Below, piece by piece: positions 1 to 61,587 of a DNA stretch of 61,587 nt (positions are counted from its first letter, which is position 1; the number at the start of each line of letters is the position of its first letter). A model generated the notes under the pieces. It ran no database searches and was not told where the DNA came from. It saw only the letters and a program-made list of their open reading frames with translations. The stretch lies in contig NZ_JAKFHA010000006.1 of the NCBI RefSeq assembly GCF_021502675.1, forward strand, positions 226,530 through 288,116, given 5' to 3'. This DNA comes from Yinghuangia soli (lineage in GTDB: Bacteria; Actinomycetota; Actinomycetes; Streptomycetales; Streptomycetaceae). The position numbers and the translations under genes are program-made.

Positions 1-63
1 TGTGGGCCCCCGGCCCCCCCCCCCCCCCGGGGGGGGGGGGGCGGGCCCCCCCCCCCCCCGGGG
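1..63. other. Homopolymer C/G low-complexity run at window edge
   Basis: The first 63 bases are almost only runs of C and G that could pair with each other. Nothing codes here. Such a run at a sequence edge may be an assembly or sequencing artefact or the loop of a strong GC hairpin. Bases 64-303 hold no gene I can support. Confidence 0.6.
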
Positions 64-303
64 AGGTTGCACCATGCCGCGCGACCCCCCTCCCGCGGTT
101 GACTCGTCCGTAAGGCAAGGCGACGTATGCCGGGCAGACGGAGAGGAGAGGGCGATGGGCGCCCTCGGAGGGCTGGTCACAGCGGTGGGGCTGCTGCCCG
201 CACTGGTGATCCTGGCCGCGGGTGCGGCCCTGGAACTGCGCTCCTGCGGCCGGCGCACGCGGTCGGGCGGCCCGGTCCGCAAACAGGGAGCCGGGCCCGG
301 AGG

Positions 304-846
304 TCAGCGCCGCGGAACGACCCCGGACAGCCGGGCGGTGACCGCGGGGATCACGATCGCGGCGACGACCACGTGGGAGACGCACAGCATGAGCTTGGTG
401 GACACCGCGGTGTCGCCGGCCAGCAGCGGCGGCACGAACGACAGCACGGTCAGCGCGAGCGCGGTGCGCAGGTAGGTGCGGGCCGGCGCCTTGGCGAAGC
501 GGGCGATGAGCAGGGCCAGGACCGTGCCGAGCACCACGTTCACCGCGGTGCCCATCGCGAACATGCCGGTCTGGATGGGGTCCGACTCCGAGGCACCCAC
601 ACCGCCCGCCCGCATCGGGACGCCCAGCGCGTCCGCGGCCAGCCCGTACAGCTCCGCCGCGACAGCCGCGACGACACCGGCGCCGAGGCTCACCAGGGCG
701 AGCGGGCGGGTCCGTACGGTTCTTGCGACCGCCGGGCGGATGCCGGAGCGGGCGGAGGCGGGACCGGAGGCGGGAACAGTGGCGGCAGGGGCAGCAGGGG
801 CGGACTGGGCGGCAGGGGCGGACTGGACGGGCTCGGCGGCGTTCAT
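304..846 (-). CDS. DUF6069-like four-helix membrane protein
   Basis: This 180-residue protein starts at an ATG (MNAAEPVQSA). An Ala/Pro-rich N-terminal tail of about 45 residues is followed by four hydrophobic segments, roughly residues 50-80, 93-118, 127-148 and 153-175. That layout resembles the DUF6069 family of small actinobacterial membrane proteins, whose function is unknown. Longer readings upstream in this frame run antisense into the neighbouring fadE and are not supported. It stands alone, about 280 bp from fadE32, and carries no steroid operator, so a role in the catabolic pathway is unlikely. Confidence 0.7.
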   Translation of the reverse strand: MNAAEPVQSAPAAQSAPAAPAATVPASGPASARSGIRPAVARTVRTRPLALVSLGAGVVAAVAAELYGLAADALGVPMRAGGVGASESDPIQTGMFAMGTAVNVVLGTVLALLIARFAKAPARTYLRTALALTVLSFVPPLLAGDTAVSTKLMLCVSHVVVAAIVIPAVTARLSGVVPRR

Positions 847-1017
847 GGCGGGCTCCCTGAGGCGTGGGCGGCGGTACGTCTGCCCGTAGGTCGAACCACG
901 CCGGGCCGCCTCGACATCGGAGCCGGGATTCCGCGGAAACTTCTTCGGAGCGCCGCGGCAGCCGCAGGAACCCACCACCCGAGCCAAGCAGGTACAACAG
1001 GTACGCAGGCATGCGAC

Positions 1018-1067
1018 AGGGGCGGCCTGGAGACCCCTGAGGGTGCTGAAATCTCCAGGCCGCCCCT
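1018..1067 (-). terminator. Strong hairpin downstream of fadE32
   Basis: A perfect 16-bp inverted repeat (arms 1018-1033 and 1052-1067, 18-base loop) lies about 60 bp beyond the fadE32 stop. There is no U tract, which is usual for actinobacterial terminators. Confidence 0.7.
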
Positions 1068-1130
1068 GTTTCTGCCGCAGGCGGGGCGCTGCCCTGAATG
1101 GTTCCCCGTCCGCGGAAGTCCGGCAGGCCG

Positions 1131-2174
1131 TCAGAACGTCGGCGTCAGCTCCGCAGGCGCGTCGCCGAGCAGGTCGGCCGCCACCCGGGCGCGGTGGTAC
1201 CCCGCGTCGCCCCACGCCGCGCCGAGGGCCCACGCGCGCTTCATGAAGAGCTGCAGGTCGTGCTCCTCGGTGTAGCCGATCGCGCCGTGCACCTGGAGGC
1301 CGTTGCGGGCCGCCAGGTCGGCCGCCTCGCCCGCGTAGATCTTGGCCATCGAGACGTCGCGGGCCGCCGACGGCAGGCCGCGGGCCACCGAGTACGCCGC
1401 GCGCATCACGACCGGGCGAGCGAACTCGATCTTGATGAGCACGTTCGCCAGGTGGTGCTGCACCGACTGGTGAGTGCCGATCAGGACGCCGCGCTGCACG
1501 CGCTGCTTGGCGTACTCGACGGACATGTCGAGCATGCGCTTGGCCAGGCCGAGCAACTGCGCGGCCGCACCCAGCGCGCCGCGGTCGGCGGCCCGGGCCA
1601 GAGCCGCGGCGGCCGCCTCGCCCGAACCCACGAGGGTCTCCGGAGAGGGCGTGAAGCCGACCTTGAAGAGCTTGCGGCTGCGGTCCACCGAGCGCTGCGC
1701 GACCAGGTCGCACTCCGCCGGGTCGACGACGTGGATCTCCGCGCCGTCCTCCCCCGCGAGCCCGATGACCAGCAGGTCGGCCTCGCCCGCCTCGATCGCG
1801 AAAGGCTGCCCGGGAAGCAGGACCGCGGCGGTGGCCTCGCCTGCGGAGATCTTCTCGAGCCAGCCGGACGCGGGGGCGAACTCGGCCAGCAGGCCGGCCG
1901 CGACCGCGGACTCCAGGAGCGGCTCGGGCAGCGCCGCGTAGCCGGCCTCCTCCAGGACCGCGGAGAGCTCCTCGTCGGTCAGACCGAGGCCGTCCTGCTC
2001 CTCGGGCACCACAAGGCCGGTGACGCCGATCTTGGCCAGCTCGGCCCAGCGCGCGGACACCGCGGTGTCCGCCGCCCATGCAGCGCGCAGCTGCTCGGTG
2101 GTGCAGTTGGCGGCCAGGAAGTCCCGCACGGTCTCCCGGAACATCTGCTGGTCTTCGGTGAATGCCAGACGCAT
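1131..2174 (-). CDS. fadE32: Acyl-CoA dehydrogenase, beta-type subunit, FadE32-like
   Basis: This 347-residue acyl-CoA dehydrogenase begins MRLAFTEDQQ. It keeps the C-terminal signature VHGAIGYTEEHDLQLFMKR but lacks both the helix-G Glu and the usual E-G-T active-site segment, so by itself it looks like the non-catalytic partner of a heteromeric enzyme. Mycobacterial steroid degraders use such pairs, and FadE31-FadE32 acts on the acyl-CoA formed after ring C opening. It lies 35 bp downstream of a FadE31-like gene on the same strand, which supports a two-subunit enzyme. The symbol rests on remembered family resemblance and gene order. Confidence 0.75.
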   Translation of the reverse strand: MRLAFTEDQQMFRETVRDFLAANCTTEQLRAAWAADTAVSARWAELAKIGVTGLVVPEEQDGLGLTDEELSAVLEEAGYAALPEPLLESAVAAGLLAEFAPASGWLEKISAGEATAAVLLPGQPFAIEAGEADLLVIGLAGEDGAEIHVVDPAECDLVAQRSVDRSRKLFKVGFTPSPETLVGSGEAAAAALARAADRGALGAAAQLLGLAKRMLDMSVEYAKQRVQRGVLIGTHQSVQHHLANVLIKIEFARPVVMRAAYSVARGLPSAARDVSMAKIYAGEAADLAARNGLQVHGAIGYTEEHDLQLFMKRAWALGAAWGDAGYHRARVAADLLGDAPAELTPTF

Positions 2175-2209
2175 CGTCAGTTTCCTTTACTCACAGAGCT
2201 CAGCAGTGC

Positions 2210-3376
2210 TCACTTGGCCCGGGGAAGGCCGAGGATGCGTTCCGCGATCGTGTTGCGCTGGATCTCGTTGGTGCCCGCGTAGATCGGGCCGCCGAGAGCG
2301 AACAGGAAGCCGTCCAGCCAGCGCGCGCCGTCCACGGCGTCCGGCGAGCCCTCGTCCAGCTCGCCGTACCCGCCGAGCAGCTTGAGCGCGGTGGCGTGCA
2401 GTTCGACGTCCATCTGCGACCAGAAGACCTTGTTGATGGACGAGTCGGCGCCGATCTGGCCGCCGTCCAGCAGCTTGGTGACGGTGCCGAACGTGAAGAG
2501 CCGGTACGCCTCGGCATCCATCCAGGCCTGCACGGCCGCGTCGCGCAGCACCTGGTCGCCGTTGCCGCGCTCCTTGTAGAGCTCCAGGAGGCGGTCCGCG
2601 GGGGCCAGGAAGCGGCCCGGGCTGCGCAGGTTGAGGCCGCGCTCGCTGCCGGTGGTGGCGATCATGATCTTCCAGCCCTCGCCCGCGCCGCCGAGCACGT
2701 CGGCGTCCGGCACGAAGACGTCGTCGAGGAAGACCTCGGCGAAGCCGGGCTCGCCGTCCAGCTGCGGGATCGGGCGGACCGTGACGCCCGTGGACGCCAG
2801 GTCGACCATGAAGTACGTCAGGCCGTGGTGCCGCCGGGACTCCGGGTCGGTGCGGAAGAGGCCGAAGAGGCGGTGCCCGTAGGTGCCGCGCGAGCTCCAG
2901 ATCTTCTGGCCGTTGAGCACCCAGCCGCCGCGCTCCTCGTCGCGGTCCGCGCGCGAGCGGACGTTGGCGAGGTCGGAGCCGGCCTCGGGCTCGGACCAGC
3001 CTTGCACCCAGATCTCCTCGCCGGAGGCCATCTTGGGCAGGTAGCGGTCCTGCTGCTCCTTGGAGCCGAATTCGAAGACCGTCGGGGCGAAGAGGAAGAT
3101 GCCGTTCTGGCTCACGCGGCCCGGGGCGCCCGCGCGGTAGTACTCCTCCTCGAAGATCAGCCACTCGGTGAGGCCGGCCTCGCGGCCGCCGTACGCCTTG
3201 GGCCAGGACACGACCGCCCACCGGGCGTCGAAGAGCTTCTTCTCCCACTCCTGGTGGAGCCGGAAGCCCTCCTCGGTGTCCATCGACGGCAAGGGCGTCG
3301 CGGGAACGTTGGCTTCCAGCCAGGAGCGGACCTCCTGACGGAATTCCTGCTCCTTCGGCGAGAACTCGAGATCCAC
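2210..3376 (-). CDS. fadE31: Acyl-CoA dehydrogenase, catalytic subunit, FadE31-like
   Basis: This 388-residue protein uses a GTG start (VDLEFSPKEQ) with AGGAG eight bases upstream. It has the flavin-contact segment WSEPEAGSDLA (about 127-137), a candidate catalytic Glu245 in the segment TTGSERG, and a C-terminus reading GGPIYAGTNEIQRN. This closely resembles mycobacterial FadE31, which with FadE32 dehydrogenates a late HIP-pathway acyl-CoA. The gene leads a fadE31-fadE32 operon and faces fadA6. A CTGAC-N5-GTCAG operator lies 60 bp upstream in the shared promoter region, so both directions are probably repressed by the same TetR-type protein. Confidence 0.82.
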   Translation of the reverse strand: MDLEFSPKEQEFRQEVRSWLEANVPATPLPSMDTEEGFRLHQEWEKKLFDARWAVVSWPKAYGGREAGLTEWLIFEEEYYRAGAPGRVSQNGIFLFAPTVFEFGSKEQQDRYLPKMASGEEIWVQGWSEPEAGSDLANVRSRADRDEERGGWVLNGQKIWSSRGTYGHRLFGLFRTDPESRRHHGLTYFMVDLASTGVTVRPIPQLDGEPGFAEVFLDDVFVPDADVLGGAGEGWKIMIATTGSERGLNLRSPGRFLAPADRLLELYKERGNGDQVLRDAAVQAWMDAEAYRLFTFGTVTKLLDGGQIGADSSINKVFWSQMDVELHATALKLLGGYGELDEGSPDAVDGARWLDGFLFALGGPIYAGTNEIQRNTIAERILGLPRAK

Positions 3377-3436
3377 CGGGACACTCCTCACACTGCTCGC
3401 CTCTTCGGCGCTTCGCCGGGCGCGAGTAGCATATAA

Positions 3437-3451
3437 CTGACGGACCGTCAG
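3437..3451. promoter_or_regulatory. Putative steroid-regulon operator, site 1
   Basis: The site reads CTGACGGACCGTCAG, a palindrome apart from its central base. It sits between the divergent fadE31 and fadA6 genes, 46 bp from the fadA6 start. It is the best match to the ten-site consensus CTGAC-NNN-CCGTCAG. Confidence 0.8.
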
Positions 3452-3496
3452 GTAAGCGGTCCAGGGGATGTCCGTTAAATCACTCTGGGAGTTCCG

Positions 3497-4663
3497 ATGC
3501 CCGAGGCATACATCGTCGAGGCGGTCCGTACGCCGGTCGGTCGCAAGAAGGGCTCCCTTGCGGGCGTCCACCCGGCCGACCTCGGCGCGCACGCCCTCAA
3601 GGCCCTGGTCGAGCGCAGCGGCATCGACCCGGACACGGTCGACGACGTGATGATGGGCTGCGTCGACGCGATCGGCCCGCAGGCGGGCAACGTGGCGCGC
3701 ACCGCGTGGCTGGCGGCCGGCTACTCGGAGGCCGTACCGGGCGTCACCATCGACCGCCAGTGCGGCTCGTCGCAGCAGGCCATCCACTTCGCCGCGCAGG
3801 CCGTGATGTCCGGCACGAACGACGTGGTCATCGCCGGCGGCCTGCAGAACATGAACCAGATCCCGATCTCGGCGGCCATGACCTCGGCCGCTCAGTTCGG
3901 CTTCACCGACCCGTTCTCGGGTTCCAAGGGCTGGGTGGACCGATACGGGAACGAGCCGGTCGACCAGTTCTACGGCGCCGAGCTGATCGCCAAGCGCTGG
4001 GGCATCACGCGCCGCGAGATGGAGGAGTTCGCGCTCGCCTCGCACGACCGCGCGATCGCCGCCATCGACAACGGGCACTTCGCCAAGGAGATCGCCCCCA
4101 TCGAGGTCGGCGGCACCCTCGTCGACACCGACGAGCCCCCGCGCCGCGGCACCACGCTGGAGAAGATGGCCGAGCTCAAGGTGCTCATGGAGGACGGCAG
4201 CATGACCGCCGCCGTCGCCTCGCAGATCTCGGACGGCGCCGCCGCACTGCTCATCGTCTCGGAGCGCGCGCTGGAGCAGTACGGCCTGACCCCGCGGGCC
4301 CGCATCCACCACATCAGCGTGCGCGGCGCGTCGCCGATCGAGATGCTCTCCGCGCCGATCCCGGCCACCGAGTACGCGTTCGCCAAGACCGGTCTCACCA
4401 TCGACGACATCGACGCGGTCGAGATCAACGAGGCGTTCGCCCCGGTCGTGCTGTCCTGGATGAAGGACATCAAGGCGGACCACGCCAAGGTCAACCCGAA
4501 CGGCGGCGCCATCGCGCTGGGCCACCCGCTCGGTGCCACCGGCGCGCGCCTGATGACCACCCTGCTGCACCAGCTGGAGCGCACCGGCGGCCGCTACGGC
4601 CTGCAGACCATGTGCGAAGGCGGCGGCCTGGCGAACGTCACCATCATCGAGCGCCTGGGCTGA
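3497..4663 (+). CDS. fadA6: Thiolase FadA6, HIP degradation
   Basis: This 388-residue thiolase begins MPEAYIVEAV. The nucleophilic Cys89 lies in DRQCGSSQQ, followed by NEAFAPVV, the histidine motif NPNGGAIALGHPLGATGA and the second cysteine in MCEGGG. Runs such as GCVDAIG, MSGT and QIPIS match mycobacterial FadA6 rather than FadA5 as I recall them. FadA6 performs a thiolytic step on the linear diacyl-CoA left after IpdAB opens ring C. It faces fadE31, whose product is thought to act close to this step, across operator site 1. A strong hairpin follows the stop, so it is probably monocistronic. Confidence 0.88.
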   Translation: MPEAYIVEAVRTPVGRKKGSLAGVHPADLGAHALKALVERSGIDPDTVDDVMMGCVDAIGPQAGNVARTAWLAAGYSEAVPGVTIDRQCGSSQQAIHFAAQAVMSGTNDVVIAGGLQNMNQIPISAAMTSAAQFGFTDPFSGSKGWVDRYGNEPVDQFYGAELIAKRWGITRREMEEFALASHDRAIAAIDNGHFAKEIAPIEVGGTLVDTDEPPRRGTTLEKMAELKVLMEDGSMTAAVASQISDGAAALLIVSERALEQYGLTPRARIHHISVRGASPIEMLSAPIPATEYAFAKTGLTIDDIDAVEINEAFAPVVLSWMKDIKADHAKVNPNGGAIALGHPLGATGARLMTTLLHQLERTGGRYGLQTMCEGGGLANVTIIERLG

Positions 4664-4704
4664 TCCGCCCGCGGGCGGCGCACCCGCCGCACCGCACCGC
4701 GTAC

Positions 4705-4750
4705 GCCGAAGGGCGGCCTTTCCCCTCCCCGGGAAGGGCCGCCCTTCGGC
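4705..4750. terminator. Hairpin downstream of fadA6
   Basis: Arms 4705-4718 and 4737-4750 pair perfectly over 14 bp, and the interior can pair further (CTTTCCC with GGGAA). It begins about 40 bp after the fadA6 stop. Confidence 0.75.
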
Positions 4751-4775
4751 GTTCCCGGGCAGGCCCGGAAGAACC

Positions 4776-4830
4776 GATCCCGCAGAGATCCCGCATAGAT
4801 CCCGGGCAGGCCCGGCACAGATCCCGCACG
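4776..4830. repeat. Five degenerate 11-bp tandem units
   Basis: Units starting at 4776, 4787, 4798, 4809 and 4820 follow the pattern GATCCCGCANA. A 15-bp copy of CCCGGGCAGGCCCGG also occurs twice (4754 and 4801). The stretch lies in the 316-bp gap before the roadblock operon, which holds no gene. Confidence 0.6.
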
Positions 4831-4979
4831 CGAAATGTTTGGCAACTCCCAGAATGCGGGCGGAGATTCTAGACCCAGGGCACGGGGGGTCCGCTGGGAA
4901 ACAGCTGATTTCACCCGTTCGCGGAAGGACCCTGCGTAGCGTCTCGGTCACTGTCGCCACGCAGGAAGGGGAGCCCGGC

Positions 4980-5375
4980 GTGCCAGGGATCGACGAATGC
5001 CTACTGGAGGCCATGGACCTGCCAGGGGCGTTGGGTGCCTCGGTGGTCGAGTGGATCAGCGGCTTGGCCCTGGGCGCGGTCGGCGAGTCGCCGAACGGCG
5101 ATCACGAGGCCACCGCCGCGGAGACCGCCGAACTCGCGCGGCTGGCCGCGGAGTACGCCGCGTTCTCGGCGCGCGAGGTGCGCTACATCGCGGCCGATAC
5201 GCCGGTGGAGGACATCATCGTCACCACCCGGACCGGGTTCCACCTGCTCCGGTTCGTGGAGACGCAGTTCGACAGCAGCGTGTTCGTGCACCTGTGGCTG
5301 GACCGCGCGACCGCCAACCTGGCGCTGTCCCGAATACGGCTCCAGGACCTCGCGGAACGGCTGGCCCTGTCATGA
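4980..5375 (+). CDS. Roadblock/LC7-like protein A
   Basis: I start this 131-residue protein at GTG 4980 (VPGIDECLLEAM), because that gives the usual roadblock length and aligns with the protein at 6914: an LxEAM opening, an SG-x-ALG segment, EDIIVTTRTGFHLLRF, then LDRATANLALSRIRLQ. Roadblock/LC7 proteins form small dimeric folds that in bacteria often serve as GTPase-regulating partners. No GTPase gene is present here. An upstream ATG in the same frame at 4839 would add an unrelated tail. The gene overlaps the next one by four bases (ATGA), so the two are translationally coupled. Confidence 0.7.
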   Translation: MPGIDECLLEAMDLPGALGASVVEWISGLALGAVGESPNGDHEATAAETAELARLAAEYAAFSAREVRYIAADTPVEDIIVTTRTGFHLLRFVETQFDSSVFVHLWLDRATANLALSRIRLQDLAERLALS

Positions 5376-6415
5376 CCATCGCCGCGGACACCTGGACATT
5401 GGCCACCGTCCCCAGGGCGCCGGGCGACGGGATGCCCTGGGGGCCGGGCGGATTCCTGTCCGCGCCCGAGCCCGCCAGGGGCGGGGCGGGCGCCGACCGG
5501 CCGCTCGACGACACCACCCGCGCGACCGGCCCGACCGGCCCTTCCGACACGACCGACACTGCAGCCGCTCCGCAGCCGCCTGCCGACTCGGACGCGCCGT
5601 CCGAACCGGCCGAACCGGTCGGCCCGGAAAGCCTGTTCGACGACGAAACGGCGACCGGCACCACGCTGCTCCGGCTCGCCGAGCAGCACGCCACCGGCGT
5701 CCTGCTCGGCGACGCCGGGGCGGTCTACCTCCTCGACGGCGAGGTGGTGCACGCCGAAAGCCCCGCCTCCCCCACGCTCGACGTCCTGCTCGCGGCGGCC
5801 GGCCGGCTGTCCCCGGAAAGCTGGCAGGACGCCGTCGACCAGGCCGGCCGGCACCATCAGGTCGGCCGCTTCCTGGTCGAGCAAGGCCGTCTGGCCGAGG
5901 GCGAGTTGGAGATCTGCCACCTCGGTGCGCTCTTCGACGCCGCGTACTTCGCACTGGGACCGGGCGCCGGGCAGCTCCGCTTCCGGCACGGTGCCGCGCA
6001 CTGGCTCGGCCCGATCCGCCCGGTCTCGGCCCGGACCGTCGCGCGCGAATCGCGGCGCCGCCGCGAACTCCTCGACCAGGTCTGCCCGCAGCCGCGGCTG
6101 GACGTGTCGCCGGTCGCGCGCCGCTGCGGCAGCACCGCCACGGCGTCGTGCAGCGCACGCCAGCAAGCGCTGCTCGACCTCGCCGACGGCGTGCGGACGC
6201 CGTGCACGATCGCGCACTTGCTGGGCCGGCCCGCGTACCACGTGCTGGTCGACGTGCGCCGCCTGGCCGCCGCCGGGCTGATCGGCACGCCGTACGACGA
6301 AGAACCGCTGAAGCCCACGCCGTTGCCCACGTGGCTCGGCCATGCGGCGACCGCGGAAGAGCCCGATGTCGCGCTCCTGCGGCGTCTCCGGGACCTCCTG
6401 GAGGCGCGGCTGTGA
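5372..6415 (+). CDS. DUF4388-like protein with winged-helix-like C-terminus
   Basis: This 347-residue protein begins MTIAADTWTL. The first 90 or so residues are a Pro/Ala/Thr-rich linker. Residues about 93-180 resemble the DUF4388 (PatA N-terminal-like) fold, with GVLLGDAGAVYLLDGEVVHA. The C-terminal part (about 265-320) has a helical pattern that could be a winged helix. It overlaps roadblock gene A by four bases and precedes two more roadblock genes. DUF4388 and roadblock proteins often co-occur in signalling operons with small GTPases. Its function is unknown, and no catalytic motif was recognised. Confidence 0.6.
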   Translation: MTIAADTWTLATVPRAPGDGMPWGPGGFLSAPEPARGGAGADRPLDDTTRATGPTGPSDTTDTAAAPQPPADSDAPSEPAEPVGPESLFDDETATGTTLLRLAEQHATGVLLGDAGAVYLLDGEVVHAESPASPTLDVLLAAAGRLSPESWQDAVDQAGRHHQVGRFLVEQGRLAEGELEICHLGALFDAAYFALGPGAGQLRFRHGAAHWLGPIRPVSARTVARESRRRRELLDQVCPQPRLDVSPVARRCGSTATASCSARQQALLDLADGVRTPCTIAHLLGRPAYHVLVDVRRLAAAGLIGTPYDEEPLKPTPLPTWLGHAATAEEPDVALLRRLRDLLEARL

Positions 6416-6485
6416 GCACGCCTACCGATGAACCGACGTCATGAGGCGTGCGCTGTGGCAGCGCGCCGGGAGGAGGAAACCGAAA

Positions 6486-6869
6486 GTGCCGGCGGCGGAA
6501 GCCGAAGTCCTCGACGAGATACGCCGACTGCGCGCCAGGCTGCCGCAGGTCACCGGTGCGGTGGCGGCCAGCGCGGACGGATTCGTCATCGCCCAGGACG
6601 CGGCCGGGCCCGAGGCCGAGGGCATTGCCGCGCTCACCGCGGCATCGCTCGCGGTCGCCGTCCGGCTGGCCGCCGCGACCGGGCGCGGCGAGTTCCGGGA
6701 ACTCCTCGTGCAGGGCGAGGACGGCTACGTCGCCACCTATGCGGCCGGGCCCACCGCGGTCCTGACCGTCCTCGCGGAGCCGCGTACCAACGTCGGCCGC
6801 CTGCACCTGGAGTCGCGGATCTCCGGCGCGCGCATCGCCGAACTGGTCACCAGGAGCGACCCGACATGA
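6486..6869 (+). CDS. Roadblock/LC7-like protein B
   Basis: I chose the GTG start at 6486 ([12 protein letters not shown]) because AGGAGG lies nine bases upstream and the resulting 127 residues match the third roadblock protein in length. An ATG at 6441 in the same frame is possible but would add a basic tail. The core reads [17 protein letters not shown], then a helix rich in Ala and Leu, then [13 protein letters not shown] and a closing beta strand. This is the roadblock/LC7 layout of helix, two strands, helix and three strands. It sits in the middle of the four-gene operon, and its partner is unknown. Confidence 0.7.
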
Positions 6870-6913
6870 CAGCACCACGCCCCACCCCACCCAGGAGAGG
6901 AAGACCACCCGCG

Positions 6914-7297
6914 ATGGCAGCGAACGCGAACACCGACACCGCCCTCAAGGAAGCGATGACCACGATCGAGGGGACGATCGGCATCGCCCTCGTGGACTAC
7001 AACAGCGGCATGGCGCTGGGCACACTCGGCGGCGGAAAAGATCTCGATCTGACCGTCGCAGCGGCCGGCAATACCGACGTGGTCCGGGCCAAGGCGCGGA
7101 CCATGGAAATGCTGGGCCTCAAGGAGGAGATCGAGGACATCCTCATCACCCTCGACACCCAGTACCACATGATCCGGCTGCTCAAGGGCCGCGGGAAGAC
7201 CGGACTCTTCCTCTACCTGGCCCTCGACAAGAACCGTGCGAACCTCGCCATGGCGCGCCATCAACTCAAGCGCATCGAGGCCGAGTTGGAGGTCTGA
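6914..7297 (+). CDS. Roadblock/LC7-like protein C
   Basis: This 127-residue protein begins [12 protein letters not shown] with a GAGAGG site upstream. Its features are [51 protein letters not shown] and a C-terminal Glu-rich helix, a clear roadblock/LC7 pattern. It aligns well with protein A at 4980, so the two look like a duplication. It is the last gene of the operon. The 150 bp that follow include a doubled CAGGACAGT repeat near 7417 and no convincing terminator. Confidence 0.75.
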
Positions 7298-7443
7298 GCC
7301 GAACCCCCGGGCGAACCGGGGACGGCTGCGGGCCCCGCCTGGGGCTCCGGGGGCGGGTCGCGGGGGTCGCCGCGGCCCGCCCCCGGACCGTTCTCCGGTC
7401 CAGTAGCCAGTACGGCCAGGACAGTCAGGACAGTCAGGGCGGC

Positions 7444-8133
7444 TCAGGCGCCGGTCGGCACGGCCGAGCGCGCGGGCGGCGGTGCGTCCTCGGCCCTGCG
7501 CACCACGACGCCGACCGTCACGATCATCACGGCCATCCCGCCCGCGCCCAGCCCCATGGCGGCGCCCGGGTCGAGCGAGGCGAGGGTCCCCAGGCTGGGG
7601 GCGACCCGGTTGGCCGGGTCGTACACCGCGAGGAAGCGGTCCCCCGGCGCGCCGGGGCAGGCACCGGACTCGCGCAGTTCGTCGCGGGAGCCGTCCGGCA
7701 GGCGTACGACGCAGAACTGCGTGGGCTCGGAGCCCGGCGTCACCTCGCGGGTGCGCTGCTCGACGACGGTGGCGCTGCCGTCCTTGCCGAAGACGTACAT
7801 GTAGAGGTCGTACGCCTGCAGCGCGGAGGCCAGCAGCAGGAGGCTGCCCAGCGCCCCCGAGATCATCAGGGCCCACGGACGCGGGCGGATGTGCCGCAGC
7901 ACGTAGTAGCGCAGCAGGGCCAGTTGCAGCAGGAGCGGGGCCGCGACGACGATGCCGCGGGCCATTCCGCCTTCCAGGAAGCTGCTGTTCAGCCCGTACA
8001 CCTGGACCGGCCAGCACACCGCGCAGACCATGAGGAAGACCGCTGCACGCCACGCGAGGGTGTGGTGGTCGACCGCGGGCAGGCGCCAGCGGGGCAGGAT
8101 CCGTAACGTGAGTCCACTTACCGGGCCAGGCAT
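7444..8133 (-). CDS. Integral membrane protein, unknown function
   Basis: This 229-residue protein begins MPGPVSGLTL. Hydrophobic segments lie at about residues 28-48, 59-78, 88-108 and 198-218. A soluble loop between the third and fourth contains two cysteines, in TQFCVVRL and GACPGAPG. I do not recognise the family. Its start overlaps the end of the upstream SDR gene by 16 bases, so the two are probably expressed together, although nothing in the sequence ties it to steroid metabolism. Confidence 0.6.
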   Translation of the reverse strand: MPGPVSGLTLRILPRWRLPAVDHHTLAWRAAVFLMVCAVCWPVQVYGLNSSFLEGGMARGIVVAAPLLLQLALLRYYVLRHIRPRPWALMISGALGSLLLLASALQAYDLYMYVFGKDGSATVVEQRTREVTPGSEPTQFCVVRLPDGSRDELRESGACPGAPGDRFLAVYDPANRVAPSLGTLASLDPGAAMGLGAGGMAVMIVTVGVVVRRAEDAPPPARSAVPTGA

Positions 8134-8882
8134 GCTCCACCGTCCACGGCCAACGTCGCACCCGTAATGTACGACGCCGCATCGGATGCCAGGAACAGTA
8201 CGGCGTCCGCGACTTCGTGCCGTGAGCCGTGCCGGCCGAGCGGACTGTGCGTGCGGGTGCCGGTGACGGCGGTGACGCGGCTGTACCCCTCGGTGCCGGT
8301 CATCCCGCCGGGGGCGACGACGTTGACGCGGACCTTGTTCTTGCCCCACTCGATCGCGCAGGTGCGGGTGAGGGCGTCCACTCCGGCCTTGGCGGAGGCC
8401 ACGTGCGCCTGCATCGCCATGCCGGTGTACTGGATGGTCGCCGAGATGTTGACGATCGTGCCGCCGTGCTCGCCGAGGTAGGCGTCGAACGCGGCCCGGG
8501 ACATGTTGAACGTGCCGAGCAGGTCGATGTCGACGACCGCCTTGAAGCCGTTCGGGCTGAGCCCGGTCAGCGGCGCGGGGAAGTTGCCCGCGGCGTTGTT
8601 GACGACGATGTCCAGCCGGCCGTAGGCGTCCAGCGTCTCGGCGACGACCTTCTGAACCTGCGTCATATCCCGTATGTCGCATACCCCGTAGCGCGCGTCT
8701 ATGCCCTGCGAGACCAGCTCTTTGACGGCCGGCCGCAGGTTGTCCTCCTTGCGGCTGCAAATCGCCACCTTGGCGCCGTGCCGCCCCAGCGTCCGGGCGA
8801 TCTCCAGCCCCAGTCCGGTTGCTCCGCCGGTCACGACGGCTACCCGGCCCTCCAGGATGTCCTCGCGGAAGATGCTCGTCAT
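8118..8882 (-). CDS. SDR, 2,4-dienoyl-CoA reductase-like
   Basis: This 254-residue short-chain dehydrogenase begins MTSIFREDIL. The cofactor motif is TGGATGLG (18-25) and the NNAAG motif is at 95-99. In place of the usual Tyr-x-x-x-Lys it has HVASAKAG, keeping the lysine but not the tyrosine, as in the peroxisomal 2,4-dienoyl-CoA reductase (DECR) branch. The segment NFPAPLTGLSPNGF also fits DECR. The likely role is reduction of a dienoyl-CoA during side-chain or ring-derived beta-oxidation. Operator site 2 lies 43 bp upstream, which places it in the steroid regulon. Confidence 0.75.
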   Translation of the reverse strand: MTSIFREDILEGRVAVVTGGATGLGLEIARTLGRHGAKVAICSRKEDNLRPAVKELVSQGIDARYGVCDIRDMTQVQKVVAETLDAYGRLDIVVNNAAGNFPAPLTGLSPNGFKAVVDIDLLGTFNMSRAAFDAYLGEHGGTIVNISATIQYTGMAMQAHVASAKAGVDALTRTCAIEWGKNKVRVNVVAPGGMTGTEGYSRVTAVTGTRTHSPLGRHGSRHEVADAVLFLASDAASYITGATLAVDGGACLAR

Positions 8883-8924
8883 ACGTCCGTCCCCGCCATC
8901 GACCGGCCGACCCCCTGCGCCTAC

Positions 8925-8939
8925 CTGACCACGTGTCAG
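8925..8939. promoter_or_regulatory. Putative steroid-regulon operator, site 2
   Basis: The site reads CTGACCACGTGTCAG and lies 43 bp upstream of the DECR-like SDR start. The outer half-sites are perfect, and the spacer differs from the consensus CCG. It could also serve the plus-strand gene at 9122, but that gene is 180 bp away. Confidence 0.65.
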
Positions 8940-9121
8940 GCACATTCCACAGCCGAGCCTAGGTCGCCTGCCCGGGACGCGGTAGCGATTCGGACATATT
9001 GAGTGATCACCGCCTCCCCGGGTCGATGGAGGTCCCTCTGACGGGAGGGCTCCCCGCGGGGATCCTGAGAGTGGACCATCGGTTGCAGCGGCAAGGACGA
9101 CCGCACAGGAAGGGGGACCTC

Positions 9122-9778
9122 ATGCCCCTGTTGGATGCTCTCCGGCAGCGCCGGAGCGATGCCCGGGCCAGGCAGCAGGCGCAGTTCGCGCGCGACCTCG
9201 CGTACCGGCCCGTCAGCCTTTACCAGGCTGCGCAGTTCACCGGCGGGAGTCCCACCGAAGTGGCCGTGTGGCTGCTGCTGGAGGGCGGCCACGTGCATGT
9301 CGCACGCGACGGCCGGGCCCGGGCGGCGAGCGGGGCGTCGCCCGCGAACCTGCCCGATCCCGTACAGCACTTGGTCCTCGCCCTGCTGATGCGCCACCCG
9401 GGGGGCCTGAAGCTGCACGAGATGATCGCGGACCCGGAGTGCGCCCTCCACTGCGAGTACGCGCGGCCTGTCGACGTCTGGGAGATCTTCCCGGACGCCA
9501 AGCGCAGGGCCGCGACGGCCTTCCTCGACGCGCACTGCCGCCTGATGCTGGCCCGGCGCTTCGCCGGACTCGGGTTCCCCGAGGAGCGGGCCGCCCTGCG
9601 GATGTATCGCCACCGGGCGCCGGTCTACCAAGCGCCCGGCTCGGCGGACAGCTACCGGGTGCCGTCCCGGCGGCGCCGGAGCGGCAGTTCGTCGTCGAGT
9701 TCCGACGGCGGGGGCTGCGGGACGTCGTGCGGCGGCTCGTGCGGCGGGGGCGGCTGCGGAGGGTGCGGGGGCGGCTGA
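9122..9778 (+). CDS. TIGR04222-like protein with Gly/Cys tail, copy 1
   Basis: This 218-residue protein begins MPLLDALRQR behind a GGAAGGGGG site. Residues about 30-95 share with the next two gene products the pattern Y-x-x-A-A-x-F, a helix, G-x-VHVARDG-x-x-RAA and DPVQ-x-x-x-x-ALL. The C-terminus is a Ser run followed by Gly and Cys repeats (SSSSSSDGGGCGTSCGG and on). Such tails are seen in the TIGR04222 actinobacterial family of unknown function. Copy 1 has no clear membrane segment, unlike the next two. Three consecutive paralogues suggest local duplication. Confidence 0.65.
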   Translation: MPLLDALRQRRSDARARQQAQFARDLAYRPVSLYQAAQFTGGSPTEVAVWLLLEGGHVHVARDGRARAASGASPANLPDPVQHLVLALLMRHPGGLKLHEMIADPECALHCEYARPVDVWEIFPDAKRRAATAFLDAHCRLMLARRFAGLGFPEERAALRMYRHRAPVYQAPGSADSYRVPSRRRRSGSSSSSSDGGGCGTSCGGSCGGGGCGGCGGG

Positions 9779-9883
9779 CCGACACGAGGGATGCCCCTCG
9801 GACGCGTGTTTCCCGCTCTGCCATCCTGGCCGCAGATGACAAGCAATGCAGCGGCAACGATGACCGCACAGGAGGCAGGCCCG

Positions 9884-10837
9884 ATGGCTTCGCTCGAATT
9901 CAGCAGCAACAGCAGTGGCAGTGACGGGGGCAGCTACGAGCCCTTGGCTCCCGATTGGGTGCTCGACGTGCTCGGCCTTTTGGTCGTGGCAGATCTGCTG
10001 TTCATCCTCTCCCTTTTCGTCGCACGGGCCTTCCTGATGGCTCGTGTGCGGCGTATGGCCGGTGGCGGTGCGCGCCTCACGGCCTACAGCGCCGCCGAGT
10101 TCAACACCGGCGACCTCAAGCCCGCGGACGTCGCGGTCCTGATCCTCGTGCGCGACGGGTTCGCCCACGTCGCCCGCGACGGCCTGGTCCGCGCCGCGAA
10201 CCGGGACCGGACGGAGCGCCCCGGGGACCCGGTCGCCGCCTCCGTGTACGAGGCACTGGTGGAAGCCGGGGCCGCCGGCCGGCACCCCCACAGCCTCGAC
10301 ATCGTCGCCGAGGGCATCACGCACTACATGCGGCACACCGCCGGCGAGCACTCGTTGCTGTCGCGGTTCCGGCGCAAGCCCGCACACACCCTCGCGCTCT
10401 TGAAGGAGCGGGCCCGCTGGGCGGCACGGGCACTGCCGGCCATTGTCCTGGTCATGGGGCTCGCCAGCGGTCCCCCGCAATGGCCGTCGCTGGTCGTCAT
10501 CGGCATCCTGGCCTGGCCCGCATTCTGCATAGCCGCCGGGCTCGGCATGCTGGCCTCGGTCTTCTTCCGTTCGCGCGTGTACGAACGGGCGCTGCGCAAG
10601 CCCCGGCGGTACGCCACCGCGTACGTGGCCGAGTGGCAGCGCGGCTTCGGCTTCGCCGAGGAGCAGCAGGCACTCGCCCGGAGCCGTCAGGCGAAGGCCG
10701 CCCAGGACGCCGCGGAAGCCGAAGAAAGGCGCCTGGCTGCGGCGGCGTCCTCGTCCTCATCGTCGTCGGGCGGCTGCGGCAGCTCGGACAGCAGCTGCAG
10801 CTCGTGCAGCGGTTGCGGCGGGGGTGGGTGCAGTTGA
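9884..10837 (+). CDS. TIGR04222-like membrane protein with Ser/Cys tail, copy 2
   Basis: I start this 317-residue protein at ATG 9884 (MASLEFSSNS) because AGGAGG lies eight bases upstream. Membrane segments are near residues 25-50 and 205-250. The paralogue core (FAHVARDGLVRAANRD) lies between them. An Ala/Glu-rich helix precedes a Ser run and a tail with CGSSDSSCSSCSGCGG. The function is unknown. Clustered cysteines in a flexible tail could bind metal or be lipid-modified, but that is speculation. Its stop overlaps the start of copy 3. Confidence 0.65.
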   Translation: MASLEFSSNSSGSDGGSYEPLAPDWVLDVLGLLVVADLLFILSLFVARAFLMARVRRMAGGGARLTAYSAAEFNTGDLKPADVAVLILVRDGFAHVARDGLVRAANRDRTERPGDPVAASVYEALVEAGAAGRHPHSLDIVAEGITHYMRHTAGEHSLLSRFRRKPAHTLALLKERARWAARALPAIVLVMGLASGPPQWPSLVVIGILAWPAFCIAAGLGMLASVFFRSRVYERALRKPRRYATAYVAEWQRGFGFAEEQQALARSRQAKAAQDAAEAEERRLAAAASSSSSSSGGCGSSDSSCSSCSGCGGGGCS

Positions 10838-11547
10838 GTACGGGCTTTGCATTCCTGGTACCGGCCGGCCTCGTCGCCGTGTACGCCGTCCTCGCCCGGC
10901 TTTCCCAAGTGGCGCCGTCAGCAGAGGAGTACGCCACGGCGCAGCGCATTGCGGATGGACCGGTCAACGTCTACCAGGCCGCGGCGTTCGCCAGGCAGAG
11001 CGTGACCCCGCAGGAGTTGGCGGTCCGGCAGCTGCGCCAGGCCGGACTGGTCCACCTGTCGCGCCACGGCATCGTGCGGGCGCTCGACAAGGACCGGCAG
11101 CCTGACGACGACCCGGTGCAGCGGGCCGCCTACGCGCTGCTGCTGGCCGACTTCGACGACGGGCTCACGGTCGACGAGATCGGTGCGGCACGGGAGTTCC
11201 GCGCCGCGCTGGAGGAGCACGCACCGCCGTTGCTGCGGCGTGTCCCGGTGGCCCCGGACGCCCGCTACCGGCGCCTGCACCACTGGGCGGTGGCGTGTGC
11301 GGTGCTGACGCAGGTCGCGCTGGTGGGGGCCGTATGCCTGTGGCTCGGCCTCACGCTCGGCGCTGCCGTCGGCTCGGCCGTCGTGTTCTCGGCGTTGGTC
11401 TGGCCCGCCCCGTTGCTGGCCGGTGCACTCGGCGACCGGTTCTTCCCGTCCGCGCGACACAGCCCGAAGCCGCTGACGCCGCTGACGGCGCGGTGCACGG
11501 AGGTCGTCGGGACCCACGCGGCCGACGCCGACGCCGGACAGTCGTGA
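10828..11547 (+). CDS. TIGR04222-like membrane protein, copy 3
   Basis: This protein is about 239 residues from GTG 10828; a TTG at 10834 that overlaps the previous stop is an equally possible start. It has an N-terminal membrane segment (AFLVPAGLVAVYAVLARL), the paralogue core (VYQAAAFARQS, LVHLSRHGIVRALDKD, DDDPVQRAAYALL) and two more hydrophobic segments at about 150-195. Unlike copies 1 and 2 it has no Gly/Cys tail. Overlap with copy 2 indicates one transcript for the pair. The function is unknown. Confidence 0.6.
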   Translation: MQLSTGFAFLVPAGLVAVYAVLARLSQVAPSAEEYATAQRIADGPVNVYQAAAFARQSVTPQELAVRQLRQAGLVHLSRHGIVRALDKDRQPDDDPVQRAAYALLLADFDDGLTVDEIGAAREFRAALEEHAPPLLRRVPVAPDARYRRLHHWAVACAVLTQVALVGAVCLWLGLTLGAAVGSAVVFSALVWPAPLLAGALGDRFFPSARHSPKPLTPLTARCTEVVGTHAADADAGQS

Positions 11548-11588
11548 CCTGAGCCCCCGCCCCGACCCGGCAGTGATCGCTTGCGCCT

Positions 11589-11618
11589 CTAATCCTGGAT
11601 GTCTAATATCCGGATTAG
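11589..11618. promoter_or_regulatory. Inverted repeat upstream of MFS gene
   Basis: CTAATCC and GGATTAG arms (11589-11595 and 11612-11618), with further GGAT/ATCC pairing inside, lie 67 bp upstream of the exporter start. This is a typical size for a MarR- or TetR-type operator. No regulator gene is adjacent. Confidence 0.45.
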
Positions 11619-11684
11619 GAGCTCGACACCGGGCGCCTCCGTTTCCGGCCGCACTGCATGGGCCCTTCGGAAGGGAGATTCTGG

Positions 11685-12896
11685 ATGCCCAATGTCTTGA
11701 TTGACGATCGGCCCGCGGTCACCCGCCAAGACGGCGGACGCGGAGGCTGGGCGGCAGTCTTCGCGGTCGCGGTCGGGATCTCCTCGCTGATGACCTCCGA
11801 GTTGCTCCCGGTCGGCCTGCTCACCCCCGTGGGCAGCGACCTCGATGTCTCCGAGGGCACCGCAGGCCTCATGGTCACCGCCCCCGGCCTGGTCGCCGCG
11901 TTCTCGGCCCCGCTGCTCACGGTCGCCGCGGGACGGTTCGACCGCCGCATCGTCCTGGTCGCCCTCATCGCCCTGGTCGGCGCCGCCAATCTGGTCTCGG
12001 CGTTCGCGACGAATTTCGCGACCGTGCTGGTGGCGCGGCTGCTGATCGGCATCAGCGTCGGCGGCTTCTGGGCGGTCGCCGGCAGCCTGGCGCTCCGCCT
12101 CGTCCCGGCCGACCAGGTCGCCCGCGCCACCGCAGTCGTCTTCGGCGGCGTCTCGACGGCCTCGGTCCTCGGCGTCCCGGCCGGCACCTGGCTGGGCGAA
12201 CTCGCCGGATGGCGTGTCGCGTTCGGTGCCGTGGGGGTGCTCGGACTACTGGCGCTGGTCGGGCTGCTCACCCTGCTCCCGCCGCTGCCCGCCGAGCGCA
12301 CCCCCGCACTCGCCGACCTCGGCACCCTGCTGCGCACGAACCGCGGCGTACGCGTCGGGCTGGCCGCGACCTTCCTGCTGATCACCGGCCAGTTCGTGGC
12401 CTACACCTTCGTCCGGCCGGTGCTGCAGGACGTGACCGGGACGGGCGGCGGCAGCGTCGGCGCACTGCTCCTCGTCTACGGAATCGCAGGCGTCGTCGGC
12501 AACTTCGCGGCCGGCTCGGTCGCCTCGCGCGGCGTCCGCCGCGCTCTCCTCGGCGTCGCGGGCGGCCTGGCGGCGGCGCTCGTCCTGATCGCCGCCATCG
12601 GCAGCGCCGGCCATCCGTGGGCCACCGCCGCACCGCTGCTCGTCCTGTGGGGCCTGGCGTACGGCGCGGTCCCGGTCTGCCTCCAGACCTGGATTCTCAA
12701 GTCCGCCCCGGCCGAGGGCGAAGCGGCCAGTTCGCTCTTCGTCGCCGTCTTCAACCTGTCCATCGCCCTCGGCGCCCTGCTCGGCGGCTTCGCCGTCGAG
12801 GGAATCGCGACCGCCGCGGTGCTGTGGCTCGGCGGGGCACTCGTCCTCGCCACCGCGCTCGCCGTCGGCACCGCCGCCGAACCCGCGGACGCGTGA
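11685..12896 (+). CDS. MFS transporter, DHA1-type drug/sugar efflux
   Basis: This 403-residue protein begins MPNVLIDDRP with AAGGGAG seven bases upstream. It has about twelve hydrophobic segments and the signature GRFDRR in the loop after the second helix. The early segment LMTSELLPVGLLTPVGSDL is typical of AraJ-like and chloramphenicol-type exporters. The substrate cannot be predicted. It is followed 61 bp later by a RidA-family gene on the same strand, probably in one transcript. The upstream inverted repeat suggests control by an unlinked repressor. Confidence 0.85.
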   Translation: MPNVLIDDRPAVTRQDGGRGGWAAVFAVAVGISSLMTSELLPVGLLTPVGSDLDVSEGTAGLMVTAPGLVAAFSAPLLTVAAGRFDRRIVLVALIALVGAANLVSAFATNFATVLVARLLIGISVGGFWAVAGSLALRLVPADQVARATAVVFGGVSTASVLGVPAGTWLGELAGWRVAFGAVGVLGLLALVGLLTLLPPLPAERTPALADLGTLLRTNRGVRVGLAATFLLITGQFVAYTFVRPVLQDVTGTGGGSVGALLLVYGIAGVVGNFAAGSVASRGVRRALLGVAGGLAAALVLIAAIGSAGHPWATAAPLLVLWGLAYGAVPVCLQTWILKSAPAEGEAASSLFVAVFNLSIALGALLGGFAVEGIATAAVLWLGGALVLATALAVGTAAEPADA

Positions 12897-12957
12897 GCGC
12901 ACCTGCGCCCAAGCCGTCCCCGTACCTGCCACCTGTACCTCAGCCAAGGAGCATGCA

Positions 12958-13356
12958 ATGCCGCACACCCTCAGCAACCCGGCCGGCCTGCACAACCCCG
13001 TCGACTACGGCTACAGCCACGTCGCATCCGTCCCGAAGGCGGACCTGGTCTTCGTCGCCGGGCAGTACGCCTCGGACGAGACCGGCCATGTCGTCGCGGA
13101 CGACTTCGCCGCCCAGGTCGAGCAGTCGTTCGCCAACATCGGCCGCGCCTTGGCCGCGCAGGGACTGGGCTTCGGCGACGTCGTCCAGCTGCGGACCTTC
13201 ATCGTCGACCACGACGAGTCGAAGCTGGGCGCGCTGCTCGCGGTGATCTCCCGGATCTGGGGCGACCGCCCGCCGACCCAGACCCTCCTCGGCGTCGCCG
13301 CGCTGGCGCTCCCGGACATGAAGTTCGAGGTCGACGCCGTGGCCGCCCGCCACTGA
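12958..13356 (+). CDS. RidA/YjgF family protein
   Basis: This 132-residue protein begins MPHTLSNPAG. The RidA pattern is visible: YSHVASVPKADLVFVAGQYA, a central helix with FANIGRALAAQGL, DVVQLRTFIVD and the closing RPPTQTLLGVAALALPDMKFEVDAVA. RidA proteins hydrolyse reactive enamine or imine intermediates. The catalytic arginine usually sits in a segment like the RPPTQTLLGV here. It follows the MFS gene and is likely co-transcribed. Confidence 0.8.
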   Translation: MPHTLSNPAGLHNPVDYGYSHVASVPKADLVFVAGQYASDETGHVVADDFAAQVEQSFANIGRALAAQGLGFGDVVQLRTFIVDHDESKLGALLAVISRIWGDRPPTQTLLGVAALALPDMKFEVDAVAARH

Positions 13357-13405
13357 AGGGCATGCATCCCGGGTGCCCGGACCGCCACCGCGGTCCGGGC
13401 ACCCG

Positions 13406-13807
13406 CTATTCGGGGCACGACTGGTGGAGTCCCACGACACCCAACTCGACGCGCGTACCGGCCCTCACCGACTTCGCCGCGCCCGGCGACTGCGTGCAGA
13501 CCTTCCAGCGCCGCTCGAACGCCTGCTCGCTCTCCCGTTCGAGGAGGTCATGGCTCCCGGTCAGCGGAAACCCGGCCTGGTCGAGGACCCGCTTCGCCCG
13601 GTCCAGCCGCAGCCCCACGACATCCGGCACCCGCTCCTTCGCGGGCCCGCGCACCCCGTACCCCAGCGCGGCGAGCACCAAGGCCATCGGGATCAGCAGC
13701 CCGAAGAAGATCCCGGCGAACACCACACCCCTGCGCACGAACCGCTCCCCGGAGTAGCGCCGACCCCCGATCCAACCACCCGCGCCGCGCGCCCTCTCGA
13801 CCCCCAC
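13406..13807 (-). CDS. Membrane-anchored PASTA-domain protein
   Basis: A basic N-terminus, one membrane segment (VVFAGIFFGLLIPMALVLAA) and a PASTA-type domain (RVPDVVGLRLDRAKRVLDQAG and on, ending in VELGVVG) make this a small secreted-side protein of about 133 residues. The GTG start at 13807 is a choice; the frame stays open to 13918 without a good ribosome binding site. PASTA domains bind peptidoglycan fragments or beta-lactams in serine/threonine kinases and penicillin-binding proteins, but no kinase is present here. No terminator was seen between it and the convergent RidA gene. Confidence 0.55.
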   Translation of the reverse strand: MGVERARGAGGWIGGRRYSGERFVRRGVVFAGIFFGLLIPMALVLAALGYGVRGPAKERVPDVVGLRLDRAKRVLDQAGFPLTGSHDLLERESEQAFERRWKVCTQSPGAAKSVRAGTRVELGVVGLHQSCPE

Positions 13808-14035
13808 CCGGACCGAGAGGACACACCCGGCGCCCGGACCGCACCTCCGGCCGACGCCCCCACGCCAAGCCGAGGCCCGCCCCACCCCGATGCCCACCAC
13901 CACGTCCGGACCCCGCACTGAGGTTCACCCCGACCCGAGCCGACCGCCGCACAAGTCGGGCAATGTCGGGCACTACCGGGCAAGCCATGGCGCGCCCCGG
14001 TCGCCTGCCGGTCCCGTGGCCGGGAGAATCGGGGT

Positions 14036-14629
14036 ATGACCTCGACTATTCGCCTGGCTCAGCAGCCTGAGGCCGATGCTCTTCTCGCCCGCAGTCCGCT
14101 GGCTGCCCTTGTGGGGATGCTGCTGGACCAGCAGATTCCCATGGAGTGGGCGTTCGCGGGGCCGTACACGATCGCGCAGCGGATGGAGTCCGACGACCTG
14201 GACGCGCATGTGATCGCGGCGTACGACCCGGAGGCGTTCGCGGCGCTGATGTCGGAGAAGCCGGCGGTGCACCGGTACCCGGGGTCGATGGCCAAGCGGG
14301 TGCAGCAGCTGTGCCAGTACCTGGTGGAGCACTACGAGGGCGACGCCGAGCAGGTGTGGAAGGGCGTCAAGACCGGTGACGAGTTGTTCAAGCGGTTGTC
14401 GGAACTGCCGGGCTACGGAAAGCAGAAGGCGCAGATCTTCACCGCGCTGCTCGGCAAGCAGTACGGCGTGAAGCCCAAGGGCTGGCGGGAGGCCGCCGGG
14501 CTGTACGGCGAGCAGGGGTCGTACCGGTCGGTGGCCGACATCACCGGTCCGGACTCGCTGGAGAAGGTGCGGGCCACCAAGCAGGAGGCCAAGAAGGCCG
14601 CGAAGGAAGCAAAAGCGGCGAAGAAATAG
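14036..14629 (+). CDS. HhH-GPD-type base excision DNA repair protein
   Basis: This 197-residue protein begins MTSTIRLAQQ. The segment LVGMLLDQQIPMEWAFAGPY resembles the start of the HhH-GPD glycosylase fold, and LSELPGYGKQKAQIFTALLG (118-137) is the helix-hairpin-helix. The C-terminus is a Lys/Ala-rich tail. This short form is a common actinobacterial DNA-glycosylase-like protein. Its substrate is unknown, and I see no typical catalytic aspartate after the hairpin. It is monocistronic, with a terminator directly behind it. Confidence 0.75.
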   Translation: MTSTIRLAQQPEADALLARSPLAALVGMLLDQQIPMEWAFAGPYTIAQRMESDDLDAHVIAAYDPEAFAALMSEKPAVHRYPGSMAKRVQQLCQYLVEHYEGDAEQVWKGVKTGDELFKRLSELPGYGKQKAQIFTALLGKQYGVKPKGWREAAGLYGEQGSYRSVADITGPDSLEKVRATKQEAKKAAKEAKAAKK

Positions 14630-14650
14630 TCCGCGACGGATCAAGGGCGG

Positions 14651-14687
14651 GGCCCGTACGGTGCAAGTCGCCGTGCGGGCCTTTTTT
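14651..14687 (+). terminator. Rho-independent terminator
   Basis: GGCCCGTACGG (14651-14661) pairs with CCGTGCGGGCC (14671-14681) around a nine-base loop and is followed by six T. It ends the HhH-GPD gene transcript. Confidence 0.85.
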
Positions 14688-14771
14688 GTGCGCGCGGCGA
14701 CGCAGCGTTTTCCCGTGCCCATCCCGACTGATGAGTGACCTGTTGCGACGGATCGGGAGAACCGGGGCCGG

Positions 14772-15278
14772 ATGAAGCGGAAACACGACAGCGAGTTCGA
14801 CGATTTCGTGGTCGGCCGCAGTGCGGCGCTGCGGCGGACCGCCTACCTGCTGTGCGGCGACTGGCACCACGCCGAGGATCTCGTCCAGACCACGTTTGCG
14901 CAGGTCTACGCAAGATGGCATCGGGTCCGGGACCCGAATGCGATGAACGCGTACGCGCGGAAGATACTCGTCCGCTCGTACGTGGACACGGCGCGCAAGC
15001 GCTCCAGCACCGAGACGGCGACCGGTGCGCTGCCGGACGTCGCCGACGCGGGCGGCGGCGACCCCGATACGAGGGTCGCGCTGCTGGCCGCGCTGGACCG
15101 CATGACCCCCGCGTACCGGGCGGTGCTGGTGCTGCGCTTCTGGGAGGACCAGAGCGCCGAGCAGACCGCCGTGCTGCTGAACAAGAGCCCTGGGTCGGTG
15201 CGTTCGTCCACCGCCCGCGGCCTGGAGCAGCTCCGCGCCATCCTCGGCGACCAGCTCGCCGACCTTTCGCACGCCTGA
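14772..15278 (+). CDS. ECF sigma factor, SigE family
   Basis: This 168-residue sigma factor begins MKRKHDSEFD. Region 2 spans about 10-80 (GDWHHAEDLVQTTFAQVY) and region 4 about 105-165 (VLVLRFWEDQSAEQTAVLLN, then SVRSSTARGLEQL). This matches the actinobacterial SigE-type ECF subfamily. The gene directly downstream encodes a single-pass membrane protein with an N-terminal cytosolic tail, the usual position for an anti-sigma or effector partner. The target promoters cannot be told from this window. Confidence 0.85.
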   Translation: MKRKHDSEFDDFVVGRSAALRRTAYLLCGDWHHAEDLVQTTFAQVYARWHRVRDPNAMNAYARKILVRSYVDTARKRSSTETATGALPDVADAGGGDPDTRVALLAALDRMTPAYRAVLVLRFWEDQSAEQTAVLLNKSPGSVRSSTARGLEQLRAILGDQLADLSHA

Positions 15279-15337
15279 GCCTGCTTCCTGCGCGTCCGCG
15301 TCCCCCTGCCCCGCTCCTCTTCCTCCGGAGGCACTCT

Positions 15338-16183
15338 GTGATCACCGACGACGACATGCATGACCTTTTCGCCCGCGCGATCCCCGACGACGAGCCGAGC
15401 CTGACCGACTTCCGTCCCGTGGCCCGGGCCGAGGGCACCCGGCTGCGCCGGCGGCGGCGCATACGTGTGGGCGCGGCCGCGATCGCCTTCACTGCGGTCC
15501 TCGGCGGCACGGCCGTCCTCGCCGTGAGCACCCCCTGGTCCGAATCCGGCGGCCGCGGCTCAGCGGCCGCATCGCCGTCCGTGGATCCCGTCGAGCAGCT
15601 CCGCGCCGCGCTGGCCGCGGACCCGGCCCTGGCCGGGTCGACGGTCACCTTGCATCAGGTGGAGGGGCTGCTCATCTACGCGGTGACCCATCCCGACGGC
15701 AGCCGGTCCCGGCTCGACGTCCAGCCGCAGTACCGTAAGCCGGTGGGGTCGCCGAGGATGTCCTGCGGCGGACCGGAGCCCCGCGCATGCGAGTGGGCCG
15801 TCCTCTCCGACGGCAGCCAGGCCGCGGTCGACGGCCTCCACGAAGGCGGCGGCACCCGCGCGGACGGCTTCAAGCACACGTGGCTGGAGATCGTGCTCCC
15901 CGACGGTCAGGTCATCGGCGTCAGCAGCACAAACGTCCTCGACACGAACGCCGGGTTCCTCCCCGGCGATCCCCTCCCGCAGCAGCAACTGCTCGGCCTC
16001 GCCAAGAACCCGGCGGTCCTCGCAGCGCTGCGGGCGATCCCGTACACCCCGGTCCTCGACGAGCCGGCCGCTGCGCCGTGCACGAGGCCCCCGACCGAGA
16101 CCACCCTTCCGGGCGGGAACGGGAAGGGCTGGCTGCAGTACTGCGGGAGCCTCACGCCCCCGAGCCAGGGCGCCGCCAAGTGA
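15338..16183 (+). CDS. Single-pass membrane protein paired with sigma factor
   Basis: This 281-residue protein starts at a GTG (VITDDDMHDLF) behind GGAGG. It has a cytosolic head of about 45 residues with an Arg-rich stretch, one membrane segment (VGAAAIAFTAVLGGTAVLAV) and an extracytoplasmic domain of about 215 residues with paired cysteines. The head reads like DLFARAIPDDEPSLTDFRP, seen in proteins encoded next to SigE-type sigma factors. It may be a membrane partner of the sigma factor, but it lacks the zinc-binding anti-sigma motif, so that role is inference. Confidence 0.6.
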   Translation: MITDDDMHDLFARAIPDDEPSLTDFRPVARAEGTRLRRRRRIRVGAAAIAFTAVLGGTAVLAVSTPWSESGGRGSAAASPSVDPVEQLRAALAADPALAGSTVTLHQVEGLLIYAVTHPDGSRSRLDVQPQYRKPVGSPRMSCGGPEPRACEWAVLSDGSQAAVDGLHEGGGTRADGFKHTWLEIVLPDGQVIGVSSTNVLDTNAGFLPGDPLPQQQLLGLAKNPAVLAALRAIPYTPVLDEPAAAPCTRPPTETTLPGGNGKGWLQYCGSLTPPSQGAAK

Positions 16184-16205
16184 CGGGCAGGCGCCGCGCG
16201 ACCAC

Positions 16206-17336
16206 ATGACGACCACCGACTGGGCTGCGGCCGCCGCATCGGCACCCATCACTCCGCCGGCCGCAGCCGCACCGAAAAGCACGGCACGGATCCCCGCACT
16301 CGACGGCCTGCGCTTCGCCGCGGCGATGGTCGTGGTGCTCTACCACCTGGTGATAGCCGCCTACGCGTGGGGCGGGACCACCACGCAGGTGTTCGCCCCG
16401 CTCCTGACCGTGGTGTCCGGCTACGGGTTCCTCGGCGTCGAACTCTTCTTTCTCATCAGCGGGTTCGTGATCTGCATGAGCAGCTGGGGCCGCAGCCTCG
16501 GCCAGTTCTTCACCTCGCGCGTGACCCGGCTCTACCCGGCGTACTGGGCGGCGATCGCCGTCACCACCGGCACTCTCTGGTTCGTGGCCGACGGCAAGGC
16601 GTCGGTCCCCGTCGACTGGTGGGACCGGCTGGTCAACCTGACCATGTTCCAAGATCCGGCGGGCGTCCCCCACGTCGACATCGTCTACTGGACGCTGTGG
16701 ATCGAGATGCGCTTCTACCTGCTGTTCGCGGTCGTCGTGTTCCTCGGCGTCACGTACCGCAGGGTCCTCGCCTTCTGCCTGCTGTGGTCGGTGGCGGCCG
16801 TCGTCGCGACCGCGCTGGACAGCAAGGCATGGGAGTACGTGCTGATCCCGGATTCGGCGCCGTACTTCGTGGCCGGGATGGCGTTCTACCTGATGCGCCG
16901 GAACGGGCCGACGGTGCTGCTGTGGGCCGTGATCGGATTCAGCTTCGCGATGGGCCAGCACCATGTGATCGGCCGGTGGCAGGCCACCGAGCGGATCATG
17001 CAGCACAAGATGCCCGAGGCGCCGGTGCATCTCGCGGTGGCTTTGTTCTTCCTGGTCATGGCGGCGCTGGCGCTGGGGTGGCTGGACCGGATCAGGCTCC
17101 GGTTCCTCACCACGCTCGGTGCGCTCACGTACCCGGTGTATCTGGTGCACTGCGAGACCGGCTGGGCGCTGATCCGGGAACTCCGCGGCCGGTTCGATGC
17201 GCATCTGGTGCTGGCGGCGGTCGTCGCGTGGGTGCTGCTGGTGTCCTGGCTGATCCACGTCGTGGTGGAGAAGCGGCTCGCGCCGCTCCTGGGTGTGGTG
17301 ACCCGCAAGGCGTTCGCGGACATGCCCCGAGACTGA
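16206..17336 (+). CDS. Acyltransferase family 3 membrane protein
   Basis: This 376-residue protein begins MTTTDWAAAA. After an Ala/Pro-rich tail comes the acyltransferase-3 signature IPALDGLRFAAAMVVVLYHL with its conserved Arg and His, then about ten hydrophobic segments. FLGVELFFLISGFVICMS is also typical. Family members O-acylate sugars, lipids or polyketides at the membrane. The acceptor is unknown and no sugar or polyketide genes are close. It begins 23 bp after the sigma partner gene and may share its transcript. Confidence 0.8.
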   Translation: MTTTDWAAAAASAPITPPAAAAPKSTARIPALDGLRFAAAMVVVLYHLVIAAYAWGGTTTQVFAPLLTVVSGYGFLGVELFFLISGFVICMSSWGRSLGQFFTSRVTRLYPAYWAAIAVTTGTLWFVADGKASVPVDWWDRLVNLTMFQDPAGVPHVDIVYWTLWIEMRFYLLFAVVVFLGVTYRRVLAFCLLWSVAAVVATALDSKAWEYVLIPDSAPYFVAGMAFYLMRRNGPTVLLWAVIGFSFAMGQHHVIGRWQATERIMQHKMPEAPVHLAVALFFLVMAALALGWLDRIRLRFLTTLGALTYPVYLVHCETGWALIRELRGRFDAHLVLAAVVAWVLLVSWLIHVVVEKRLAPLLGVVTRKAFADMPRD

Positions 17337-17382
17337 CGCGGGACCGACCCGCCAGGCGCCCGGCACCGGACGCCGGATGCGC

Positions 17383-17418
17383 GCAGGGCCGGTACGGATC
17401 GCTCCGTACCGGCCCTGC
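17383..17418. terminator. Bidirectional hairpin between acyltransferase and ipdC
   Basis: A perfect 16-bp stem (17383-17398 with 17403-17418) around the loop TCGC lies between two convergent genes, so it can stop transcripts from both sides. Confidence 0.85.
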
Positions 17419-17432
17419 CTGCGTCTTCCGGT

Positions 17433-18506
17433 TCAGCTTTCGAGGTCCCGGAGGATCTCGCTGGCCTGGACCGTGATGCGGTCGATCAGTTCCTGGCAGC
17501 TGGGCAGGTCCTCGATGACGCCGACGACCTGGCCGGAGGCCATCACGCCGAGGTCCGGACGGCCGTCCACCATGGCCGCCTTGAGCAGCATGGGGGTGTT
17601 GGCGGCCATCAGCACCTGGGGCCACGAGAGGCCCTGGGACTTCTTCATGGCCAGGCCCTCGCGGACCATGTCCTTGATCGGAGTCCCGGACAGCTTCTGG
17701 AACTTCAGCGCGTTGGAGATCGCCCGCGGGTAGCGGGCGACGACCGAGCGCTGCTCCAGCCGCTGCACGAAGTCGGTGGCGAGCACGCGGTGCGGGACGC
17801 CGTCGACCTCCTTGGAGACCACCGTGCCGTTGACGTCGGTGGCGAGGTAGACCTCCTTGACCGCGAGGCCCACCGGGCTGTCGCTGGTCAGCAGGAAGCG
17901 GGTGCCCATCGCGATGGCGTCGGCGCCGTAGGCGAGCGCGGCGACCAGGCCGCGCCCGTCGAAGAAGCCGCCGGCCGCGATGACCGTGACGTCGGTGCCC
18001 TTGAGCACGTCGGTGACCTGCGGGAGCAGCAGGGTGGTCGGGATGGAGCCGGTGTGGCCGCCGCCCTCGCCGCCCTGCACGATCACGCCGTCGACGCCCC
18101 ACTCGGCGACCTTCTGGGCGTGCCGCTTGGCGCCGATGGACGGCACCACGAGCATGCCGAGGTCGTGCGCGCGCTTGATCAGGTCCTTCTTGGGGGCCTG
18201 CGCGAACGACGCGACCTTGATGCCCTCGCGGCCCATCAGCTCGATGCGGTCGGCCGCATCGGGCGCGTCGGCGCGCAGGTTGACCGCGAACGGCTTGCTC
18301 GTGGCCTTCTTCACCTGCGCGATGGCGGCGACGAGTTCGTCGTACGACATGGTCGCGGAGGCGAGGATGCCCAGGCCGCCGGCCTCGGCGGTGGCCGCGA
18401 CCAGCTTGGGGTACGAGACGTAGCCCATGCCGGTCTGCACGATCGGGTACTGCACACCGAACTTCTCGGTGAACCCGTTCTTCAGCGACGGGTGCAGGGC
18501 GGTCAT
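17433..18506 (-). CDS. ipdC: IpdC, flavin-dependent enzyme of HIP degradation
   Basis: This 357-residue protein begins MTALHPSLKN. It belongs to the nitronate monooxygenase/2-nitropropane dioxygenase-like TIM-barrel flavoproteins: YPIVQTGMGYVSYPKLVAA, then GVDGVIVQGGEGGGHTGS and VIAAGGFFDGRGLVAALAYG, which bind FMN phosphate, and GTRFLLTSD. Length and position after ipdAB match mycobacterial IpdC, needed for modification of the HIP-derived ring intermediate before ring opening. Its start overlaps the ipdB stop (ATGA). It is the last gene of the echA20-ipdABC operon and ends at the bidirectional hairpin. Confidence 0.88.
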   Translation of the reverse strand: MTALHPSLKNGFTEKFGVQYPIVQTGMGYVSYPKLVAATAEAGGLGILASATMSYDELVAAIAQVKKATSKPFAVNLRADAPDAADRIELMGREGIKVASFAQAPKKDLIKRAHDLGMLVVPSIGAKRHAQKVAEWGVDGVIVQGGEGGGHTGSIPTTLLLPQVTDVLKGTDVTVIAAGGFFDGRGLVAALAYGADAIAMGTRFLLTSDSPVGLAVKEVYLATDVNGTVVSKEVDGVPHRVLATDFVQRLEQRSVVARYPRAISNALKFQKLSGTPIKDMVREGLAMKKSQGLSWPQVLMAANTPMLLKAAMVDGRPDLGVMASGQVVGVIEDLPSCQELIDRITVQASEILRDLES

Positions 18507-19291
18507 GCCGGGACCTCGCGCAGCCGCATGCCCCGCGGGTCGAGGACCTCGCGGATCAGGCGCAGTTCCTCGTCGCTCGGCAGCCGGGTCTCGGGGACGT
18601 CGGCCGGCACGATGAGCTCGAAGCCGGTGTTGGCGACGATCTCGTCGACCGTGGCGCCCGGGTGCACGGACGCGATGCGCATGGTCGCCGGAGCGCCGTT
18701 CACCGACTCGAAGTCCAGGACGCCGAGGTTGGTGACCACGCGGCGCACCTCGTGGAAGCGGGCCGCCTTGCCGACCTGCGCGGCGCGGTCGTACCCGATG
18801 CACGAGACCATGTCGACGGCCGCGGTGAGCACGCGGGCCGAGTGCTTGGGGATCCAGTAGCTGGTGGTGTGGTTGATCGTGTTGCCCGGGCCGCCGCGCG
18901 AACCCAGCACCTGGCGCTTGGGCTTGGCCCAGTCGCCGATGGCCGAGATGTTGGCGTTGCCGTGCGCGTCGATCTGCACCGGGCCCATCATGACGTGGCG
19001 GCGCCCGGAGGCGAGCACGTCGAGGACCTGGCGGTAGGGGATCCAGCCCACGGCCGCGAACTCGTCGGGCCGGGCGCCGAGGCGGTGGGTGCCCTCGAAG
19101 AACAGCGACTCGCCGTTCGACAGGACCAGGTCCGGCTCGAAGGTGGCGCGCGCGAGGCGGGCGCCGATGGTCGGGACGGTGCCCATCGGGGAGCCGATGA
19201 TCTCGCCGTCGCCGCGGAAGCACTCGGCGACCGCGACCACGCAGATGTCGGCGCGGGTGACCTCGGTGGAGGTGTCAGTCGCGGTGCTCAC
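18503..19291 (-). CDS. ipdB: IpdB, beta subunit of ring C hydrolase
   Basis: This 262-residue protein begins MSTATDTSTE. It has the class I CoA-transferase beta fold: LVLSNGESLFFEGTH, a segment GRRHVMMGPVQIDAHGNANI, and GGPGNTINHT. With IpdA it forms the enzyme that hydrolytically opens the last steroid ring (ring C) of the COCHEA-CoA intermediate in mycobacteria, a hydrolase built on a CoA-transferase fold. It overlaps ipdA by four bases upstream and ipdC by four downstream, so expression is tightly coupled. Confidence 0.88.
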   Translation of the reverse strand: MSTATDTSTEVTRADICVVAVAECFRGDGEIIGSPMGTVPTIGARLARATFEPDLVLSNGESLFFEGTHRLGARPDEFAAVGWIPYRQVLDVLASGRRHVMMGPVQIDAHGNANISAIGDWAKPKRQVLGSRGGPGNTINHTTSYWIPKHSARVLTAAVDMVSCIGYDRAAQVGKAARFHEVRRVVTNLGVLDFESVNGAPATMRIASVHPGATVDEIVANTGFELIVPADVPETRLPSDEELRLIREVLDPRGMRLREVPA

Positions 19292-20160
19292 TTGGCGCTC
19301 TCCTCACGGAACTTGGCGACCTCGGCCTGGTAGGCGGCCTCGTCGGCCACCTTCAGGAAGCGGTCCTCGAACGCGGTCCAGGCCTCCGGGTCGCCGGCTG
19401 CGGTGACGTAGGCCTTCTGGAAGGCCTCGTCGCGGCCGTACTCCGGCGGGCACTCGGTGAAGTGCGCGCCGTTCGGGGTCTCGACGACGCCGGCCGTCAT
19501 GTAGCGGTGCAGGACCAGAGTGTGGAAGCAGCCGGCTTCCTTGAGCAGGTCCTCGCTGGAGACGACGCGCTCGGCGGAGACGTACGCCTTCTCGGCGGCC
19601 AGGCAGAACAGGTCGTCCATGAACTGGTCCGGGCCGGTGAGCGCGGCGTTGCCCTTCTCGTCCGCGACGTTGGCGTGCACGAGCGCCACGTCGAGGTTCA
19701 GGGCGGGCATCGCGACGAGCTCCTCGCCGTCCGCGTACGGAGACGCCACGGTCTTCAGGTGCGGCGACACCTTGAGGATGTCCGAGCCCAGGCCCGCGCG
19801 GGTGGGCAGGAACGGGAGCCGGTACGCGGCGGCGCGCAGACCGGAGAGGAACATGCCCTCGTCGTACTCGACGGCCTCGACGAGGCCGTTCTCGCGGACG
19901 TGCCGGAAGTTCGGCTCCAGCGGGATCGAGTCGAGCGACACGAACGCGTAGACGAGCTTCTTGGCCTTGCCGGCCCGGGCCAGCAGGCCGACGTCCGGAC
20001 CGCCGTACGAGACGATCGTGAGGTCCTTGAGGTCGGACCGCAGGATGGCGCGGACCAGGGCCATCGGCTTGCGCCGCGAGCCCCAGCCGCCGATGCCGAC
20101 GGTCATGCCGTCGGAGAGCTGGGCGACGACCTCTTCGGGCGTCATGCGCTTGTCAGCCAC
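19288..20160 (-). CDS. ipdA: IpdA, alpha subunit of ring C hydrolase
   Basis: This 290-residue protein begins MADKRMTPEE. The alpha-subunit pattern GMTVGIGGWGSRRKPMALVR is near the N-terminus, and AVEYDEGMFLSGLRAA contains Glu101, the likely equivalent of the catalytic glutamate of IpdA (alignment by eye). With IpdB it forms the ring C-opening hydrolase of cholesterol and related steroids. The gene follows echA20 by 19 bp and overlaps ipdB. Order and spacing are as in mycobacteria. Confidence 0.88.
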   Translation of the reverse strand: MADKRMTPEEVVAQLSDGMTVGIGGWGSRRKPMALVRAILRSDLKDLTIVSYGGPDVGLLARAGKAKKLVYAFVSLDSIPLEPNFRHVRENGLVEAVEYDEGMFLSGLRAAAYRLPFLPTRAGLGSDILKVSPHLKTVASPYADGEELVAMPALNLDVALVHANVADEKGNAALTGPDQFMDDLFCLAAEKAYVSAERVVSSEDLLKEAGCFHTLVLHRYMTAGVVETPNGAHFTECPPEYGRDEAFQKAYVTAAGDPEAWTAFEDRFLKVADEAAYQAEVAKFREESAK

Positions 20161-20179
20161 GGTGAGTTCCCTCTCCCTG

Positions 20180-20938
20180 CTACTTCGAGGTGTCCGCGTC
20201 GCGGCCTTCGACGAACGCGTCGCGCAGCTCGTCGGAGACGCCGGTGAGGTTCAGTTCGAAGGTGAAGCCCTGCTCGTAGCGGTAGGAGCGCTTCACGTCG
20301 ACCGGGTCGATGCCGTTGAGCGAGGCCTTCGCGGCGCGGATCACGGTCGGCGACTTCGCGGCGATGCTGCGGGCCACCTCGAACGCGGTCTCGACGAGCT
20401 TGTCGCGGTCGACCAGCTTGTAGACCGAGCCGTACGCGTGCAGCTCGGCGGCCGGGGCGTTCTCGCTCGTGTAGACCATCTGGCGCATGCGGTGCTGCGG
20501 CACCAGGCGGGCCAGGTGGGTGGCCGCGCCGAGCGCGCCGCGGTCCACCTCGGGGAGGCCGAAGAAGGCGTCGTGGCTGGCCACGATGATGTCCGCGTTG
20601 CCGACCAGGCCGATGCCGCCGCCGACGCAGAAGCCGTGCACGGCCGCGACGACCGGGACCTCGCAGTCGTAGACCGCGGCGAACGCCTCGTAGCAGCCCC
20701 GGTTGGCGCCGACGAGGGCGTCGTGGCCGGTGGTGTTCTGCATCTCCTTGATGTCGACGCCGGCGTTGAAGCCGCGTCCTTCGGCGCGGAGCACGACGAC
20801 CCGCACCTGCGGGTCGCGGCTCGCGGCACGCATCTTGTCGGCGAGCTCGAACCAGCCGGCGACGTCGAGAGCGTTCACCGGGGGTGCGTCGAGCACCACC
20901 TCGGCGATGCCTTCGCGCACCTCGTAGCGGATAGCCAT
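20180..20938 (-). CDS. echA20: EchA20, ring D hydrolase of crotonase fold
   Basis: I start this 252-residue crotonase-family protein at ATG 20938 (MAIRYEVREG); longer starts add an unrelated tail. The oxyanion-hole segments are RGFNAGVDIKEM and HGFCVGGGIGLVGNADIIVA. Mycobacterial EchA20 hydrolyses ring D of the HIEC-CoA intermediate just before IpdAB opens ring C. It leads the echA20-ipdABC operon. Its promoter region holds operator site 3 and is shared with a divergent SDR gene, the same arrangement I recall around mycobacterial echA20. Confidence 0.85.
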   Translation of the reverse strand: MAIRYEVREGIAEVVLDAPPVNALDVAGWFELADKMRAASRDPQVRVVVLRAEGRGFNAGVDIKEMQNTTGHDALVGANRGCYEAFAAVYDCEVPVVAAVHGFCVGGGIGLVGNADIIVASHDAFFGLPEVDRGALGAATHLARLVPQHRMRQMVYTSENAPAAELHAYGSVYKLVDRDKLVETAFEVARSIAAKSPTVIRAAKASLNGIDPVDVKRSYRYEQGFTFELNLTGVSDELRDAFVEGRDADTSK

Positions 20939-21080
20939 GGCAATCGGATCCATTCGGCCGCGGTGTCGGACCGGTGGCGACGTGACCTGTACCGGCTGCC
21001 TCATGACGAGGCGTCATGTCCGGTCTATCCCGGTTTGACGGCTTCCCGTCGTCCCGGAGTGTGGTACATCACCATCCGAT

Positions 21081-21095
21081 CTGACTGATCGTCAG
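21081..21095. promoter_or_regulatory. Putative steroid-regulon operator, site 3
   Basis: The site reads CTGACTGATCGTCAG with perfect half-sites. It lies 143 bp from echA20 and 125 bp from the divergent SDR-tetR transcript, so it would control both and would make the TetR gene autoregulated. Confidence 0.8.
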
Positions 21096-21219
21096 ATTTC
21101 TGCCACCATAGTTGACTCTCGACGGGCCGCGCCAGACGGGGCGGCCGTGGCCGACGACACCCTCCGAGTGCCCCGGGCACTCCCCTCCATCCGCCCCGCG
21201 TCCCCCTCCGGAGACCCCC

Positions 21220-22023
21220 ATGACCGCACCCTCGAACCCCCTGGACCTGACCGGCAAGGTCGTCCTCGTGACCGGCGGCGGCAAGGGCATCGGACGCGGC
21301 ATCAGCGAGCGCTTCCTGGCCGCCGGGGCGGACGTCGTGGTCTGCTCGCGCAGCGAACCGGAGAGCCTGCCCACCGCGGGCGGCCGCACCGCGGTCTTCC
21401 ACCCGGCGGACGTGCGCGACCCGGACACCGCCTTCGCGACCGTGGCCTTCATCGAGGAGAAGTTCGGCCGCCTCGACGTCCTGGTCAACAACGCGGGCGG
21501 GGCCCCGATGACGGACGCGGCCACCGCGTCCCCGCGCTTCTCCAAGGCGATCATCGAGCTCAACCTGCTCGGCCCCCTCTACTTCGCGCAGGCCGCGCAC
21601 CGCCTGATGGCCGCCCAGGAAGAGGGCGGCTCGGTGGTCAACATCTCCAGCGTCAGCGGTGTGCGCCCCTCCCCCGGCACCGCCGCGTACGGCGCCGCCA
21701 AGGCCGGCATGAACTCGCTCACCAAGTCGCTGGCCGTCGAGTGGGCCCCGCGGATCCGCACGAACTCCATCGTGGTCGGCCTGGTCAGGACCGAGCAGGC
21801 GCACCTGCACTACGGCGACGAGGACGGCATCGCCGCGGTCGGCGAGACCATCCCGCTGGGCCGAATGGCTGAACCTGACGACGTGGCAGATGTCTGCCTT
21901 TTCCTCGCGTCCCCGATGTCCCGCTACGTCAGCGGTGCCGAAATCCTCCTGCACGGCGGGGGAGAAATGCCCGCCTTCCTCCGTGCCGCGAACAGCGAGG
22001 CTGATCACGCGCCCGTAAACTGA
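21220..22023 (+). CDS. SDR divergent from echA20
   Basis: This 267-residue short-chain dehydrogenase begins MTAPSNPLDL. Motifs are TGGGKGIG (18-25), NNAGG (90-94), the catalytic serine in NISSVSG (141-147) and Tyr157-x-x-x-Lys161. Mycobacteria have an SDR gene (Rv3549c, from memory) in the same divergent position next to echA20, and this is likely its counterpart. The substrate is not established, and a hydroxyacyl-CoA or ring hydroxyl is probable. It is followed four bases later by the TetR gene, so the two share the operator-site-3 promoter. Confidence 0.75.
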   Translation: MTAPSNPLDLTGKVVLVTGGGKGIGRGISERFLAAGADVVVCSRSEPESLPTAGGRTAVFHPADVRDPDTAFATVAFIEEKFGRLDVLVNNAGGAPMTDAATASPRFSKAIIELNLLGPLYFAQAAHRLMAAQEEGGSVVNISSVSGVRPSPGTAAYGAAKAGMNSLTKSLAVEWAPRIRTNSIVVGLVRTEQAHLHYGDEDGIAAVGETIPLGRMAEPDDVADVCLFLASPMSRYVSGAEILLHGGGEMPAFLRAANSEADHAPVN

Positions 22024-22027
22024 CGGC

Positions 22028-22675
22028 ATGACAGGACAAGTTCGCACCGTCGACGGCCGCGTCGCCGGGCGACGCGGCCAGGCGACCCGGCAGAAACTGC
22101 TGGACTGCCTGCGCGAGATGCTCGACACGTCGCCGTACCGGGACGTCAAGGTCATCGACGTCGCCCGGATGGCAGGCACCTCGCCGGCCACCTTCTACCA
22201 GTACTTCCAGGACGTGGAGAGCGCGATCCTCGAGATCGCGAACGACATGGCCAAGGACGGCCAGCGCCTCAAGGCACTGACCGAGGGCCAGGGGTGGACC
22301 GGCAAGGGCGGCTACGCCGCGGCGGAAGCGCTGGTCGACGGGTTCCTGGACTTCTGGCGGGAGTACGAGCCGATCCTGCGCGTCGTGGACCTGGCGTCCG
22401 CCGAGGGCGACAAGCGGTTCTACAAGGTCCGGCAGTCCATCCTCACCGCGGTGACCACGGGCCTCACCGAGGCCATCGAAGAAGTCCAGGCCAAGGGCAA
22501 GGCGGGCGACGAGGTCGCACCGAACGCCATGGCCGGCACCCTCGTCGCCATGCTGGCCGCCGTCTCCGGCCACCAGAAGGGCTTCGAGACCTGGAAGATC
22601 AAGATGAAGGACGTGCGCCCCGCGCTGTCCACCCTGGTCTTCATGGGCATCACCGGCAAGAAGCCGCCGCGCTGA
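22028..22675 (+). CDS. TetR-family regulator, candidate steroid-regulon repressor
   Basis: This 215-residue protein begins MTGQVRTVDG. Residues about 18-65 form the TetR helix-turn-helix (RQKLLDCLREML, then VIDVARMAGTSPATFYQYFQ). The C-terminal helical domain would bind an acyl-CoA or steroid ligand. It does not look like KstR or KstR2, the known steroid repressors of mycobacteria, by what I recall of their sequences. It lies at the end of the SDR transcript behind operator site 3, and it is the only TetR gene in the window, so it is the natural candidate to bind the repeated CTGAC-N5-GTCAG sites. That link is inference. Confidence 0.75.
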   Translation: MTGQVRTVDGRVAGRRGQATRQKLLDCLREMLDTSPYRDVKVIDVARMAGTSPATFYQYFQDVESAILEIANDMAKDGQRLKALTEGQGWTGKGGYAAAEALVDGFLDFWREYEPILRVVDLASAEGDKRFYKVRQSILTAVTTGLTEAIEEVQAKGKAGDEVAPNAMAGTLVAMLAAVSGHQKGFETWKIKMKDVRPALSTLVFMGITGKKPPR

Positions 22676-22693
22676 GCAGGCGGCAGCTCTCCC

Positions 22694-22740
22694 GCCCCGG
22701 TCGGCCTTCCCTGCAAAGGAAGGCACCCTCCGACCGGGGC
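22694..22740 (+). terminator. Hairpin downstream of tetR
   Basis: GCCCCGGTCGG (22694-22704) pairs with CCGACCGGGGC (22730-22740), and the loop can form a second stem (CCTTCC with GGAAGG). The rest of the gap to 22893 holds nothing recognisable. Confidence 0.75.
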
Positions 22741-22892
22741 ACCTGACGCCGAGGGGCCGCATCCGCGGCGTCGCACGGCACCACCCTGCGGACGGACCGG
22801 AACGCCCGTCCGCACTTTGTGCTGTCCGCACACAAGCGGAATCGGCGAGGACTGTGCCTCCTGCGCCTGCGGTCCGCGCCTCGATCGGGCTC

Positions 22893-24158
22893 CTATACAC
22901 AGCCTGCACGGGGGTCGGCGACTGCTCTCCGATCGCAGCGCCGCACCGCTGCGGCCGCCGTGGCCAGCAGCTCGGCCGGGGTGCCGGGGAACTCTTCGAG
23001 CAGTGTGATGGCGACAGACCAGGCCGCCGCGTCGTCGCCCAGGTGGCCGACGGCGAAGTCGCGAAGCTGCGCGTCGATCCCCTCGCGAAGGGCGGAGCCC
23101 TGGTTCAGCAGCAACAGGGCCGCAGCAGCCGGAGCTCCCCGCCCGAAGATCTCGCCGACCGACAACTCGCCCCGCTCGACCGCGGCGCCGAGCGTCCGCT
23201 GCTCGTCGTAGTCGAACGGACGCCCTTGCATGTCCTCCAGGCGGGGCACCGGAAGCTCCTCATCGTGCTCCGCGAGCTGCGCCATACGCTGCGCCTGATC
23301 CTGCGCACTGCGCCGCAGCAGCTCACCGCGGTGGCGCAGGATCGCTTCGGGACAGCCGACCTGCCGGCCGAGGTAGCTCGCAGCCCCCTCCGGTAGGGGC
23401 TTCTCACGATGTGCGGCCTCGACGACCTCCCAATCGAGAGAGCCATGCGGCCAGCGGTCCAATAGTTTGCGGTCGACGTACCGCCGACCGGGCCGACTGA
23501 AGAATGCGATCAAACCCGTTGTGCCCCAATGACGTTCGAACAGATCTTCCAGAAGTCCGAGGTCGGCTGGTCCGGTCAACATGTGCCGTACCGCCGGCGA
23601 GATGTCGTCGGGCAAGGGCAGGAAGGGCCGTATCGCGTCGCGCGCAGCGACCGGACCGACCGTGCGCAAGAGCCCGAGGTACCCGCGGACGAGCAGCGGT
23701 GCATGAACCCCCAGGCGCCTCCGAGTGTGCAGGACCGCGAGTGCCGCCGTGGTGAGCTCCGGGATGTCCAGTTCGACGGCCAGAAGCAGCCGCTTGGTCA
23801 GGCCGTAGATGCTGGGCGGCTCGTCAGGGGGCGGCACCAGGTAATGCGCGGGCACAACTCGGGCCGCCGCCAGATAGGCGTCCCGGGATGCGTCCTCGTT
23901 CCGGAGCACCCTGTCGGCGATCGCCGGATCGCCGAGACAGGCCAGGGCGAGGACAGTGTCAGGGGCCGCACGCCTGTTGCGGGCGAGCGCTGCCCGCTGG
24001 GCCGTCGTCCCTCGGGCGACGATGTGCGAACAGAGCGCCGGGCCGGGACTTCCGGGCCACCCCAGGATCTCGTCCTGCAGTGCGCCGCTCAGCCTGGACA
24101 ACACGACAGGCCGGAGCGCCTCGGGTGCCGCCTCCAGCAGGAGCAATTGAGGGTTCAT
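22893..24158 (-). CDS. Paralogue family member 6 (LRV-like N-terminus), unknown function
   Basis: This 421-residue protein begins MNPQLLLLEAAPEAL. Residues about 45-115 resemble leucine-rich variant repeats (AQRAALARNRRAAPDTVLAL, then LGDPAIADRVL). Shared family landmarks are LVRGYLGLLRTVGP, SLDWEVVEAAHREKPL, QVGCPEAILR and near the end LLEEFPGTPAELLATAAAA. It is the last of six consecutive same-strand paralogues and carries an extra 18-residue tail. Its ATG overlaps the stop of member 5. No signal peptide, membrane segment or catalytic motif is visible, so a soluble alpha-helical solenoid is likely. I do not recognise a function. Confidence 0.7.
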   Translation of the reverse strand: MNPQLLLLEAAPEALRPVVLSRLSGALQDEILGWPGSPGPALCSHIVARGTTAQRAALARNRRAAPDTVLALACLGDPAIADRVLRNEDASRDAYLAAARVVPAHYLVPPPDEPPSIYGLTKRLLLAVELDIPELTTAALAVLHTRRRLGVHAPLLVRGYLGLLRTVGPVAARDAIRPFLPLPDDISPAVRHMLTGPADLGLLEDLFERHWGTTGLIAFFSRPGRRYVDRKLLDRWPHGSLDWEVVEAAHREKPLPEGAASYLGRQVGCPEAILRHRGELLRRSAQDQAQRMAQLAEHDEELPVPRLEDMQGRPFDYDEQRTLGAAVERGELSVGEIFGRGAPAAAALLLLNQGSALREGIDAQLRDFAVGHLGDDAAAWSVAITLLEEFPGTPAELLATAAAAVRRCDRRAVADPRAGCV

Positions 24159-25381
24159 CCGCGTGTCCGATCCGGAACGGCCACCGCGGCCGCGGTGTCG
24201 AAAAGCTCGGTGGTGGTGCCGGCGAAGTCCTGCAGGAGGCTGAGCGCGATCACCCAGGAGTCGACGTCGTCGCCCAGGCGGGGTCCGGCGAGTGCGGCGA
24301 GTGCGCGGCGTACTTCTTCGGCGTCCTCGTCCAGCACGTCCTGGAACAGCTCCAGCGCCGGGTAGGCGGGCGCGGCCCTGGCCAGCAGCGCCGCAGCCGG
24401 CGGGCGGTCGGGGCCCGCGGCTGCCGTCCAGTAGCCCTGCAGTCTCGCCCTCGGCAGCGCATTCAGGCGGAAGTCGCCGCCGCTCTCGTGCAATTCACGG
24501 ATCACCTGCCTGCGCACGTTCGCATCCTTCGCCGGGATCGACTCCTGATACGGCCTGCGCAGGGAGTCGGGGCAGCCGAGCTCAAGCCCCAGGGCCTCCA
24601 GTTCCTCGGCGCTGAAGGGCTTCTCGCGGTGCGCTTCGACGACGACGCCCCAGTCGATCGGGGCGCGTGGCGCGAAGAGCGCCTCGCGGGACGTCCAGGA
24701 GCCGCCGGTGGACCGCAGCGCGCTCAGCACCGAAGCCGTGTCGGGTATCCGAGCCGCTGCCCTTTCCACCGCAGCTTCGTCCGTCGGGTCGGCAAGGGCC
24801 GTGCGGATGGCCTCCGGAAACCACCGGACGTACTCCTCGTCGGGCACTTGGACGTCGGCGAGCAGTGCGGTCACCGCATCCGGGCCGGACGCGCGCAGCA
24901 TGCCGAGGATCCCGAGCACCAGGGCATCCGGCTGCACCATGCTGCGTGCGTTCCGCATGGCGTACGCAATGAGCTCGGGGTCCCCGGATTCCGCGAGCAG
25001 CATGTCCCGGTTCTCCGTCTTGTACCGGATCTGCCGCTGGAATGCGCTCAGTTCGGGCATGAGCACGGAACGGGGGACGGCGGGGATCACCCGCAGGACG
25101 ACTTCGCGCGGCGACTCCCACCTCTCGTACAAGGCCGCGGCCACGTCCGGATCCGGGATGCCCGCAAGATCGAACAGCACCTCGGGTGATGCGCTGCGGT
25201 TGCATGCGAGCGCGACGCGGTCGGCCGTGCTGCCCTGCGTGATGACGAACGCGCAGGTTGCGGCGTCGAGGGTGCCCGGCCCGCCGAGCAGGCTGTTGCG
25301 CGCATCCTGGCCGAGTCGCGGCAGGATGTGCCCGCGTAGGGCTTCGGGGGCGCTCTCGAAGAGCAGCAGGTGGGGGTTCAC
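24155..25381 (-). CDS. Paralogue family member 5, unknown function
   Basis: This protein has about 408 residues from GTG 25381 (VNPHLLLFESAPEAL), a start that aligns with the other members; the frame is open further upstream but runs antisense-like. It carries the LRV-like stretch (TADRVALACNRSASPEVLFDL), LGILGMLRASGPDAV, PIDWGVVVEAHREKPF, ELGCPDSLRR and LLQDFAGTTTELFDTAAA. It overlaps member 4 by four bases (GTGA) and member 6 by four bases, so these three are translationally coupled. The fold is probably all-helical and the role is unknown. Confidence 0.7.
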   Translation of the reverse strand: MNPHLLLFESAPEALRGHILPRLGQDARNSLLGGPGTLDAATCAFVITQGSTADRVALACNRSASPEVLFDLAGIPDPDVAAALYERWESPREVVLRVIPAVPRSVLMPELSAFQRQIRYKTENRDMLLAESGDPELIAYAMRNARSMVQPDALVLGILGMLRASGPDAVTALLADVQVPDEEYVRWFPEAIRTALADPTDEAAVERAAARIPDTASVLSALRSTGGSWTSREALFAPRAPIDWGVVVEAHREKPFSAEELEALGLELGCPDSLRRPYQESIPAKDANVRRQVIRELHESGGDFRLNALPRARLQGYWTAAAGPDRPPAAALLARAAPAYPALELFQDVLDEDAEEVRRALAALAGPRLGDDVDSWVIALSLLQDFAGTTTELFDTAAAVAVPDRTRG

Positions 25382-26610
25382 TCGGCGCCGGCCCTGGTAG
25401 CGGCTGCGGCCGTGGTCAGGAGCTCCGGAAGCGTCCCGGGGAAATCGGCCAGCAGGCTGCACGCCACCGCCCACGCGTCCAAGTCCGTGCCCAACGTGCT
25501 GCGGGTCAGGTCGCCCACTGCCGTGCGAACGTCGTCGAGCCTTCGGTCGCGGGCCTGTTCGAAGACGATCAGGGTCGAGTAGGCGGGTGCTCCGTCCGCG
25601 AGGATCCCCGCCGCGGACATCACGCCGAAGTCGTGCGCCTCGCGCAGGTCGCGACCGGGCACCAGGGGCAATGTCGGGAGCTGGGTCAGCAGTTGGCGCT
25701 TCGTGGGGCCTGCGGAAAGCAGCCTGCGCCGGGTGGAGCCGCGGCCGCCGCGGAAGGCGTCGTACAGCGGCGTGCGCAGCTCCGGCGGGCAGCCGAGTTG
25801 GCGGCTCAGCGCTGCGGTCGTGTTGGGGTCGAGCGGCTGCTGCCGGTGCGCGGATTTCAGCAGCTCCCAGTCGAGCGGCTCGCGCGGGCCCATCAGCAGC
25901 ATGCCGACCTGCCGGGCCGCGGCACCGGTACGGAAGCGGTCCAGCAGGTACGACGTGCCACCTACGACGGCGAGGGCCCGGGAGTGCAGTTCGGGGTCCC
26001 CCGGTGCGGCGAAAGCGTCGCGTACCGCCTCGGGGAGTTCGCCGGTCGACGGCGGCACCGAGGCGAAGGCCGCGGCTGCCGCGTCCGTACCTTCCGTACG
26101 CGCCAGTGCGAGGCATCCGCGCAGGACCATCGCCGGGGCGCCCAGCGGGTTGTCCTTGGGGTCGACCGCAGCCAACGCCCGGGTCACGAGGGCGGGGTCG
26201 GGCGACTCGACCAGCACCGAAGCGCGCTGCGTACAGGCGTACTTCTCGACGAGGCCGACGGGCGGCTCGGCCGGTAGGAGCAACTCGTCGGGCACCAGGC
26301 GGACGACCTTGAGGAGGACCTCGCGCGGCGCCTCGGTGTTGGCGTACAGCGCGGCGGCGACCGACTCGTCGGCGTCGACTTCGGCGTCGTCGGCGAGGCG
26401 AAGGTAGGTCTCCGGAGCCAGCTCGCGGTTGGCGACCAAGGCTGCACGTTCCTCGGACGTGCCGCGGTCCAGGACGTGTGCGGCGAGCACCTCCCCCGGC
26501 GCGAGCCGCCCGCCCAGGATCACCGCCCGCAGCGGGGTGTCCATCCGGCGCAGCAACTGCGCCTGGAGCTCCGCGGGGGCAGAGTCGATCAGCAGGGCGT
26601 ACGGGTTCAC
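25378..26610 (-). CDS. Paralogue family member 4, unknown function
   Basis: This protein has about 410 residues from GTG 26610 (VNPYALLIDSAPAEL); a GTG six bases further upstream is also possible. Landmarks are TSEERAALVANRELAPETYLR (LRV-like), APREVLLKVVRLVPDELLLP, PLDWELLKSAHRQQPLD, QLGCPPELRTPLYDAF and LLADFPGTLPELLTTAAAA. The short sequence TTCGGTG lies just upstream of the start and is shared with members 1-3. It is soluble by appearance. The conserved LDW-x-x-x-x-AHR block in all six may mark an active or binding site, which is inference. Confidence 0.7.
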   Translation of the reverse strand: MNPYALLIDSAPAELQAQLLRRMDTPLRAVILGGRLAPGEVLAAHVLDRGTSEERAALVANRELAPETYLRLADDAEVDADESVAAALYANTEAPREVLLKVVRLVPDELLLPAEPPVGLVEKYACTQRASVLVESPDPALVTRALAAVDPKDNPLGAPAMVLRGCLALARTEGTDAAAAAFASVPPSTGELPEAVRDAFAAPGDPELHSRALAVVGGTSYLLDRFRTGAAARQVGMLLMGPREPLDWELLKSAHRQQPLDPNTTAALSRQLGCPPELRTPLYDAFRGGRGSTRRRLLSAGPTKRQLLTQLPTLPLVPGRDLREAHDFGVMSAAGILADGAPAYSTLIVFEQARDRRLDDVRTAVGDLTRSTLGTDLDAWAVACSLLADFPGTLPELLTTAAAATRAGAE

Positions 26611-26641
26611 GCGCACACCGAACCAGATCGCCGCTGCCCCC

Positions 26642-27841
26642 TCAAGGGGCGGCCACCACGGCTGCGGCGGCGAGAAGTTCTGGGACCGTGCCGGTGAAAT
26701 CGTCGAGCAGGGTGAGGGCGACCGCCCATGCCTCGACGTCGGCGCCCAGCCGCTCGGCCGCCAGTTTGCCGAGCTCGCGGCGGCCTTCGTCGGCCCACTC
26801 CGGGGTTAGCTGCACGTACTCCAGCACGAAGCGGGCCATGGCCTTGACGTGCAGCACTTCCCCGGCCAAGGGCGCGCGCCGACCACCGAGCGCGGCGCGA
26901 ATCCCGGAGCTCCGGCCGAAGGGCATCGGACGGCCCTCCGTCGGCTCCAAGCGGTGCCGAAGTTCAAGGCGCTCGTCGCCGTAGCGCCCGTACGACGGCC
27001 TGGTGGGCGGCCCCGGCGCGGGCCGGAGCTCCGCCGGGCAGCCCAGCTGGAGCCCAAGCTCTCTGCGGGTGTCCGGTGCGAAGGGGGCGTCCTCGTGTGC
27101 AGCCGCCAACGCAGCCCAGTCCAGCGGTCCGCGCGGTACGAGCAACTCCACGTCCATGCAATTTCCGCTGCGCAGGCGGGTGATGAGGGCCTCGGACGAG
27201 CACAGTTCCGCGTACGCCGCCGCCAAGCGCCGCTCTGTCGGGTCCGCCAGCGCTTCGTACACGGTCGCCGAATACAGGCCGGGTATCGGCGGCAGGAGCG
27301 GCAGCTCCGCGGACACGTCGCGCACGGCGTCGAGGCCGGCGCCGTTCAGGATGCCGAGCAGGCTGCGGATGACGATCGGAGGTCCCAGGCGGCGGTCCAG
27401 GTGCCGCGCGAGCACGTTCAGCGCCTCGCGCGTCAGATCGGGATCGTCCCGTTCGAGCGCGAACAGCGCTCGGCGCGGACGCCACCCGTGGAGCATCGTC
27501 GTCTCGTGCTCGCCTTCGGGCGGGAAGAAGCTCTCGCGCGGGAGCAAGTGCAGTACCGGTAAGAGTGCTTCCCGCGGCGCCCAGTAGTTCTCAAACAGCG
27601 CCGCGGCCACTTTCCCGTCGGCGACCCGTCCGAGGGCGACGGTCAGTTCCGCGGGGAAGAGATCCCCTGCGGCATCGACACGCTCATCGGACGTTCCGTG
27701 TTCGACGATGAACCGGCTGATGTCCGCACCCGCACCCCAGCTCAGCAGAGACCGCCGGACCGGCAGCCCCAGCCGCCGCAGAACGGCCGCCTGCAGCGAA
27801 ACCGGCGCGGATGCCAGTAGGAAAGCGCGCGGATTCTCCAT
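26642..27841 (-). CDS. Paralogue family member 3, unknown function
   Basis: This 399-residue protein begins at ATG 27841 (MENPRAFLLASAPVSL). It keeps the family frame: HGTSDERVDAAGDLFPAELTV, APREALLPVLHLLPRESFFP, PLDWAALAAAHEDAPF, QLGCPAELRPAPG and LLDDFTGTVPELLAAAAVV. It is more divergent than members 1 and 2 in the middle third, where about 30 residues rich in Arg and Gly are not shared. The upstream leader GCTTCGGTG is conserved. It is separated from member 4 by 31 bp. The function is unknown. Confidence 0.68.
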   Translation of the reverse strand: MENPRAFLLASAPVSLQAAVLRRLGLPVRRSLLSWGAGADISRFIVEHGTSDERVDAAGDLFPAELTVALGRVADGKVAAALFENYWAPREALLPVLHLLPRESFFPPEGEHETTMLHGWRPRRALFALERDDPDLTREALNVLARHLDRRLGPPIVIRSLLGILNGAGLDAVRDVSAELPLLPPIPGLYSATVYEALADPTERRLAAAYAELCSSEALITRLRSGNCMDVELLVPRGPLDWAALAAAHEDAPFAPDTRRELGLQLGCPAELRPAPGPPTRPSYGRYGDERLELRHRLEPTEGRPMPFGRSSGIRAALGGRRAPLAGEVLHVKAMARFVLEYVQLTPEWADEGRRELGKLAAERLGADVEAWAVALTLLDDFTGTVPELLAAAAVVAAP

Positions 27842-27872
27842 CACTGCACCGAAGCAAATGCGCGCGGCGGCT

Positions 27873-29078
27873 TCAAGGGTTGGCAGCAGCGGTAGTTGCC
27901 GTGCTCACGAGCTCGGGGAGCGTGCCGGCAAAGTCCGGAAGGAGCCGCACGGCCACCACCCATCCCTCCACGTCCTCGGCCAGCCTCGGCACCGCCAAGG
28001 CAGCCAGCTCACGTTCCGCCTCCGCCCGCACCGCGACCACATCGGCCATACATCCGAGAACCCGCCACGCCGGCGTGCCGCGGAACAGAACCTCTCGCAC
28101 GGAGAGCCTGCCGAGCGCCATCGCATCGCGCAGCGCGTCTGCCCCATACCGACCGAACACCGGCCGGAAATTCGCACGTTCGGGCATCTCCTCGCCGCTC
28201 CCCGCCCTCGGCTGCTCGCGCACCGCCTCCGCCTGACGTCTGGCCCGGATTTCCGCCAAGTGTCCGCGGATTACGGCCGGGCAGCCGAGTTCGCCCACGA
28301 AGAACCGGGTCGCTTCCTCACTCAGGGGACGGCGTCCGTGTGCGGACTCCACCTCCGCCCAATCCAGCGGCGGTCGCGGCATGTGCCGGGTACCGCCGGT
28401 CGCGTGCGCCGGCAGCCGCCGGAAACGGTCGAGGATCGCCGCAGTCCCGCAGAGGTCGTGGAACGCAGTCTCCAAGGTGCCGAATGCCGTCGGGTCGGCG
28501 AGGGCGCGGCGTACCGACTGCGGCACCTCGCCCGAAGGCTGCCGCAGTCGGGCCGCCTCGGCACTCACGGCCTCGGGTCCGGCGGTGTGAAGCAGGCCGA
28601 TCAGGCCGCGCAGCGCAATCCCGAGGCGGACGGGCGAGGAGCCCGCGGGCGGCGGCTCCGAGAGCGCCCGGATTATCAGCTCCGGGTCGTCCGTCTCGAC
28701 CGCGATCGAGCGCCGCAGGGTGCGCTGGGCGTGATTCCCCGGCGGCACCGTGCTCGGGAGGAGGACGTGGTCGGGCACCTCGCGGGCAGCGCGGATACGC
28801 GCTTCCCGCGGGGCATCGAGCTTGTCCAGGAGCAGTTCGGCCACTTCCGGGCCGCCGACCCTTGCCAGGGCGAGCTGGGATTCCGGCGATGCCGCGGAGT
28901 CGGCCAGGGCAAGCCGCTCGCGCCGGGTTCCGCGGGCGATCACATACGCAGAGAGCGCCGAACCCGGTTCGGTGCCCTGGCTCAGTAGCGTGGCGCGCCA
29001 CTCCGCGTCCAGTCGGGCCACCACCGCCTCCTGGATCCGGGGCGGAGCGGAGTCCAGAAGCAGCGTGAGGGGGTTCAC
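27873..29078 (-). CDS. Paralogue family member 2, unknown function
   Basis: This protein has about 401 residues from GTG 29078 (VNPLTLLLDSAPPRI), chosen by alignment with the other members. Family landmarks are GTRRERLALADSAASPESQL, APREARIRAAREVPDHVLLP, LRGLIGLLHTAGPEAV, PLDWAEVESAHGRRPL, ELGCPAVIRGH and LLPDFAGTLPELVSTATTA. The sequence GCTTCGGTGACCTC directly precedes the start and matches the leader of member 1. The function is unknown. Confidence 0.7.
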   Translation of the reverse strand: MNPLTLLLDSAPPRIQEAVVARLDAEWRATLLSQGTEPGSALSAYVIARGTRRERLALADSAASPESQLALARVGGPEVAELLLDKLDAPREARIRAAREVPDHVLLPSTVPPGNHAQRTLRRSIAVETDDPELIIRALSEPPPAGSSPVRLGIALRGLIGLLHTAGPEAVSAEAARLRQPSGEVPQSVRRALADPTAFGTLETAFHDLCGTAAILDRFRRLPAHATGGTRHMPRPPLDWAEVESAHGRRPLSEEATRFFVGELGCPAVIRGHLAEIRARRQAEAVREQPRAGSGEEMPERANFRPVFGRYGADALRDAMALGRLSVREVLFRGTPAWRVLGCMADVVAVRAEAERELAALAVPRLAEDVEGWVVAVRLLPDFAGTLPELVSTATTAAANP

Positions 29079-29127
29079 GAGGTCACCGAAGCACAGGCGC
29101 ACGACGCGCTCGGCATCGCCGCAGCGT

Positions 29128-30312
29128 TCACCTGGCAACCGCCCCCGCCGTGGCGAGGAGTTCCGGGAGGGTTCCGGCGAAGTCCGGGAGGAGGGTCAGG
29201 GCCACGGTCCACGGCTCGCTGTGGGTGCCGAGGGAGGCGGTGGTGAGGGCGGACAGGGCTTGCCTGGTCTCGGTGGTGCGGTTCTGGGCGAGTTGCACGA
29301 TGCGGAGGGCGTGGAACGCAGGGGCGCCTTGGCCGAGGATGTCGGTGGCGGTCAGCACTCCTGCCTCGTGGACTGCGCCGATGTCGCGGCCGGGGTACTC
29401 GCGGATGCCTTCGCGGGGCAACTTCGGGAGCTTGCGGAGGAATTCGTCGCGGTCGACGGTGGCAGGGGCGAGTGATTTCGGCGGGTGCGGACGCACCGCC
29501 GCGGCGCGCAGGGTGGGTGGGCAGCCGACCTGTCTGGCCAATGCTTCGCAGGCTCCCTGCTGGAACGGGGAACTCCGGTGCGCGGCCTCGATGGTCGGCC
29601 AATCCAGCGGCCCGCGCGGGGCCAGGAGGGCCCAGTCCGGGTGCAGCCGCGTGCGCAGGCGCGCGACTATGCCGTCCGGGCCGGTGAGCCAGTCGAAGGC
29701 CGCGTCGAGCCGGGCGGCATCGGTGGGGTTGCGCAGTGCTTCGGCGACGACGCCGACGCGGGCCTCGATGGGCTCGGGCACTGCCGCAGACACCGTACGG
29801 ACCGCCTCGGCGCCGGCCGTACGCAGGAGCCCCAGATAGCCGCGGACCATGACGGCCGCCGCCCCCTCCGGGTTGCGCGGCAGTCTGCCGGTCAGGACCG
29901 CCGCGGTCAGGTGGGGGTCGTCGAGTTCCACGGCCAGGGGCCGGCGGGGGTCGAGGAGTCGCGACTTCACGTCGAGCGGGCGGTCCCGCAGCAGGAGTTC
30001 GTCCCGCGGCAGCAGGCGCACGACCGGCAGCAAAGCCTCGCGTGGGGCTTTGGGGTTGGCGCAGAGGGCTTGGGCGATCGCGGCGTCCGCCTGTGCGGAC
30101 AGCGCCACGAGCGCCTCCGGGGCGATCTGCTGGTTGCCCGCGAGCGCGGCCCGGTCGTCCGAAGTCCCGTACTGCAGCGCGCATGACACCACGGTGGCCC
30201 CGAGTGCACCGTCGCTCAGCAGGGCCTTGCGGACGCGCGGGGCCAGCCGCTGCACGAGCGCGGCCTGCACCGGTTCGGGTGCGGCGTCCAGCAGTAGGGC
30301 GTAGGGGTTCAC
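29128..30312 (-). CDS. Paralogue family member 1 (first in array), unknown function
   Basis: This protein has about 394 residues from GTG 30312 (VNPYALLLDAAPEPV). LRV-like residues about 48-95 read TSDDRAALAGNQQIAPEALV and on. Then come APREALLPVVRLLPRDELLL, MVRGYLGLLRTAGAEAV, PLDWPTIEAAHRSSPF, QVGCPPTLRAAAV, GAPAFHALRIVQLAQNR and LLPDFAGTLPELLATAGA. It is the promoter-proximal member of the six-gene array and lies 70 bp downstream of the sigma-CAP fusion gene on the same strand, so the array may be read from that promoter. The function is unknown. Confidence 0.7.
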   Translation of the reverse strand: MNPYALLLDAAPEPVQAALVQRLAPRVRKALLSDGALGATVVSCALQYGTSDDRAALAGNQQIAPEALVALSAQADAAIAQALCANPKAPREALLPVVRLLPRDELLLRDRPLDVKSRLLDPRRPLAVELDDPHLTAAVLTGRLPRNPEGAAAVMVRGYLGLLRTAGAEAVRTVSAAVPEPIEARVGVVAEALRNPTDAARLDAAFDWLTGPDGIVARLRTRLHPDWALLAPRGPLDWPTIEAAHRSSPFQQGACEALARQVGCPPTLRAAAVRPHPPKSLAPATVDRDEFLRKLPKLPREGIREYPGRDIGAVHEAGVLTATDILGQGAPAFHALRIVQLAQNRTTETRQALSALTTASLGTHSEPWTVALTLLPDFAGTLPELLATAGAVAR

Positions 30313-30382
30313 ATGATCACCGAAGCAGAGCCGGTGGCCGTGCTCAAGGGCGGTACGCGGATTGCGCGCGGGCGGTGCGGGG

Positions 30383-31996
30383 TCAGGCCGGGGTGGCCAG
30401 GACTTGGGTCCACAGCAGGCCGTTGCCACCGCGGGTGGGTGCGGTGCCGATGCCCATGTGGCGGAAGCCGCAGTCGAGCATGTTCTGCCGGTGGTAGGTG
30501 CTGCTCATCCAGTCGCGGACCGCGGATGCGGCGGTGACCGGTCCCTGGCCGAGGTTCTCGCCCCACGCGGACCAGCGGTATCCGGCGGCGGTGATGCGCT
30601 CGGCCGGGCCCTTGCCGTCCGGGTCGGTGTGGTCCATGAACCGCCGGGCGGCCATCGCATCGGCGTGCCGCTGGGCCGCGGTGTGCAGCTTCGCGTCGAG
30701 CCGCAGCGGTGCGCAACCGGTTCGGGCACGCTCGGCGTTGACGAGGTCGAGCACCTGCTGTTCGAGGGAGGGCGGCGGGGTCGTGAGGGCGGGCGGCGTG
30801 GGGCTCTCGGGTGCGGTGGTGGGCGGTGGCGGCGGCTCGGTCGGCGCCGGCTGCGCGACGACGGGTGCGGCCGAGGTCGTCGGCATCGGCGGCGGTGCGG
30901 CGGCTTCCGGTACCTCGGAGTCGGGCCACAGGAAGAGCGTGAGCAGGACCGCGAGCGTCACGACCGCTGCGGTGCCGGCGAGCGCAAAGGAGCGCGCCGG
31001 GGGCGGGGTGGGCAATGCCGGGCCGGAGGCGCTGCCCAGGTCGGAGGCAGTTCCCGGGCCGGGGGCGGATGTTGCGTCCAGGCTGCCCCCGAAGTCGGCG
31101 TCCGGAGCACCGCCCGAGCCGGAGTCCGGAGCACCGTCGAGGTGGAACTGCGGATCGCCACCGAGCCCGGGATCAGCATTGCCGGCTCCGGCAGGATCGG
31201 TGCCGCCGATCGGCCCCGGCGCCCCCTCGGCTCGGAACGGCACGACCAACGGCAGCCCGGCCAGCAGGCGTTCGGCCGGCACCATCCCCCGCCCCCGCGC
31301 GCCGCAGGCGTCGCAGGCGCGCGTGTGCCGCAGGATGCGCTTGCGCCACAGGCCGGACGGGCGGCCGTCCCAGTCGCGCACGACGTCGTCCAGCCCGGGG
31401 CAGCGCGGCTGCGCGGCCAGGGCCCGTACGACGCCTCGTGCGGACTCCAGTTGGGTCTTCATGCGCTGGACGCGTACCGCGGCGTGCCGGGCGTCGAGGC
31501 CGACCGCGTCGGCGAGTTCGGCGCGGGTCAGCTCGCCGCCGGCCTCCAGCCACCACAAGGCGAGGAGCCCGCGGTCGTCCTCGTCGAGCCAGCGGGTCGC
31601 CTCGGCGACCTCGCGGCGCTGCCCGGAAAGCCCGAGGCGCAGGATGGTGAGGTCGACGAAATCTGCTTTGGGGTCGGGGAGTTCGCGTACCGCGTCGAGG
31701 TCGGGCGCGGAGCCGCGAGCGTGCGCGGCCGCGGCCCGGTCGCGGACCTGGTTCATCGCGATGGCCACCAGCCAGGACCGGTAGCTGGCCGGGTCGCGCA
31801 GGCCGTCGAGCCGGTCGACGACGCGCAGCATGGTCTCCTGCACGATGTCGTCGACGTCGCCGTGCCCGTCGAGGCACCGGCCGACCACGTTGTAGACCAG
31901 CGGCAGGGAGGCGGCGAGCAGCGCGTCGCGGGCCTGGCGGTCGCCCGCCTGCGCGGCCGCGGCCAGCTCGGTCACCTCGGGGTTCTGCGCGCGCAT
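30383..31996 (-). CDS. ECF-like sigma factor fused to membrane segment and CAP domain
   Basis: This 537-residue protein begins MRAQNPEVTE. Residues 8-85 look like sigma region 2 (GDVDDIVQETMLRVVDRLDG) and about 115-190 like region 4. HTRACDAC (224-231) has the His-x3-Cys-x2-Cys pattern of zinc-binding anti-sigma proteins. A Gly/Asp/Pro-rich linker leads to one membrane segment (336-357), a Pro/Thr-rich wall-spanning linker and a CAP/SCP domain (411-537: LVNAERARTGCAPL, HADAMAARRFMDHTDPDGKG, WGENLGQG, STYHRQNMLDCGFRHMGIG). Sigma and extracellular sensor parts in one chain would link an outside signal to transcription. I see no frameshift that would split it. Confidence 0.75.
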   Translation of the reverse strand: MRAQNPEVTELAAAAQAGDRQARDALLAASLPLVYNVVGRCLDGHGDVDDIVQETMLRVVDRLDGLRDPASYRSWLVAIAMNQVRDRAAAAHARGSAPDLDAVRELPDPKADFVDLTILRLGLSGQRREVAEATRWLDEDDRGLLALWWLEAGGELTRAELADAVGLDARHAAVRVQRMKTQLESARGVVRALAAQPRCPGLDDVVRDWDGRPSGLWRKRILRHTRACDACGARGRGMVPAERLLAGLPLVVPFRAEGAPGPIGGTDPAGAGNADPGLGGDPQFHLDGAPDSGSGGAPDADFGGSLDATSAPGPGTASDLGSASGPALPTPPPARSFALAGTAAVVTLAVLLTLFLWPDSEVPEAAAPPPMPTTSAAPVVAQPAPTEPPPPPTTAPESPTPPALTTPPPSLEQQVLDLVNAERARTGCAPLRLDAKLHTAAQRHADAMAARRFMDHTDPDGKGPAERITAAGYRWSAWGENLGQGPVTAASAVRDWMSSTYHRQNMLDCGFRHMGIGTAPTRGGNGLLWTQVLATPA

Positions 31997-32516
31997 GGGC
32001 CTTCCTGCCTTTGTCCGGTACGCCCGGCCCCGAGGCGCCCGCGGCGAGGCGGGCGGCGGTTCGGAAGTGCCGGGAGATGACAGCCAACAACACGGGGTAC
32101 AGACCCGGGGCGGTGGGGTGCGGATCACCCTCCCGGGGTGGCGCCGAGCCCCGCGGGACTTCGCAGCGCCGCACCTGACCGGGCTGCAGGCCCGAGTCGG
32201 TGCAGGTCGGGGCGGTGCGGGTCCACCTCCATGGGATGCGGAGCCCGCCCGACCTCGCGGATCCCCAGCGGCCCGCGAGGACCGCTCGTAGGACTGCGTG
32301 AGACCTCGCGAAGCCCGGCAGGACCGCGCCGCGCCGGACCGGGACGCGGAGCCGGGGCACACCCGGCCCCCCCGCCCGGCCGGCGCGCGCGGGTGCCGTG
32401 GCCACGGCTCCGCGGTGGGAGCGGCGGGACCGCGGCTCTCCGGGCTCCGGTCGCGGGCAGGGGGGCTGCCCGCGTGACGGCCCGGGAGCGGGCGTTCCGC
32501 CGCACGCCGGTGCCGC
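31997..32516. other. 520-bp gap without a gene
   Basis: I see no convincing coding region here on either strand. CCTCGCGG (32253-32260) pairs with CCGCGAGG (32273-32280) and may terminate the CAP gene to the right. The promoter of the sigma-CAP gene should lie near 32000-32100. Confidence 0.5.
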
Positions 32517-33434
32517 TCAGCGCTTCGCGGCGAAGTTCTGGGTCCAGGTCGGGCCGCCGGAGCGCATGTCCACGCCGACGCCCAGGTCCTTGAAGTTGCA
32601 GTTGAGGATGTTGGCGCGGTGGCCGGGGCTGTTCATCCACGCCTCCATGACGGCCGCGGGAGTGCGCTGCCCGGCGGCGATGTTCTCGCCCCAGGTGGAC
32701 CAGCTGTAGCCGGCCTTGGTGATGCGGTCGCCCGCGCTGGTGCCTTCGGGGCTGGTGTGCGAGAAGTAGTCGCGGTTGGCCATGTCCTCGCTGTGCGCCT
32801 GGGCGGCCGCGCGCAGCTTGGGGTCGTCCGCGAGGGGGCCGCAACCGGCCTTCGCGCGCTCGGCGTTGGCGATGCGGACGACCTCCTCCGCGTACGCCGC
32901 GGCGGTCGTGGGCACCGGGCTGCTCGGCCGTGCTGTCGTCTTCGCGGGAGTGGGGCTCGCGGGCGGGGCGGACGACGGCGCCTTGGACGCGGGCGGAGCG
33001 CTGGTGGGCGGTGTGGTGGCGGGGGCGGCCGTGGTCGCCGGTGCGGGCGAAGCGGGTGCGGCGGAGGTCTCCGTGCCCGGGCCGCCGGATCCGGTGGTGG
33101 GCGCGGGTATTCGGGACGCTCCCGGGGGTCCGCCCTGGAGCTGCGCGGACGGGTCGTACGTGGTGCTGCTCGCGTGCGGCACGCGGTCCGTCCCGTCGCC
33201 CGCGACCGAACCGCCCTTGCCGCCGTCCCCGCCGGTCAGGGCGCCGACGCCCACGGCCCCGGCCACCCCTACCACGGCGACGGCCGCGGCCACCGCGAAC
33301 TTGCGTCCGCGCGCGGGTTTCCGGCGCCGTCCGCCGCTCGCCCGGCGGCGGCCGCCCTTGGCCCGGTGGCGGCCGGGTGCCCGCGCCGGCTCCGGGGCGG
33401 CCTCGGACCACGCCGTCTCGTCGTCGTACTCCAC
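32517..33434 (-). CDS. Membrane-anchored CAP-domain protein
   Basis: This 305-residue protein begins MEYDDETAWS. A basic N-terminal tail, one membrane or signal-anchor segment (FAVAAAVAVVGVAGAVGVGAL, about 46-66), a long Pro/Ala/Thr/Ser linker and a C-terminal CAP domain (about 182-305: IANAERAKAGCGPL, HSEDMANRDYFSHTSPEG, WGENIAAG, NSPGHRANILNCNFKDLGVG). CAP proteins of actinobacteria are secreted and mostly uncharacterised. Its domain closely resembles that of the sigma-CAP fusion next door, so the pair probably arose by duplication. Confidence 0.8.
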   Translation of the reverse strand: MEYDDETAWSEAAPEPARAPGRHRAKGGRRRASGGRRRKPARGRKFAVAAAVAVVGVAGAVGVGALTGGDGGKGGSVAGDGTDRVPHASSTTYDPSAQLQGGPPGASRIPAPTTGSGGPGTETSAAPASPAPATTAAPATTPPTSAPPASKAPSSAPPASPTPAKTTARPSSPVPTTAAAYAEEVVRIANAERAKAGCGPLADDPKLRAAAQAHSEDMANRDYFSHTSPEGTSAGDRITKAGYSWSTWGENIAAGQRTPAAVMEAWMNSPGHRANILNCNFKDLGVGVDMRSGGPTWTQNFAAKR

Positions 33435-33642
33435 TCGCGCCCCTATCTCCGGCCATGCCGCCCGATCGGGTCGACGTTCAGGAGACCGGATTGCAGGGCC
33501 GCGGATAACGAAAACTCGAGGGTTGCCCGGAGAACGTCGCTATTTGTCCCGGTAAGCGCCGTCCATCGAACGCCCGGAGACGCAACGGAGCACGCACCGG
33601 ACGCGGATTCCCGCCAACCCCGGCCATGCAGCCAACACCATG

Positions 33643-33697
33643 AACGGCATATGGCCAAGCCCCGCGGTCACACCGCGGGGCTTGGCCATATGCCGTT
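33643..33697. repeat. Perfect 26-bp inverted repeat with 3-base loop
   Basis: Arms 33643-33668 and 33672-33697 are exact complements around the loop CAC. It lies 71 bp beyond the stop of the minus-strand fadE and is the strongest hairpin in the window. It probably ends the fadE transcript, and the plus-strand side has four T after the stem. The rest of the 333-bp gap holds short repeats only. Confidence 0.8.
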
Positions 33698-33701
33698 TTC
33701 A

Positions 33702-33731
33702 CAGGTCAACGCAGGTCTACGCAGGTCCACG
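33702..33731. repeat. Three 10-bp tandem repeats
   Basis: Three units CAGGTC-N-ACG follow one another directly next to the long hairpin and about 40 bp beyond the fadE stop. I see no function. Confidence 0.6.
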
Positions 33732-33767
33732 CGGGCCTGAGAAGGTCTTCGTGCAGCGAAAGCCCGC

Positions 33768-34925
33768 TCAGATTCCGGCGAGTGCCGCGATCCGCTCGCG
33801 CTGCAGCGTGCGCTGGCCGAAGAGCAGCGCCGAGGTGGTGGCGCGCTTCAGGTACAGGTGCGCGTCGTGCTCCCAGGTGAAGCCGACGCCGCCGTGCAGT
33901 TGGATGGTCTCCTCTGCGAGGTGCCGGTACGCCGCCGTCGCGGTCGTCATCGCCAGCGGTGCCATCAGGGCGAGTTCGCCGGCGCCCGGCGCGGCCGGGT
34001 CGACGTCCAGGCCCGCGGCCTCGGCCTCGGTGGCCGCCCACGCCGCGTAGTACAGCGCCGAACGGGCCGTCTCCAGCTGGACGTACATGTCCGCGCAGCG
34101 GTGCTTGATGCCCTGGAACGAGCCGATCTGGCGGCCGAACTGCACGCGGATCTTGGAGTATTCGACGGTCATGTCGAGGCACCGGTTCGCCCCGCCGACC
34201 GACTCGGCCGCGATCGCGACCTCGGTGAGCTGGCGGACCCTCTCCAGTGCGGCGGCAGTCGCCGCGCCGGGGGTGCCGACCAGGCGGGCCGGGGTGTCGG
34301 CGAAGTCCAGGCGGCCCTGGCGGCGGGTCTGGTCGAGGACCGGGAGCTGCGTACGGGTCAGCCCGGCCGCGTCCGCGGCGACCGCGAAGAGCGCGACCTC
34401 GCCGTCCAGGCGGGCGGCGACCAGGACCAGGTCGGCCAGCGCGCCGTCGATGACGTGGGTCTTGACGCCGTCCAGGCGGTATTCGCCCGCCGAGGTGACG
34501 GTCGCGGAGAGGGAGACCTCGGCGACGTCGCGGCTGCCGGGCTCGGCAAGGGCCAGGGTGGCGGTGGTGGTGCCTTCCGCGATGCCGGGCAGGTACTCGG
34601 CGCAGGCGGCCTCGTCGCCGCTGTGCACGAGGGCCGACGCGGCCATGACGGCCGAGGCGAGGAACGGCGACGGGTACAGGACCCGGCCCATCTCCTCCAG
34701 AGCGATGACGACCTCGGTGAAGGAGAAGCCGACGCCGCCGTACTCCTCGGGGATGCCCAGGCCGGCGAGTCCGGTCTGCTCGCACAGCCGGCGCCACACC
34801 GCGGCGTCGTAGCCGTGCTCGGTGACCATGCCGGCGCGGACCGCCGGGGAGTCGCTCGCCTTGTCGAGTGCGTCGCGGAGAGCGCTGCGGATCTCCTGTT
34901 GTTCCTCGCTGAACTCGACGTCCAT
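33768..34925 (-). CDS. Acyl-CoA dehydrogenase, beta-type
   Basis: This 385-residue protein begins MDVEFSEEQQ. It has the acyl-CoA dehydrogenase layout and ends with LHGGVGFTWEHDAHLYLKR, the form seen in non-catalytic subunits of steroid heteromeric dehydrogenases. I find no catalytic Glu in the helix-G or C-terminal position by eye. No catalytic-type partner is adjacent, so it may pair with another FadE of this window. It is divergent from an acyl-CoA synthetase gene, and operator site 4 lies 80 bp upstream in the shared promoter region. Confidence 0.75.
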   Translation of the reverse strand: MDVEFSEEQQEIRSALRDALDKASDSPAVRAGMVTEHGYDAAVWRRLCEQTGLAGLGIPEEYGGVGFSFTEVVIALEEMGRVLYPSPFLASAVMAASALVHSGDEAACAEYLPGIAEGTTTATLALAEPGSRDVAEVSLSATVTSAGEYRLDGVKTHVIDGALADLVLVAARLDGEVALFAVAADAAGLTRTQLPVLDQTRRQGRLDFADTPARLVGTPGAATAAALERVRQLTEVAIAAESVGGANRCLDMTVEYSKIRVQFGRQIGSFQGIKHRCADMYVQLETARSALYYAAWAATEAEAAGLDVDPAAPGAGELALMAPLAMTTATAAYRHLAEETIQLHGGVGFTWEHDAHLYLKRATTSALLFGQRTLQRERIAALAGI

Positions 34926-35004
34926 GGCACTGCTCCCTGACTGAATCCCGGACTGCGCGTCGCCCCCGGCCCCATTGCCGGTGCCGCGGCCCGGACACCA
35001 GTAT

Positions 35005-35019
35005 CTGACACACCGTCAC
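35005..35019. promoter_or_regulatory. Putative steroid-regulon operator, site 4
   Basis: The site reads CTGACACACCGTCAC and differs from the consensus only in the last base of the right half-site. It lies between the divergent fadE and fadD genes. Confidence 0.6.
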
Positions 35020-35115
35020 ATCATGCGAACATCGCCTTCGTCACACCCCCGAACCGTGGTGCCAGGGGCCCGATCCGTGCTGTTCTCGGAGGGGAGCCCG
35101 GCAGGAGGAGTCCTG

Positions 35116-36633
35116 ATGACCGTAGTCGCCGCAGTGTTGCGGGACGCCGCCCGACGCTTTCCGGAGCGCCGTGCGCTGGTCCAGGGCAGTACAGCGTTCA
35201 CCTACGCCGGCCTGGACGCGCTCGCGGACCAGGTCGCGGCCGGTCTCGCCAAGCGCGGCGTACGCTCCGGCGACCTGGCCGCGCTCGTACTGCCGTCCGG
35301 CCCGGAGTACGTCGTGGCGTACCTCGCGCTGGCCCGGCTCGGCGCGGTGACCACCGGCGTCGGCCCGCGCTACACCGCGGACGAGCGGGCCCGGGTCCTG
35401 GAGCAGGCGAAGCCCGAGCTCGTGATCGCCACCGAGGAGCTCGCCGAGGGCGTCCCGGGCGGGCTCGAACTGCTGCACTGCACGCCCGCCAAGCAGGCCT
35501 GCGACGTGTGGGGCGACCTGCGCCTGGACGCCATCCCGCCGGCGCCGCGCACCACCGGCATCGACGACCCCGACCTGCCCGAGACGGTGGTGTTCACCTC
35601 CGGCACGACCGGGACTCCCAAGGGCGCGCTGTTCACCTCGCGGCAGATCGCCGCGATCACCGAGATGGACACCGGCGGCCGGTGGGGCGAGGGCGGTCCG
35701 CAGCTCGTCGCCACCGGGCTGCCGCACGTCGGGTTCATGGCGAAGCTCGCCGGATACCTCAAGCTCGGCGCCACCATGCACGTGCTCGGCCGCTGGCGGG
35801 CCGAGGACGCCCTGCGCATCGTGGCGCGCGAGCGCATCCCGTACATCGGCGGCGTGGCGGCCCAGGTGTCGCTGCTCCTGCGCCGCCCGGAGTTCGACAG
35901 CTACGACTTCTCGTGCGTGAAGGGCCTGATCGTCGGGGCGGGTCCGTCCCCCGCACCGGTGGTGCGCGAGGCCCGGGAGCGCTTCGGGGCGGGCTACTCG
36001 ATCCGGTACTCCATGACCGAGTCGGGCGGCCTGGGCACGCTGACCTCGTTCGACGCACCCGACGAGGAAGCGCTGCACACCGTGGGCCGGCCGCGGCCCG
36101 GCACCGAGCTGGAGATCCGCGACCCGGACTCCGGACGGGTGCTGGGGACGGGCGAAGCCGGGCAGATATGCCTGCGCGCACCGTCCGTGATGGCCGGCTA
36201 CTGGCGGAACCCCGAGGACACCGCAAAGGCATTGGACGCCCAGGGATGGCTGCGCACCGGCGACCTGGGCGTGATCGACGAAATGGGATGTCTGCGGATT
36301 ACCGGTCGGATCTCCGACATGTATATCCGCGGTGGTTACAACGTCTTTCCGCTCGAGGTCGAGTCCGTCCTCCTGGCGCACCCTGCCGTCGCGTCCGTCG
36401 CGGTCACCCCGCGGCCCAGCGACGTCATGGGCGAGATCGGGGTGGCGGTCGTCGTGCCGAGGGCCGGTACGCCGGCCCCGACGCTGGAGGAGCTGCGCGC
36501 CTTCGCGGCGCCGCGGCTGGCGGCCTACAAGCTGCCCGAGGCGCTGCGGATCGTCGACGAGCTGCCGCTCACCGGGATGGACAAGGTCGACCGCAAGGCC
36601 CTCGCCGACCGCGAGCGCCGCGCGGATTTCTGA
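35116..36633 (+). CDS. Acyl-CoA synthetase, candidate for the FadD3 step
   Basis: This 505-residue adenylate-forming enzyme begins MTVVAAVLRD with AGGAGGAG upstream. The ATP-binding P-loop is FTSGTTGTPKGALFT (about 159-173), the A5-type segment is YSMTESGG, then GWLRTGDLGVIDEMGCLRITGR and the C-terminal catalytic lysine in GMDKVDRKAL. Mycobacterial FadD3 (507 residues) activates HIP with CoA, and this is the only AMP-forming synthetase among the HIP genes here, so it is a fair candidate. Its sequence is not especially close to the FadD3 I remember, so I give no symbol. It shares operator site 4 with the divergent fadE. Confidence 0.8.
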   Translation: MTVVAAVLRDAARRFPERRALVQGSTAFTYAGLDALADQVAAGLAKRGVRSGDLAALVLPSGPEYVVAYLALARLGAVTTGVGPRYTADERARVLEQAKPELVIATEELAEGVPGGLELLHCTPAKQACDVWGDLRLDAIPPAPRTTGIDDPDLPETVVFTSGTTGTPKGALFTSRQIAAITEMDTGGRWGEGGPQLVATGLPHVGFMAKLAGYLKLGATMHVLGRWRAEDALRIVARERIPYIGGVAAQVSLLLRRPEFDSYDFSCVKGLIVGAGPSPAPVVREARERFGAGYSIRYSMTESGGLGTLTSFDAPDEEALHTVGRPRPGTELEIRDPDSGRVLGTGEAGQICLRAPSVMAGYWRNPEDTAKALDAQGWLRTGDLGVIDEMGCLRITGRISDMYIRGGYNVFPLEVESVLLAHPAVASVAVTPRPSDVMGEIGVAVVVPRAGTPAPTLEELRAFAAPRLAAYKLPEALRIVDELPLTGMDKVDRKALADRERRADF

Positions 36634-36829
36634 AGCAGGCGTTTGAGCTGCCGGAGTCGTGGGGCAACGCTCCGCAAGGCAAAACCCTCCGGCTGGGAGA
36701 CCCCCTTTGACCGGCGGCTTCTTCGAAAAATATTGACCAAGTCACCAGAAATCCCCATGATCGGACAGAAATGCAAGACCACGGGGAGATGAGACGGTAG
36801 ACAGTCCTGACGTCCCATCAGCAAGCTAA

Positions 36830-36844
36830 CTGACTGACCGTCAG
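36830..36844. promoter_or_regulatory. Putative steroid-regulon operator, site 5
   Basis: The site reads CTGACTGACCGTCAG with perfect half-sites and the consensus CCG, 46 bp upstream of the ADP-forming acyl-CoA synthetase gene. The 257-bp gap around it shows no gene. Confidence 0.8.
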
Positions 36845-36890
36845 GTCAGAGGATCACTGATGGATCGAAAGACGAGGGACGGGCCAGACG

Positions 36891-39092
36891 ATGCTTCGTG
36901 ACAGCAGGCAACAGCACGCTCCGGGACACGCCCGTACCGGTTCCGCGAGCCCGAGCCCCGTCGACCGGACCCTCCCGGTCGACGTCACCGGCAGGCCGCT
37001 GCAATTGCGGCCCGCCGACCTCGACCGGTTCTTCCGGCCGCGCACCGTCGCGGTCATCGGCGCCTCGGACACCGAGGGCCGCCCCGGCGCCCGCATCACC
37101 GCGCAACTGCGGGCGTGGTCCGACCGCGTCGGGGCGCGGATGTTCCCGGTCAACCCCAAGCACGCCGAGATCGGCGGGCAGGTCTGCCACCCCGACATCG
37201 CCTCCGTACCCGAGGTGGTCGATCTCGCGGTGATCCTGGTCGGCGACCCGCAGGAAGTGCTGGCCGACCTGGCCGCCGCGGGCGTCGCCTTCGCCGTCGT
37301 CTTCGCGGCCGGCTTCGCCGAATCCGGCGAGGCGGGCGCCGAGGCGCAGCGGCGGCTGGCCGAACTGACCGCAGGCGGACCGCTGCGGCTGCTCGGCCCG
37401 AACACCAACCTCAACGCCTTCGAGGAGTTCCGCGAGGACCTGGAAGGCCCCTCGATCGCGCTCATCACGCAGAGCGGCCACCAGGGCCGGCCGGTCTTCG
37501 CGTCCCAGGAGATCGGCGTCAAGGTCTCGCACTGGGCCCCGGTGGGCAACGAGGCGGACCTGGAAACCGCGGACTTCATCCGGTACTTCGCCGACCAGCC
37601 CGAGGTCGGCGTGATCGCCGCGTACATCGAGGGCTTCAAGGACGGGCGCACCTTCGCGCTGGCCGCCGACTACGCGGCCCAGCAGCGCAAGCCGATCGTC
37701 CTGGTCAAGGTCGGCCGCACCGAGTCCGGCGCGAAGATGGCCGCGTCGCACACCGGCAAGCTCACCGGCAAGGACCGCGTCGCGTCCGCGGTGTTCCGGC
37801 AGTTCGGCGTCACGCGCGTCGACGGCCTGGACGAACTCATCGACACCTCGCAGATGTTCGCCCGCACCACGCGGCCGAAGGCGAACGGCGTCTGCGTCTA
37901 CTCGATCTCCGGCGGGACCGGCGCGCACATGGCCGACCTGGCGGCGGCCGAGGGCCTGGAGCTCCCGCAGCTCGCGAACGGCACGCAGGAGTCGCTGCGC
38001 GAGTGGATCCCGGGCTACCTGACCATCTCCAACCCGGTGGACAACGGCGGCCACCCGGCCGGCGACGAGCGCGGCCGCAAGATCATCGACGCGATCCTCG
38101 CGGACCCGGGCATCGGGGTCCTGGTGTGTCCCATCACCGGCGCGTTCCCGCCCATGAGCGACAAGCTCGCCCAGGACCTGGTCGACGCGGCGGAGGCGAC
38201 GGACAAGGTCGTGTGCGTGATCTGGGGCTCGCCGGTAGGCGACGAGTCCGCCTACCGCGACATTCTGCTCAAATCCCACCGAATCGTTGTCTTCCGGACG
38301 TTCGGCAACTGCGTGAAGGCGCTCAAGGCGTACTTCGACTACCACCGTTTCCGGGACAACTACACCTCGCCGTTCGACGACGTGGCGCGCACCGCGTCGC
38401 CCGCCGCGGCCAAGGCCCGCCGGCTGCTCACCACCGGCAAGCCGCTCTCCGAGCACTCCGCCAAGCAGCTGCTGCGCACGTACGGCATCCGCGTGCCGCG
38501 CGAGCAGCTGGTCACCTCGGCGGCCGCCGCGGTGCGCGCCGCGGGGCTGATCGGCTACCCCGTGGTGATGAAGGCGTGCGCTCCGCAGCTGCCGCACAAG
38601 AGCGACCTCGGGCTGGTCAAGCTCGGACTGCGCTCGGCCAGCCAGGTGCGCGACGCGTACCGCGAGATAGTCGACGCGGCGCGCGACAACGGCGCCGGGC
38701 GCCTGGAAGGCGTGCTGGTGTGCCAGCAGGTCGACAAGGGCGTCGAGATGGTCGTCGGCATCTCGCACGACGACCTGTTCGGGCCGACCGTGACGGTGGG
38801 CCTGGGCGGGATCTTCGTCGAGGTCTTCGACGACATCGCCATCGGCGTACCGCCGTTCGGCCCGGTCGAGGTACGCCGCATGCTCGGCGAACTGCGCGGC
38901 CTCAAGTGCCTGCAGGGCATGCGCGGGCAGCCGCCCGCCGACCTCGACGCGCTGGTCGACGTGGTCATGCGGGTCCAGCGCATGGCCCTGGAGCTCGGCG
39001 ACGACCTGGTCGAGCTGGACATCAACCCGCTCATGGTCATGCCGCGCGGCGGCGGCACGGTGGCCCTGGACGCGCTGGCCATCCCGCGATGA
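36891..39092 (+). CDS. ADP-forming acyl-CoA synthetase (fused subunits)
   Basis: This 733-residue protein begins MLRDSRQQHA. Residues about 40-140 form a CoA-binding Rossmann domain (RTVAVIGASDTEGRPG). Residues 180-480 are two flavodoxin-like ligase domains with the phosphohistidine motif ASHTGKLTG (His287). Residues about 510-733 form an ATP-grasp domain (GYPVVMKACAPQLPHKSDLGLV). These enzymes convert an acyl-CoA, ADP and phosphate to the acid and ATP, or the reverse. It is expressed with an enoyl-CoA hydratase 75 bp downstream and lies behind operator site 5, so it should serve the steroid pathway. The substrate is unknown. Confidence 0.82.
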   Translation: MLRDSRQQHAPGHARTGSASPSPVDRTLPVDVTGRPLQLRPADLDRFFRPRTVAVIGASDTEGRPGARITAQLRAWSDRVGARMFPVNPKHAEIGGQVCHPDIASVPEVVDLAVILVGDPQEVLADLAAAGVAFAVVFAAGFAESGEAGAEAQRRLAELTAGGPLRLLGPNTNLNAFEEFREDLEGPSIALITQSGHQGRPVFASQEIGVKVSHWAPVGNEADLETADFIRYFADQPEVGVIAAYIEGFKDGRTFALAADYAAQQRKPIVLVKVGRTESGAKMAASHTGKLTGKDRVASAVFRQFGVTRVDGLDELIDTSQMFARTTRPKANGVCVYSISGGTGAHMADLAAAEGLELPQLANGTQESLREWIPGYLTISNPVDNGGHPAGDERGRKIIDAILADPGIGVLVCPITGAFPPMSDKLAQDLVDAAEATDKVVCVIWGSPVGDESAYRDILLKSHRIVVFRTFGNCVKALKAYFDYHRFRDNYTSPFDDVARTASPAAAKARRLLTTGKPLSEHSAKQLLRTYGIRVPREQLVTSAAAAVRAAGLIGYPVVMKACAPQLPHKSDLGLVKLGLRSASQVRDAYREIVDAARDNGAGRLEGVLVCQQVDKGVEMVVGISHDDLFGPTVTVGLGGIFVEVFDDIAIGVPPFGPVEVRRMLGELRGLKCLQGMRGQPPADLDALVDVVMRVQRMALELGDDLVELDINPLMVMPRGGGTVALDALAIPR

Positions 39093-39167
39093 CATCCCGC
39101 GTTGATCCGCAGCCGCGGACAGCGACCCACGCAGTCTGACGAAGTCCCGAAAGGAACGACCCCCACG

Positions 39168-40031
39168 ATGAGTGCGACCCCCGAGACGACCGAGCCGGAG
39201 CTGCTCCACCGCGTCGAGAACGGCGTCCTGTGGATCACCCTGAACCGCCCCAAGGCCAGCAACGCCATCACCTGGGACCAGCGCGAGACCATCATCACGC
39301 TGCTCGGCGAGGCGTCCGCGAACGAGGCGGTGCGCGCGGTCGTGCTCGGCGCGGCGGGCGAGAAGCACTTCTGCACCGGCATGGACCTGCGCAGCTCGCC
39401 GGGCACCAAGTCGCTGCTCGCGGACGCCGCACCGGCCGAGGAGGGCGCGCCCCAGCCGCCCGCCCGGCCGACCGGTTACGCATCGCGCATGATGAAGAAC
39501 GGCGTGCTGCGGCTGACCACCGCGGTGCTGGAGTGCGAGAAGCCGGTCATCGCGGCGATCAACGGCACCACGGCCGGCTACGGCATGAGCCTGGCGCTGG
39601 CCTGCGACCTGGTAATCGCGGCGGACACCGCGCGGTTCATCCAGATCTTCACCCGCCGCGGCCTGATCCCGGACGGCGGCAGCGCCTACCTGCTGCCGCG
39701 CCTGGTCGGTCCGCAGAAGGCGAAGGAGCTCATGTTCTTCGGCGACGACCTGCCGGCCGCCGAGGCGCTGCGCATCGGCGTCGTCAACAAGGTCGTGGCG
39801 GCCGACGAGCTGGCGGCCACCGTCAAGGAGTGGGCCGAGCGCCTGGCCACCGGCCCGACCCGGGCCCTGGCCATCACCAAGCGCCTGGTCAACCGCTCGC
39901 TGGACAGCGACCGCGCGACCGCCTTCGGCGAGGAGGCGGACTCGGTGGAGCTCAACATGACCACCCGGGATGCCAACGAGGGCGTGGCGAGCCTGATGGA
40001 GCGCCGCAAGCCGGAGTACTACGGCTGGTGA
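39168..40031 (+). CDS. Enoyl-CoA hydratase/isomerase family protein
   Basis: I start this 287-residue protein at ATG 39168 (MSATPETTEP) behind AAGGAACG. Crotonase motifs are NRPKASNAITWDQR, HFCTGMDLRSS for the first oxyanion-hole segment and INGTTAGYGMSLALACDLVI for the second, with RRGLIPDGGSAYLLPRLVG carrying the position of one catalytic Glu, here Asp. An insert of about 35 residues rich in Pro and Ala follows the first segment. It is the second gene of the operon with the ADP-forming synthetase, and its substrate is probably an unsaturated acyl-CoA of the steroid pathway. Confidence 0.8.
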   Translation: MSATPETTEPELLHRVENGVLWITLNRPKASNAITWDQRETIITLLGEASANEAVRAVVLGAAGEKHFCTGMDLRSSPGTKSLLADAAPAEEGAPQPPARPTGYASRMMKNGVLRLTTAVLECEKPVIAAINGTTAGYGMSLALACDLVIAADTARFIQIFTRRGLIPDGGSAYLLPRLVGPQKAKELMFFGDDLPAAEALRIGVVNKVVAADELAATVKEWAERLATGPTRALAITKRLVNRSLDSDRATAFGEEADSVELNMTTRDANEGVASLMERRKPEYYGW

Positions 40032-40182
40032 CGCCTCCCGCAGCCGCGGCGGCCGGATCCGAGGGGTCCGGCGGCCGCGGCCGCGAGGTGTCCGCTTGCC
40101 GGCCGGGAGGTGGGTCGACGGGGTCGAACCGGCCCCGCCGAGCACCCGCGTCCCGACCCGATTCCCTTGCTCGACAAGTCAA

Positions 40183-40197
40183 CTGACTATCCGTCAG
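40183..40197. promoter_or_regulatory. Putative steroid-regulon operator, site 6
   Basis: The site reads CTGACTATCCGTCAG with perfect half-sites and the consensus CCG, 101 bp upstream of the flavin reductase gene. The 267-bp gap around it shows no gene. Confidence 0.8.
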
Positions 40198-40298
40198 ATG
40201 TGACGCACGCCCTGTCGCTTTTTGATTGACGCAAGGATTTTGGCTGGCATAGCTTCTCAGGGCCGCCACTCGACTCCGACGATTCTCTGCGAGGACCC

Positions 40299-40805
40299 AT
40301 GGGCCAGCTCGACGCTCCCGCCGTCGACTCCGCCGCGTTCCGGCACGTGCTCGGGCACTTCTGCAGCGGCGTCACGATCATCACGGCGCAGGACGGCGAG
40401 GCCCCGGTCGGCTTCGCCTGCCAGTCCTTCTCGGCGCTCTCGCTGGACCCGCCGCTGGTGACGTTCTTCGTGGCCAAGACCTCGACCACCTGGCCGCGCA
40501 TCCAGCCGGGCGGCAAGTTCTGCGTCAACGTGCTGGCCGACGACCAGGAGCAGCTGTGCCGCGGCTTCGCGGTCAGCGGCGCGGACAAGTTCGCCGGCGT
40601 CGCGTACAAGCCCGCCCCGGCCACCGGCTCGCCGCTGCTGGAAGGCACCCTGGCGTACATCGACTGCACGCTGGAGCAGGTCGTGGACGGCGGCGACCAC
40701 GAGATCGTCATCGGCCGCGTGCAGGCGCTCGAGGCGCCGCGCGAGGACGCCGGCCCGCTGCTGTTCTACAAGGGCAAGTTCGGGCACCCGGCGCAGAACG
40801 CCTGA
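40299..40805 (+). CDS. HsaB-like flavin reductase
   Basis: This 168-residue protein begins MGQLDAPAVD. It matches the flavin reductase domain of two-component monooxygenases: FRHVLGHFCSGVTIITAQDG, VGFACQSFSALSLDPPLV, GGKFCVNVLADDQE, KFAGV, LAYIDCTLEQVVDGGDHEIVIGRV. HsaB of mycobacteria (about 187 residues) reads very similarly and supplies reduced flavin to the hydroxylase HsaA in A/B-ring degradation. No hsaA, hsaC or hsaD is in this window, so its partner must be elsewhere or different. It stands alone behind operator site 6. Confidence 0.8.
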   Translation: MGQLDAPAVDSAAFRHVLGHFCSGVTIITAQDGEAPVGFACQSFSALSLDPPLVTFFVAKTSTTWPRIQPGGKFCVNVLADDQEQLCRGFAVSGADKFAGVAYKPAPATGSPLLEGTLAYIDCTLEQVVDGGDHEIVIGRVQALEAPREDAGPLLFYKGKFGHPAQNA

Positions 40806-40894
40806 CCTCCGCTCCTCCCGGATCCCGGTCTCCCCGGATCTTCGACTCCCCGGCTCCCGGGCCGCCTCCGCAGGCGGTCCGCCCCCGAGTCCCG

Positions 40895-40928
40895 TAGGCC
40901 CCGGACGCGCTCGCCGCTCCGGGGCCTA
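40895..40928. terminator. Hairpin downstream of flavin reductase
   Basis: TAGGCCCCGGA (40895-40905) pairs with TCCGGGGCCTA (40918-40928). It separates the flavin reductase from the lipoprotein genes. Confidence 0.7.
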
Positions 40929-41052
40929 TGCGCGTCCGGGGGCGTTCCGAAGGCGGGACTTCCGGCCCGAAAACGAGGGACTACCCGCGCGACCAAGATC
41001 CAGAGCGGCTGTTACGTTGCAAATCCCCCACCGTCCCCCTTGGGAGATTTCG

Positions 41053-42063
41053 ATGCGCAAGCACCTGCTCGGCACGGCCGTCGGTGCCATGTCCCTGGCC
41101 CTGCTCCTGGCCGGCTGCTCAGGCGGCTCGGACGACCCGGAGAGCACCGCAGGCAGCGCGTCCGGCACGCCGACCGGCGAGGCCTCCCCCGCGCCGTCCG
41201 GCACCGCCGCGGACAGCACTGCCGCGTCCGGCAGTTCGGCCGCCAAGGCGCAGAGCCCGGCGGTCGCCGCACTCGCCGCGAAGCTCGGTTCGTCCCGGAC
41301 CAAGCTGGCCGCGGTCACCTCCGTGGAGATGAAGATGACGCAGGTCATCGACGGGCAGCGGACCTTCGACATCGACGCCGAGTCGCGGTTCGCGCCGGAC
41401 AACGTGGCCCGCATGACGATGACGTACGACGCCAAGTTCCTGTCCCAGCTGCGCGGCACGCGTGTCACCGAGCCGATGAGCATAGAGACGCTCGTCACAC
41501 CGACCGCCATGTACATGAACCTCGGACCGGAGGCGGCTGCCAAGAACGGCGCCCCCTGGGTCAAGCTCGACGCCGAGGAAATGCGCAAGGCGGACAAGAC
41601 CGGTGCCGTCGAGCAGTACCAGAAGATGGCGGAGGAGGGCAGCGGCGGGCAGCAGGACCCGGCCGCGCAGCTCGCCCTGCTGCAAAAGTCGGGCGACATC
41701 AAGGAGATCGGCGAGGAGACTGTCGGCGGGGTCAAGACCACGCATTACAAGGGCGTCGTGGACTTGCCGCTGCTGCAGGCGAACAACGCCGCGAGCCTGG
41801 GCCTGCAGGACAAGGACTACAAGCAGCTGAGCGACCTGTTCTCGAAGATGGGGGTGCGCGAGGCGGGCATCGACCTGTGGATCGGCGCCGACCAGCTGCC
41901 GGTGAAGCAGACCACCACGATCACGGTGAAGGCCAAGGGCCAGACCGCCGAGGTGGCCACCACGGTCGAGTACGTGAAGTGGAACGTCCCGGTCGACGTC
42001 ACGCCGCCGCCCGCGGGACAGACGGTGTCCATCACGGACCTGATCGCACGAGGCAAAATGTAG
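41053..42063 (+). CDS. Lipoprotein, LppX/LprAFG-like, copy 1
   Basis: This 336-residue protein starts at ATG 41053 (MRKHLLGTAV), which gives a proper lipoprotein signal with LLLAGC and Cys22 as the lipidation site. A Ser/Thr/Ala-rich spacer follows, then a domain of about 260 residues with the pattern KMTQVIDGQRTFDIDAESRF, MTMTYDAKFL and a C-terminal segment GIDLWIGADQLPVKQTTTIT. This resembles LprG/LppX-type lipid-binding lipoproteins or related DUF families. It is followed 58 bp later by a paralogue. There is no steroid operator, although surface lipoproteins could help lipid uptake. Confidence 0.7.
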   Translation: MRKHLLGTAVGAMSLALLLAGCSGGSDDPESTAGSASGTPTGEASPAPSGTAADSTAASGSSAAKAQSPAVAALAAKLGSSRTKLAAVTSVEMKMTQVIDGQRTFDIDAESRFAPDNVARMTMTYDAKFLSQLRGTRVTEPMSIETLVTPTAMYMNLGPEAAAKNGAPWVKLDAEEMRKADKTGAVEQYQKMAEEGSGGQQDPAAQLALLQKSGDIKEIGEETVGGVKTTHYKGVVDLPLLQANNAASLGLQDKDYKQLSDLFSKMGVREAGIDLWIGADQLPVKQTTTITVKAKGQTAEVATTVEYVKWNVPVDVTPPPAGQTVSITDLIARGKM

Positions 42064-42121
42064 TCCGGTCGGATTCGTGATCCGACCATCAGCTTTCCAC
42101 TTTCTTCCCGGGAGCCTTCCA

Positions 42122-43144
42122 GTGCGCAAGCGCAGTCTCGGCGCCGCCATCGGCGCCATAGCCCTCTCGATGGCCGTGACCGGCTGCGGAGCGGGCGGCG
42201 CCAACACGGCATCCGACTTCTACGAAGCCGCGCAGCAGGAGTCCTCGGCGGCCACGCCGACGCCGGGCAGCGGGAGCGGCGGGAGCGGCTCCAGCAAGCC
42301 CCCGGTGCCCTCCGCCACGGTCGCCACGCTGGCCGCGAAGCTGGGCGGCGCACGGGCCAAGGCGGATGCCGCCACGGCCGTCACGATGGCGGTCACCACG
42401 AAGATCGACGGCAAGCTGATGATGGCGATGACCGGGGCCGTCCAGTCGAAGCCCGAGCTGGCGATGCGCATGCACATGAAGTTCGGCGAGGCGTTCGCCG
42501 ACATGATGGAGGACTTCGACGGCACCGAGCCGACCGCGGAGGCGACGGGGCTGCCCGCGATGCAGATGCTCCTCACCCCGAAGGCCATGTACATCTCCAT
42601 GACCGGGATGTACGACGCCGACGTCCTCGACGGGAAGCACTGGCTCCAGGTCGACATGGACGACCTCAAGGCGGCCGACAAGTACGGCAGCCTCGCCGAG
42701 CTGCAGGCGATGATCGACAGCGGCGCCGGCATCGGTCCCGGCGCGGACCTGGCGCTGCTGGCCAAGTCGCAGGACATCGTCGAGGTGGGCCAGGAGACCG
42801 TGGACGGCGTCCGGACCACGCATTACCGGGTCGTGGTCGACGACGACCTGATCGGCGACCACACGCCCCAGAGCCTCGGCGTGACGAAGTCCGACTACGA
42901 CATGCTCGACGACCAGTACGGCGGCATGAGCGGCGATGCGACCGTGGACGTCTGGGTCGACGCCGCCCAACTGCCGGTGAAGCACAGCGTGTCGCTCAAG
43001 ATGGGCGGCTTCAAAGGCAAGGGCTCGATGCAGGTCGAGACGCGCTTCTCCGACTGGGGCAAGCCGGTCGACCAGACTCCCCCGCCGGCCTCGGACACCA
43101 AGAAGTGGACGCCCGAGCTCGACCGGAAGCTCGAAGAGGCCTGA
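42122..43144 (+). CDS. Lipoprotein, LppX/LprAFG-like, copy 2
   Basis: I start this 340-residue protein at GTG 42122 (VRKRSLGAAI), preceded by GGAG at seven bases, because it gives a lipoprotein signal with AVTGC and Cys22; an ATG 45 bases earlier would spoil it. The body parallels copy 1: TMAVTTKIDGKLMMAMTGAV, LTPKAMYISMTGMYDADV, SQDIVEVGQETVDGVRTTHY and VDVWVDAAQLPVKHSVSLK. The two genes form a tandem duplication, and lipid binding is an inference from the family. Confidence 0.7.
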   Translation: MRKRSLGAAIGAIALSMAVTGCGAGGANTASDFYEAAQQESSAATPTPGSGSGGSGSSKPPVPSATVATLAAKLGGARAKADAATAVTMAVTTKIDGKLMMAMTGAVQSKPELAMRMHMKFGEAFADMMEDFDGTEPTAEATGLPAMQMLLTPKAMYISMTGMYDADVLDGKHWLQVDMDDLKAADKYGSLAELQAMIDSGAGIGPGADLALLAKSQDIVEVGQETVDGVRTTHYRVVVDDDLIGDHTPQSLGVTKSDYDMLDDQYGGMSGDATVDVWVDAAQLPVKHSVSLKMGGFKGKGSMQVETRFSDWGKPVDQTPPPASDTKKWTPELDRKLEEA

Positions 43145-43195
43145 GCCTCTCCGGCGCGGCCGCGCAACGCCGCGCCCGCCGCGAAGTCCTCGAAC

Positions 43196-43243
43196 GCCGC
43201 AGGGCCGGTGCGCTCCCCGAGGGGAGGGCACCGGCCCTGCGGC
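43196..43243. terminator. Bidirectional hairpin between lipoprotein and ADH genes
   Basis: A perfect 16-bp stem (43196-43211 with 43228-43243) lies between two convergent genes. Confidence 0.85.
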
Positions 43244-43264
43244 GTATGCGGGTGGCGGGGTCCG

Positions 43265-44332
43265 TCAGAAGACGAAGACGCCGCGCGCGACCTTGCCCGC
43301 CTCGGCGTCCTCCACCGCGTGGTGGAAGTCGTCCAGGGCGTAGGTCTGGGTGACCAGCTCGTCGAGCTTCAGGGCGCCGGTGCCGTACAGGTCGGCGTAC
43401 CGGGCGATGTCGTACTGCGGGCGCGACGAGCCGTACCGGCAGCCCATGATCGACTTGTCCAGGAACATCGAGGACACGTGGAACGAGGCCTCGGCGTCGG
43501 ACGGGGCAACGCCCAGGATGACCGCCTGGCCGCCGCGGCCCAGCATGTCGATGGCGTTGCGGATGACCGCGACGTGGCCGACGCACTCGAAGGCGTGGTC
43601 GACGCCGCCGGGCACCAGCTCCTGGACCGCCTTGACCGAGCTCTCCACGGCCTTGGCGTCCACGAAGTCGGTGGCGCCGAACTCGCGGGCCACCGCCTCC
43701 TTGGCCGGGTTGGCGTCCACCGCGACGATCTTCACGGCGCCGGCCAGCTTGGCGGCCTGGATGACGTTGAGGCCGATGCCGCCGGTGCCGATGACCGCGA
43801 CGGTGTCGCCGGGCTGCACCTTGGCGCGGTTGAGCACCGCGCCGACGCCGGTGAGCACGCCGCAGCCGATGAGCGCGGCCGAGGCCAGCGGGATCGACTT
43901 GGGGATCTTCACCGCCTGGACGCCCTTGACCACGATCTTCTCGGTGAAGACCGAGAGGCCCGCGAAGCTCCAGACGTCCTTGCCGCCGCGCTTGAACGGC
44001 GCGCTCAGGTTGCCGAAGCTCTTGGCGCACATGGTCGGACGCCCGCGGTCGCACTCGCGGCAGGTGCCGCACGCGGCCAGCGTGGACAGCGCCACGTGGT
44101 CGCCGGGCGCGACGTGCGTGACCAGCTCGCCGACCGACTCGACGATGCCCGCGCCCTCGTGCCCGAGCACGACCGGCGGCGGGAACGGGATGGTGCCGTT
44201 GATGACGCTGATGTCGGAGTGGCACAGACCGGCGGCGCCGATCTTCACCAGAACCTCGTTCGGCCCCGGGTCGCGGACCTCGAGGTCGTCGACCACCAGG
44301 GCCTCTTTGCCGTCGAACAGAACGCCTTTCAC
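43265..44332 (-). CDS. Zinc-dependent alcohol dehydrogenase
   Basis: This 355-residue medium-chain dehydrogenase begins MKGVLFDGKE. Catalytic zinc ligands are Cys37 (GLCHSD) and His58-Glu59 (GHEG). Structural zinc cysteines are 88, 91, 94 and 102 (CGTCRECDRGRPTMC). The NAD-binding motif is IGTGGIGLN. It resembles class III-type and mycothiol-era actinobacterial alcohol dehydrogenases. A plausible role is oxidation of a terminal side-chain alcohol or of a ring hydroxyl. Operator site 7 lies 88 bp upstream, which puts it in the steroid regulon. Confidence 0.82.
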   Translation of the reverse strand: MKGVLFDGKEALVVDDLEVRDPGPNEVLVKIGAAGLCHSDISVINGTIPFPPPVVLGHEGAGIVESVGELVTHVAPGDHVALSTLAACGTCRECDRGRPTMCAKSFGNLSAPFKRGGKDVWSFAGLSVFTEKIVVKGVQAVKIPKSIPLASAALIGCGVLTGVGAVLNRAKVQPGDTVAVIGTGGIGLNVIQAAKLAGAVKIVAVDANPAKEAVAREFGATDFVDAKAVESSVKAVQELVPGGVDHAFECVGHVAVIRNAIDMLGRGGQAVILGVAPSDAEASFHVSSMFLDKSIMGCRYGSSRPQYDIARYADLYGTGALKLDELVTQTYALDDFHHAVEDAEAGKVARGVFVF

Positions 44333-44420
44333 CGGCTACTCCTCCGTGGATGGCTGATCACCGTCGTGCGGACCGGTTTCGACGGCGGTCCGGCAGTGTC
44401 CTCCCCAACCTAGCGCCCAT

Positions 44421-44435
44421 CTGACGATGAGTCAG
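44421..44435. promoter_or_regulatory. Putative steroid-regulon operator, site 7
   Basis: The site reads CTGACGATGAGTCAG with perfect half-sites, 88 bp upstream of the alcohol dehydrogenase start. The spacer lacks the consensus CCG. Confidence 0.65.
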
Positions 44436-44451
44436 CCTGTTGTGACAGTGC

Positions 44452-44973
44452 TCATGGTCGCGTTTTGGGGTGTTCGCGACGATCGTCGTACGCCAGGCGG
44501 CTCACCGCGTCCTCGATGCCCACGCCCAGGTCGGGGGCCACCCCGCGGGCCGGGCAGGCGGCGAACGACACGTCCGCGCGCAGCAGCACGAAATCCCGCG
44601 CGCCGCCCAGCGGAGTCGACACGTGCAGCACCGGTGCATACGGCGGCCGGCGCGCGGTACCCAGCGCGAAGCCGACGGTGAACGCCGGATCGCCGCGCCA
44701 CTCCAGCTCGTCCCACTCCACCGCGTCCCGCTCCGCGGTGAGGCCGAACGCGCACCATATGTCGAGCACTTCGAGGGTCTCGGACCCGGTGGCCCGCCAC
44801 CGGAACCCGACCACCTCGACGCCGCCGGCCCCGGACGCCCACTCCGTCCACCCCATGCCGTTGGCCAGGAAGGCCACTTCACTGCGCCGCGTGGCCGCCG
44901 GATCGGCCGGCTTCCCCTGCCACTGGCCTACGAGGCCTGCGGGGCCTACGGGCCCCGCGAGCGGATCGGTCAT
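44452..44973 (-). CDS. Hypothetical protein, beta-rich
   Basis: This protein has about 173 residues from ATG 44973 (MTDPLAGPVG). Alternating hydrophobic strands (VEVVGFRWRATGSETLEVLD, FTVGFALGTARRPPYAPVLHV, DFVLLRADVSFAA) suggest a beta-barrel or lipocalin-like fold. I do not recognise the family. It has no operator of the steroid type, and the alcohol dehydrogenase operator lies just beyond its stop. The function is unknown. Confidence 0.5.
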   Translation of the reverse strand: MTDPLAGPVGPAGLVGQWQGKPADPAATRRSEVAFLANGMGWTEWASGAGGVEVVGFRWRATGSETLEVLDIWCAFGLTAERDAVEWDELEWRGDPAFTVGFALGTARRPPYAPVLHVSTPLGGARDFVLLRADVSFAACPARGVAPDLGVGIEDAVSRLAYDDRREHPKTRP

Positions 44974-45102
44974 GTCCCGTCTCCTTCTGGTGTCCGCCCC
45001 CAAGAACCCAAGCTTGGCGCAAGAGATCGCCTGAGGAGGGAGCAACAACCAGGTCGCACGCGGGGCATGCCCGGATCCCGCGCGGACGGCCGCCGAAACG
45101 CC

Positions 45103-45138
45103 GGACGGGGCATCCGGATGGCCCCGGATGCCCCGTCC
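45103..45138 (-). terminator. Hairpin downstream of ipdF
   Basis: A perfect 15-bp stem (45103-45117 with 45124-45138) with a six-base loop lies 15 bp beyond the ipdF stop. Confidence 0.8.
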
Positions 45139-45152
45139 TCGCGCGGCAGCGG

Positions 45153-45932
45153 TCAGGCGCGCTGGCTGCTGACCGAGACGACCTCGCCGGTCATGTACGA
45201 CGAGTAGTCGGAGGCCAGGAACACCATGACGTTGGCAATCTCCCACGGCTCGGCGGCGCGGCCGAAGGCCTCGGCGCTGCTGAGCTGGGTGAGCAGTTCC
45301 TCGCTGGACGCCTTCGCGAGGAAGGCGTGCATCGCGATGCTGGGCGCGACCGCGTTGACCCGGACCCCGAACTCGGCGGCCTCGACCGCGGAGCAGCGGG
45401 TCAGCGCCATGACGCCGGCCTTGGCGGCGGCGTAGTGCGCCTGGCCCTTCTGGGCGCGCCAGCCGAGCACCGAGGCGTTGTTGACGATGACGCCCTTGCC
45501 GCGCGGCTGCATGTGGCGCAGTGCCGCGCGGGTCATGCGGAAGGTGCCGTTGAGGGTGACGTCCAGGACCAGGTTCCACTGGTCGTCGGTCATGTCGACG
45601 AGGTCGACCTGGCCGCCGAGGCCGGCGTTGTTGATCAGGATGTCGATGCCGCCCAGCTCGGCCGCCGCGGTGTCGACCAGGTTCTGGACGTCCGTCTCGA
45701 CGGTGACATCGCACGGCACCGCGAGCGGGCGCGCGCCGGTGAGCTTGGCGAGCTCGTCGGCGGCCTCGCCGAGGCGGCGCTCGTGCTTGTCGCTGATCGC
45801 GATCGTGGCGCCTTCCTCGGCGGCCTTCTTCGCGGCGGCGAAGCCGATGCCGGTGCCCGCGGCCGCGGTGACCAGGACGGTCTTGCCGGCCAGCAGGCCG
45901 TGTCCGGCCACGTACTCGGGGGCGCTGGTCAC
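45153..45932 (-). CDS. ipdF: IpdF, SDR of HIP degradation
   Basis: This 259-residue SDR starts at GTG 45932 (VTSAPEYVAG). Motifs are AAAGTGIG (23-30), NNAG (101-104) and Tyr167-x-x-x-Lys171. The strings VNNASVLGWRAQ, HYAAAKAGVMALTRC and the C-terminus SSYMTGEVVSVSSQRA match what I recall of mycobacterial IpdF (Rv3559c), which acts on the 5-hydroxyl of the HIP-derived CoA ester. It overlaps the fadE30 stop by three bases (GTGA), the same gene pair as in mycobacteria. The operon starts further upstream, behind operator site 8. Confidence 0.85.
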   Translation of the reverse strand: MTSAPEYVAGHGLLAGKTVLVTAAAGTGIGFAAAKKAAEEGATIAISDKHERRLGEAADELAKLTGARPLAVPCDVTVETDVQNLVDTAAAELGGIDILINNAGLGGQVDLVDMTDDQWNLVLDVTLNGTFRMTRAALRHMQPRGKGVIVNNASVLGWRAQKGQAHYAAAKAGVMALTRCSAVEAAEFGVRVNAVAPSIAMHAFLAKASSEELLTQLSSAEAFGRAAEPWEIANVMVFLASDYSSYMTGEVVSVSSQRA

Positions 45933-47113
45933 TTGGCTTCTCCTCGGGGTTCGCGGGGCATGCCGAGGACGCGCTCGGCGATGATGTTGCGCTGCACCTC
46001 GTTCGACCCGCCGTAGATGGTGTCCGACTTGGTGAACAGGAACAGCCGCTGGGGCTCGGTGAGTTCGTACGGCAGCTCGGCGGCGAGCGTGGACTCCGCG
46101 CCGCCGACGTCCATCGCCAGGGTGCCGAGCCGCTGGTGCCAGGTGCCCCAGACCAGCTTGGCCACGCTCGGCGCGCCGGGGTCGGGCGAGCCGAGGGTGC
46201 GCAGCGCGTTGCAGCGCAGCACCTTCAGCTCGATCCAGGCCTGCAGCAGGCGCTCGCGCAGGGCCGGGTCCTCGATCGCGCCGTTGGCCTTGGCGGTGTC
46301 GATGACGGCCTGGAGCTCCAGCTCGAAGCCGATCTGCTGGGCCAGCGTGGAGACGCCGCGCTCGAAGGCCAGCAGGCCCATCGCGACGCCCCAGCCCTGG
46401 CCGAGCTGCCCGACGACGTGCTCGTTCTTGGCGCGGGCGCCGTCGAAGAACACCTCGTTGAACTCGCTGGTGCCGGTGAGCTGCACGATCGGCCGGATCT
46501 CGATGCCGGGCTGGTCCATCGGGGCCAGGAAGAACGAGATGCCCTTGTGCTTGGCCGAGCCGGGCTCGGTGCGGGCCAGCACGAAGATCCAGTCGGCCTC
46601 GTGGGCCAGCGAGGTCCACACCTTCTGGCCGCTGATCAGCCAGTCCCCGGTCTCCGGGTCCTGGGTGCCCGAGGTGCGCAGCGCGGCCAGGTCGGAGCCG
46701 GCGCCCGGCTCCGAGTAGCCCTGGCACCACAGCTCCTCGCCGCGCGCGATGGGCGGCAGGAAGCGGGCCTTCTGCTCGTCGGTGCCGAAGGCCAGGACGG
46801 TCGGGCCGAGCAGGTTCTCGCCCATGTGGTTGACGCGGCCGGGGGCCTTGGCGCGGGCGTACTCCTCGCCGAAGATCACCTGCTGCATCAGGGTCGCCTC
46901 GCGGCCCCCGTATTCCTTGGGCCAGTCCAGGCCGATCCAGCCGCCCTCGCCGAGGCGGCGCTCCCACGCGCGGCGGATCTCGAAATGCTCGTGCTCGCTG
47001 CCGGGGCCGCCGGTGCCGACGGCCGCGGCGAACTCGCCGGAGAGGTTCTCGCGGAGCCACTCGCGGACCTCCGCCCGGAACTCCTCGTCCTCGTCGCTGT
47101 AGCGAAAGTCCAC
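45929..47113 (-). CDS. fadE30: FadE30, acyl-CoA dehydrogenase of HIP degradation
   Basis: This 394-residue protein begins MDFRYSDEDE. It has the flavin-contact segment LWCQGYSEPGAGSDLA (128-143), a candidate catalytic Glu251 in AFERGVS and the C-terminus YGGSNEVQRNIIAERVLGMPRE. NGQK-type and TGTSEFNEVFFD segments match mycobacterial FadE30, which dehydrogenates the HIP-CoA ring side chain early in the pathway. It precedes ipdF with a four-base overlap. The SDR gene at 47230 lies upstream on the same strand, separated by a hairpin that may reduce read-through. Confidence 0.87.
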   Translation of the reverse strand: MDFRYSDEDEEFRAEVREWLRENLSGEFAAAVGTGGPGSEHEHFEIRRAWERRLGEGGWIGLDWPKEYGGREATLMQQVIFGEEYARAKAPGRVNHMGENLLGPTVLAFGTDEQKARFLPPIARGEELWCQGYSEPGAGSDLAALRTSGTQDPETGDWLISGQKVWTSLAHEADWIFVLARTEPGSAKHKGISFFLAPMDQPGIEIRPIVQLTGTSEFNEVFFDGARAKNEHVVGQLGQGWGVAMGLLAFERGVSTLAQQIGFELELQAVIDTAKANGAIEDPALRERLLQAWIELKVLRCNALRTLGSPDPGAPSVAKLVWGTWHQRLGTLAMDVGGAESTLAAELPYELTEPQRLFLFTKSDTIYGGSNEVQRNIIAERVLGMPREPRGEAK

Positions 47114-47164
47114 GGGGTGTCACCTTCTCGGATGTGGATGCGCGGGAATGCGCGGGGCCGCGGG

Positions 47165-47196
47165 CCGGGCGCCCCGCCTCGCGGCAGGGCGCCCGG
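47165..47196 (-). terminator. Weak hairpin between SDR and fadE30
   Basis: CCGGGCGCC (47165-47173) pairs with GGCGCCCGG (47188-47196) in the 116-bp gap between the two genes. It could be a partial terminator or a processing site. No steroid operator is present in this gap. Confidence 0.5.
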
Positions 47197-47229
47197 TCCC
47201 GCGACCGACAGCGGTGGTACGGGAGTGCG

Positions 47230-48150
47230 TCAGCCCTGCGCGGCGGCCTCGGCGGCCTTCTTCGCGGCGGCCGCGGCGGCGTACTCCTTGAGCTGCGCGA
47301 GGACCGGCATCGGGTCCTGGCCGATGGCGCCGGGCAGCGTGGCGGCGATGGACTCGGCGGTCCACTTCTCCTCGCTGTACATCGACTTGATCTCGTGCGG
47401 CTGGTCCCACAGCGCGATCTTCGGGCCCGCGGTCGTGTAGACCTGGCCGGTGATGTCCTTGGCGTGGTCGGAGAGCAGGAAGACGACCAGCTCCGCGACG
47501 TCCTCGGGGTCGCCGATCTCCTTCAGCGTCATCGGGACGTTCTCGGACATGCGGGTGCGCGCGACGGGCGCGACGCAGTTGGCGTTGACGCCGTACTTGT
47601 TCAGGCCCAGCGCGGCGGAGCGGACGAACGAGACGATGCCGCCCTTGGCCGCGGCGTAGTTCGCCTGCGCGACCGAGCCGAGCGCGTACACGCCCGAGGT
47701 GAAGCCGACGATCGAGCCGAAGCCCTGCTGCTTCATGACCTTGGACGCCGCCTGCACGACGGTGAAGGTGCCCTTGAGGTGGGTGGCGATGACGCTGTCC
47801 CACTCGTCCTCGGTCATGTTGAACAGCATGCGCTCGCGCAGGTTGCCCGCGACGGTGACGACGCCGTCGATGCGGCCCCACTTCTCCACGCCGGCGTTCA
47901 CGATGCGGGCGCCGCCCTCCATCGTGGCGACCGAGTCGGCGACCGCGACGGCCTCGCCGCCGAGGGCCTCGATCTCCTTGACGACGGCGTCGGCGACCTC
48001 GCTGGTCGGCTCGGAGCCGTCCATCGCGACGCCGTAGTCGTTCACGACGACCTTGGCGCCGTGGGCGGCGGCGGCGAGCGCCACCGCGCGGCCGATACCG
48101 CGGCCCGCGCCGGTCACCGCGATGACCTTGCCGGTCAGGAAGTCACCCAT
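47230..48150 (-). CDS. SDR, MFE-2-like 3-hydroxyacyl-CoA dehydrogenase
   Basis: I start this 306-residue protein at ATG 48150 (MGDFLTGKVI) with AAGGGG six bases upstream; an upstream GTG is possible. Motifs are TGAGRGIG (13-20), VVNDYGV after the second strand, TVAGNLRERMLFNM, and Tyr-x-x-x-Lys in NYAAAKGG. The VVNDYG segment and the C-terminal extension resemble the dehydrogenase unit of multifunctional enzyme type 2, so a beta-hydroxyacyl-CoA dehydrogenase role is likely. It is the promoter-proximal gene of the SDR-fadE30-ipdF group, 126 bp from operator site 8. Confidence 0.78.
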   Translation of the reverse strand: MGDFLTGKVIAVTGAGRGIGRAVALAAAAHGAKVVVNDYGVAMDGSEPTSEVADAVVKEIEALGGEAVAVADSVATMEGGARIVNAGVEKWGRIDGVVTVAGNLRERMLFNMTEDEWDSVIATHLKGTFTVVQAASKVMKQQGFGSIVGFTSGVYALGSVAQANYAAAKGGIVSFVRSAALGLNKYGVNANCVAPVARTRMSENVPMTLKEIGDPEDVAELVVFLLSDHAKDITGQVYTTAGPKIALWDQPHEIKSMYSEEKWTAESIAATLPGAIGQDPMPVLAQLKEYAAAAAAKKAAEAAAQG

Positions 48151-48275
48151 GTTCTGCCCCTTCGGATCGGCCTGCGACATGTCCGCGTGGACCCTGTCCA
48201 ACGGCCCTGTTGGTCCCTAGCATGGTCGCCGTATCTTGATCGACGCCATGTGAGAACTGCCTCTCCCGACAGTAT

Positions 48276-48290
48276 CTGACGGTACGTTAG
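48276..48290. promoter_or_regulatory. Putative steroid-regulon operator, site 8
   Basis: The site reads CTGACGGTACGTTAG with one mismatch in the right half-site. It lies between the divergent SDR-fadE30-ipdF group and the cyclase-family gene, 55 bp from the latter. Confidence 0.65.
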
Positions 48291-48344
48291 TTTCTACGGG
48301 TAGAGTGCCGCACCCCACAGCCAGGCTTGCCCAGGAGGTCCGCG

Positions 48345-49271
48345 ATGCCCATGCCCGCCGAGTTCTACGAACTGGCCAAGCGCGTCAACAACTGGGGGCG
48401 CTGGGGCAAGGACGACCAGATCGGGACGATGAACCTGATCACCGACGACGTCGTCAAGGCCGCCGCCTCCTGCGTCAAGACCGGCAAGCGCTTCTCGCTC
48501 GCCGTCGAGCTGCGCGAGGACGGCATCCAGAACGGGATGATCCCGGGACGCGACAACCCCAAGCGCACCACCTTCCTCGTGAACCACGAAGTCTTCGGCC
48601 CCGGCACGGTCGCCACGAGCGACGACTCCGTCGTGATGGGCATTCAGGCGGGTACCCACTGGGACGGTTTCACGCACGCCACGTACGAGGACCGCCTCTA
48701 CAACGGCTTCTCCGCGAAGGAGTCGGTCACCGCCGAGGCGGGCGCCGTCAACCTGGGCATCGAGAAGATCAAGTCGCTGGTGACACGTGGCGTATTGCTC
48801 GACGTCGCGCGCGCCAAGGGCGTCGACATCCTCGACCCCGAGTACGCCGTCACCCCCGAGGACCTGGAAGCCGCCGAGGAGTTCGGCAACGTCAAGGTCC
48901 GGGCCGGCGACGTGGTCCTGGTCCGCACCGGCCAGATCACCAAGTACCTCGGCGGCGACCGGGACGGCTACTTCTACGGCCCGGGCCTCTCGGTCCGCTG
49001 CCCCGAGTGGTTCCACGCCCGCGACGTGGCCGCGGTCGCCAACGACACCGTGGTCTTCGAGGTCTTCCCGCCCGAGATCGAGGACTGCTTCATGGCCGTC
49101 CACGCGCTGCACCTGGTCGAGATGGGCATGCTGCAGGGCCAGAACTGGAACCTCGAAGAACTCTCCGCGGACTGCGCCGCGGACGGCGTCTACGAGTTCC
49201 TCCTCGACGCCTCCCCCCAGCCGTTCGTCGGCGGCGTCGGCACCCCGGTGAACCCCATCGCCATCAAGTAG
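48345..49271 (+). CDS. Cyclase-family metal-dependent hydrolase
   Basis: This 308-residue protein begins MPMPAEFYEL with AGGAGG seven bases upstream. The segment GIQAGTHWDGFTHA carries the metal-binding signature of the cyclase/kynurenine formamidase family (His-Trp-Asp then His). WGKDDQIGTMNLIT and ARDVAAVANDTVVFEVFPPE are typical of the long bacterial cyclase subgroup. These enzymes hydrolyse amides, lactones or carbon-carbon bonds. Lying behind operator site 8 it is probably part of steroid breakdown, perhaps hydrolysing a lactone or ring ketone. This gene is not among the mycobacterial HIP genes I know. Confidence 0.78.
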   Translation: MPMPAEFYELAKRVNNWGRWGKDDQIGTMNLITDDVVKAAASCVKTGKRFSLAVELREDGIQNGMIPGRDNPKRTTFLVNHEVFGPGTVATSDDSVVMGIQAGTHWDGFTHATYEDRLYNGFSAKESVTAEAGAVNLGIEKIKSLVTRGVLLDVARAKGVDILDPEYAVTPEDLEAAEEFGNVKVRAGDVVLVRTGQITKYLGGDRDGYFYGPGLSVRCPEWFHARDVAAVANDTVVFEVFPPEIEDCFMAVHALHLVEMGMLQGQNWNLEELSADCAADGVYEFLLDASPQPFVGGVGTPVNPIAIK

Positions 49272-49327
49272 CACGCGAGCCCCACGGGCACCGGACGCAC
49301 CACAACCGAACAGCTCCGCCAACGCCC

Positions 49328-49376
49328 GATGACGGCGTTTCGACCCGGCCCCGAGCCCGGCTGAAACGCCGTCATC
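49328..49376 (+). terminator. Hairpin downstream of cyclase gene
   Basis: A perfect 14-bp stem (49328-49341 with 49363-49376) with a 21-base loop lies 57 bp after the stop. Confidence 0.75.
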
Positions 49377-49484
49377 CGGCGTTGTGGCGACCCCACTTCG
49401 CCAAGGAGACCACGGACCCTCCGAGCACCCGCACCGCCTCGACGTCCCCTCGCAGAAGGTCGCCCTACCTAGGGTGATCACCAC

Positions 49485-49499
49485 TTGACGATCGGTCAA
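49485..49499. promoter_or_regulatory. Inverted repeat TTGAC-N5-GTCAA
   Basis: TTGACGATCGGTCAA has the same geometry as the steroid operators but A/T instead of C/G at the outer position. It lies in a 372-bp gap without a gene, between convergent transcripts. It may be a relative of the operator or chance. Confidence 0.35.
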
Positions 49500-49552
49500 C
49501 ACCTGAGTCCGATCACAGATCGGATTCGTTCGATCGCGCCACGAGACCGCGG

Positions 49553-49581
49553 AAATTGTCCAACAGGCTGCTGGACAATTT
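49553..49581. repeat. Palindrome 1 near DUF1016 genes
   Basis: A 29-bp palindrome with one mismatched pair; the left arm starts AAATTGTCCAACAG. Its arm is related to palindromes 2 and 3 (core GTCCAACAG versus GGTCAACAG). Read on the minus strand it encodes IVQQPVGQ, like the DUF1016 motif QQAVDQ, but no gene is intact here. Confidence 0.65.
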
Positions 49582-49637
49582 GGCCAGGAACTTGGCGTGA
49601 CACCGGCCGTGGCAGCTCGCGACCAACGGGCTCATTT

Positions 49638-49664
49638 AATGGGTCAGCAACTTGTTGACCCATT
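49638..49664. repeat. Palindrome 2, at the DUF1016 stop codon
   Basis: A 27-bp palindrome with one mismatched pair; the left arm starts AATGGGTCAGCAA. It covers the last codons and the stop of the DUF1016 gene, giving the C-terminus NGSTSC, and may also act as its terminator. Confidence 0.65.
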
Positions 49665-50765
49665 AGACTCGTCGCCCTCACGCGGCCTGGGCAACTCCAC
49701 GGACTCACCTCGCGCCTCCAGTACCCGCCGGGCCACCCGCCCGAGATCGTCCGCACTAGGCAGCAGTGCCTGCATCTCGGGCGTCAGCGCACCGTAGGTG
49801 GACACCGCCATAGGCTGGCGCGAGTTGTTCAAGGCGTACTGCACGACCGAAGCGTTGCGTCCTGCCGCGATGAGGATCCCGATCGTCGGATCGTCGCGTG
49901 AGCTGTCGCGGACCAGGTCGTCCACCACCGCCACATAGAACCCGAGCTTGCCGATGTGCTCCGGCGTGGCCTTGACGGTCTTGAGCTCGATGACGACGTA
50001 GCGGTGCAGCTTGAGGTGGTAGAAGAGCAGGTCGATCAGGAACTCGTCGCCGCCGACGTCGAGGCGATACTGGCGCCCCACGAAAGCGAAGCCGACCCCG
50101 AGCTCCTGCAGGAAAGCCACGAGTTGGGCGACGAGCGCGTCCTCGAGCTCACGCTCGGCATGGTCGTCGGCGAGCCGCAGGAACTCCAGGTTGTACGGCT
50201 CGCGCGTGATCTGGCGGAGCAAGTCCGACTGCTCCGGCACCACAGCGTCGAAGTTGTGCAGTGCGACGCCTTCGCGCAGATGCAGTCCGCTCCGGATCAT
50301 GTGCGTCATGACGGCGCGCGACCAGCCGTGCTGAACTGCCTTCGCGGCGTAGAAGTCCTGCTCGGCGCGGGTGTCGAGGCTGCCTAGCAAGATCGTGATG
50401 TGCCCCCAGGGCAATTGGTCAACAGCCTGTTGACCAATTCCGTTCGGCCACAATGCTGCGAACTTCCGCATGTACTTGAGGTTGGTCCGGGAGAAGCCTG
50501 TCCGCTCAGGAAACTCGGCTCGAAGGTCCACAGCCAAGCGATCCATGACCTTCGTGCCCCACCCCTCCTGCCGCTGCCGATCCAGGATGATCTTGCCGAT
50601 GCGCCAGTAGTGCGCAATCAACTCGGCATTGACGGCCCTGACGACCCGCGACTGCGCAGTCGCGATCTCGCCCCGGATGTCGTCGAGCATCTCCGTGTAG
50701 GAAGCAGGCAGCGCGACGCCGGCCAGGCCCTCGTTCTCGGAGTTGTGGTCCACGGGCTTGGACAT
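49644..50765 (-). CDS. DUF1016 (YhcG-type) PD-(D/E)XK nuclease family protein
   Basis: This 373-residue protein begins MSKPVDHNSE. The N-terminal helical DUF1016 domain spans about 22-165 (AHYWRIGKIILDRQ, FPERTGFSRTNLKYMRKFA, QQAVDQLPWGHITILL). The C-terminal nuclease domain has Asp245, then Glu260 and Lys262 in VVIELK, the PD-(D/E)XK pattern. Family members are found in defence and mobile contexts, but their biological role is poorly defined. Its start follows the stop of a second DUF1016 gene by two bases. A perfect 27-bp palindrome lies inside its coding region. Confidence 0.8.
   Translation of the reverse strand: MSKPVDHNSENEGLAGVALPASYTEMLDDIRGEIATAQSRVVRAVNAELIAHYWRIGKIILDRQRQEGWGTKVMDRLAVDLRAEFPERTGFSRTNLKYMRKFAALWPNGIGQQAVDQLPWGHITILLGSLDTRAEQDFYAAKAVQHGWSRAVMTHMIRSGLHLREGVALHNFDAVVPEQSDLLRQITREPYNLEFLRLADDHAERELEDALVAQLVAFLQELGVGFAFVGRQYRLDVGGDEFLIDLLFYHLKLHRYVVIELKTVKATPEHIGKLGFYVAVVDDLVRDSSRDDPTIGILIAAGRNASVVQYALNNSRQPMAVSTYGALTPEMQALLPSADDLGRVARRVLEARGESVELPRPREGDESNGSTSC
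50413..50439. repeat. Palindrome 3, inside the DUF1016 gene
   Basis: A 27-bp palindrome, perfect around one central base; the left arm is AATTGGTCAACAG. It encodes the conserved GQQAVDQL segment of the DUF1016 domain on the minus strand. Confidence 0.75.
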
Positions 50766-50767
50766 GG

Positions 50768-51301
50768 TCAGCTCTCCTCCGCTTCACCGTCGGCGAGGTC
50801 GCGGCTGTGGAGGTCGATGTCGATCATGTGGATGAGGACGTTGCGGGACCAGCCGTACTCGACGGTTCGGCCGGCGTAGAAGTCGCGTTCGGCGCGGGTG
50901 AGGGTGTCGTCGAGGAGGACGACGATGTGGCCCCACGGGAGGCGGGTGACGGCGCGGAGGCCCAGGCCCTCGGGCCAGGCTTCGGCGAGGGACTGCATGT
51001 TGCGCAGGGCGCCGGCCGAGAAGCCCTTGCGGTCCGGGTACTCGCGGGCGAGCTGGCGGGCGAGGCGCTCGTACAGGCGCTGGCCTGCGTGCTCGCGGAG
51101 TTGCCACATGCTGATCGCCCGGCCGATGCGCCAGTAGCGGCGGATGGCGTCGGGGTTGGGGCCGATGACCTTGCCGATCGGGGCGTAGGCCACCTCTGCT
51201 GCCACCGCGCCATGCAGTTCGCCATACGTAGGCGGCAGTTCGGGTTCATCGGCGGCGCTGAATGTGTCCGGATAACGCGTCATGCCGACAACGTCGAGCA
51301 T
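50768..51301 (-). CDS. DUF1016 N-terminal domain protein without nuclease domain
   Basis: This protein has about 177 residues from ATG 51301 (MLDVVGMTRY); ATG 51283 is an alternative. It carries only the N-terminal DUF1016 domain: IRRYWRIGRAISMWQLRE, YPDRKGFSAGALRNMQSLAEAWP, RLPWGHIVVLLDDTLTRAERDFY. It ends with an acidic tail where the full-length neighbour continues into its nuclease domain. It may be a truncated duplicate or a dedicated partner subunit. The two-base gap to the full-length gene means both are made together. Confidence 0.72.
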   Translation of the reverse strand: MLDVVGMTRYPDTFSAADEPELPPTYGELHGAVAAEVAYAPIGKVIGPNPDAIRRYWRIGRAISMWQLREHAGQRLYERLARQLAREYPDRKGFSAGALRNMQSLAEAWPEGLGLRAVTRLPWGHIVVLLDDTLTRAERDFYAGRTVEYGWSRNVLIHMIDIDLHSRDLADGEAEES

Positions 51302-51519
51302 CCGTTCCCACCGCCGCGGGAGAACAAACCGGAGTCACCCGAGCGCCCGCATAGATCCGGGGTTGTGCGCCCCACGTCGGAGTGACGACCGCGCGCGGTG
51401 ATGAGAGAGGCAACGTTTCTGCATGGTCGGCGCACTCGCGGGTGGTGGCGGGGTACGCCAGGGTGGCGAGGGTGGATTCGGAGGCCGGGCGGCCCTCCCC
51501 GCGAGCCTGATACCAGCGA

Positions 51520-51534
51520 TCTGACGGTCCGTCG
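51520..51534. promoter_or_regulatory. Putative steroid-regulon operator, site 9
   Basis: The site reads CTGACGGTCCGTCGG with one mismatch in the right half-site. It lies 87 bp upstream of site 10 in the 387-bp gap before the fadE operon, which has no gene of its own. Confidence 0.6.
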
Positions 51535-51606
51535 GAAATTCTTGATCTTTCTCACAAGATCATTGCCGCGTCCCTCGATTTGATCTTGACCCGGTGCTAC
51601 GTTGAT

Positions 51607-51621
51607 CTGACTGTCCGTCAG
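51607..51621. promoter_or_regulatory. Putative steroid-regulon operator, site 10
   Basis: The site reads CTGACTGTCCGTCAG with perfect half-sites and the consensus CCG, 67 bp upstream of the first gene of the five-gene operon. Confidence 0.8.
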
Positions 51622-51688
51622 GTTTCCGTGGTGACCGGCGTTCGTGTACCTCCCGTCGGTCTCTGCACGCGCGCCCCCAGGAGGTGCC

Positions 51689-52876
51689 GTGGACTTCGAA
51701 CTGACTCCCGACCAGCGCTCTTTTGCCGAAGAAGTGGAGCGCTTCCTCAACGAGAACCAAGATCCCGAGGTGTTCGACGTCACCCGGGAGAACATGGCCC
51801 AGATCGTCGACACCCCTGCCCGCCGCGCCTTCATGCGCAAGATCGCCGACCGCGGATGGCTCGGCATCACCTGGCCCGAGGAATGGGGCGGCCAGGACGG
51901 CGACGGCATCTACGAGTACGTGCTCAACGAGGCCCTCGCCGGCCGCGGCGGCCCGCAGATCGGCAAGGGCGTCGGCATCATCGGCAAGACCCTCCTCGCG
52001 GTGGGCAGCGACAAGCTCAAGGCCGAGTTCCTGCCCAAGATCCTCCGCAACGAGGTCGAGTTCGCGGTCGGCTACAGCGAGCCCGAGGCCGGCTCGGACG
52101 CCGCGTCCATGAAGCTCCGCGCGGTCCGCGACGAAGGCCGCGGCGGCTGGGTGCTCAACGGCCAGAAGACCTGGACCACCTCGGCGCACTTCGCCGAGTG
52201 GTACTGGGTCGGCGCCCGAACCGACCCCGACGCCCCCAAGCACTACGGCATCACGCTGTTCCTGGTGCCGCTGGACCACCCGCAGATCACCATCCGCGGC
52301 ATCTGGACCATGGGCGACGAGCGCACCAACGACGTGTTCTTCGACGACGTCTTCGTCTCCGACGACTACGTGGTCGGCGAGCTCAACAAGGGCTTCCAGT
52401 ACATATCCCAGGCCCTGGACCTCGAGCGCTTCACGATGTTCTCCTTCGCGCCCATCGCGCAGCGCCTCGACCTGCTCACCGACTACGTCAAGGGCGCGAC
52501 GCGCGACGACGAGCCGATGAGCGCCGACCCCGTCGTCCGGCAGAAGATGGCCACGCTGGCCACCGAGGCCGAGGTCGCCCGGCTGCTCGGCCTGCGGGTC
52601 GTGGCCGCCGCGGAGAAGGGCGGCGCGCCGCCCACCACCGAGGCGTCCGAGTACAAGCTGTACGCCACCGAGCTGTCCAAGCGGCTCGCGAACGCCTCGA
52701 TGGACCTCGGCGGGCCCGGCGCCCAGCTGAAGGTAGGCACCGAGGAGGCCCCGATGAAGGGACGCGCCGAGTCGACGTACCGCTACACGGTGCTCGACAC
52801 CATCGGCGGCGGCACTTCCGAGGTGCAGAAGAACATCCTGTCCCGTCGCAAGCTCGGCCTCCCGAAGAACTTCTGA
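51689..52876 (+). CDS. Acyl-CoA dehydrogenase, catalytic type
   Basis: This 395-residue protein starts at GTG 51689 (VDFELTPDQR) with AGGAGG four bases upstream. It has VGYSEPEAGSDAA (127-139), NGQKTWTT, WTMGDERTNDVFFDDVFV and a candidate catalytic Glu246 in DLERFTM. The C-terminal segment is GGGTSEVQKNIL. This is the helix-G glutamate type found in catalytic subunits of the steroid heteromeric dehydrogenases. Its probable partner is the beta-type FadE at 55098, the last gene of the operon. Site 10 and probably site 9 control it. A side-chain or HIP-derived acyl-CoA is the likely substrate. Confidence 0.8.
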   Translation: MDFELTPDQRSFAEEVERFLNENQDPEVFDVTRENMAQIVDTPARRAFMRKIADRGWLGITWPEEWGGQDGDGIYEYVLNEALAGRGGPQIGKGVGIIGKTLLAVGSDKLKAEFLPKILRNEVEFAVGYSEPEAGSDAASMKLRAVRDEGRGGWVLNGQKTWTTSAHFAEWYWVGARTDPDAPKHYGITLFLVPLDHPQITIRGIWTMGDERTNDVFFDDVFVSDDYVVGELNKGFQYISQALDLERFTMFSFAPIAQRLDLLTDYVKGATRDDEPMSADPVVRQKMATLATEAEVARLLGLRVVAAAEKGGAPPTTEASEYKLYATELSKRLANASMDLGGPGAQLKVGTEEAPMKGRAESTYRYTVLDTIGGGTSEVQKNILSRRKLGLPKNF

Positions 52877-52893
52877 CGGAGACCTGGACCCCG

Positions 52894-54060
52894 ATGGGCA
52901 GCGAGCTCCTCGAAGGCGTCACCGTTCTGGATCTCGCGAGTGTGGGCCCCGCGGCCCGCGCCTCGCGCTGGCTCGCCGACTACGGCGCGGACGTGGTGAA
53001 GGTCGGCCCCGTCCCCGCGAAGAGCGGCGTGCAGATCGCTCCTCCCTTCTTCTCGTACAGCGCACACCGCCGCATGAAGCGGGTCCTGCTCGACATCAAG
53101 GCGCCGGACGGCCGCGACGCGTTCCTCGCGCTCGCCGCCAAGGCCGACGTGGTGATCGAGAGCTTCCGGCCCGGCGTGGTGGACCGGCTCGGCATCGGGT
53201 ACGCGGCCGTCTCGGCGGTCAACCCGGGCGTCGTGTACTGCTCGACCTCCGGGTTCGGTCAGTCCGGACCCAAGTCGCAGCACGCCGGCCACGACCTGAA
53301 CTATCTGGGCACCGGCGGCTTCCTGCACCTGACCGGCAAGGACGGCGACGGCCGGCCGCCCATCCCGGGCGCCACGGTCGCGGACAGCGCGGGCGGTGGC
53401 ATGCACGCCGTCATCGCGGTCCTCGCCGCCCTCCTGCACCGGCAGCAGGACGGCCTCGGCCGGCACCTCGACGTGTCGGTCGCGGACGGCGTCCTGGCCC
53501 TGATGGCCCTGTCGGTGGACGAGCACCTCGCCACCGGCGCGGACGTCGAGGTCGGCTCCAACCTGCTGCTCGGCCGCTACGCCTGCTACGACAACTACCA
53601 GGCAGCGGACGGCAAATGGCTCGCCGTCGCGTCGATCGAGCCGCGCTTCTGGGCCAATCTGTGCAAGCTGCTCGGCCTGGAAAAGTGGACCCGGCACCAG
53701 AACGACGACGCGGTCCAGGACGACATCCGGCGCGACATGGCCGCGGTGTTCCGCACCAAGGACCGCGACACCTGGGTGGCCGAGCTCGCCCCGGCCGACA
53801 CCTGCGTCTCCGCGGTGCTCTCCATCCCGGAGCTGGTCGCGGACGAGCAGTTCGCGGCGCGCGGCGCGTTCGCCACCGCAAAGCACCCCACGCACGGCAC
53901 GTTCCGGCAGATCGGCGCGGTGCTGGCCGGCATGGTCCCGGCCGAGGACCCGTACCTGGTACGCGAGTCGGACGTCACCGACACCGACGAACTGCTCGCC
54001 GCGGCCGGCTTCGCCGCCGACCGCATCACCGCACTACGCGACGAAGGAGTGGTGGCGTGA
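52894..54060 (+). CDS. CaiB/BaiF family, alpha-methylacyl-CoA racemase-like
   Basis: This 388-residue protein begins MGSELLEGVT. It belongs to the family III CoA-transferase fold. AGHDLNYLGTGGFL places His133, and TVADSAGGGMHA places Asp164, at the positions of the catalytic His and Asp of alpha-methylacyl-CoA racemases rather than the Asp of CoA transferases. Racemases of this type epimerise the 25-methyl centre of sterol side-chain CoA esters before dehydrogenation. It lies 17 bp behind fadE and overlaps the MaoC-like gene. A CoA transferase role is the main alternative. Confidence 0.72.
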   Translation: MGSELLEGVTVLDLASVGPAARASRWLADYGADVVKVGPVPAKSGVQIAPPFFSYSAHRRMKRVLLDIKAPDGRDAFLALAAKADVVIESFRPGVVDRLGIGYAAVSAVNPGVVYCSTSGFGQSGPKSQHAGHDLNYLGTGGFLHLTGKDGDGRPPIPGATVADSAGGGMHAVIAVLAALLHRQQDGLGRHLDVSVADGVLALMALSVDEHLATGADVEVGSNLLLGRYACYDNYQAADGKWLAVASIEPRFWANLCKLLGLEKWTRHQNDDAVQDDIRRDMAAVFRTKDRDTWVAELAPADTCVSAVLSIPELVADEQFAARGAFATAKHPTHGTFRQIGAVLAGMVPAEDPYLVRESDVTDTDELLAAAGFAADRITALRDEGVVA

Positions 54061-54599
54061 CAGACACACCCCAGGCACCGCTGGACGACACCCTCCCCGA
54101 GGACGTCGCGGCACTCATCGGCGCCATCCAGTACGAGAAGACCGCCGCGTTCCCGGTCGAGCAGGGCTACGTGTGGACCAGCTGCGCGTCGGTCTTCAAC
54201 GCGAACCCCATCTACTGGGACGCCAAGGTCGCGGACGACATCACCGGCGGGCCCATCTCCCCGCCGAGCCTGATCTCCGCGTACGCCCGGCCGCACTACT
54301 GGGCGCCCGGTGCGGAGGGCGAACAGCTGTCCCTCCAGGTGCACTTCGACCTCAAGAAGCGCCTCGGCCTGCCCGAGGCGATCATGACCGACAACACCAA
54401 CGTCTTCTACGAGCCGGTCCGCATCGGCGACTACGTGACGTCCCGCCAGGTGCTCAAGTCGGTCAGCGGCGAGAAGCGCACCAAGCTCGGCATCGGCCGC
54501 TTCTGGGTCATCGACGTCGAGTACCACAACCAGAACGGCGACCTGCTGGGCACCGAGTCGTACACCGGCTACGGCTACCGCCGGGAGGCAACCGCATGA
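54057..54599 (+). CDS. MaoC-like hydratase subunit (FAS1-type dehydratase domain)
   Basis: This 180-residue protein starts at GTG 54057 (VTDTPQAPLD). It has the hot-dog fold segments YEKTAAFPVEQGYVWTSCA, ISPPSLISAYARPHYWAP and YEPVRIGDYVTSRQVLKS. It resembles the N-terminal, non-catalytic type MaoC domain (ChsH2-like) that pairs with a catalytic partner. It overlaps the racemase-like gene by four bases (GTGA) and the next MaoC gene by four bases. The pair should hydrate the enoyl-CoA made by the FadE enzyme of this operon. Confidence 0.75.
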   Translation: MTDTPQAPLDDTLPEDVAALIGAIQYEKTAAFPVEQGYVWTSCASVFNANPIYWDAKVADDITGGPISPPSLISAYARPHYWAPGAEGEQLSLQVHFDLKKRLGLPEAIMTDNTNVFYEPVRIGDYVTSRQVLKSVSGEKRTKLGIGRFWVIDVEYHNQNGDLLGTESYTGYGYRREATA

Positions 54600-55081
54600 C
54601 CACCACCGCCACCCCGCTGACCCTCGACCAGGTCAAGGTCGGCGACACCCTCCCGGAGCTGTCCCACGACGTCACCGCCACCACGGTGATCCTCGGCGCG
54701 CTCGCGTCGCGCGACTGGCGGCCCATGCACCACGACTACAAGTTCGCGGTGGAACGCCAGGGCGTGCAGGACATCTTCCTCAACACCCCCAACCAGGGCG
54801 CCTGGTTCGAGCGGTACCTCACCGACTGGACCGGCCCCACCGGGCGCATCGGCCGGGTCGTCTTCCGGATGACCTCACCGGTCTTCCCGGGCGACACGAT
54901 GGTCTACAACGCCACGGTCACCGGCGTCGAGACCGACGAGCACGGCTGCGGCTGGGTGAAGCTCGACGTCTCGCTCACCGTGGACGGCAAGCCCAAGACC
55001 ACCTGCGAGGCACGCGTGGCCGTGCCGACCGCGGCCGATGACAACCCCTGGGACCGGCGCGGCGAGCGCTGGGCCCCGTGA
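54596..55081 (+). CDS. MaoC-like hydratase subunit, catalytic type
   Basis: This 161-residue protein begins MTTTATPLTL. The hydratase-2 type motif is SRDWRPMHHDYKFA with Asp40 and His45 as the catalytic pair, and PVFPGDTMVYNATVTG is the usual hot-dog strand. In mycobacteria ChsH1-ChsH2 hydrate the unsaturated steroid side-chain CoA. Here the two subunits are separate, and no aldolase-like Ltp2 or DUF35 gene follows. It overlaps the first MaoC gene by four bases. Confidence 0.78.
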   Translation: MTTTATPLTLDQVKVGDTLPELSHDVTATTVILGALASRDWRPMHHDYKFAVERQGVQDIFLNTPNQGAWFERYLTDWTGPTGRIGRVVFRMTSPVFPGDTMVYNATVTGVETDEHGCGWVKLDVSLTVDGKPKTTCEARVAVPTAADDNPWDRRGERWAP

Positions 55082-55097
55082 CGCGGGAGGGCCTTCG

Positions 55098-56225
55098 ATG
55101 GACCTGACATTCAGCGAGGAGCAGGAAGTCCTCCGCGACACCGTGCGCGGCCTCGCCGCGCGCCACGCCGACCTGAGCGTGGTGCGGGCGATGGAGGAGG
55201 ACGAGAAGGGCTACCCGGCGGGCTTCTGGGCCAAGCTCGGCGAGAGCGGCCTGGTGGGCCTGACCATCCCCGAGAAGTGGGGCGGGTCGCAGATGTCCAT
55301 GCTGGACGCGGTCGTCGTCTACGACGAACTCGGCCGCGCCCTGTCCCCGTCGCCGCACTTCGCCAGCTCGGTCATGGCCGGCGGCGTCCTCACCGCGGCG
55401 GGCACCGACGAGCAGCGCCAGGAGTGGCTGCCGAAGATCGCCGACGGCTCCGCCGTGGTCACCACCGCCTGGGTCGAACCCGACCGCGGCTACGGCCCCA
55501 AGGGCGTCGCCCTGACCGCCGCCCGCGACGGCGACGGCTGGGTGCTGTCCGGCGTCAAGCGCCACGTCCCGTACGCGAACTCCGCGGACCGCATCCTGGT
55601 CCTCGCCCGCACCGGCACCGGAGCCGAGGACATCACGCTCTTCCTCCTCGACCCCACCGCCGCCGGCGTCACCCTGACCGCCCAGCGCACGGTCGCCTCC
55701 GACACGCAGCACCGCCTCGACCTGGACGGCGTCCGCGTCGGCCCGGACGCGGTGGTCGGCAACGTCGACGGCGGCTGGCCCGTGTGGTCCGAGGTCCTGC
55801 ACGACGGCATCATCCTCCTGGCCGCCCTCGCGGTCGGCGGCGCCCGCCGCGTCCTGGAGATCACCGTCGACTACGCCAAGACCCGGCAGCAGTTCGACAA
55901 GCCCCTGGGCGCCTTCCAGGCCATCGCGCACAACCTCTCGGACGCGGTCACCGCCGTCGACGGCGCCGAGACCCTGGTCTGGGAAGCCGCCTGGGCCCGC
56001 GACAACGGCCGCGACGTCGCCAAGCTGGCCCCGATGGCCAAGCTCTTCGCCTGCAAGACGTACCGCGAGGTCTCGGACCTGGCGGTCCACGTCCACGGCG
56101 GCATGGGCTTCACCGTCGAATGCGACGTCCAGCTCTTCTTCCGCCGCGCGAAGTCCCTGCAGCTGAACTGGTGGGACGACCGCTACCTGGAAGAACTGAT
56201 CGCCAAGCAGATCCTGGACGCGTAA
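55098..56225 (+). CDS. Acyl-CoA dehydrogenase, beta-type
   Basis: This 375-residue protein begins MDLTFSEEQE with GGGAGGG upstream. It has the dehydrogenase layout (GLTIPEKWGGSQ, YDELGRALSPSPHFASSV) and ends VHGGMGFTVECDVQLFFRRAK, the form of non-catalytic subunits. No catalytic Glu is visible in either usual position. With the catalytic-type FadE at 51689 it brackets the racemase and hydratase genes, so the operon encodes a complete dehydrogenation-hydration unit. A strong terminator follows the stop. Confidence 0.8.
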   Translation: MDLTFSEEQEVLRDTVRGLAARHADLSVVRAMEEDEKGYPAGFWAKLGESGLVGLTIPEKWGGSQMSMLDAVVVYDELGRALSPSPHFASSVMAGGVLTAAGTDEQRQEWLPKIADGSAVVTTAWVEPDRGYGPKGVALTAARDGDGWVLSGVKRHVPYANSADRILVLARTGTGAEDITLFLLDPTAAGVTLTAQRTVASDTQHRLDLDGVRVGPDAVVGNVDGGWPVWSEVLHDGIILLAALAVGGARRVLEITVDYAKTRQQFDKPLGAFQAIAHNLSDAVTAVDGAETLVWEAAWARDNGRDVAKLAPMAKLFACKTYREVSDLAVHVHGGMGFTVECDVQLFFRRAKSLQLNWWDDRYLEELIAKQILDA

Positions 56226-56230
56226 CACTC

Positions 56231-56267
56231 CCGAAGGGGCCCGGCCGACCGAGCCGGGCCCCTTCGG
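56231..56267 (+). terminator. Hairpin at end of fadE operon
   Basis: CCGAAGGGGCCCGG (56231-56244) pairs exactly with 56254-56267 around a nine-base loop, five bases after the operon stop. Confidence 0.88.
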
Positions 56268-56277
56268 CGTTCTCGCG

Positions 56278-56305
56278 ATATCCACATCTGCACCAGTATG
56301 GATAT
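56278..56305. promoter_or_regulatory. Inverted repeat upstream of vapB-like gene
   Basis: ATATCCA (56278-56284) and TGGATAT (56299-56305) face each other, and a further TGGATAT occurs at 56327, over the start of the antitoxin gene. This is a typical autoregulatory operator layout for a toxin-antitoxin pair. Confidence 0.6.
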
Positions 56306-56331
56306 ACGCAGCGAGATATACGGGAGTGGAT

Positions 56332-56538
56332 ATGGCCAGGACTGTCATCGATATCGACGACCGGCTGCTGAGACTTGCCGCCGCCGAGCTCGGCACGTCC
56401 ACCAAGAAGGACACCGTGAACGAGGCCCTGCGCCAGGCCGCCGCCCGCGCAGCGCAGCGGCGCATCAAGCAGATGGCCAAGGCCGGAGCCTTCGACGAAC
56501 TCCTGGACCCCGAGTTCGAGGGACGCGTCTGGGAATGA
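56332..56538 (+). CDS. VapB-type antitoxin
   Basis: This 68-residue protein starts at ATG 56332 (MARTVIDIDD) behind GGGAG. The N-terminal beta strand and two helices (LLRLAAAELGTSTKKDTVNE) are the ribbon-helix-helix type of VapB antitoxins, and the C-terminal half (FDELLDPEFEGRVWE) is the usual toxin-binding tail. It overlaps the toxin gene by four bases. The toxin is expected to be neutralised and the promoter repressed by the complex. Confidence 0.82.
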   Translation: MARTVIDIDDRLLRLAAAELGTSTKKDTVNEALRQAAARAAQRRIKQMAKAGAFDELLDPEFEGRVWE

Positions 56539-56945
56539 GCTTCCTTGCCGACAAGAGCGCCTTCGTACGGGTCGGCCTGCCTTTGGTCGAGTCCGTCTGG
56601 GACGACTGGGTGGACGCCGGAGAGATCCGCCTCTGCCAGGTGACCAAAGCCGAGATCCTCTACTCGGCGCGATCCTGGGCGGATTTCGAGATCCTGGAGG
56701 ACACTCTCGAAGCCGGGTTCCCGCACGCTCGGATGCCCGACGATGCCTGGTCGTCGATCGCGGACACCCAACGTCAGCTCGCCCGCATCGGCCACCATCG
56801 GGGACCGGGCATCGCCGACCTGCTCATCGCGGCCTGCGCCCGCTTCCACGGCCTGACCGTGCTGCACTATGACGCGGACTTCGACACGATCGCCAAGGTG
56901 ACCGGCCAACCGACCCAGTGGCTGAGCCCTCCCGGCAGCCTCTGA
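56535..56945 (+). CDS. VapC-type PIN-domain toxin
   Basis: This 136-residue protein begins MSFLADKSAF. PIN-domain acidic residues are visible as Asp6 (LADKSA), Glu in KAEILYSA, Asp in GIADLLIAACA and the closing HYDADFDTIAKVTG. VapC toxins are ribonucleases that cleave tRNA or rRNA. It forms a pair with the antitoxin gene by a four-base overlap (ATGA). Such pairs often mark mobile or variable spots, and this one lies at the edge of the catabolic region. Confidence 0.85.
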   Translation: MSFLADKSAFVRVGLPLVESVWDDWVDAGEIRLCQVTKAEILYSARSWADFEILEDTLEAGFPHARMPDDAWSSIADTQRQLARIGHHRGPGIADLLIAACARFHGLTVLHYDADFDTIAKVTGQPTQWLSPPGSL

Positions 56946-56965
56946 CCCCGGCGGCAGGAGGAATC

Positions 56966-57508
56966 ATGGACGCCTCGGACTGGGTGAGCAGCTCGATGCC
57001 CTACGTGGCTCCGCAACGCGGATCCGGCTCGGATGCGTGGGCCGCCGAGGCCGCAGCGGCCGGGCGGCGGGGCACCCAACGGATCCTGCACGCCGGTGAG
57101 GTGGCCGCCCCTGCCGAAGTGGCCGAGCTGCTCGGCCAGTCGGGGACGGACAAGGTCGTCGTCCGCAGGCGTCTCATGCTCTTGGACGACGAACCCTGCG
57201 AGGTGACCGACACCTATTACCCGGCCGCCATCGCCGGCGGCACGCAGCTCGCCGCCACCGCAAAGATCCGCGGCGGCGCGATCTCGCTGCTGGCCGAACT
57301 CGGTCATGTCGGCACGCACATCCGCGAAGACGTCACAGCGCGCCTCCCCTCGGCCGAGGAACGGGCCGCTCTCGCTCTGGACCGCCATTCGCCCGTGCTC
57401 TGCCTGACACGAACCACCCTGGACCGGGACGGCCGAGCGATCCAGGTGGACCTGATGGTCATGCCGGCGCACCGTCAGCGCCTGCGCTACGAGATGGGGC
57501 TCGGCTGA
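56966..57508 (+). CDS. UTRA-domain protein lacking the GntR DNA-binding half
   Basis: I start this 180-residue protein at ATG 56966 (MDASDWVSSS) with AGGAGG close upstream. The UTRA ligand-binding domain of HutC-type GntR regulators is clear: RRLMLLDDEPCEVTDTYYP, AELGHVGTHIREDVTARLPS, PVLCLTRTTLDRDGRAIQVDLM. No winged helix-turn-helix precedes it, and the space upstream is filled by the vapC gene, so it cannot bind DNA alone. It may be a remnant of a regulator truncated by insertion of the toxin pair, or a ligand-binding partner. Confidence 0.75.
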   Translation: MDASDWVSSSMPYVAPQRGSGSDAWAAEAAAAGRRGTQRILHAGEVAAPAEVAELLGQSGTDKVVVRRRLMLLDDEPCEVTDTYYPAAIAGGTQLAATAKIRGGAISLLAELGHVGTHIREDVTARLPSAEERAALALDRHSPVLCLTRTTLDRDGRAIQVDLMVMPAHRQRLRYEMGLG

Positions 57509-57590
57509 CCGCGACGGCCACGTGGCCAGGTGCTCCTGCTCGACAGGGAACTGGTCGAGGTATCTCCGGCGGCCGATCGAGGTGGCCACG

Positions 57591-57752
57591 ATGATCAAGC
57601 CGGGGACGCGCGGCAACATCGTGATCAACAAGAGCAGCGGGAAGTGCCTGGAGATCGAGGACTCGTCGCTCTCCAACGGCGCGCGGGCTCAGCAGTGGGA
57701 CTGCAAGCACCAGGACGGCTCGAACTGGTACGTGCCGTGGGACACCGTGTGA
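57591..57752 (+). CDS. Ricin-B-lectin-like fragment
   Basis: A 53-residue reading from ATG 57591 (MIKPGTRGNIVINKSS) contains GKCLEIEDSSLSNGARAQQWDC and NWYVPWDTV, which match one QxW repeat of ricin-type lectin domains. No signal peptide or second repeat is present. It is probably a remnant of a larger secreted protein or a very short lectin. The GTG/ATG choice is uncertain. Confidence 0.45.
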   Translation: MIKPGTRGNIVINKSSGKCLEIEDSSLSNGARAQQWDCKHQDGSNWYVPWDTV

Positions 57753-57802
57753 CGTAGCGGACGCGGGCGGCCGTCGCGGGCTTGCGGCGGCCGCCTGGTG
57801 GC

Positions 57803-58639
57803 TCAGAGGTCCCGGCCGTGCTCTTCCTGGAGGAAGGTCCCGGCCAGTTTGAGGAAGATCCGCAGGTCCGGGATGTCGCTGATCTTGACCACGCGCCAGG
57901 CCATCCATCCGCCCTTCTTGAGGATCTTGATCTCGCCGAAGTTCTGCCGGATTTCCTTCACTTCGGACCACGGCAGCACCTCGCGCGGGGTGAGGATGCC
58001 GGCCTCGCAGGCGATGCCCGCCCGGGTCAGGGTCAGGATGCCGAAGCGGAGGTCCTCGCCGGCGCGGAAGGCCGCCATCCGGTTGCGGACGCGGGCCCGC
58101 GAGGAGATCTCGGCCAGCCGTTCGCCGAGGTCCTCGACGTCCGGGAACCGGTCGGTCAGCACCACCGAGCCGCCGTCCATGAGGCGGACGGTGTACTCGT
58201 GTTCGTCGTAGTTCTGGTCCCGGTGCCGGACGACGCGGGTCTCGACGCCGATCATGCGGGCTTCGGGGACGATCTCCATCCGGCTCGGCGTCACGTACAC
58301 GAACCCGGAGTCGAAGACGTAGACCCACTGCCGGCATTCGCGCAGCACCACGACCGTCTTCCAGAACAGGCCGATGGCGCCGCCCACCCCGCCGACGAGG
58401 ACGACCACGAGGATGTCCTTGAGCGGGGCCTGGGTGGCGCCGTACACCCCGCCGGCGAGCATGCCCGCGAAGACGAGCGCGGCGAAGCCGTCCGCGGTCT
58501 GGTACTCGGCTTTGTATTCGCCGTAGTAGCGCCCCATCTGCATGGCGTCCGCCGCCTCGCTGACCCGCGGCGGCGGTTGCGAACGTCCTCCGGTGGTATG
58601 CATACGGAATTCGTAGCGGGGCGGCGGGGCGGCGGCCAT
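57803..58639 (-). CDS. DUF6585-like membrane protein
   Basis: This protein has about 278 residues from ATG 58639 (MAAAPPPRYE); ATG 58603 (MHTTGGRSQP) is an alternative and neither has a clear ribosome binding site. Two membrane segments lie near 48-66 and 73-95 (GFAALVFAGMLAGGVYGA, ILVVVLVGGVGGAIGLFW). The soluble part repeats a pattern of surface-exposed strands, with FDSGFVYVTPSRMEIVPEAR and LTRAGIACEAGILTPREVLPWSEV, resembling two PH-like units as in DUF6585. The function is unknown. Confidence 0.6.
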   Translation of the reverse strand: MAAAPPPRYEFRMHTTGGRSQPPPRVSEAADAMQMGRYYGEYKAEYQTADGFAALVFAGMLAGGVYGATQAPLKDILVVVLVGGVGGAIGLFWKTVVVLRECRQWVYVFDSGFVYVTPSRMEIVPEARMIGVETRVVRHRDQNYDEHEYTVRLMDGGSVVLTDRFPDVEDLGERLAEISSRARVRNRMAAFRAGEDLRFGILTLTRAGIACEAGILTPREVLPWSEVKEIRQNFGEIKILKKGGWMAWRVVKISDIPDLRIFLKLAGTFLQEEHGRDL

Positions 58640-58693
58640 ACAAACGGTGTTCAGGGCTGACGGGACGCGTTCACGATTGCGGTGAACAACTCA

Positions 58694-59758
58694 TCAGGCG
58701 TGGCACGTCCATGAGTTCGGGTCGCTGTAGTCGGAGAACCTGCTCACCGCAGGGGTGACCGAGTACAGCAGCGCGCAGGCCGCCTGGCTGTCGATGCCCC
58801 GGGTGCCGTTGCAGTACCAGGCGTAGACCGTGTCGCGGACCTGCACCGCCCGCCCGTAGCCGGCCTTGCGGCAGTACGCGTCGAAGTCGAGGCGGCCCAA
58901 TTCCCGGGTGACCGACCAGCATTCGATGCTGCCGGGGTCGGAGAAGTCGGCGATGCGGTCGATGGCCCGTTCGTCGCCGTACGACCACATGCAGACGTCC
59001 TGCGCGGCAGGCGCCGGCGGCTCGCCCTTCGGGTCGGTGCAGTGCCAGTCGTACGCGGTGGACCCGGACACCGCGGTGCCGCGGCCTGCCGCCTCGCAGT
59101 AGCCGGCGAAGTCGGGGGCGCCGAGGAAGACCGCGGGCGTGCCGGCGGTCGCCGCGGAATCGTCCCCGCCGTCGCCGTCGAGTACGAGCAGCACGGCGGT
59201 GAGCGCGACCGCCGCGCCGGCCATGGCCGCGGCGAGGCGGCGGCCGAGGCCGCGTGCGGGGATGAAGGCGTAGCGCGCGCTGTGCCGGTCGGCGGAGGCC
59301 GGGGATGTCGGCACGAACGGAGCGAGTGCGGCGGGCTGTTCGACCGGCTCCAGCACCGTGGCCGAGACGGCCGGGACCACCGAGACGTCCGGCACCACGG
59401 ACACGACCGGCTCGGCCGGCTCGGTGAGTTCGGTCCCGTTGCGGCGTGCCGCGTCCAGCTCGCCCCAGCGCGCCTCCCAGTCGGCGACGTCCCCGCCGCA
59501 GGCGGCCACGTAGGCCCGGGTCACTTCGAGCGTGGGCAGCGCCCGGCCGTTCGCGGCGGTGGAGATCGCGCCGCTGGAAAGATAGGCGCGGGAAGCGAGT
59601 TGGCGGACCGTCAGGCCCGCATCGCGGCGCAGCGCGGCCAGGTCGTACGCGAACGCAGCCAACGGCCCGGCTTCCGGATCGAGTTCGCGACCCGGACGGC
59701 CGGTTTTGCCGGGGACTTCGTGCACCGCGGCGTTCCTCTCTGCATCAGGCTGCGTCAC
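58694..59758 (-). CDS. XRE-type HTH membrane protein with duplicated four-Cys domain
   Basis: This 354-residue protein starts at GTG 59758 (VTQPDAERNA). A helix-turn-helix of the XRE type lies at about 32-85 (LRRDAGLTVRQLASRAYLSS, then GRALPTLEVTRAYVAACG). A Pro/Glu/Val-rich linker is followed by one membrane segment (LAAAMAGAAVALTAVLLVL) and two copies of a domain of about 70 residues with four cysteines each (DFAGYCEAAGRG, WHC, DVCMW, ECW; then DFDAYCRKAGYGRAV, WYC, AACALLY, WTC). It overlaps the upstream gene, which carries the same domain pair. DNA-binding inside and the Cys domain outside suggest a one-protein sensor. Confidence 0.72.
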   Translation of the reverse strand: MTQPDAERNAAVHEVPGKTGRPGRELDPEAGPLAAFAYDLAALRRDAGLTVRQLASRAYLSSGAISTAANGRALPTLEVTRAYVAACGGDVADWEARWGELDAARRNGTELTEPAEPVVSVVPDVSVVPAVSATVLEPVEQPAALAPFVPTSPASADRHSARYAFIPARGLGRRLAAAMAGAAVALTAVLLVLDGDGGDDSAATAGTPAVFLGAPDFAGYCEAAGRGTAVSGSTAYDWHCTDPKGEPPAPAAQDVCMWSYGDERAIDRIADFSDPGSIECWSVTRELGRLDFDAYCRKAGYGRAVQVRDTVYAWYCNGTRGIDSQAACALLYSVTPAVSRFSDYSDPNSWTCHA

Positions 59759-60795
59759 GCGCGGCAGGACCACGAGTTGGCGTCGAAGAAGTTCTGGAAC
59801 CGGCTGACCACCGGAGTGGTTTCGTACAGCAGCGCGCACGCGTGCTGGGTGTTGATGCCGACACCTCCGGTACAGGACCAGGCGTACGCGTGATCGCCGT
59901 TCCGGTCCGCTCCCACGTAGCCCATCGCCCGGCAGTAGGCGGGGAAGTCGATCGGCCCGAGGATGCGGGTGGAACGCCAGCACTCCCAGGTGTACGCGTC
60001 GAAGAAGTTCTCGAGCCGGTTGGTCATGGGCGTGTCCGGATACGTCCACTCGCAGACGTCCTGGACGTCGTTGCCGATGGCGTCGACCTGTTCGGTGCAG
60101 CGCCAGCCGTAGGCGCGGTACTCGGGGTACTTGAGCACGGAAGTGCCCTGACCGGTCGCGCGGCAGTAGCCGTCGAAGTCGGGGCGGCCCAGGTACTTCG
60201 CCGTGGACGCCGGCGACGTCGATGGAGTGGCAGAGGACGTGCCCGGAGCCGGAGTCGCGGGCGAACCACTGCTCGGCGAACCACTGGTCGACGGGGCGGT
60301 GGTCCGCGATGCCGCGGCCGTGGCCGGGACTTGGGCCGGTGTGCCGTGCCCCGGCGCAGTCGTCTTCGCCGGGGTCCGGCCCGCCGGCTTGGTCGGCGTC
60401 TTGGTCGGTTTCCGGGTCGGCGGCCTCGTCGGCGTCCTGGCCGTGGACTTGGGTGACTTCGGTTTGGTCGTCGGCTTCCCCGTCGGGGTCTTCGTGCTGC
60501 GCGGCGGCGGCTGAGGCGCCTTGGTCGCTGTCGGGCCCTGCGTCGCCACGGCCATCGGGGCCCCCGAAGTCCCCACCGGCAGCGGCACCGTCCCCTGGGT
60601 GGCTGCGACCACCTCGGGCTTTACCGGCTGCATGGTCCCGAAGCCCTGGTCGGTGACCGTACGCACGGGCCGCCGCCCGCCGCCCGGCTGCGGCGACAGC
60701 AGCGCGAACGGCAGCGCCACCGCCAGCACCCCGACCGCGAACGCCACCGGAACACCTCGGCTGCCGCGTCTCGGCACCCATACACGTACGCGCAC
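59755..60795 (-). CDS. Secreted or anchored protein with duplicated four-Cys domain
   Basis: This 346-residue protein begins MRVRVWVPRR. A basic start and one hydrophobic segment (PVAFAVGVLAVALPFALL) form a signal anchor. A long Thr/Pro/Lys-rich linker, likely spanning the cell wall, leads to two copies of the four-cysteine domain found in the next gene (DFDGYCRATGQGTS, WRC, DVCEW, ECW; then DFPAYCRAMGYVGADR, WSC, HACALLY, WSC). Both copies share the pattern RF or RLENFFDAxxWxC. It overlaps the HTH gene by four bases (GTGA). I do not recognise the domain from named families. Confidence 0.72.
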   Translation of the reverse strand: MRVRVWVPRRGSRGVPVAFAVGVLAVALPFALLSPQPGGGRRPVRTVTDQGFGTMQPVKPEVVAATQGTVPLPVGTSGAPMAVATQGPTATKAPQPPPRSTKTPTGKPTTKPKSPKSTARTPTRPPTRKPTKTPTKPAGRTPAKTTAPGHGTPAQVPATAAASRTTAPSTSGSPSSGSPATPAPGTSSATPSTSPASTAKYLGRPDFDGYCRATGQGTSVLKYPEYRAYGWRCTEQVDAIGNDVQDVCEWTYPDTPMTNRLENFFDAYTWECWRSTRILGPIDFPAYCRAMGYVGADRNGDHAYAWSCTGGVGINTQHACALLYETTPVVSRFQNFFDANSWSCRA

Positions 60796-60925
60796 GACGC
60801 CTCACTCCCCCGCAGGATCGGCCCCGGTCCGCCGACCGGCCGCCCCAGCATGATGCAAGCGCCCACCTGACGGCCAGCATCGGGCAGTTCCCGCAGGTCG
60901 CGGCCGTTACCCCTTGAAGGGTCCG

Positions 60926-61587
60926 ATGATGATCACTAAGCTCCCCGCTCCCATAGCCCGCACACGGCGGATGCGCGCGAGGGGGGCCGCTGTGGTCGAA
61001 AGGGTCCGGTACACCGGCCAGGTGGGCACCGTCGGCTTCTATGTCATGGGGCTGTTTCTCATGGGCCTGGGCCTCGGCTTGTACTTCATCAGCGCACTGC
61101 TCGGGGCGCTGATCTTCGGGAACGCGTTCCTGCTGGGCGGGCTCTGGGTGATCGTCCGCGGGCCGCGGACCGCCCTGACCGCGGACTCGGGCGGGTTCGT
61201 GCTGCACACGATGGTCCGGTCTTCGTCCATGCCATGGTGCCAAGTGGCGGATCTGAGCATCGGCGTCCTGGCCGAGCAGAACGGCGCCAGGAGTTACGGT
61301 GTGCTCGCGCACCTGAACAGCGGTCGGAACCTCGGCCTTGGGCCCACCTCGGGGCACCGCTGGACTGCGAACAGCCGCGACCGGCTCACCCATCGGCTGC
61401 ACGAATTGCTGACGTTGCGTGCGTCGCACCGCTGTGCGGGCGAGTGCCGCCCCGAGTACTGGTTCACCGGGTCTACACCGCGAGTGCCAGACGTACCGTC
61501 CAAGCCTGAAGTCCAGGCACGACGTCCAAGCCCGAAACGCCGCGGACGGCCCACCCGGGCGGCGCGCGGGCGGCCCCGGCGGGCAGC
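60926..61587 (+). CDS. Membrane protein, cut by window end
   Basis: An open frame from ATG 60926 (MMITKLPAPI) runs to the last base without a stop, so the protein is incomplete (at least 220 residues). Two membrane segments lie at about residues 42-66 and 66-85 (TVGFYVMGLFLMGLGLGLYF, ALIFGNAFLLGGLWVIV), followed by a PH-like stretch (RTALTADSGGFVLHTMVR, then WCQVADLSIGVLAEQNG). The C-terminal part is rich in Arg and Pro. It is divergent from the Cys-domain genes. The ATG has GAAGGG about eight bases upstream. The function is unknown. Confidence 0.6.
   Translation, partial: MMITKLPAPIARTRRMRARGAAVVERVRYTGQVGTVGFYVMGLFLMGLGLGLYFISALLGALIFGNAFLLGGLWVIVRGPRTALTADSGGFVLHTMVRSSSMPWCQVADLSIGVLAEQNGARSYGVLAHLNSGRNLGLGPTSGHRWTANSRDRLTHRLHELLTLRASHRCAGECRPEYWFTGSTPRVPDVPSKPEVQARRPSPKRRGRPTRAARGRPRRA

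Follow-up and report, generated by a model that had tools for sequence, protein, structure and literature searches.

A predicted operator and a probable TetR_C_38 repressor of steroid and acyl-CoA catabolic genes in Yinghuangia soli

We propose that the TetR-family regulator with a TetR_C_38 domain encoded at 22028-22675 (plus strand) of the window, by which we mean the whole stretch of 61,587 nucleotides that was analysed, probably holds together one steroid and acyl-CoA catabolic regulon through the predicted operators described below. The best reading of the sequences is that a TetR_C_38 repressor with an operator of its own fills the role of KstR2. Because a mirrored signal has been kept in distant relatives together with one repressor gene, the steroid genes here are most likely controlled by a repressor and a signal that differ from the known mycobacterial ones.

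Results and discussion

The sequence CTGAC-N5-GTCAG occurs without mismatch seven times in the window, at 3437, 8925, 21081, 36830, 40183, 44421 and 51607, whereas 0.10 occurrences were expected from 100 dinucleotide shuffles, the largest count in any of them being 1. A preliminary description had reported ten sites and all of them are present; the other three, at 35005, 48276 and 51521, have one mismatch, and the last is real although it had been placed at 51520, one base before its true start. The ten had also been assigned to promoter regions, and all are intergenic by our codon-model gene call, which tends to call starts short so that the distances from site to start are approximate. With up to one mismatch there were 15 sites in the window against 2.58 expected (largest shuffle 7), and at two mismatches the excess was gone (46 matches against 38 expected). 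One further promoter site with one mismatch, CTGACGTCCCATCAG at 36807, is paired with the perfect site 23 bp downstream at 36830. The other four one-mismatch matches are either intragenic (21875 and 22277) or overlap a gene start, the one at 2166 that of an acyl-CoA dehydrogenase gene and the one at 22020 that of the TetR gene. The genes adjoining the sites encode acyl-CoA dehydrogenases, a thiolase, SDRs, an EchA20-type hydratase and CoA-transferases, as well as a FadD-type ligase, a flavin reductase and an alcohol dehydrogenase.

These candidate operators were compared with their counterparts in the congeners G031 and G048 and in the Embleya-group genome G034, their roles being read from sequence. 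The perfect site at 3437-3451, between a FadE-type acyl-CoA dehydrogenase gene (2210-3376, minus strand) and a thiolase gene (3497-4663, plus), is identical in G031 and has an altered spacer in G034 and G048. The perfect half-sites at 8925-8939, upstream of an SDR gene (8118-8882, minus), make up the weakest member, with a poor flank score of -7.8 and no counterpart before the 90% identical gene of G031. The perfect site at 21081-21095 lies in a divergent promoter and is perfect in G031, G034 and G048. At 35005-35019, between a FadE gene (33768-34925, minus) and a FadD-type ligase gene (35116-36633, plus), the site has one mismatch, as do its counterparts in G034 and G048. The one-mismatch site at 36807-36821, which had been overlooked, is identical in G034, and its perfect neighbour at 36830-36844, upstream of genes for an acyl-CoA ligase (37005-39092, plus) and an enoyl-CoA hydratase (39168-40031, plus), is perfect in G034 and has no counterpart in G048. 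The perfect site at 40183-40197 precedes a gene for an HsaB-like flavin reductase (40299-40805, plus); it is perfect with a different spacer in G034, and no counterpart was found in G048 or before the 58% identical gene of G031. The perfect site at 44421-44435, upstream of a zinc alcohol dehydrogenase gene (43265-44332, minus), has counterparts with one mismatch in G034 and G048, and at 48276-48290, between an SDR gene (47230-48180, minus) and a cyclase-family gene (48345-49271, plus), the identical mismatch is retained in both. Finally, two sites lie upstream of a FadE gene (51689-52876, plus) that is followed by a CoA-transferase III gene (52894-54060, plus); the perfect one at 51607-51621 is perfect with an altered spacer in G034 and G048, and the second one at 51521-51535, with one mismatch, has no counterpart in either. 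Altogether G034 has counterparts with at most one mismatch for nine of the 11 promoter sites in the window, all except 8925 and 51521, and G048 has counterparts for seven, one of them doubtful. Over the nine sites G034 differs at 2 of 90 half-site positions, 11 of 45 spacer positions and 61 of 216 flank positions, counts that are biased towards conservation because the counterparts were chosen at one mismatch or less.

The divergent promoter at 21081 places the TetR gene among HIP catabolic genes. On one side is an SDR gene of the PRK07856 family (21220-22023, plus; NF005893, 394 bits against a cut-off of 255), with the TetR gene as the second gene of the pair. On the other side is a hydratase gene (20180-20938, minus; NF005925, 422 bits against a cut-off of 260), which we take to be echA20 from its position. 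The three minus-strand genes behind it (17433-20160) are presumably, on the same grounds, like ipdA (19288-20160), ipdB (18503-19291) and ipdC (17433-18506). The 19288 gene belongs to CoA_trans and the 17433 gene to the nitronate monooxygenase family, and neither the 18503 nor the 19288 gene had an NCBIfam match at 1e-20. The 22028 protein carries the domain signature of its family (PF19352, E 7.8e-63), and its AlphaFold2 model (mean pLDDT 92.7) has the all-helical TetR fold, the best fold matches being TetR repressors. EthR of Mycobacterium tuberculosis is the nearest solved relative both by profile (E 2.5e-14, the best PDB match) and by fold (TM 0.79), although the two are only 18% identical. 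The target of EthR is an unrelated gene. KstR matched the profile over positions 12-60 only (E 0.0015), and no chain named KstR2 was among the best 60 of the 197 PDB matches.

If the 22028 protein reads these sites, its gene and the sites should occur together in other genomes. A perfect site lies within 260 bp upstream of echA20 in 30 of 80 loci from other genomes, and a one-mismatch site in 10 of 49 remaining loci against 0.6 expected from shuffles; the fiftieth locus, L124, has 70 bp of upstream sequence and was omitted. A good homologue of the TetR protein (E at or below 1.2e-34 in a whole-genome profile search) was found in 18 of 20 genomes with a perfect echA20 site and in 4 of 10 without. 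Thus 18 genomes have both, two the site alone, four the homologue alone and six neither (Fisher p 0.007, uncorrected for kinship). At this threshold matches of 1e-13 to 1e-17 in G007, G023 and G026 were scored as absent, and at 1e-10 25 of the 30 genomes match. G007 and G017 are the genomes that have the echA20 site and no good homologue. G021, G022 and G028 have the homologue and no echA20 site even at two mismatches, and genome-wide G021 and G028 show no excess of sites (2 and 5, with 3 in each control). By tblastn a TetR gene lies within 6 kb of echA20 in 4 of 80 loci; a strict residue pattern applied to the same loci overlooked real homologues. In the Streptomycetaceae all 61 genomes have a homologue, and among 30 of their TetR loci a perfect site is present at all 12 with an adjoining EchA20 gene, our own genome included, and at none of the 18 without. 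Since the protein is in all 61 genomes and 18 of 30 loci have no EchA20 gene, steroids cannot be its sole job. The proposal of a shared TetR-type repressor, probably the 22028 protein, is favoured by this comparison of sequences, whereas the idea that its sites mark steroid genes only did not hold.

Three distant MAGs, G008 and G009 (titled Acidimicrobiia or Ilumatobacteraceae) and G016 (titled Actinomycetota only), gave further evidence; the TetR homologues of the distant MAGs are mostly just 29-46% identical. Of their 46 sites 32 are promoter-type, and the 50 genes at these sites include eight acyl-CoA dehydrogenases, five SDRs, three enoyl-CoA hydratases and three with ChsH2-type OB domains. 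The Ilumatobacteraceae MAG G009 has a perfect site before a gene 51% identical to the alcohol dehydrogenase gene behind site 44421. Homologues at 35% identity or more between the genome and the three MAGs were found for 9 of 100 targets and 7 of 393 controls (p 0.0014), and outside the window for 5 of 91 and 4 of 344 (p 0.02); all these numbers are small. The contrast is understated because three of the control matches (45929-47113 and 47230-48180, both behind the one-mismatch site 48276, and L111:45-1493) seem to share an operon with a gene that has a site. In these MAGs the operator extends to WWT-CTGAC-N5-GTCAG-AWW, with A/T flanks on both sides at 28 of 32 promoter sites against 3 of 12 intragenic ones. 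In our own genome both flanks are present at 5 of the 10 sites in the window, at 4 of 78 promoter sites elsewhere and at none of 30 non-promoter sites; at least one is present at 9 of the 10 window sites and is absent from most other genomic sites, the signal here being mainly an A at -2. Thus the 15-mer given earlier as the full motif is too short for the steroid operators. Flank scores were higher for perfect window sites than for other promoter sites (p 0.010) and higher for these than for non-promoter sites (p 0.0004). They form a gradient, and two clean classes of site were not found; within the window 8925, 44421 and 36807 score low.

The whole genome has 115 perfect sites against 2 for a reversed-pattern control, and sites likewise exceed the control in all 61 Streptomycetaceae genomes (5-346 against 0-14). 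The window is about ten times as dense as the rest of the genome (7 sites against 0.69 expected, Poisson p 8e-6, or about 1e-3 once corrected for 157 windows). Only 85 of the 115 are promoter-type, and the remaining 30 are not. A location confined to promoters or to steroid genes was not borne out. With seven sites in the window, 108 lie outside it, and many of the promoter-type ones precede genes that have no apparent connection with steroids. Lipid-type Pfam families (SDR, AMP-binding, luciferase-like, acyl-CoA dehydrogenase, thiolase, enoyl-CoA hydratase and CoA-transferase III) occur in 19 of 91 genes downstream of these outside sites; among 87 control genes there are at least 3, counted over 25 of 118 families. 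Most of the 91 are not visibly lipid-related, which rules out a steroid-only regulon and with it the claimed exclusivity to steroid and acyl-CoA genes.

Such a spread raises the question of BldD, the box of which is TNAC-N5-GTNA according to PMC4151990. All seven perfect sites contain TGAC-N5-GTCA and fit this box exactly, the genome encodes BldD (93% identity), and two TNAC-N5-GTNA boxes precede the bldD gene itself by about 200 bp. If the sites were simply BldD boxes, c-di-GMP-dependent BldD would run the steroid genes within a large regulon and the local TetR would be uninvolved; the site excess throughout the Streptomycetaceae and the many sites before non-lipid genes are consistent with this. 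We nevertheless consider it unlikely. Six genomes of Actinomadura, Streptosporangium and Thermomonospora (8.6-10.7 Mb) encode a BldD that is 80-81% identical, yet they have just 3-7 sites (control 0-6) and no perfect echA20 site, whereas G017 and G020, which are MAGs and possibly incomplete, have no BldD match at 1e-10 and yet have 13 and 17 sites (control 2 and 0). Over the 30 genomes the occurrence of sites does not track BldD. All 30 TGAC-N5-GTCA matches before echA20 also have the outer C and G; neither these nor the A/T flanks are required by the box of BldD, which is of a different, c-di-GMP-dependent protein class. Since the BldD-bearing Actinomadura group is without sites and those of distant MAGs accompany steroid-type genes, we reject BldD as the sole owner of the steroid sites. 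BldD may still read some of them, given that the core matches its box perfectly. That it binds a subset in addition to the TetR protein as specific repressor, which would couple the use of steroids to development through c-di-GMP, seems rather doubtful. Both proteins are encoded, the core satisfies both rules, and the 108 outside sites look mixed, with lipid families enriched among mostly other neighbours; however, selection for the TetR protein by itself accounts for the steroid sites, and splitting the outside sites by flank score gave a mere trend, with lipid genes numbering 13 of 47 in the half that scored higher and, by subtraction, 6 of 44 in the other.

It is very unlikely, in our judgement, that an unlinked regulator binds the sites and that the 22028 gene is a passenger in its operon. 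The 18 Streptomycetaceae TetR loci without EchA20 have no perfect site within 1.5 kb, a TetR match is missing from G017 although it has sites, and most distant MAGs have no TetR gene within 6 kb of echA20, all of which would agree with a passenger. Against this, the presence of the TetR gene tracks the site across the 30 genomes, contig C371 of G016 carries the TetR gene together with 6 of 13 sites, and G028, alone among the six Actinomadura-group genomes in having a strong homologue, carries a perfect site some 115 bp behind its TetR gene (L200). A palindrome also fits a TetR fold.

The preferred reading, a TetR_C_38 repressor, can then be set beside known systems. KstR2, which controls the HIP (steroid C/D ring) regulon in Mycobacterium and Rhodococcus, is likewise a TetR-family repressor over echA20, ipdAB and their neighbours. 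Its motif is AnCAAGnnCTTGnT and not CTGAC-N5-GTCAG with A/T flanks, and its sites number three in mycobacteria, compared with ten or eleven predicted operators within just this window. According to PMC3068626 one of the mycobacterial operators is at Rv3549c-Rv3550, a divergent spot syntenic with site 21081. The KstR2 motif had 3 matches in our genome against 5 in the control, its core occurs neither in the window nor in the scanned sequence upstream of 80 echA20 genes, and simple patterns found no KstR or KstR2 operator in the window, in agreement with the early view that the motif is neither. PfmR (TTHB023) of Thermus thermophilus is alike by description in its TetR family, its beta-oxidation-type targets and its CTGAC half-site; its consensus CTGACCGATCGGTCAG has a 6-bp spacer in which the inner bases matter, whereas the spacer here is 5 bp and variable (PMC7022988 for PfmR). 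PccD of Mycolicibacterium was set aside, as its footprint sequences (PMC11596240) are unlike CTGAC-N5-GTCAG. No description of the operator or of TetR_C_38 was among the literature matches listed, from a library that leaves out most subscription journals.

Conclusions

We envisage a full operator of about 21 bp, the CTGAC-N5-GTCAG core plus A/T flanks, at which a TetR dimer near the transcription start would block transcription. As the TetR gene is second behind the 21081 operator, the protein would repress itself along with echA20 and the CoA-transferase genes. By analogy with KstR2, release would come from a CoA thioester formed as steroids are degraded, either HIP-CoA or a later intermediate. 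A broader view, speculative and rather doubtful, is that TetR_C_38 has long served Acidimicrobiia and Streptomycetaceae alike as a core regulator of steroid and acyl-CoA genes, doing the work of KstR2 through an unrelated operator that in the Streptomycetaceae now coincides with the BldD box and so wires steroid and lipid use into the c-di-GMP developmental programme. What is known of how bacteria control HIP catabolism comes mainly from KstR2 of mycolic-acid bacteria. If our proposal is true, a second regulator with its own operator at that promoter would reveal how the HIP pathway was rewired, the operator would allow steroid-degradation genes in Acidimicrobiia and Streptomycetaceae to be predicted from sequence only, and a likely role would be assigned to a TetR protein present in all 61 Streptomycetaceae genomes.

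Sites in the window and their conservation

The window has seven copies of the 15-bp inverted repeat CTGAC-N5-GTCAG with both half-sites exact (0.10 expected), a number not attained in any of 100 shuffles. There are 15 sites with no more than one mismatch (2.58 expected), and when two mismatches are permitted the excess is gone (46 observed, 38 expected). Eleven of the 15 are intergenic, namely, one at 36807 and the ten of the preliminary description, all of which are present in the sequence with a single coordinate corrected by one to 51521. Acyl-CoA dehydrogenase and thiolase genes flank site 3437; 8925 lies before an SDR gene, 35005 between acyl-CoA dehydrogenase and FadD-type ligase genes, 36807 and 36830 before acyl-CoA ligase and hydratase genes, and 40183 before a flavin reductase gene whose HsaB score of 218 bits is just below the cut-off of 230. 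Site 44421 precedes a zinc alcohol dehydrogenase gene, 48276 lies between an SDR gene and a cyclase-family gene, and 51521 and 51607 precede acyl-CoA dehydrogenase and class III CoA-transferase genes. Site 21081 is between echA20, which codes for an EchA20-type hydratase (nearest named genomes Embleya scabrispora and Embleya hyalina, 93%), and a divergent SDR-TetR pair, whose second gene, 22028..22675 (+), codes for a TetR-family regulator, here called the 22028 TetR. By the EchA20 matches, the window probably derives from a Streptomycetaceae member related to Embleya.

G034 is assigned to the Embleya group because it has the same genus label as G050 and G060, in which the TetR positions match those of the two Embleya genomes. 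For nine of the 11 window promoter sites, the orthologous gene in G034 is preceded by a counterpart that has no more than one mismatch; at this threshold 8925 and 51521 have none there. Over these nine sites the differences were 2/90 in half-sites, 11/45 in spacers, and 61/216 in flanks, and over seven counterparts in the congener G048, that of 36807 being doubtful, they were 4/70, 6/35, and 61/168, but since counterparts were chosen at no more than one mismatch these counts favour half-site conservation and the mere presence of a counterpart is the firmer statement. The gene behind site 8925 is absent or weak in two compared genomes, and a third has the gene without the site. Judged from these alignments, the window sites are under selection.

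The 23 bp from site 36807 to site 36830 (36807-36844) correspond to about two helical turns, and the pair, which is retained in G034, could possibly hold two dimers on one face of the DNA. A one-mismatch site at 2166-2180 overlaps the start of the acyl-CoA dehydrogenase gene at 1131-2174 (minus strand) and is retained in the congeners G048 and G031 and not in G034. Another, at 22020-22034, lies across the TetR start codon and is conserved in three relatives; in both cases coding sequence alone could explain the retention. Two adjacent SCO4651-family lipoprotein genes (41053-43144) lie without a site of their own amid the operator-bearing genes.

Length of the operator

All 46 sites were fetched from three distant MAGs, G008 and G009 (titled Acidimicrobiia or Ilumatobacteraceae) and G016 (titled Actinomycetota only); 32 are promoter-type, 12 are inside genes, and two are between genes without a start. 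The 32 promoter sites have T at position -1 in 86% and A or T at -2 in 91%, and A/T is found on both sides in 28 of them against three of the 12 intragenic sites. Nine of the ten window sites have at least one A/T side and five have two; here A occupies -2 in 85%. The corresponding counts are 33/78 and 4/78 for the other promoter sites of this genome and 9/30 and 0/30 for its non-promoter sites. A flank score built from the MAGs only placed the seven perfect window sites above the other promoter sites (p 0.010), with overlapping scores; among the window sites 8925, 44421, and 36807 score low. Thus, the core of the 15-bp operator first described holds but its length does not, because the A/T flanks extend past the 15-mer.

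Candidate regulators of the sites

The core fits the BldD box, given as TNAC-N5-GTNA (PMC4151990), and BldD is encoded in this genome (93% identity), so the sites were initially taken for BldD boxes. We rejected this for the steroid sites because comparison across genomes pointed the other way. Six genomes of the Actinomadura/Streptosporangium/Thermomonospora group have a BldD that is 80-81% identical, yet they carry only 3-7 perfect sites in 8.6-10.7 Mb (control, the reversed pattern, 0-6) and none before echA20. Conversely, the 17 non-Streptomycetaceae genomes tested that have the site before echA20 carry 5-22 sites in 2-5.4 Mb (control 0-8), whereas their BldD-like proteins are only distant, at 40-50% (one 67%), and in two site-bearing genomes outside the family, G017 and G020, no BldD-like protein was found. 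Some sites may be targets of BldD as well.

It is the 22028 TetR that the site follows across genomes. A perfect site lies within 260 bp upstream of echA20 in 30 of 80 loci from other genomes, and a one-mismatch site in 10 of 49 further loci scanned against 0.6 expected. When homologues of the 22028 TetR (E <= 1.2e-34) were sought in 30 of the echA20 genomes, 18 had site and homologue, two the site only, four the homologue only, and six neither, with kinship ignored. The site-only genomes are G007, whose TetR matches are a fragment at the edge of a contig and some weak ones, and G017, with no TetR match. Of the homologue-only genomes, one (G030) carries a one-mismatch site upstream of echA20 and another (G028) a perfect site some 115 bp behind its own TetR gene; in G021 and G022 no site precedes echA20 even at two mismatches; G021 and G028 show no genome-wide site excess (2 vs control 3 and 5 vs control 3). 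Only 4/80 loci have the TetR gene no more than 6 kb from echA20. All 61 Streptomycetaceae genomes (G000 and G031-G090) have a full-length homologue, and among the 30 TetR loci returned from this family a perfect site was present in 12/12 where EchA20 adjoins and in 0/18 without it. Five echA20 loci on contigs titled Bifidobacterium breve MAG (L132, L144, L145, L152, and L155) closely resemble those of Acidimicrobiia MAGs, and the titles look wrong.

Mycobacterial KstR2 is described as binding AnCAAGnnCTTGnT in three intergenic regions, including Rv3549c-Rv3550 (PMC3068626), which corresponds in position to the SDR/EchA20 spot that holds site 21081 here. Neither the window nor the sequence upstream of the 80 echA20 genes contains the KstR2 core, and the genome has no excess of the KstR2 motif (3 vs 5 control), which bears out the initial remark that the motif is not that of KstR2. 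This comparison of the 22028 TetR with KstR2 is one of operator and gene position, and the protein may be a far-diverged KstR2. By sequence profile the nearest solved relative of the 22028 TetR is EthR, as it is by predicted fold.

Scope of the operator and proposed mechanism

Across the genome (9.7 Mb) there are 115 perfect sites and two matches to the reversed pattern, and the site density in the window is about ten-fold that of the remainder. All 115 were fetched; of these, 85 are promoter-type and the other 30 are not, with 20% of the fetched sequence intergenic. The 100 genes downstream match 135 Pfam families, and by eye they include kinases, a WhiB-like protein, TrpB, phosphoglycerate kinase, and transporters besides lipid-type genes. 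The genome scan places unrelated genes behind the sites, and restriction of the motif to steroid and acyl-CoA genes, as previously implied, fails. The count of perfect sites ranges from 5 to 346 (controls 0-14) among Streptomycetaceae genomes of similar size, G033, G057, G070, and G042 being among them.

The 50 genes behind the sites of the three distant MAGs include eight for acyl-CoA dehydrogenases, five for SDRs, four for TauD dioxygenases, and three each for enoyl-CoA hydratases, zinc alcohol dehydrogenases, and proteins with a ChsH2-type OB domain. The alcohol dehydrogenase behind 44421 has a site-preceded counterpart there, as do two class III CoA-transferases and one SDR encoded behind sites outside the window, all at 50-57% identity.

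The most likely mechanism behind the observed sites, their conservation, and their co-occurrence with the 22028 TetR is that a dimer of this protein would sit on a 21-bp palindrome near the transcription start and block transcription, and that a steroid-derived CoA thioester would release it. That the ligand is a CoA thioester is suggested by analogy, since the effector of KstR2 is reported as HIP-CoA (PMC5380842). The TetR would be expressed from the SDR-TetR pair, itself a target, and so would damp its own production. Of the shared TetR-type repressor proposed earlier for one steroid regulon, the repressor gains from the conservation, the co-occurrence, and the operator of its own, and the steroid-only scope is lost. 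The sequence comparisons partly support the earlier interpretation and sharpen it to a dedicated TetR that has an operator to itself, whose scope would reach beyond steroids and would not be steroid-exclusive in this genome.
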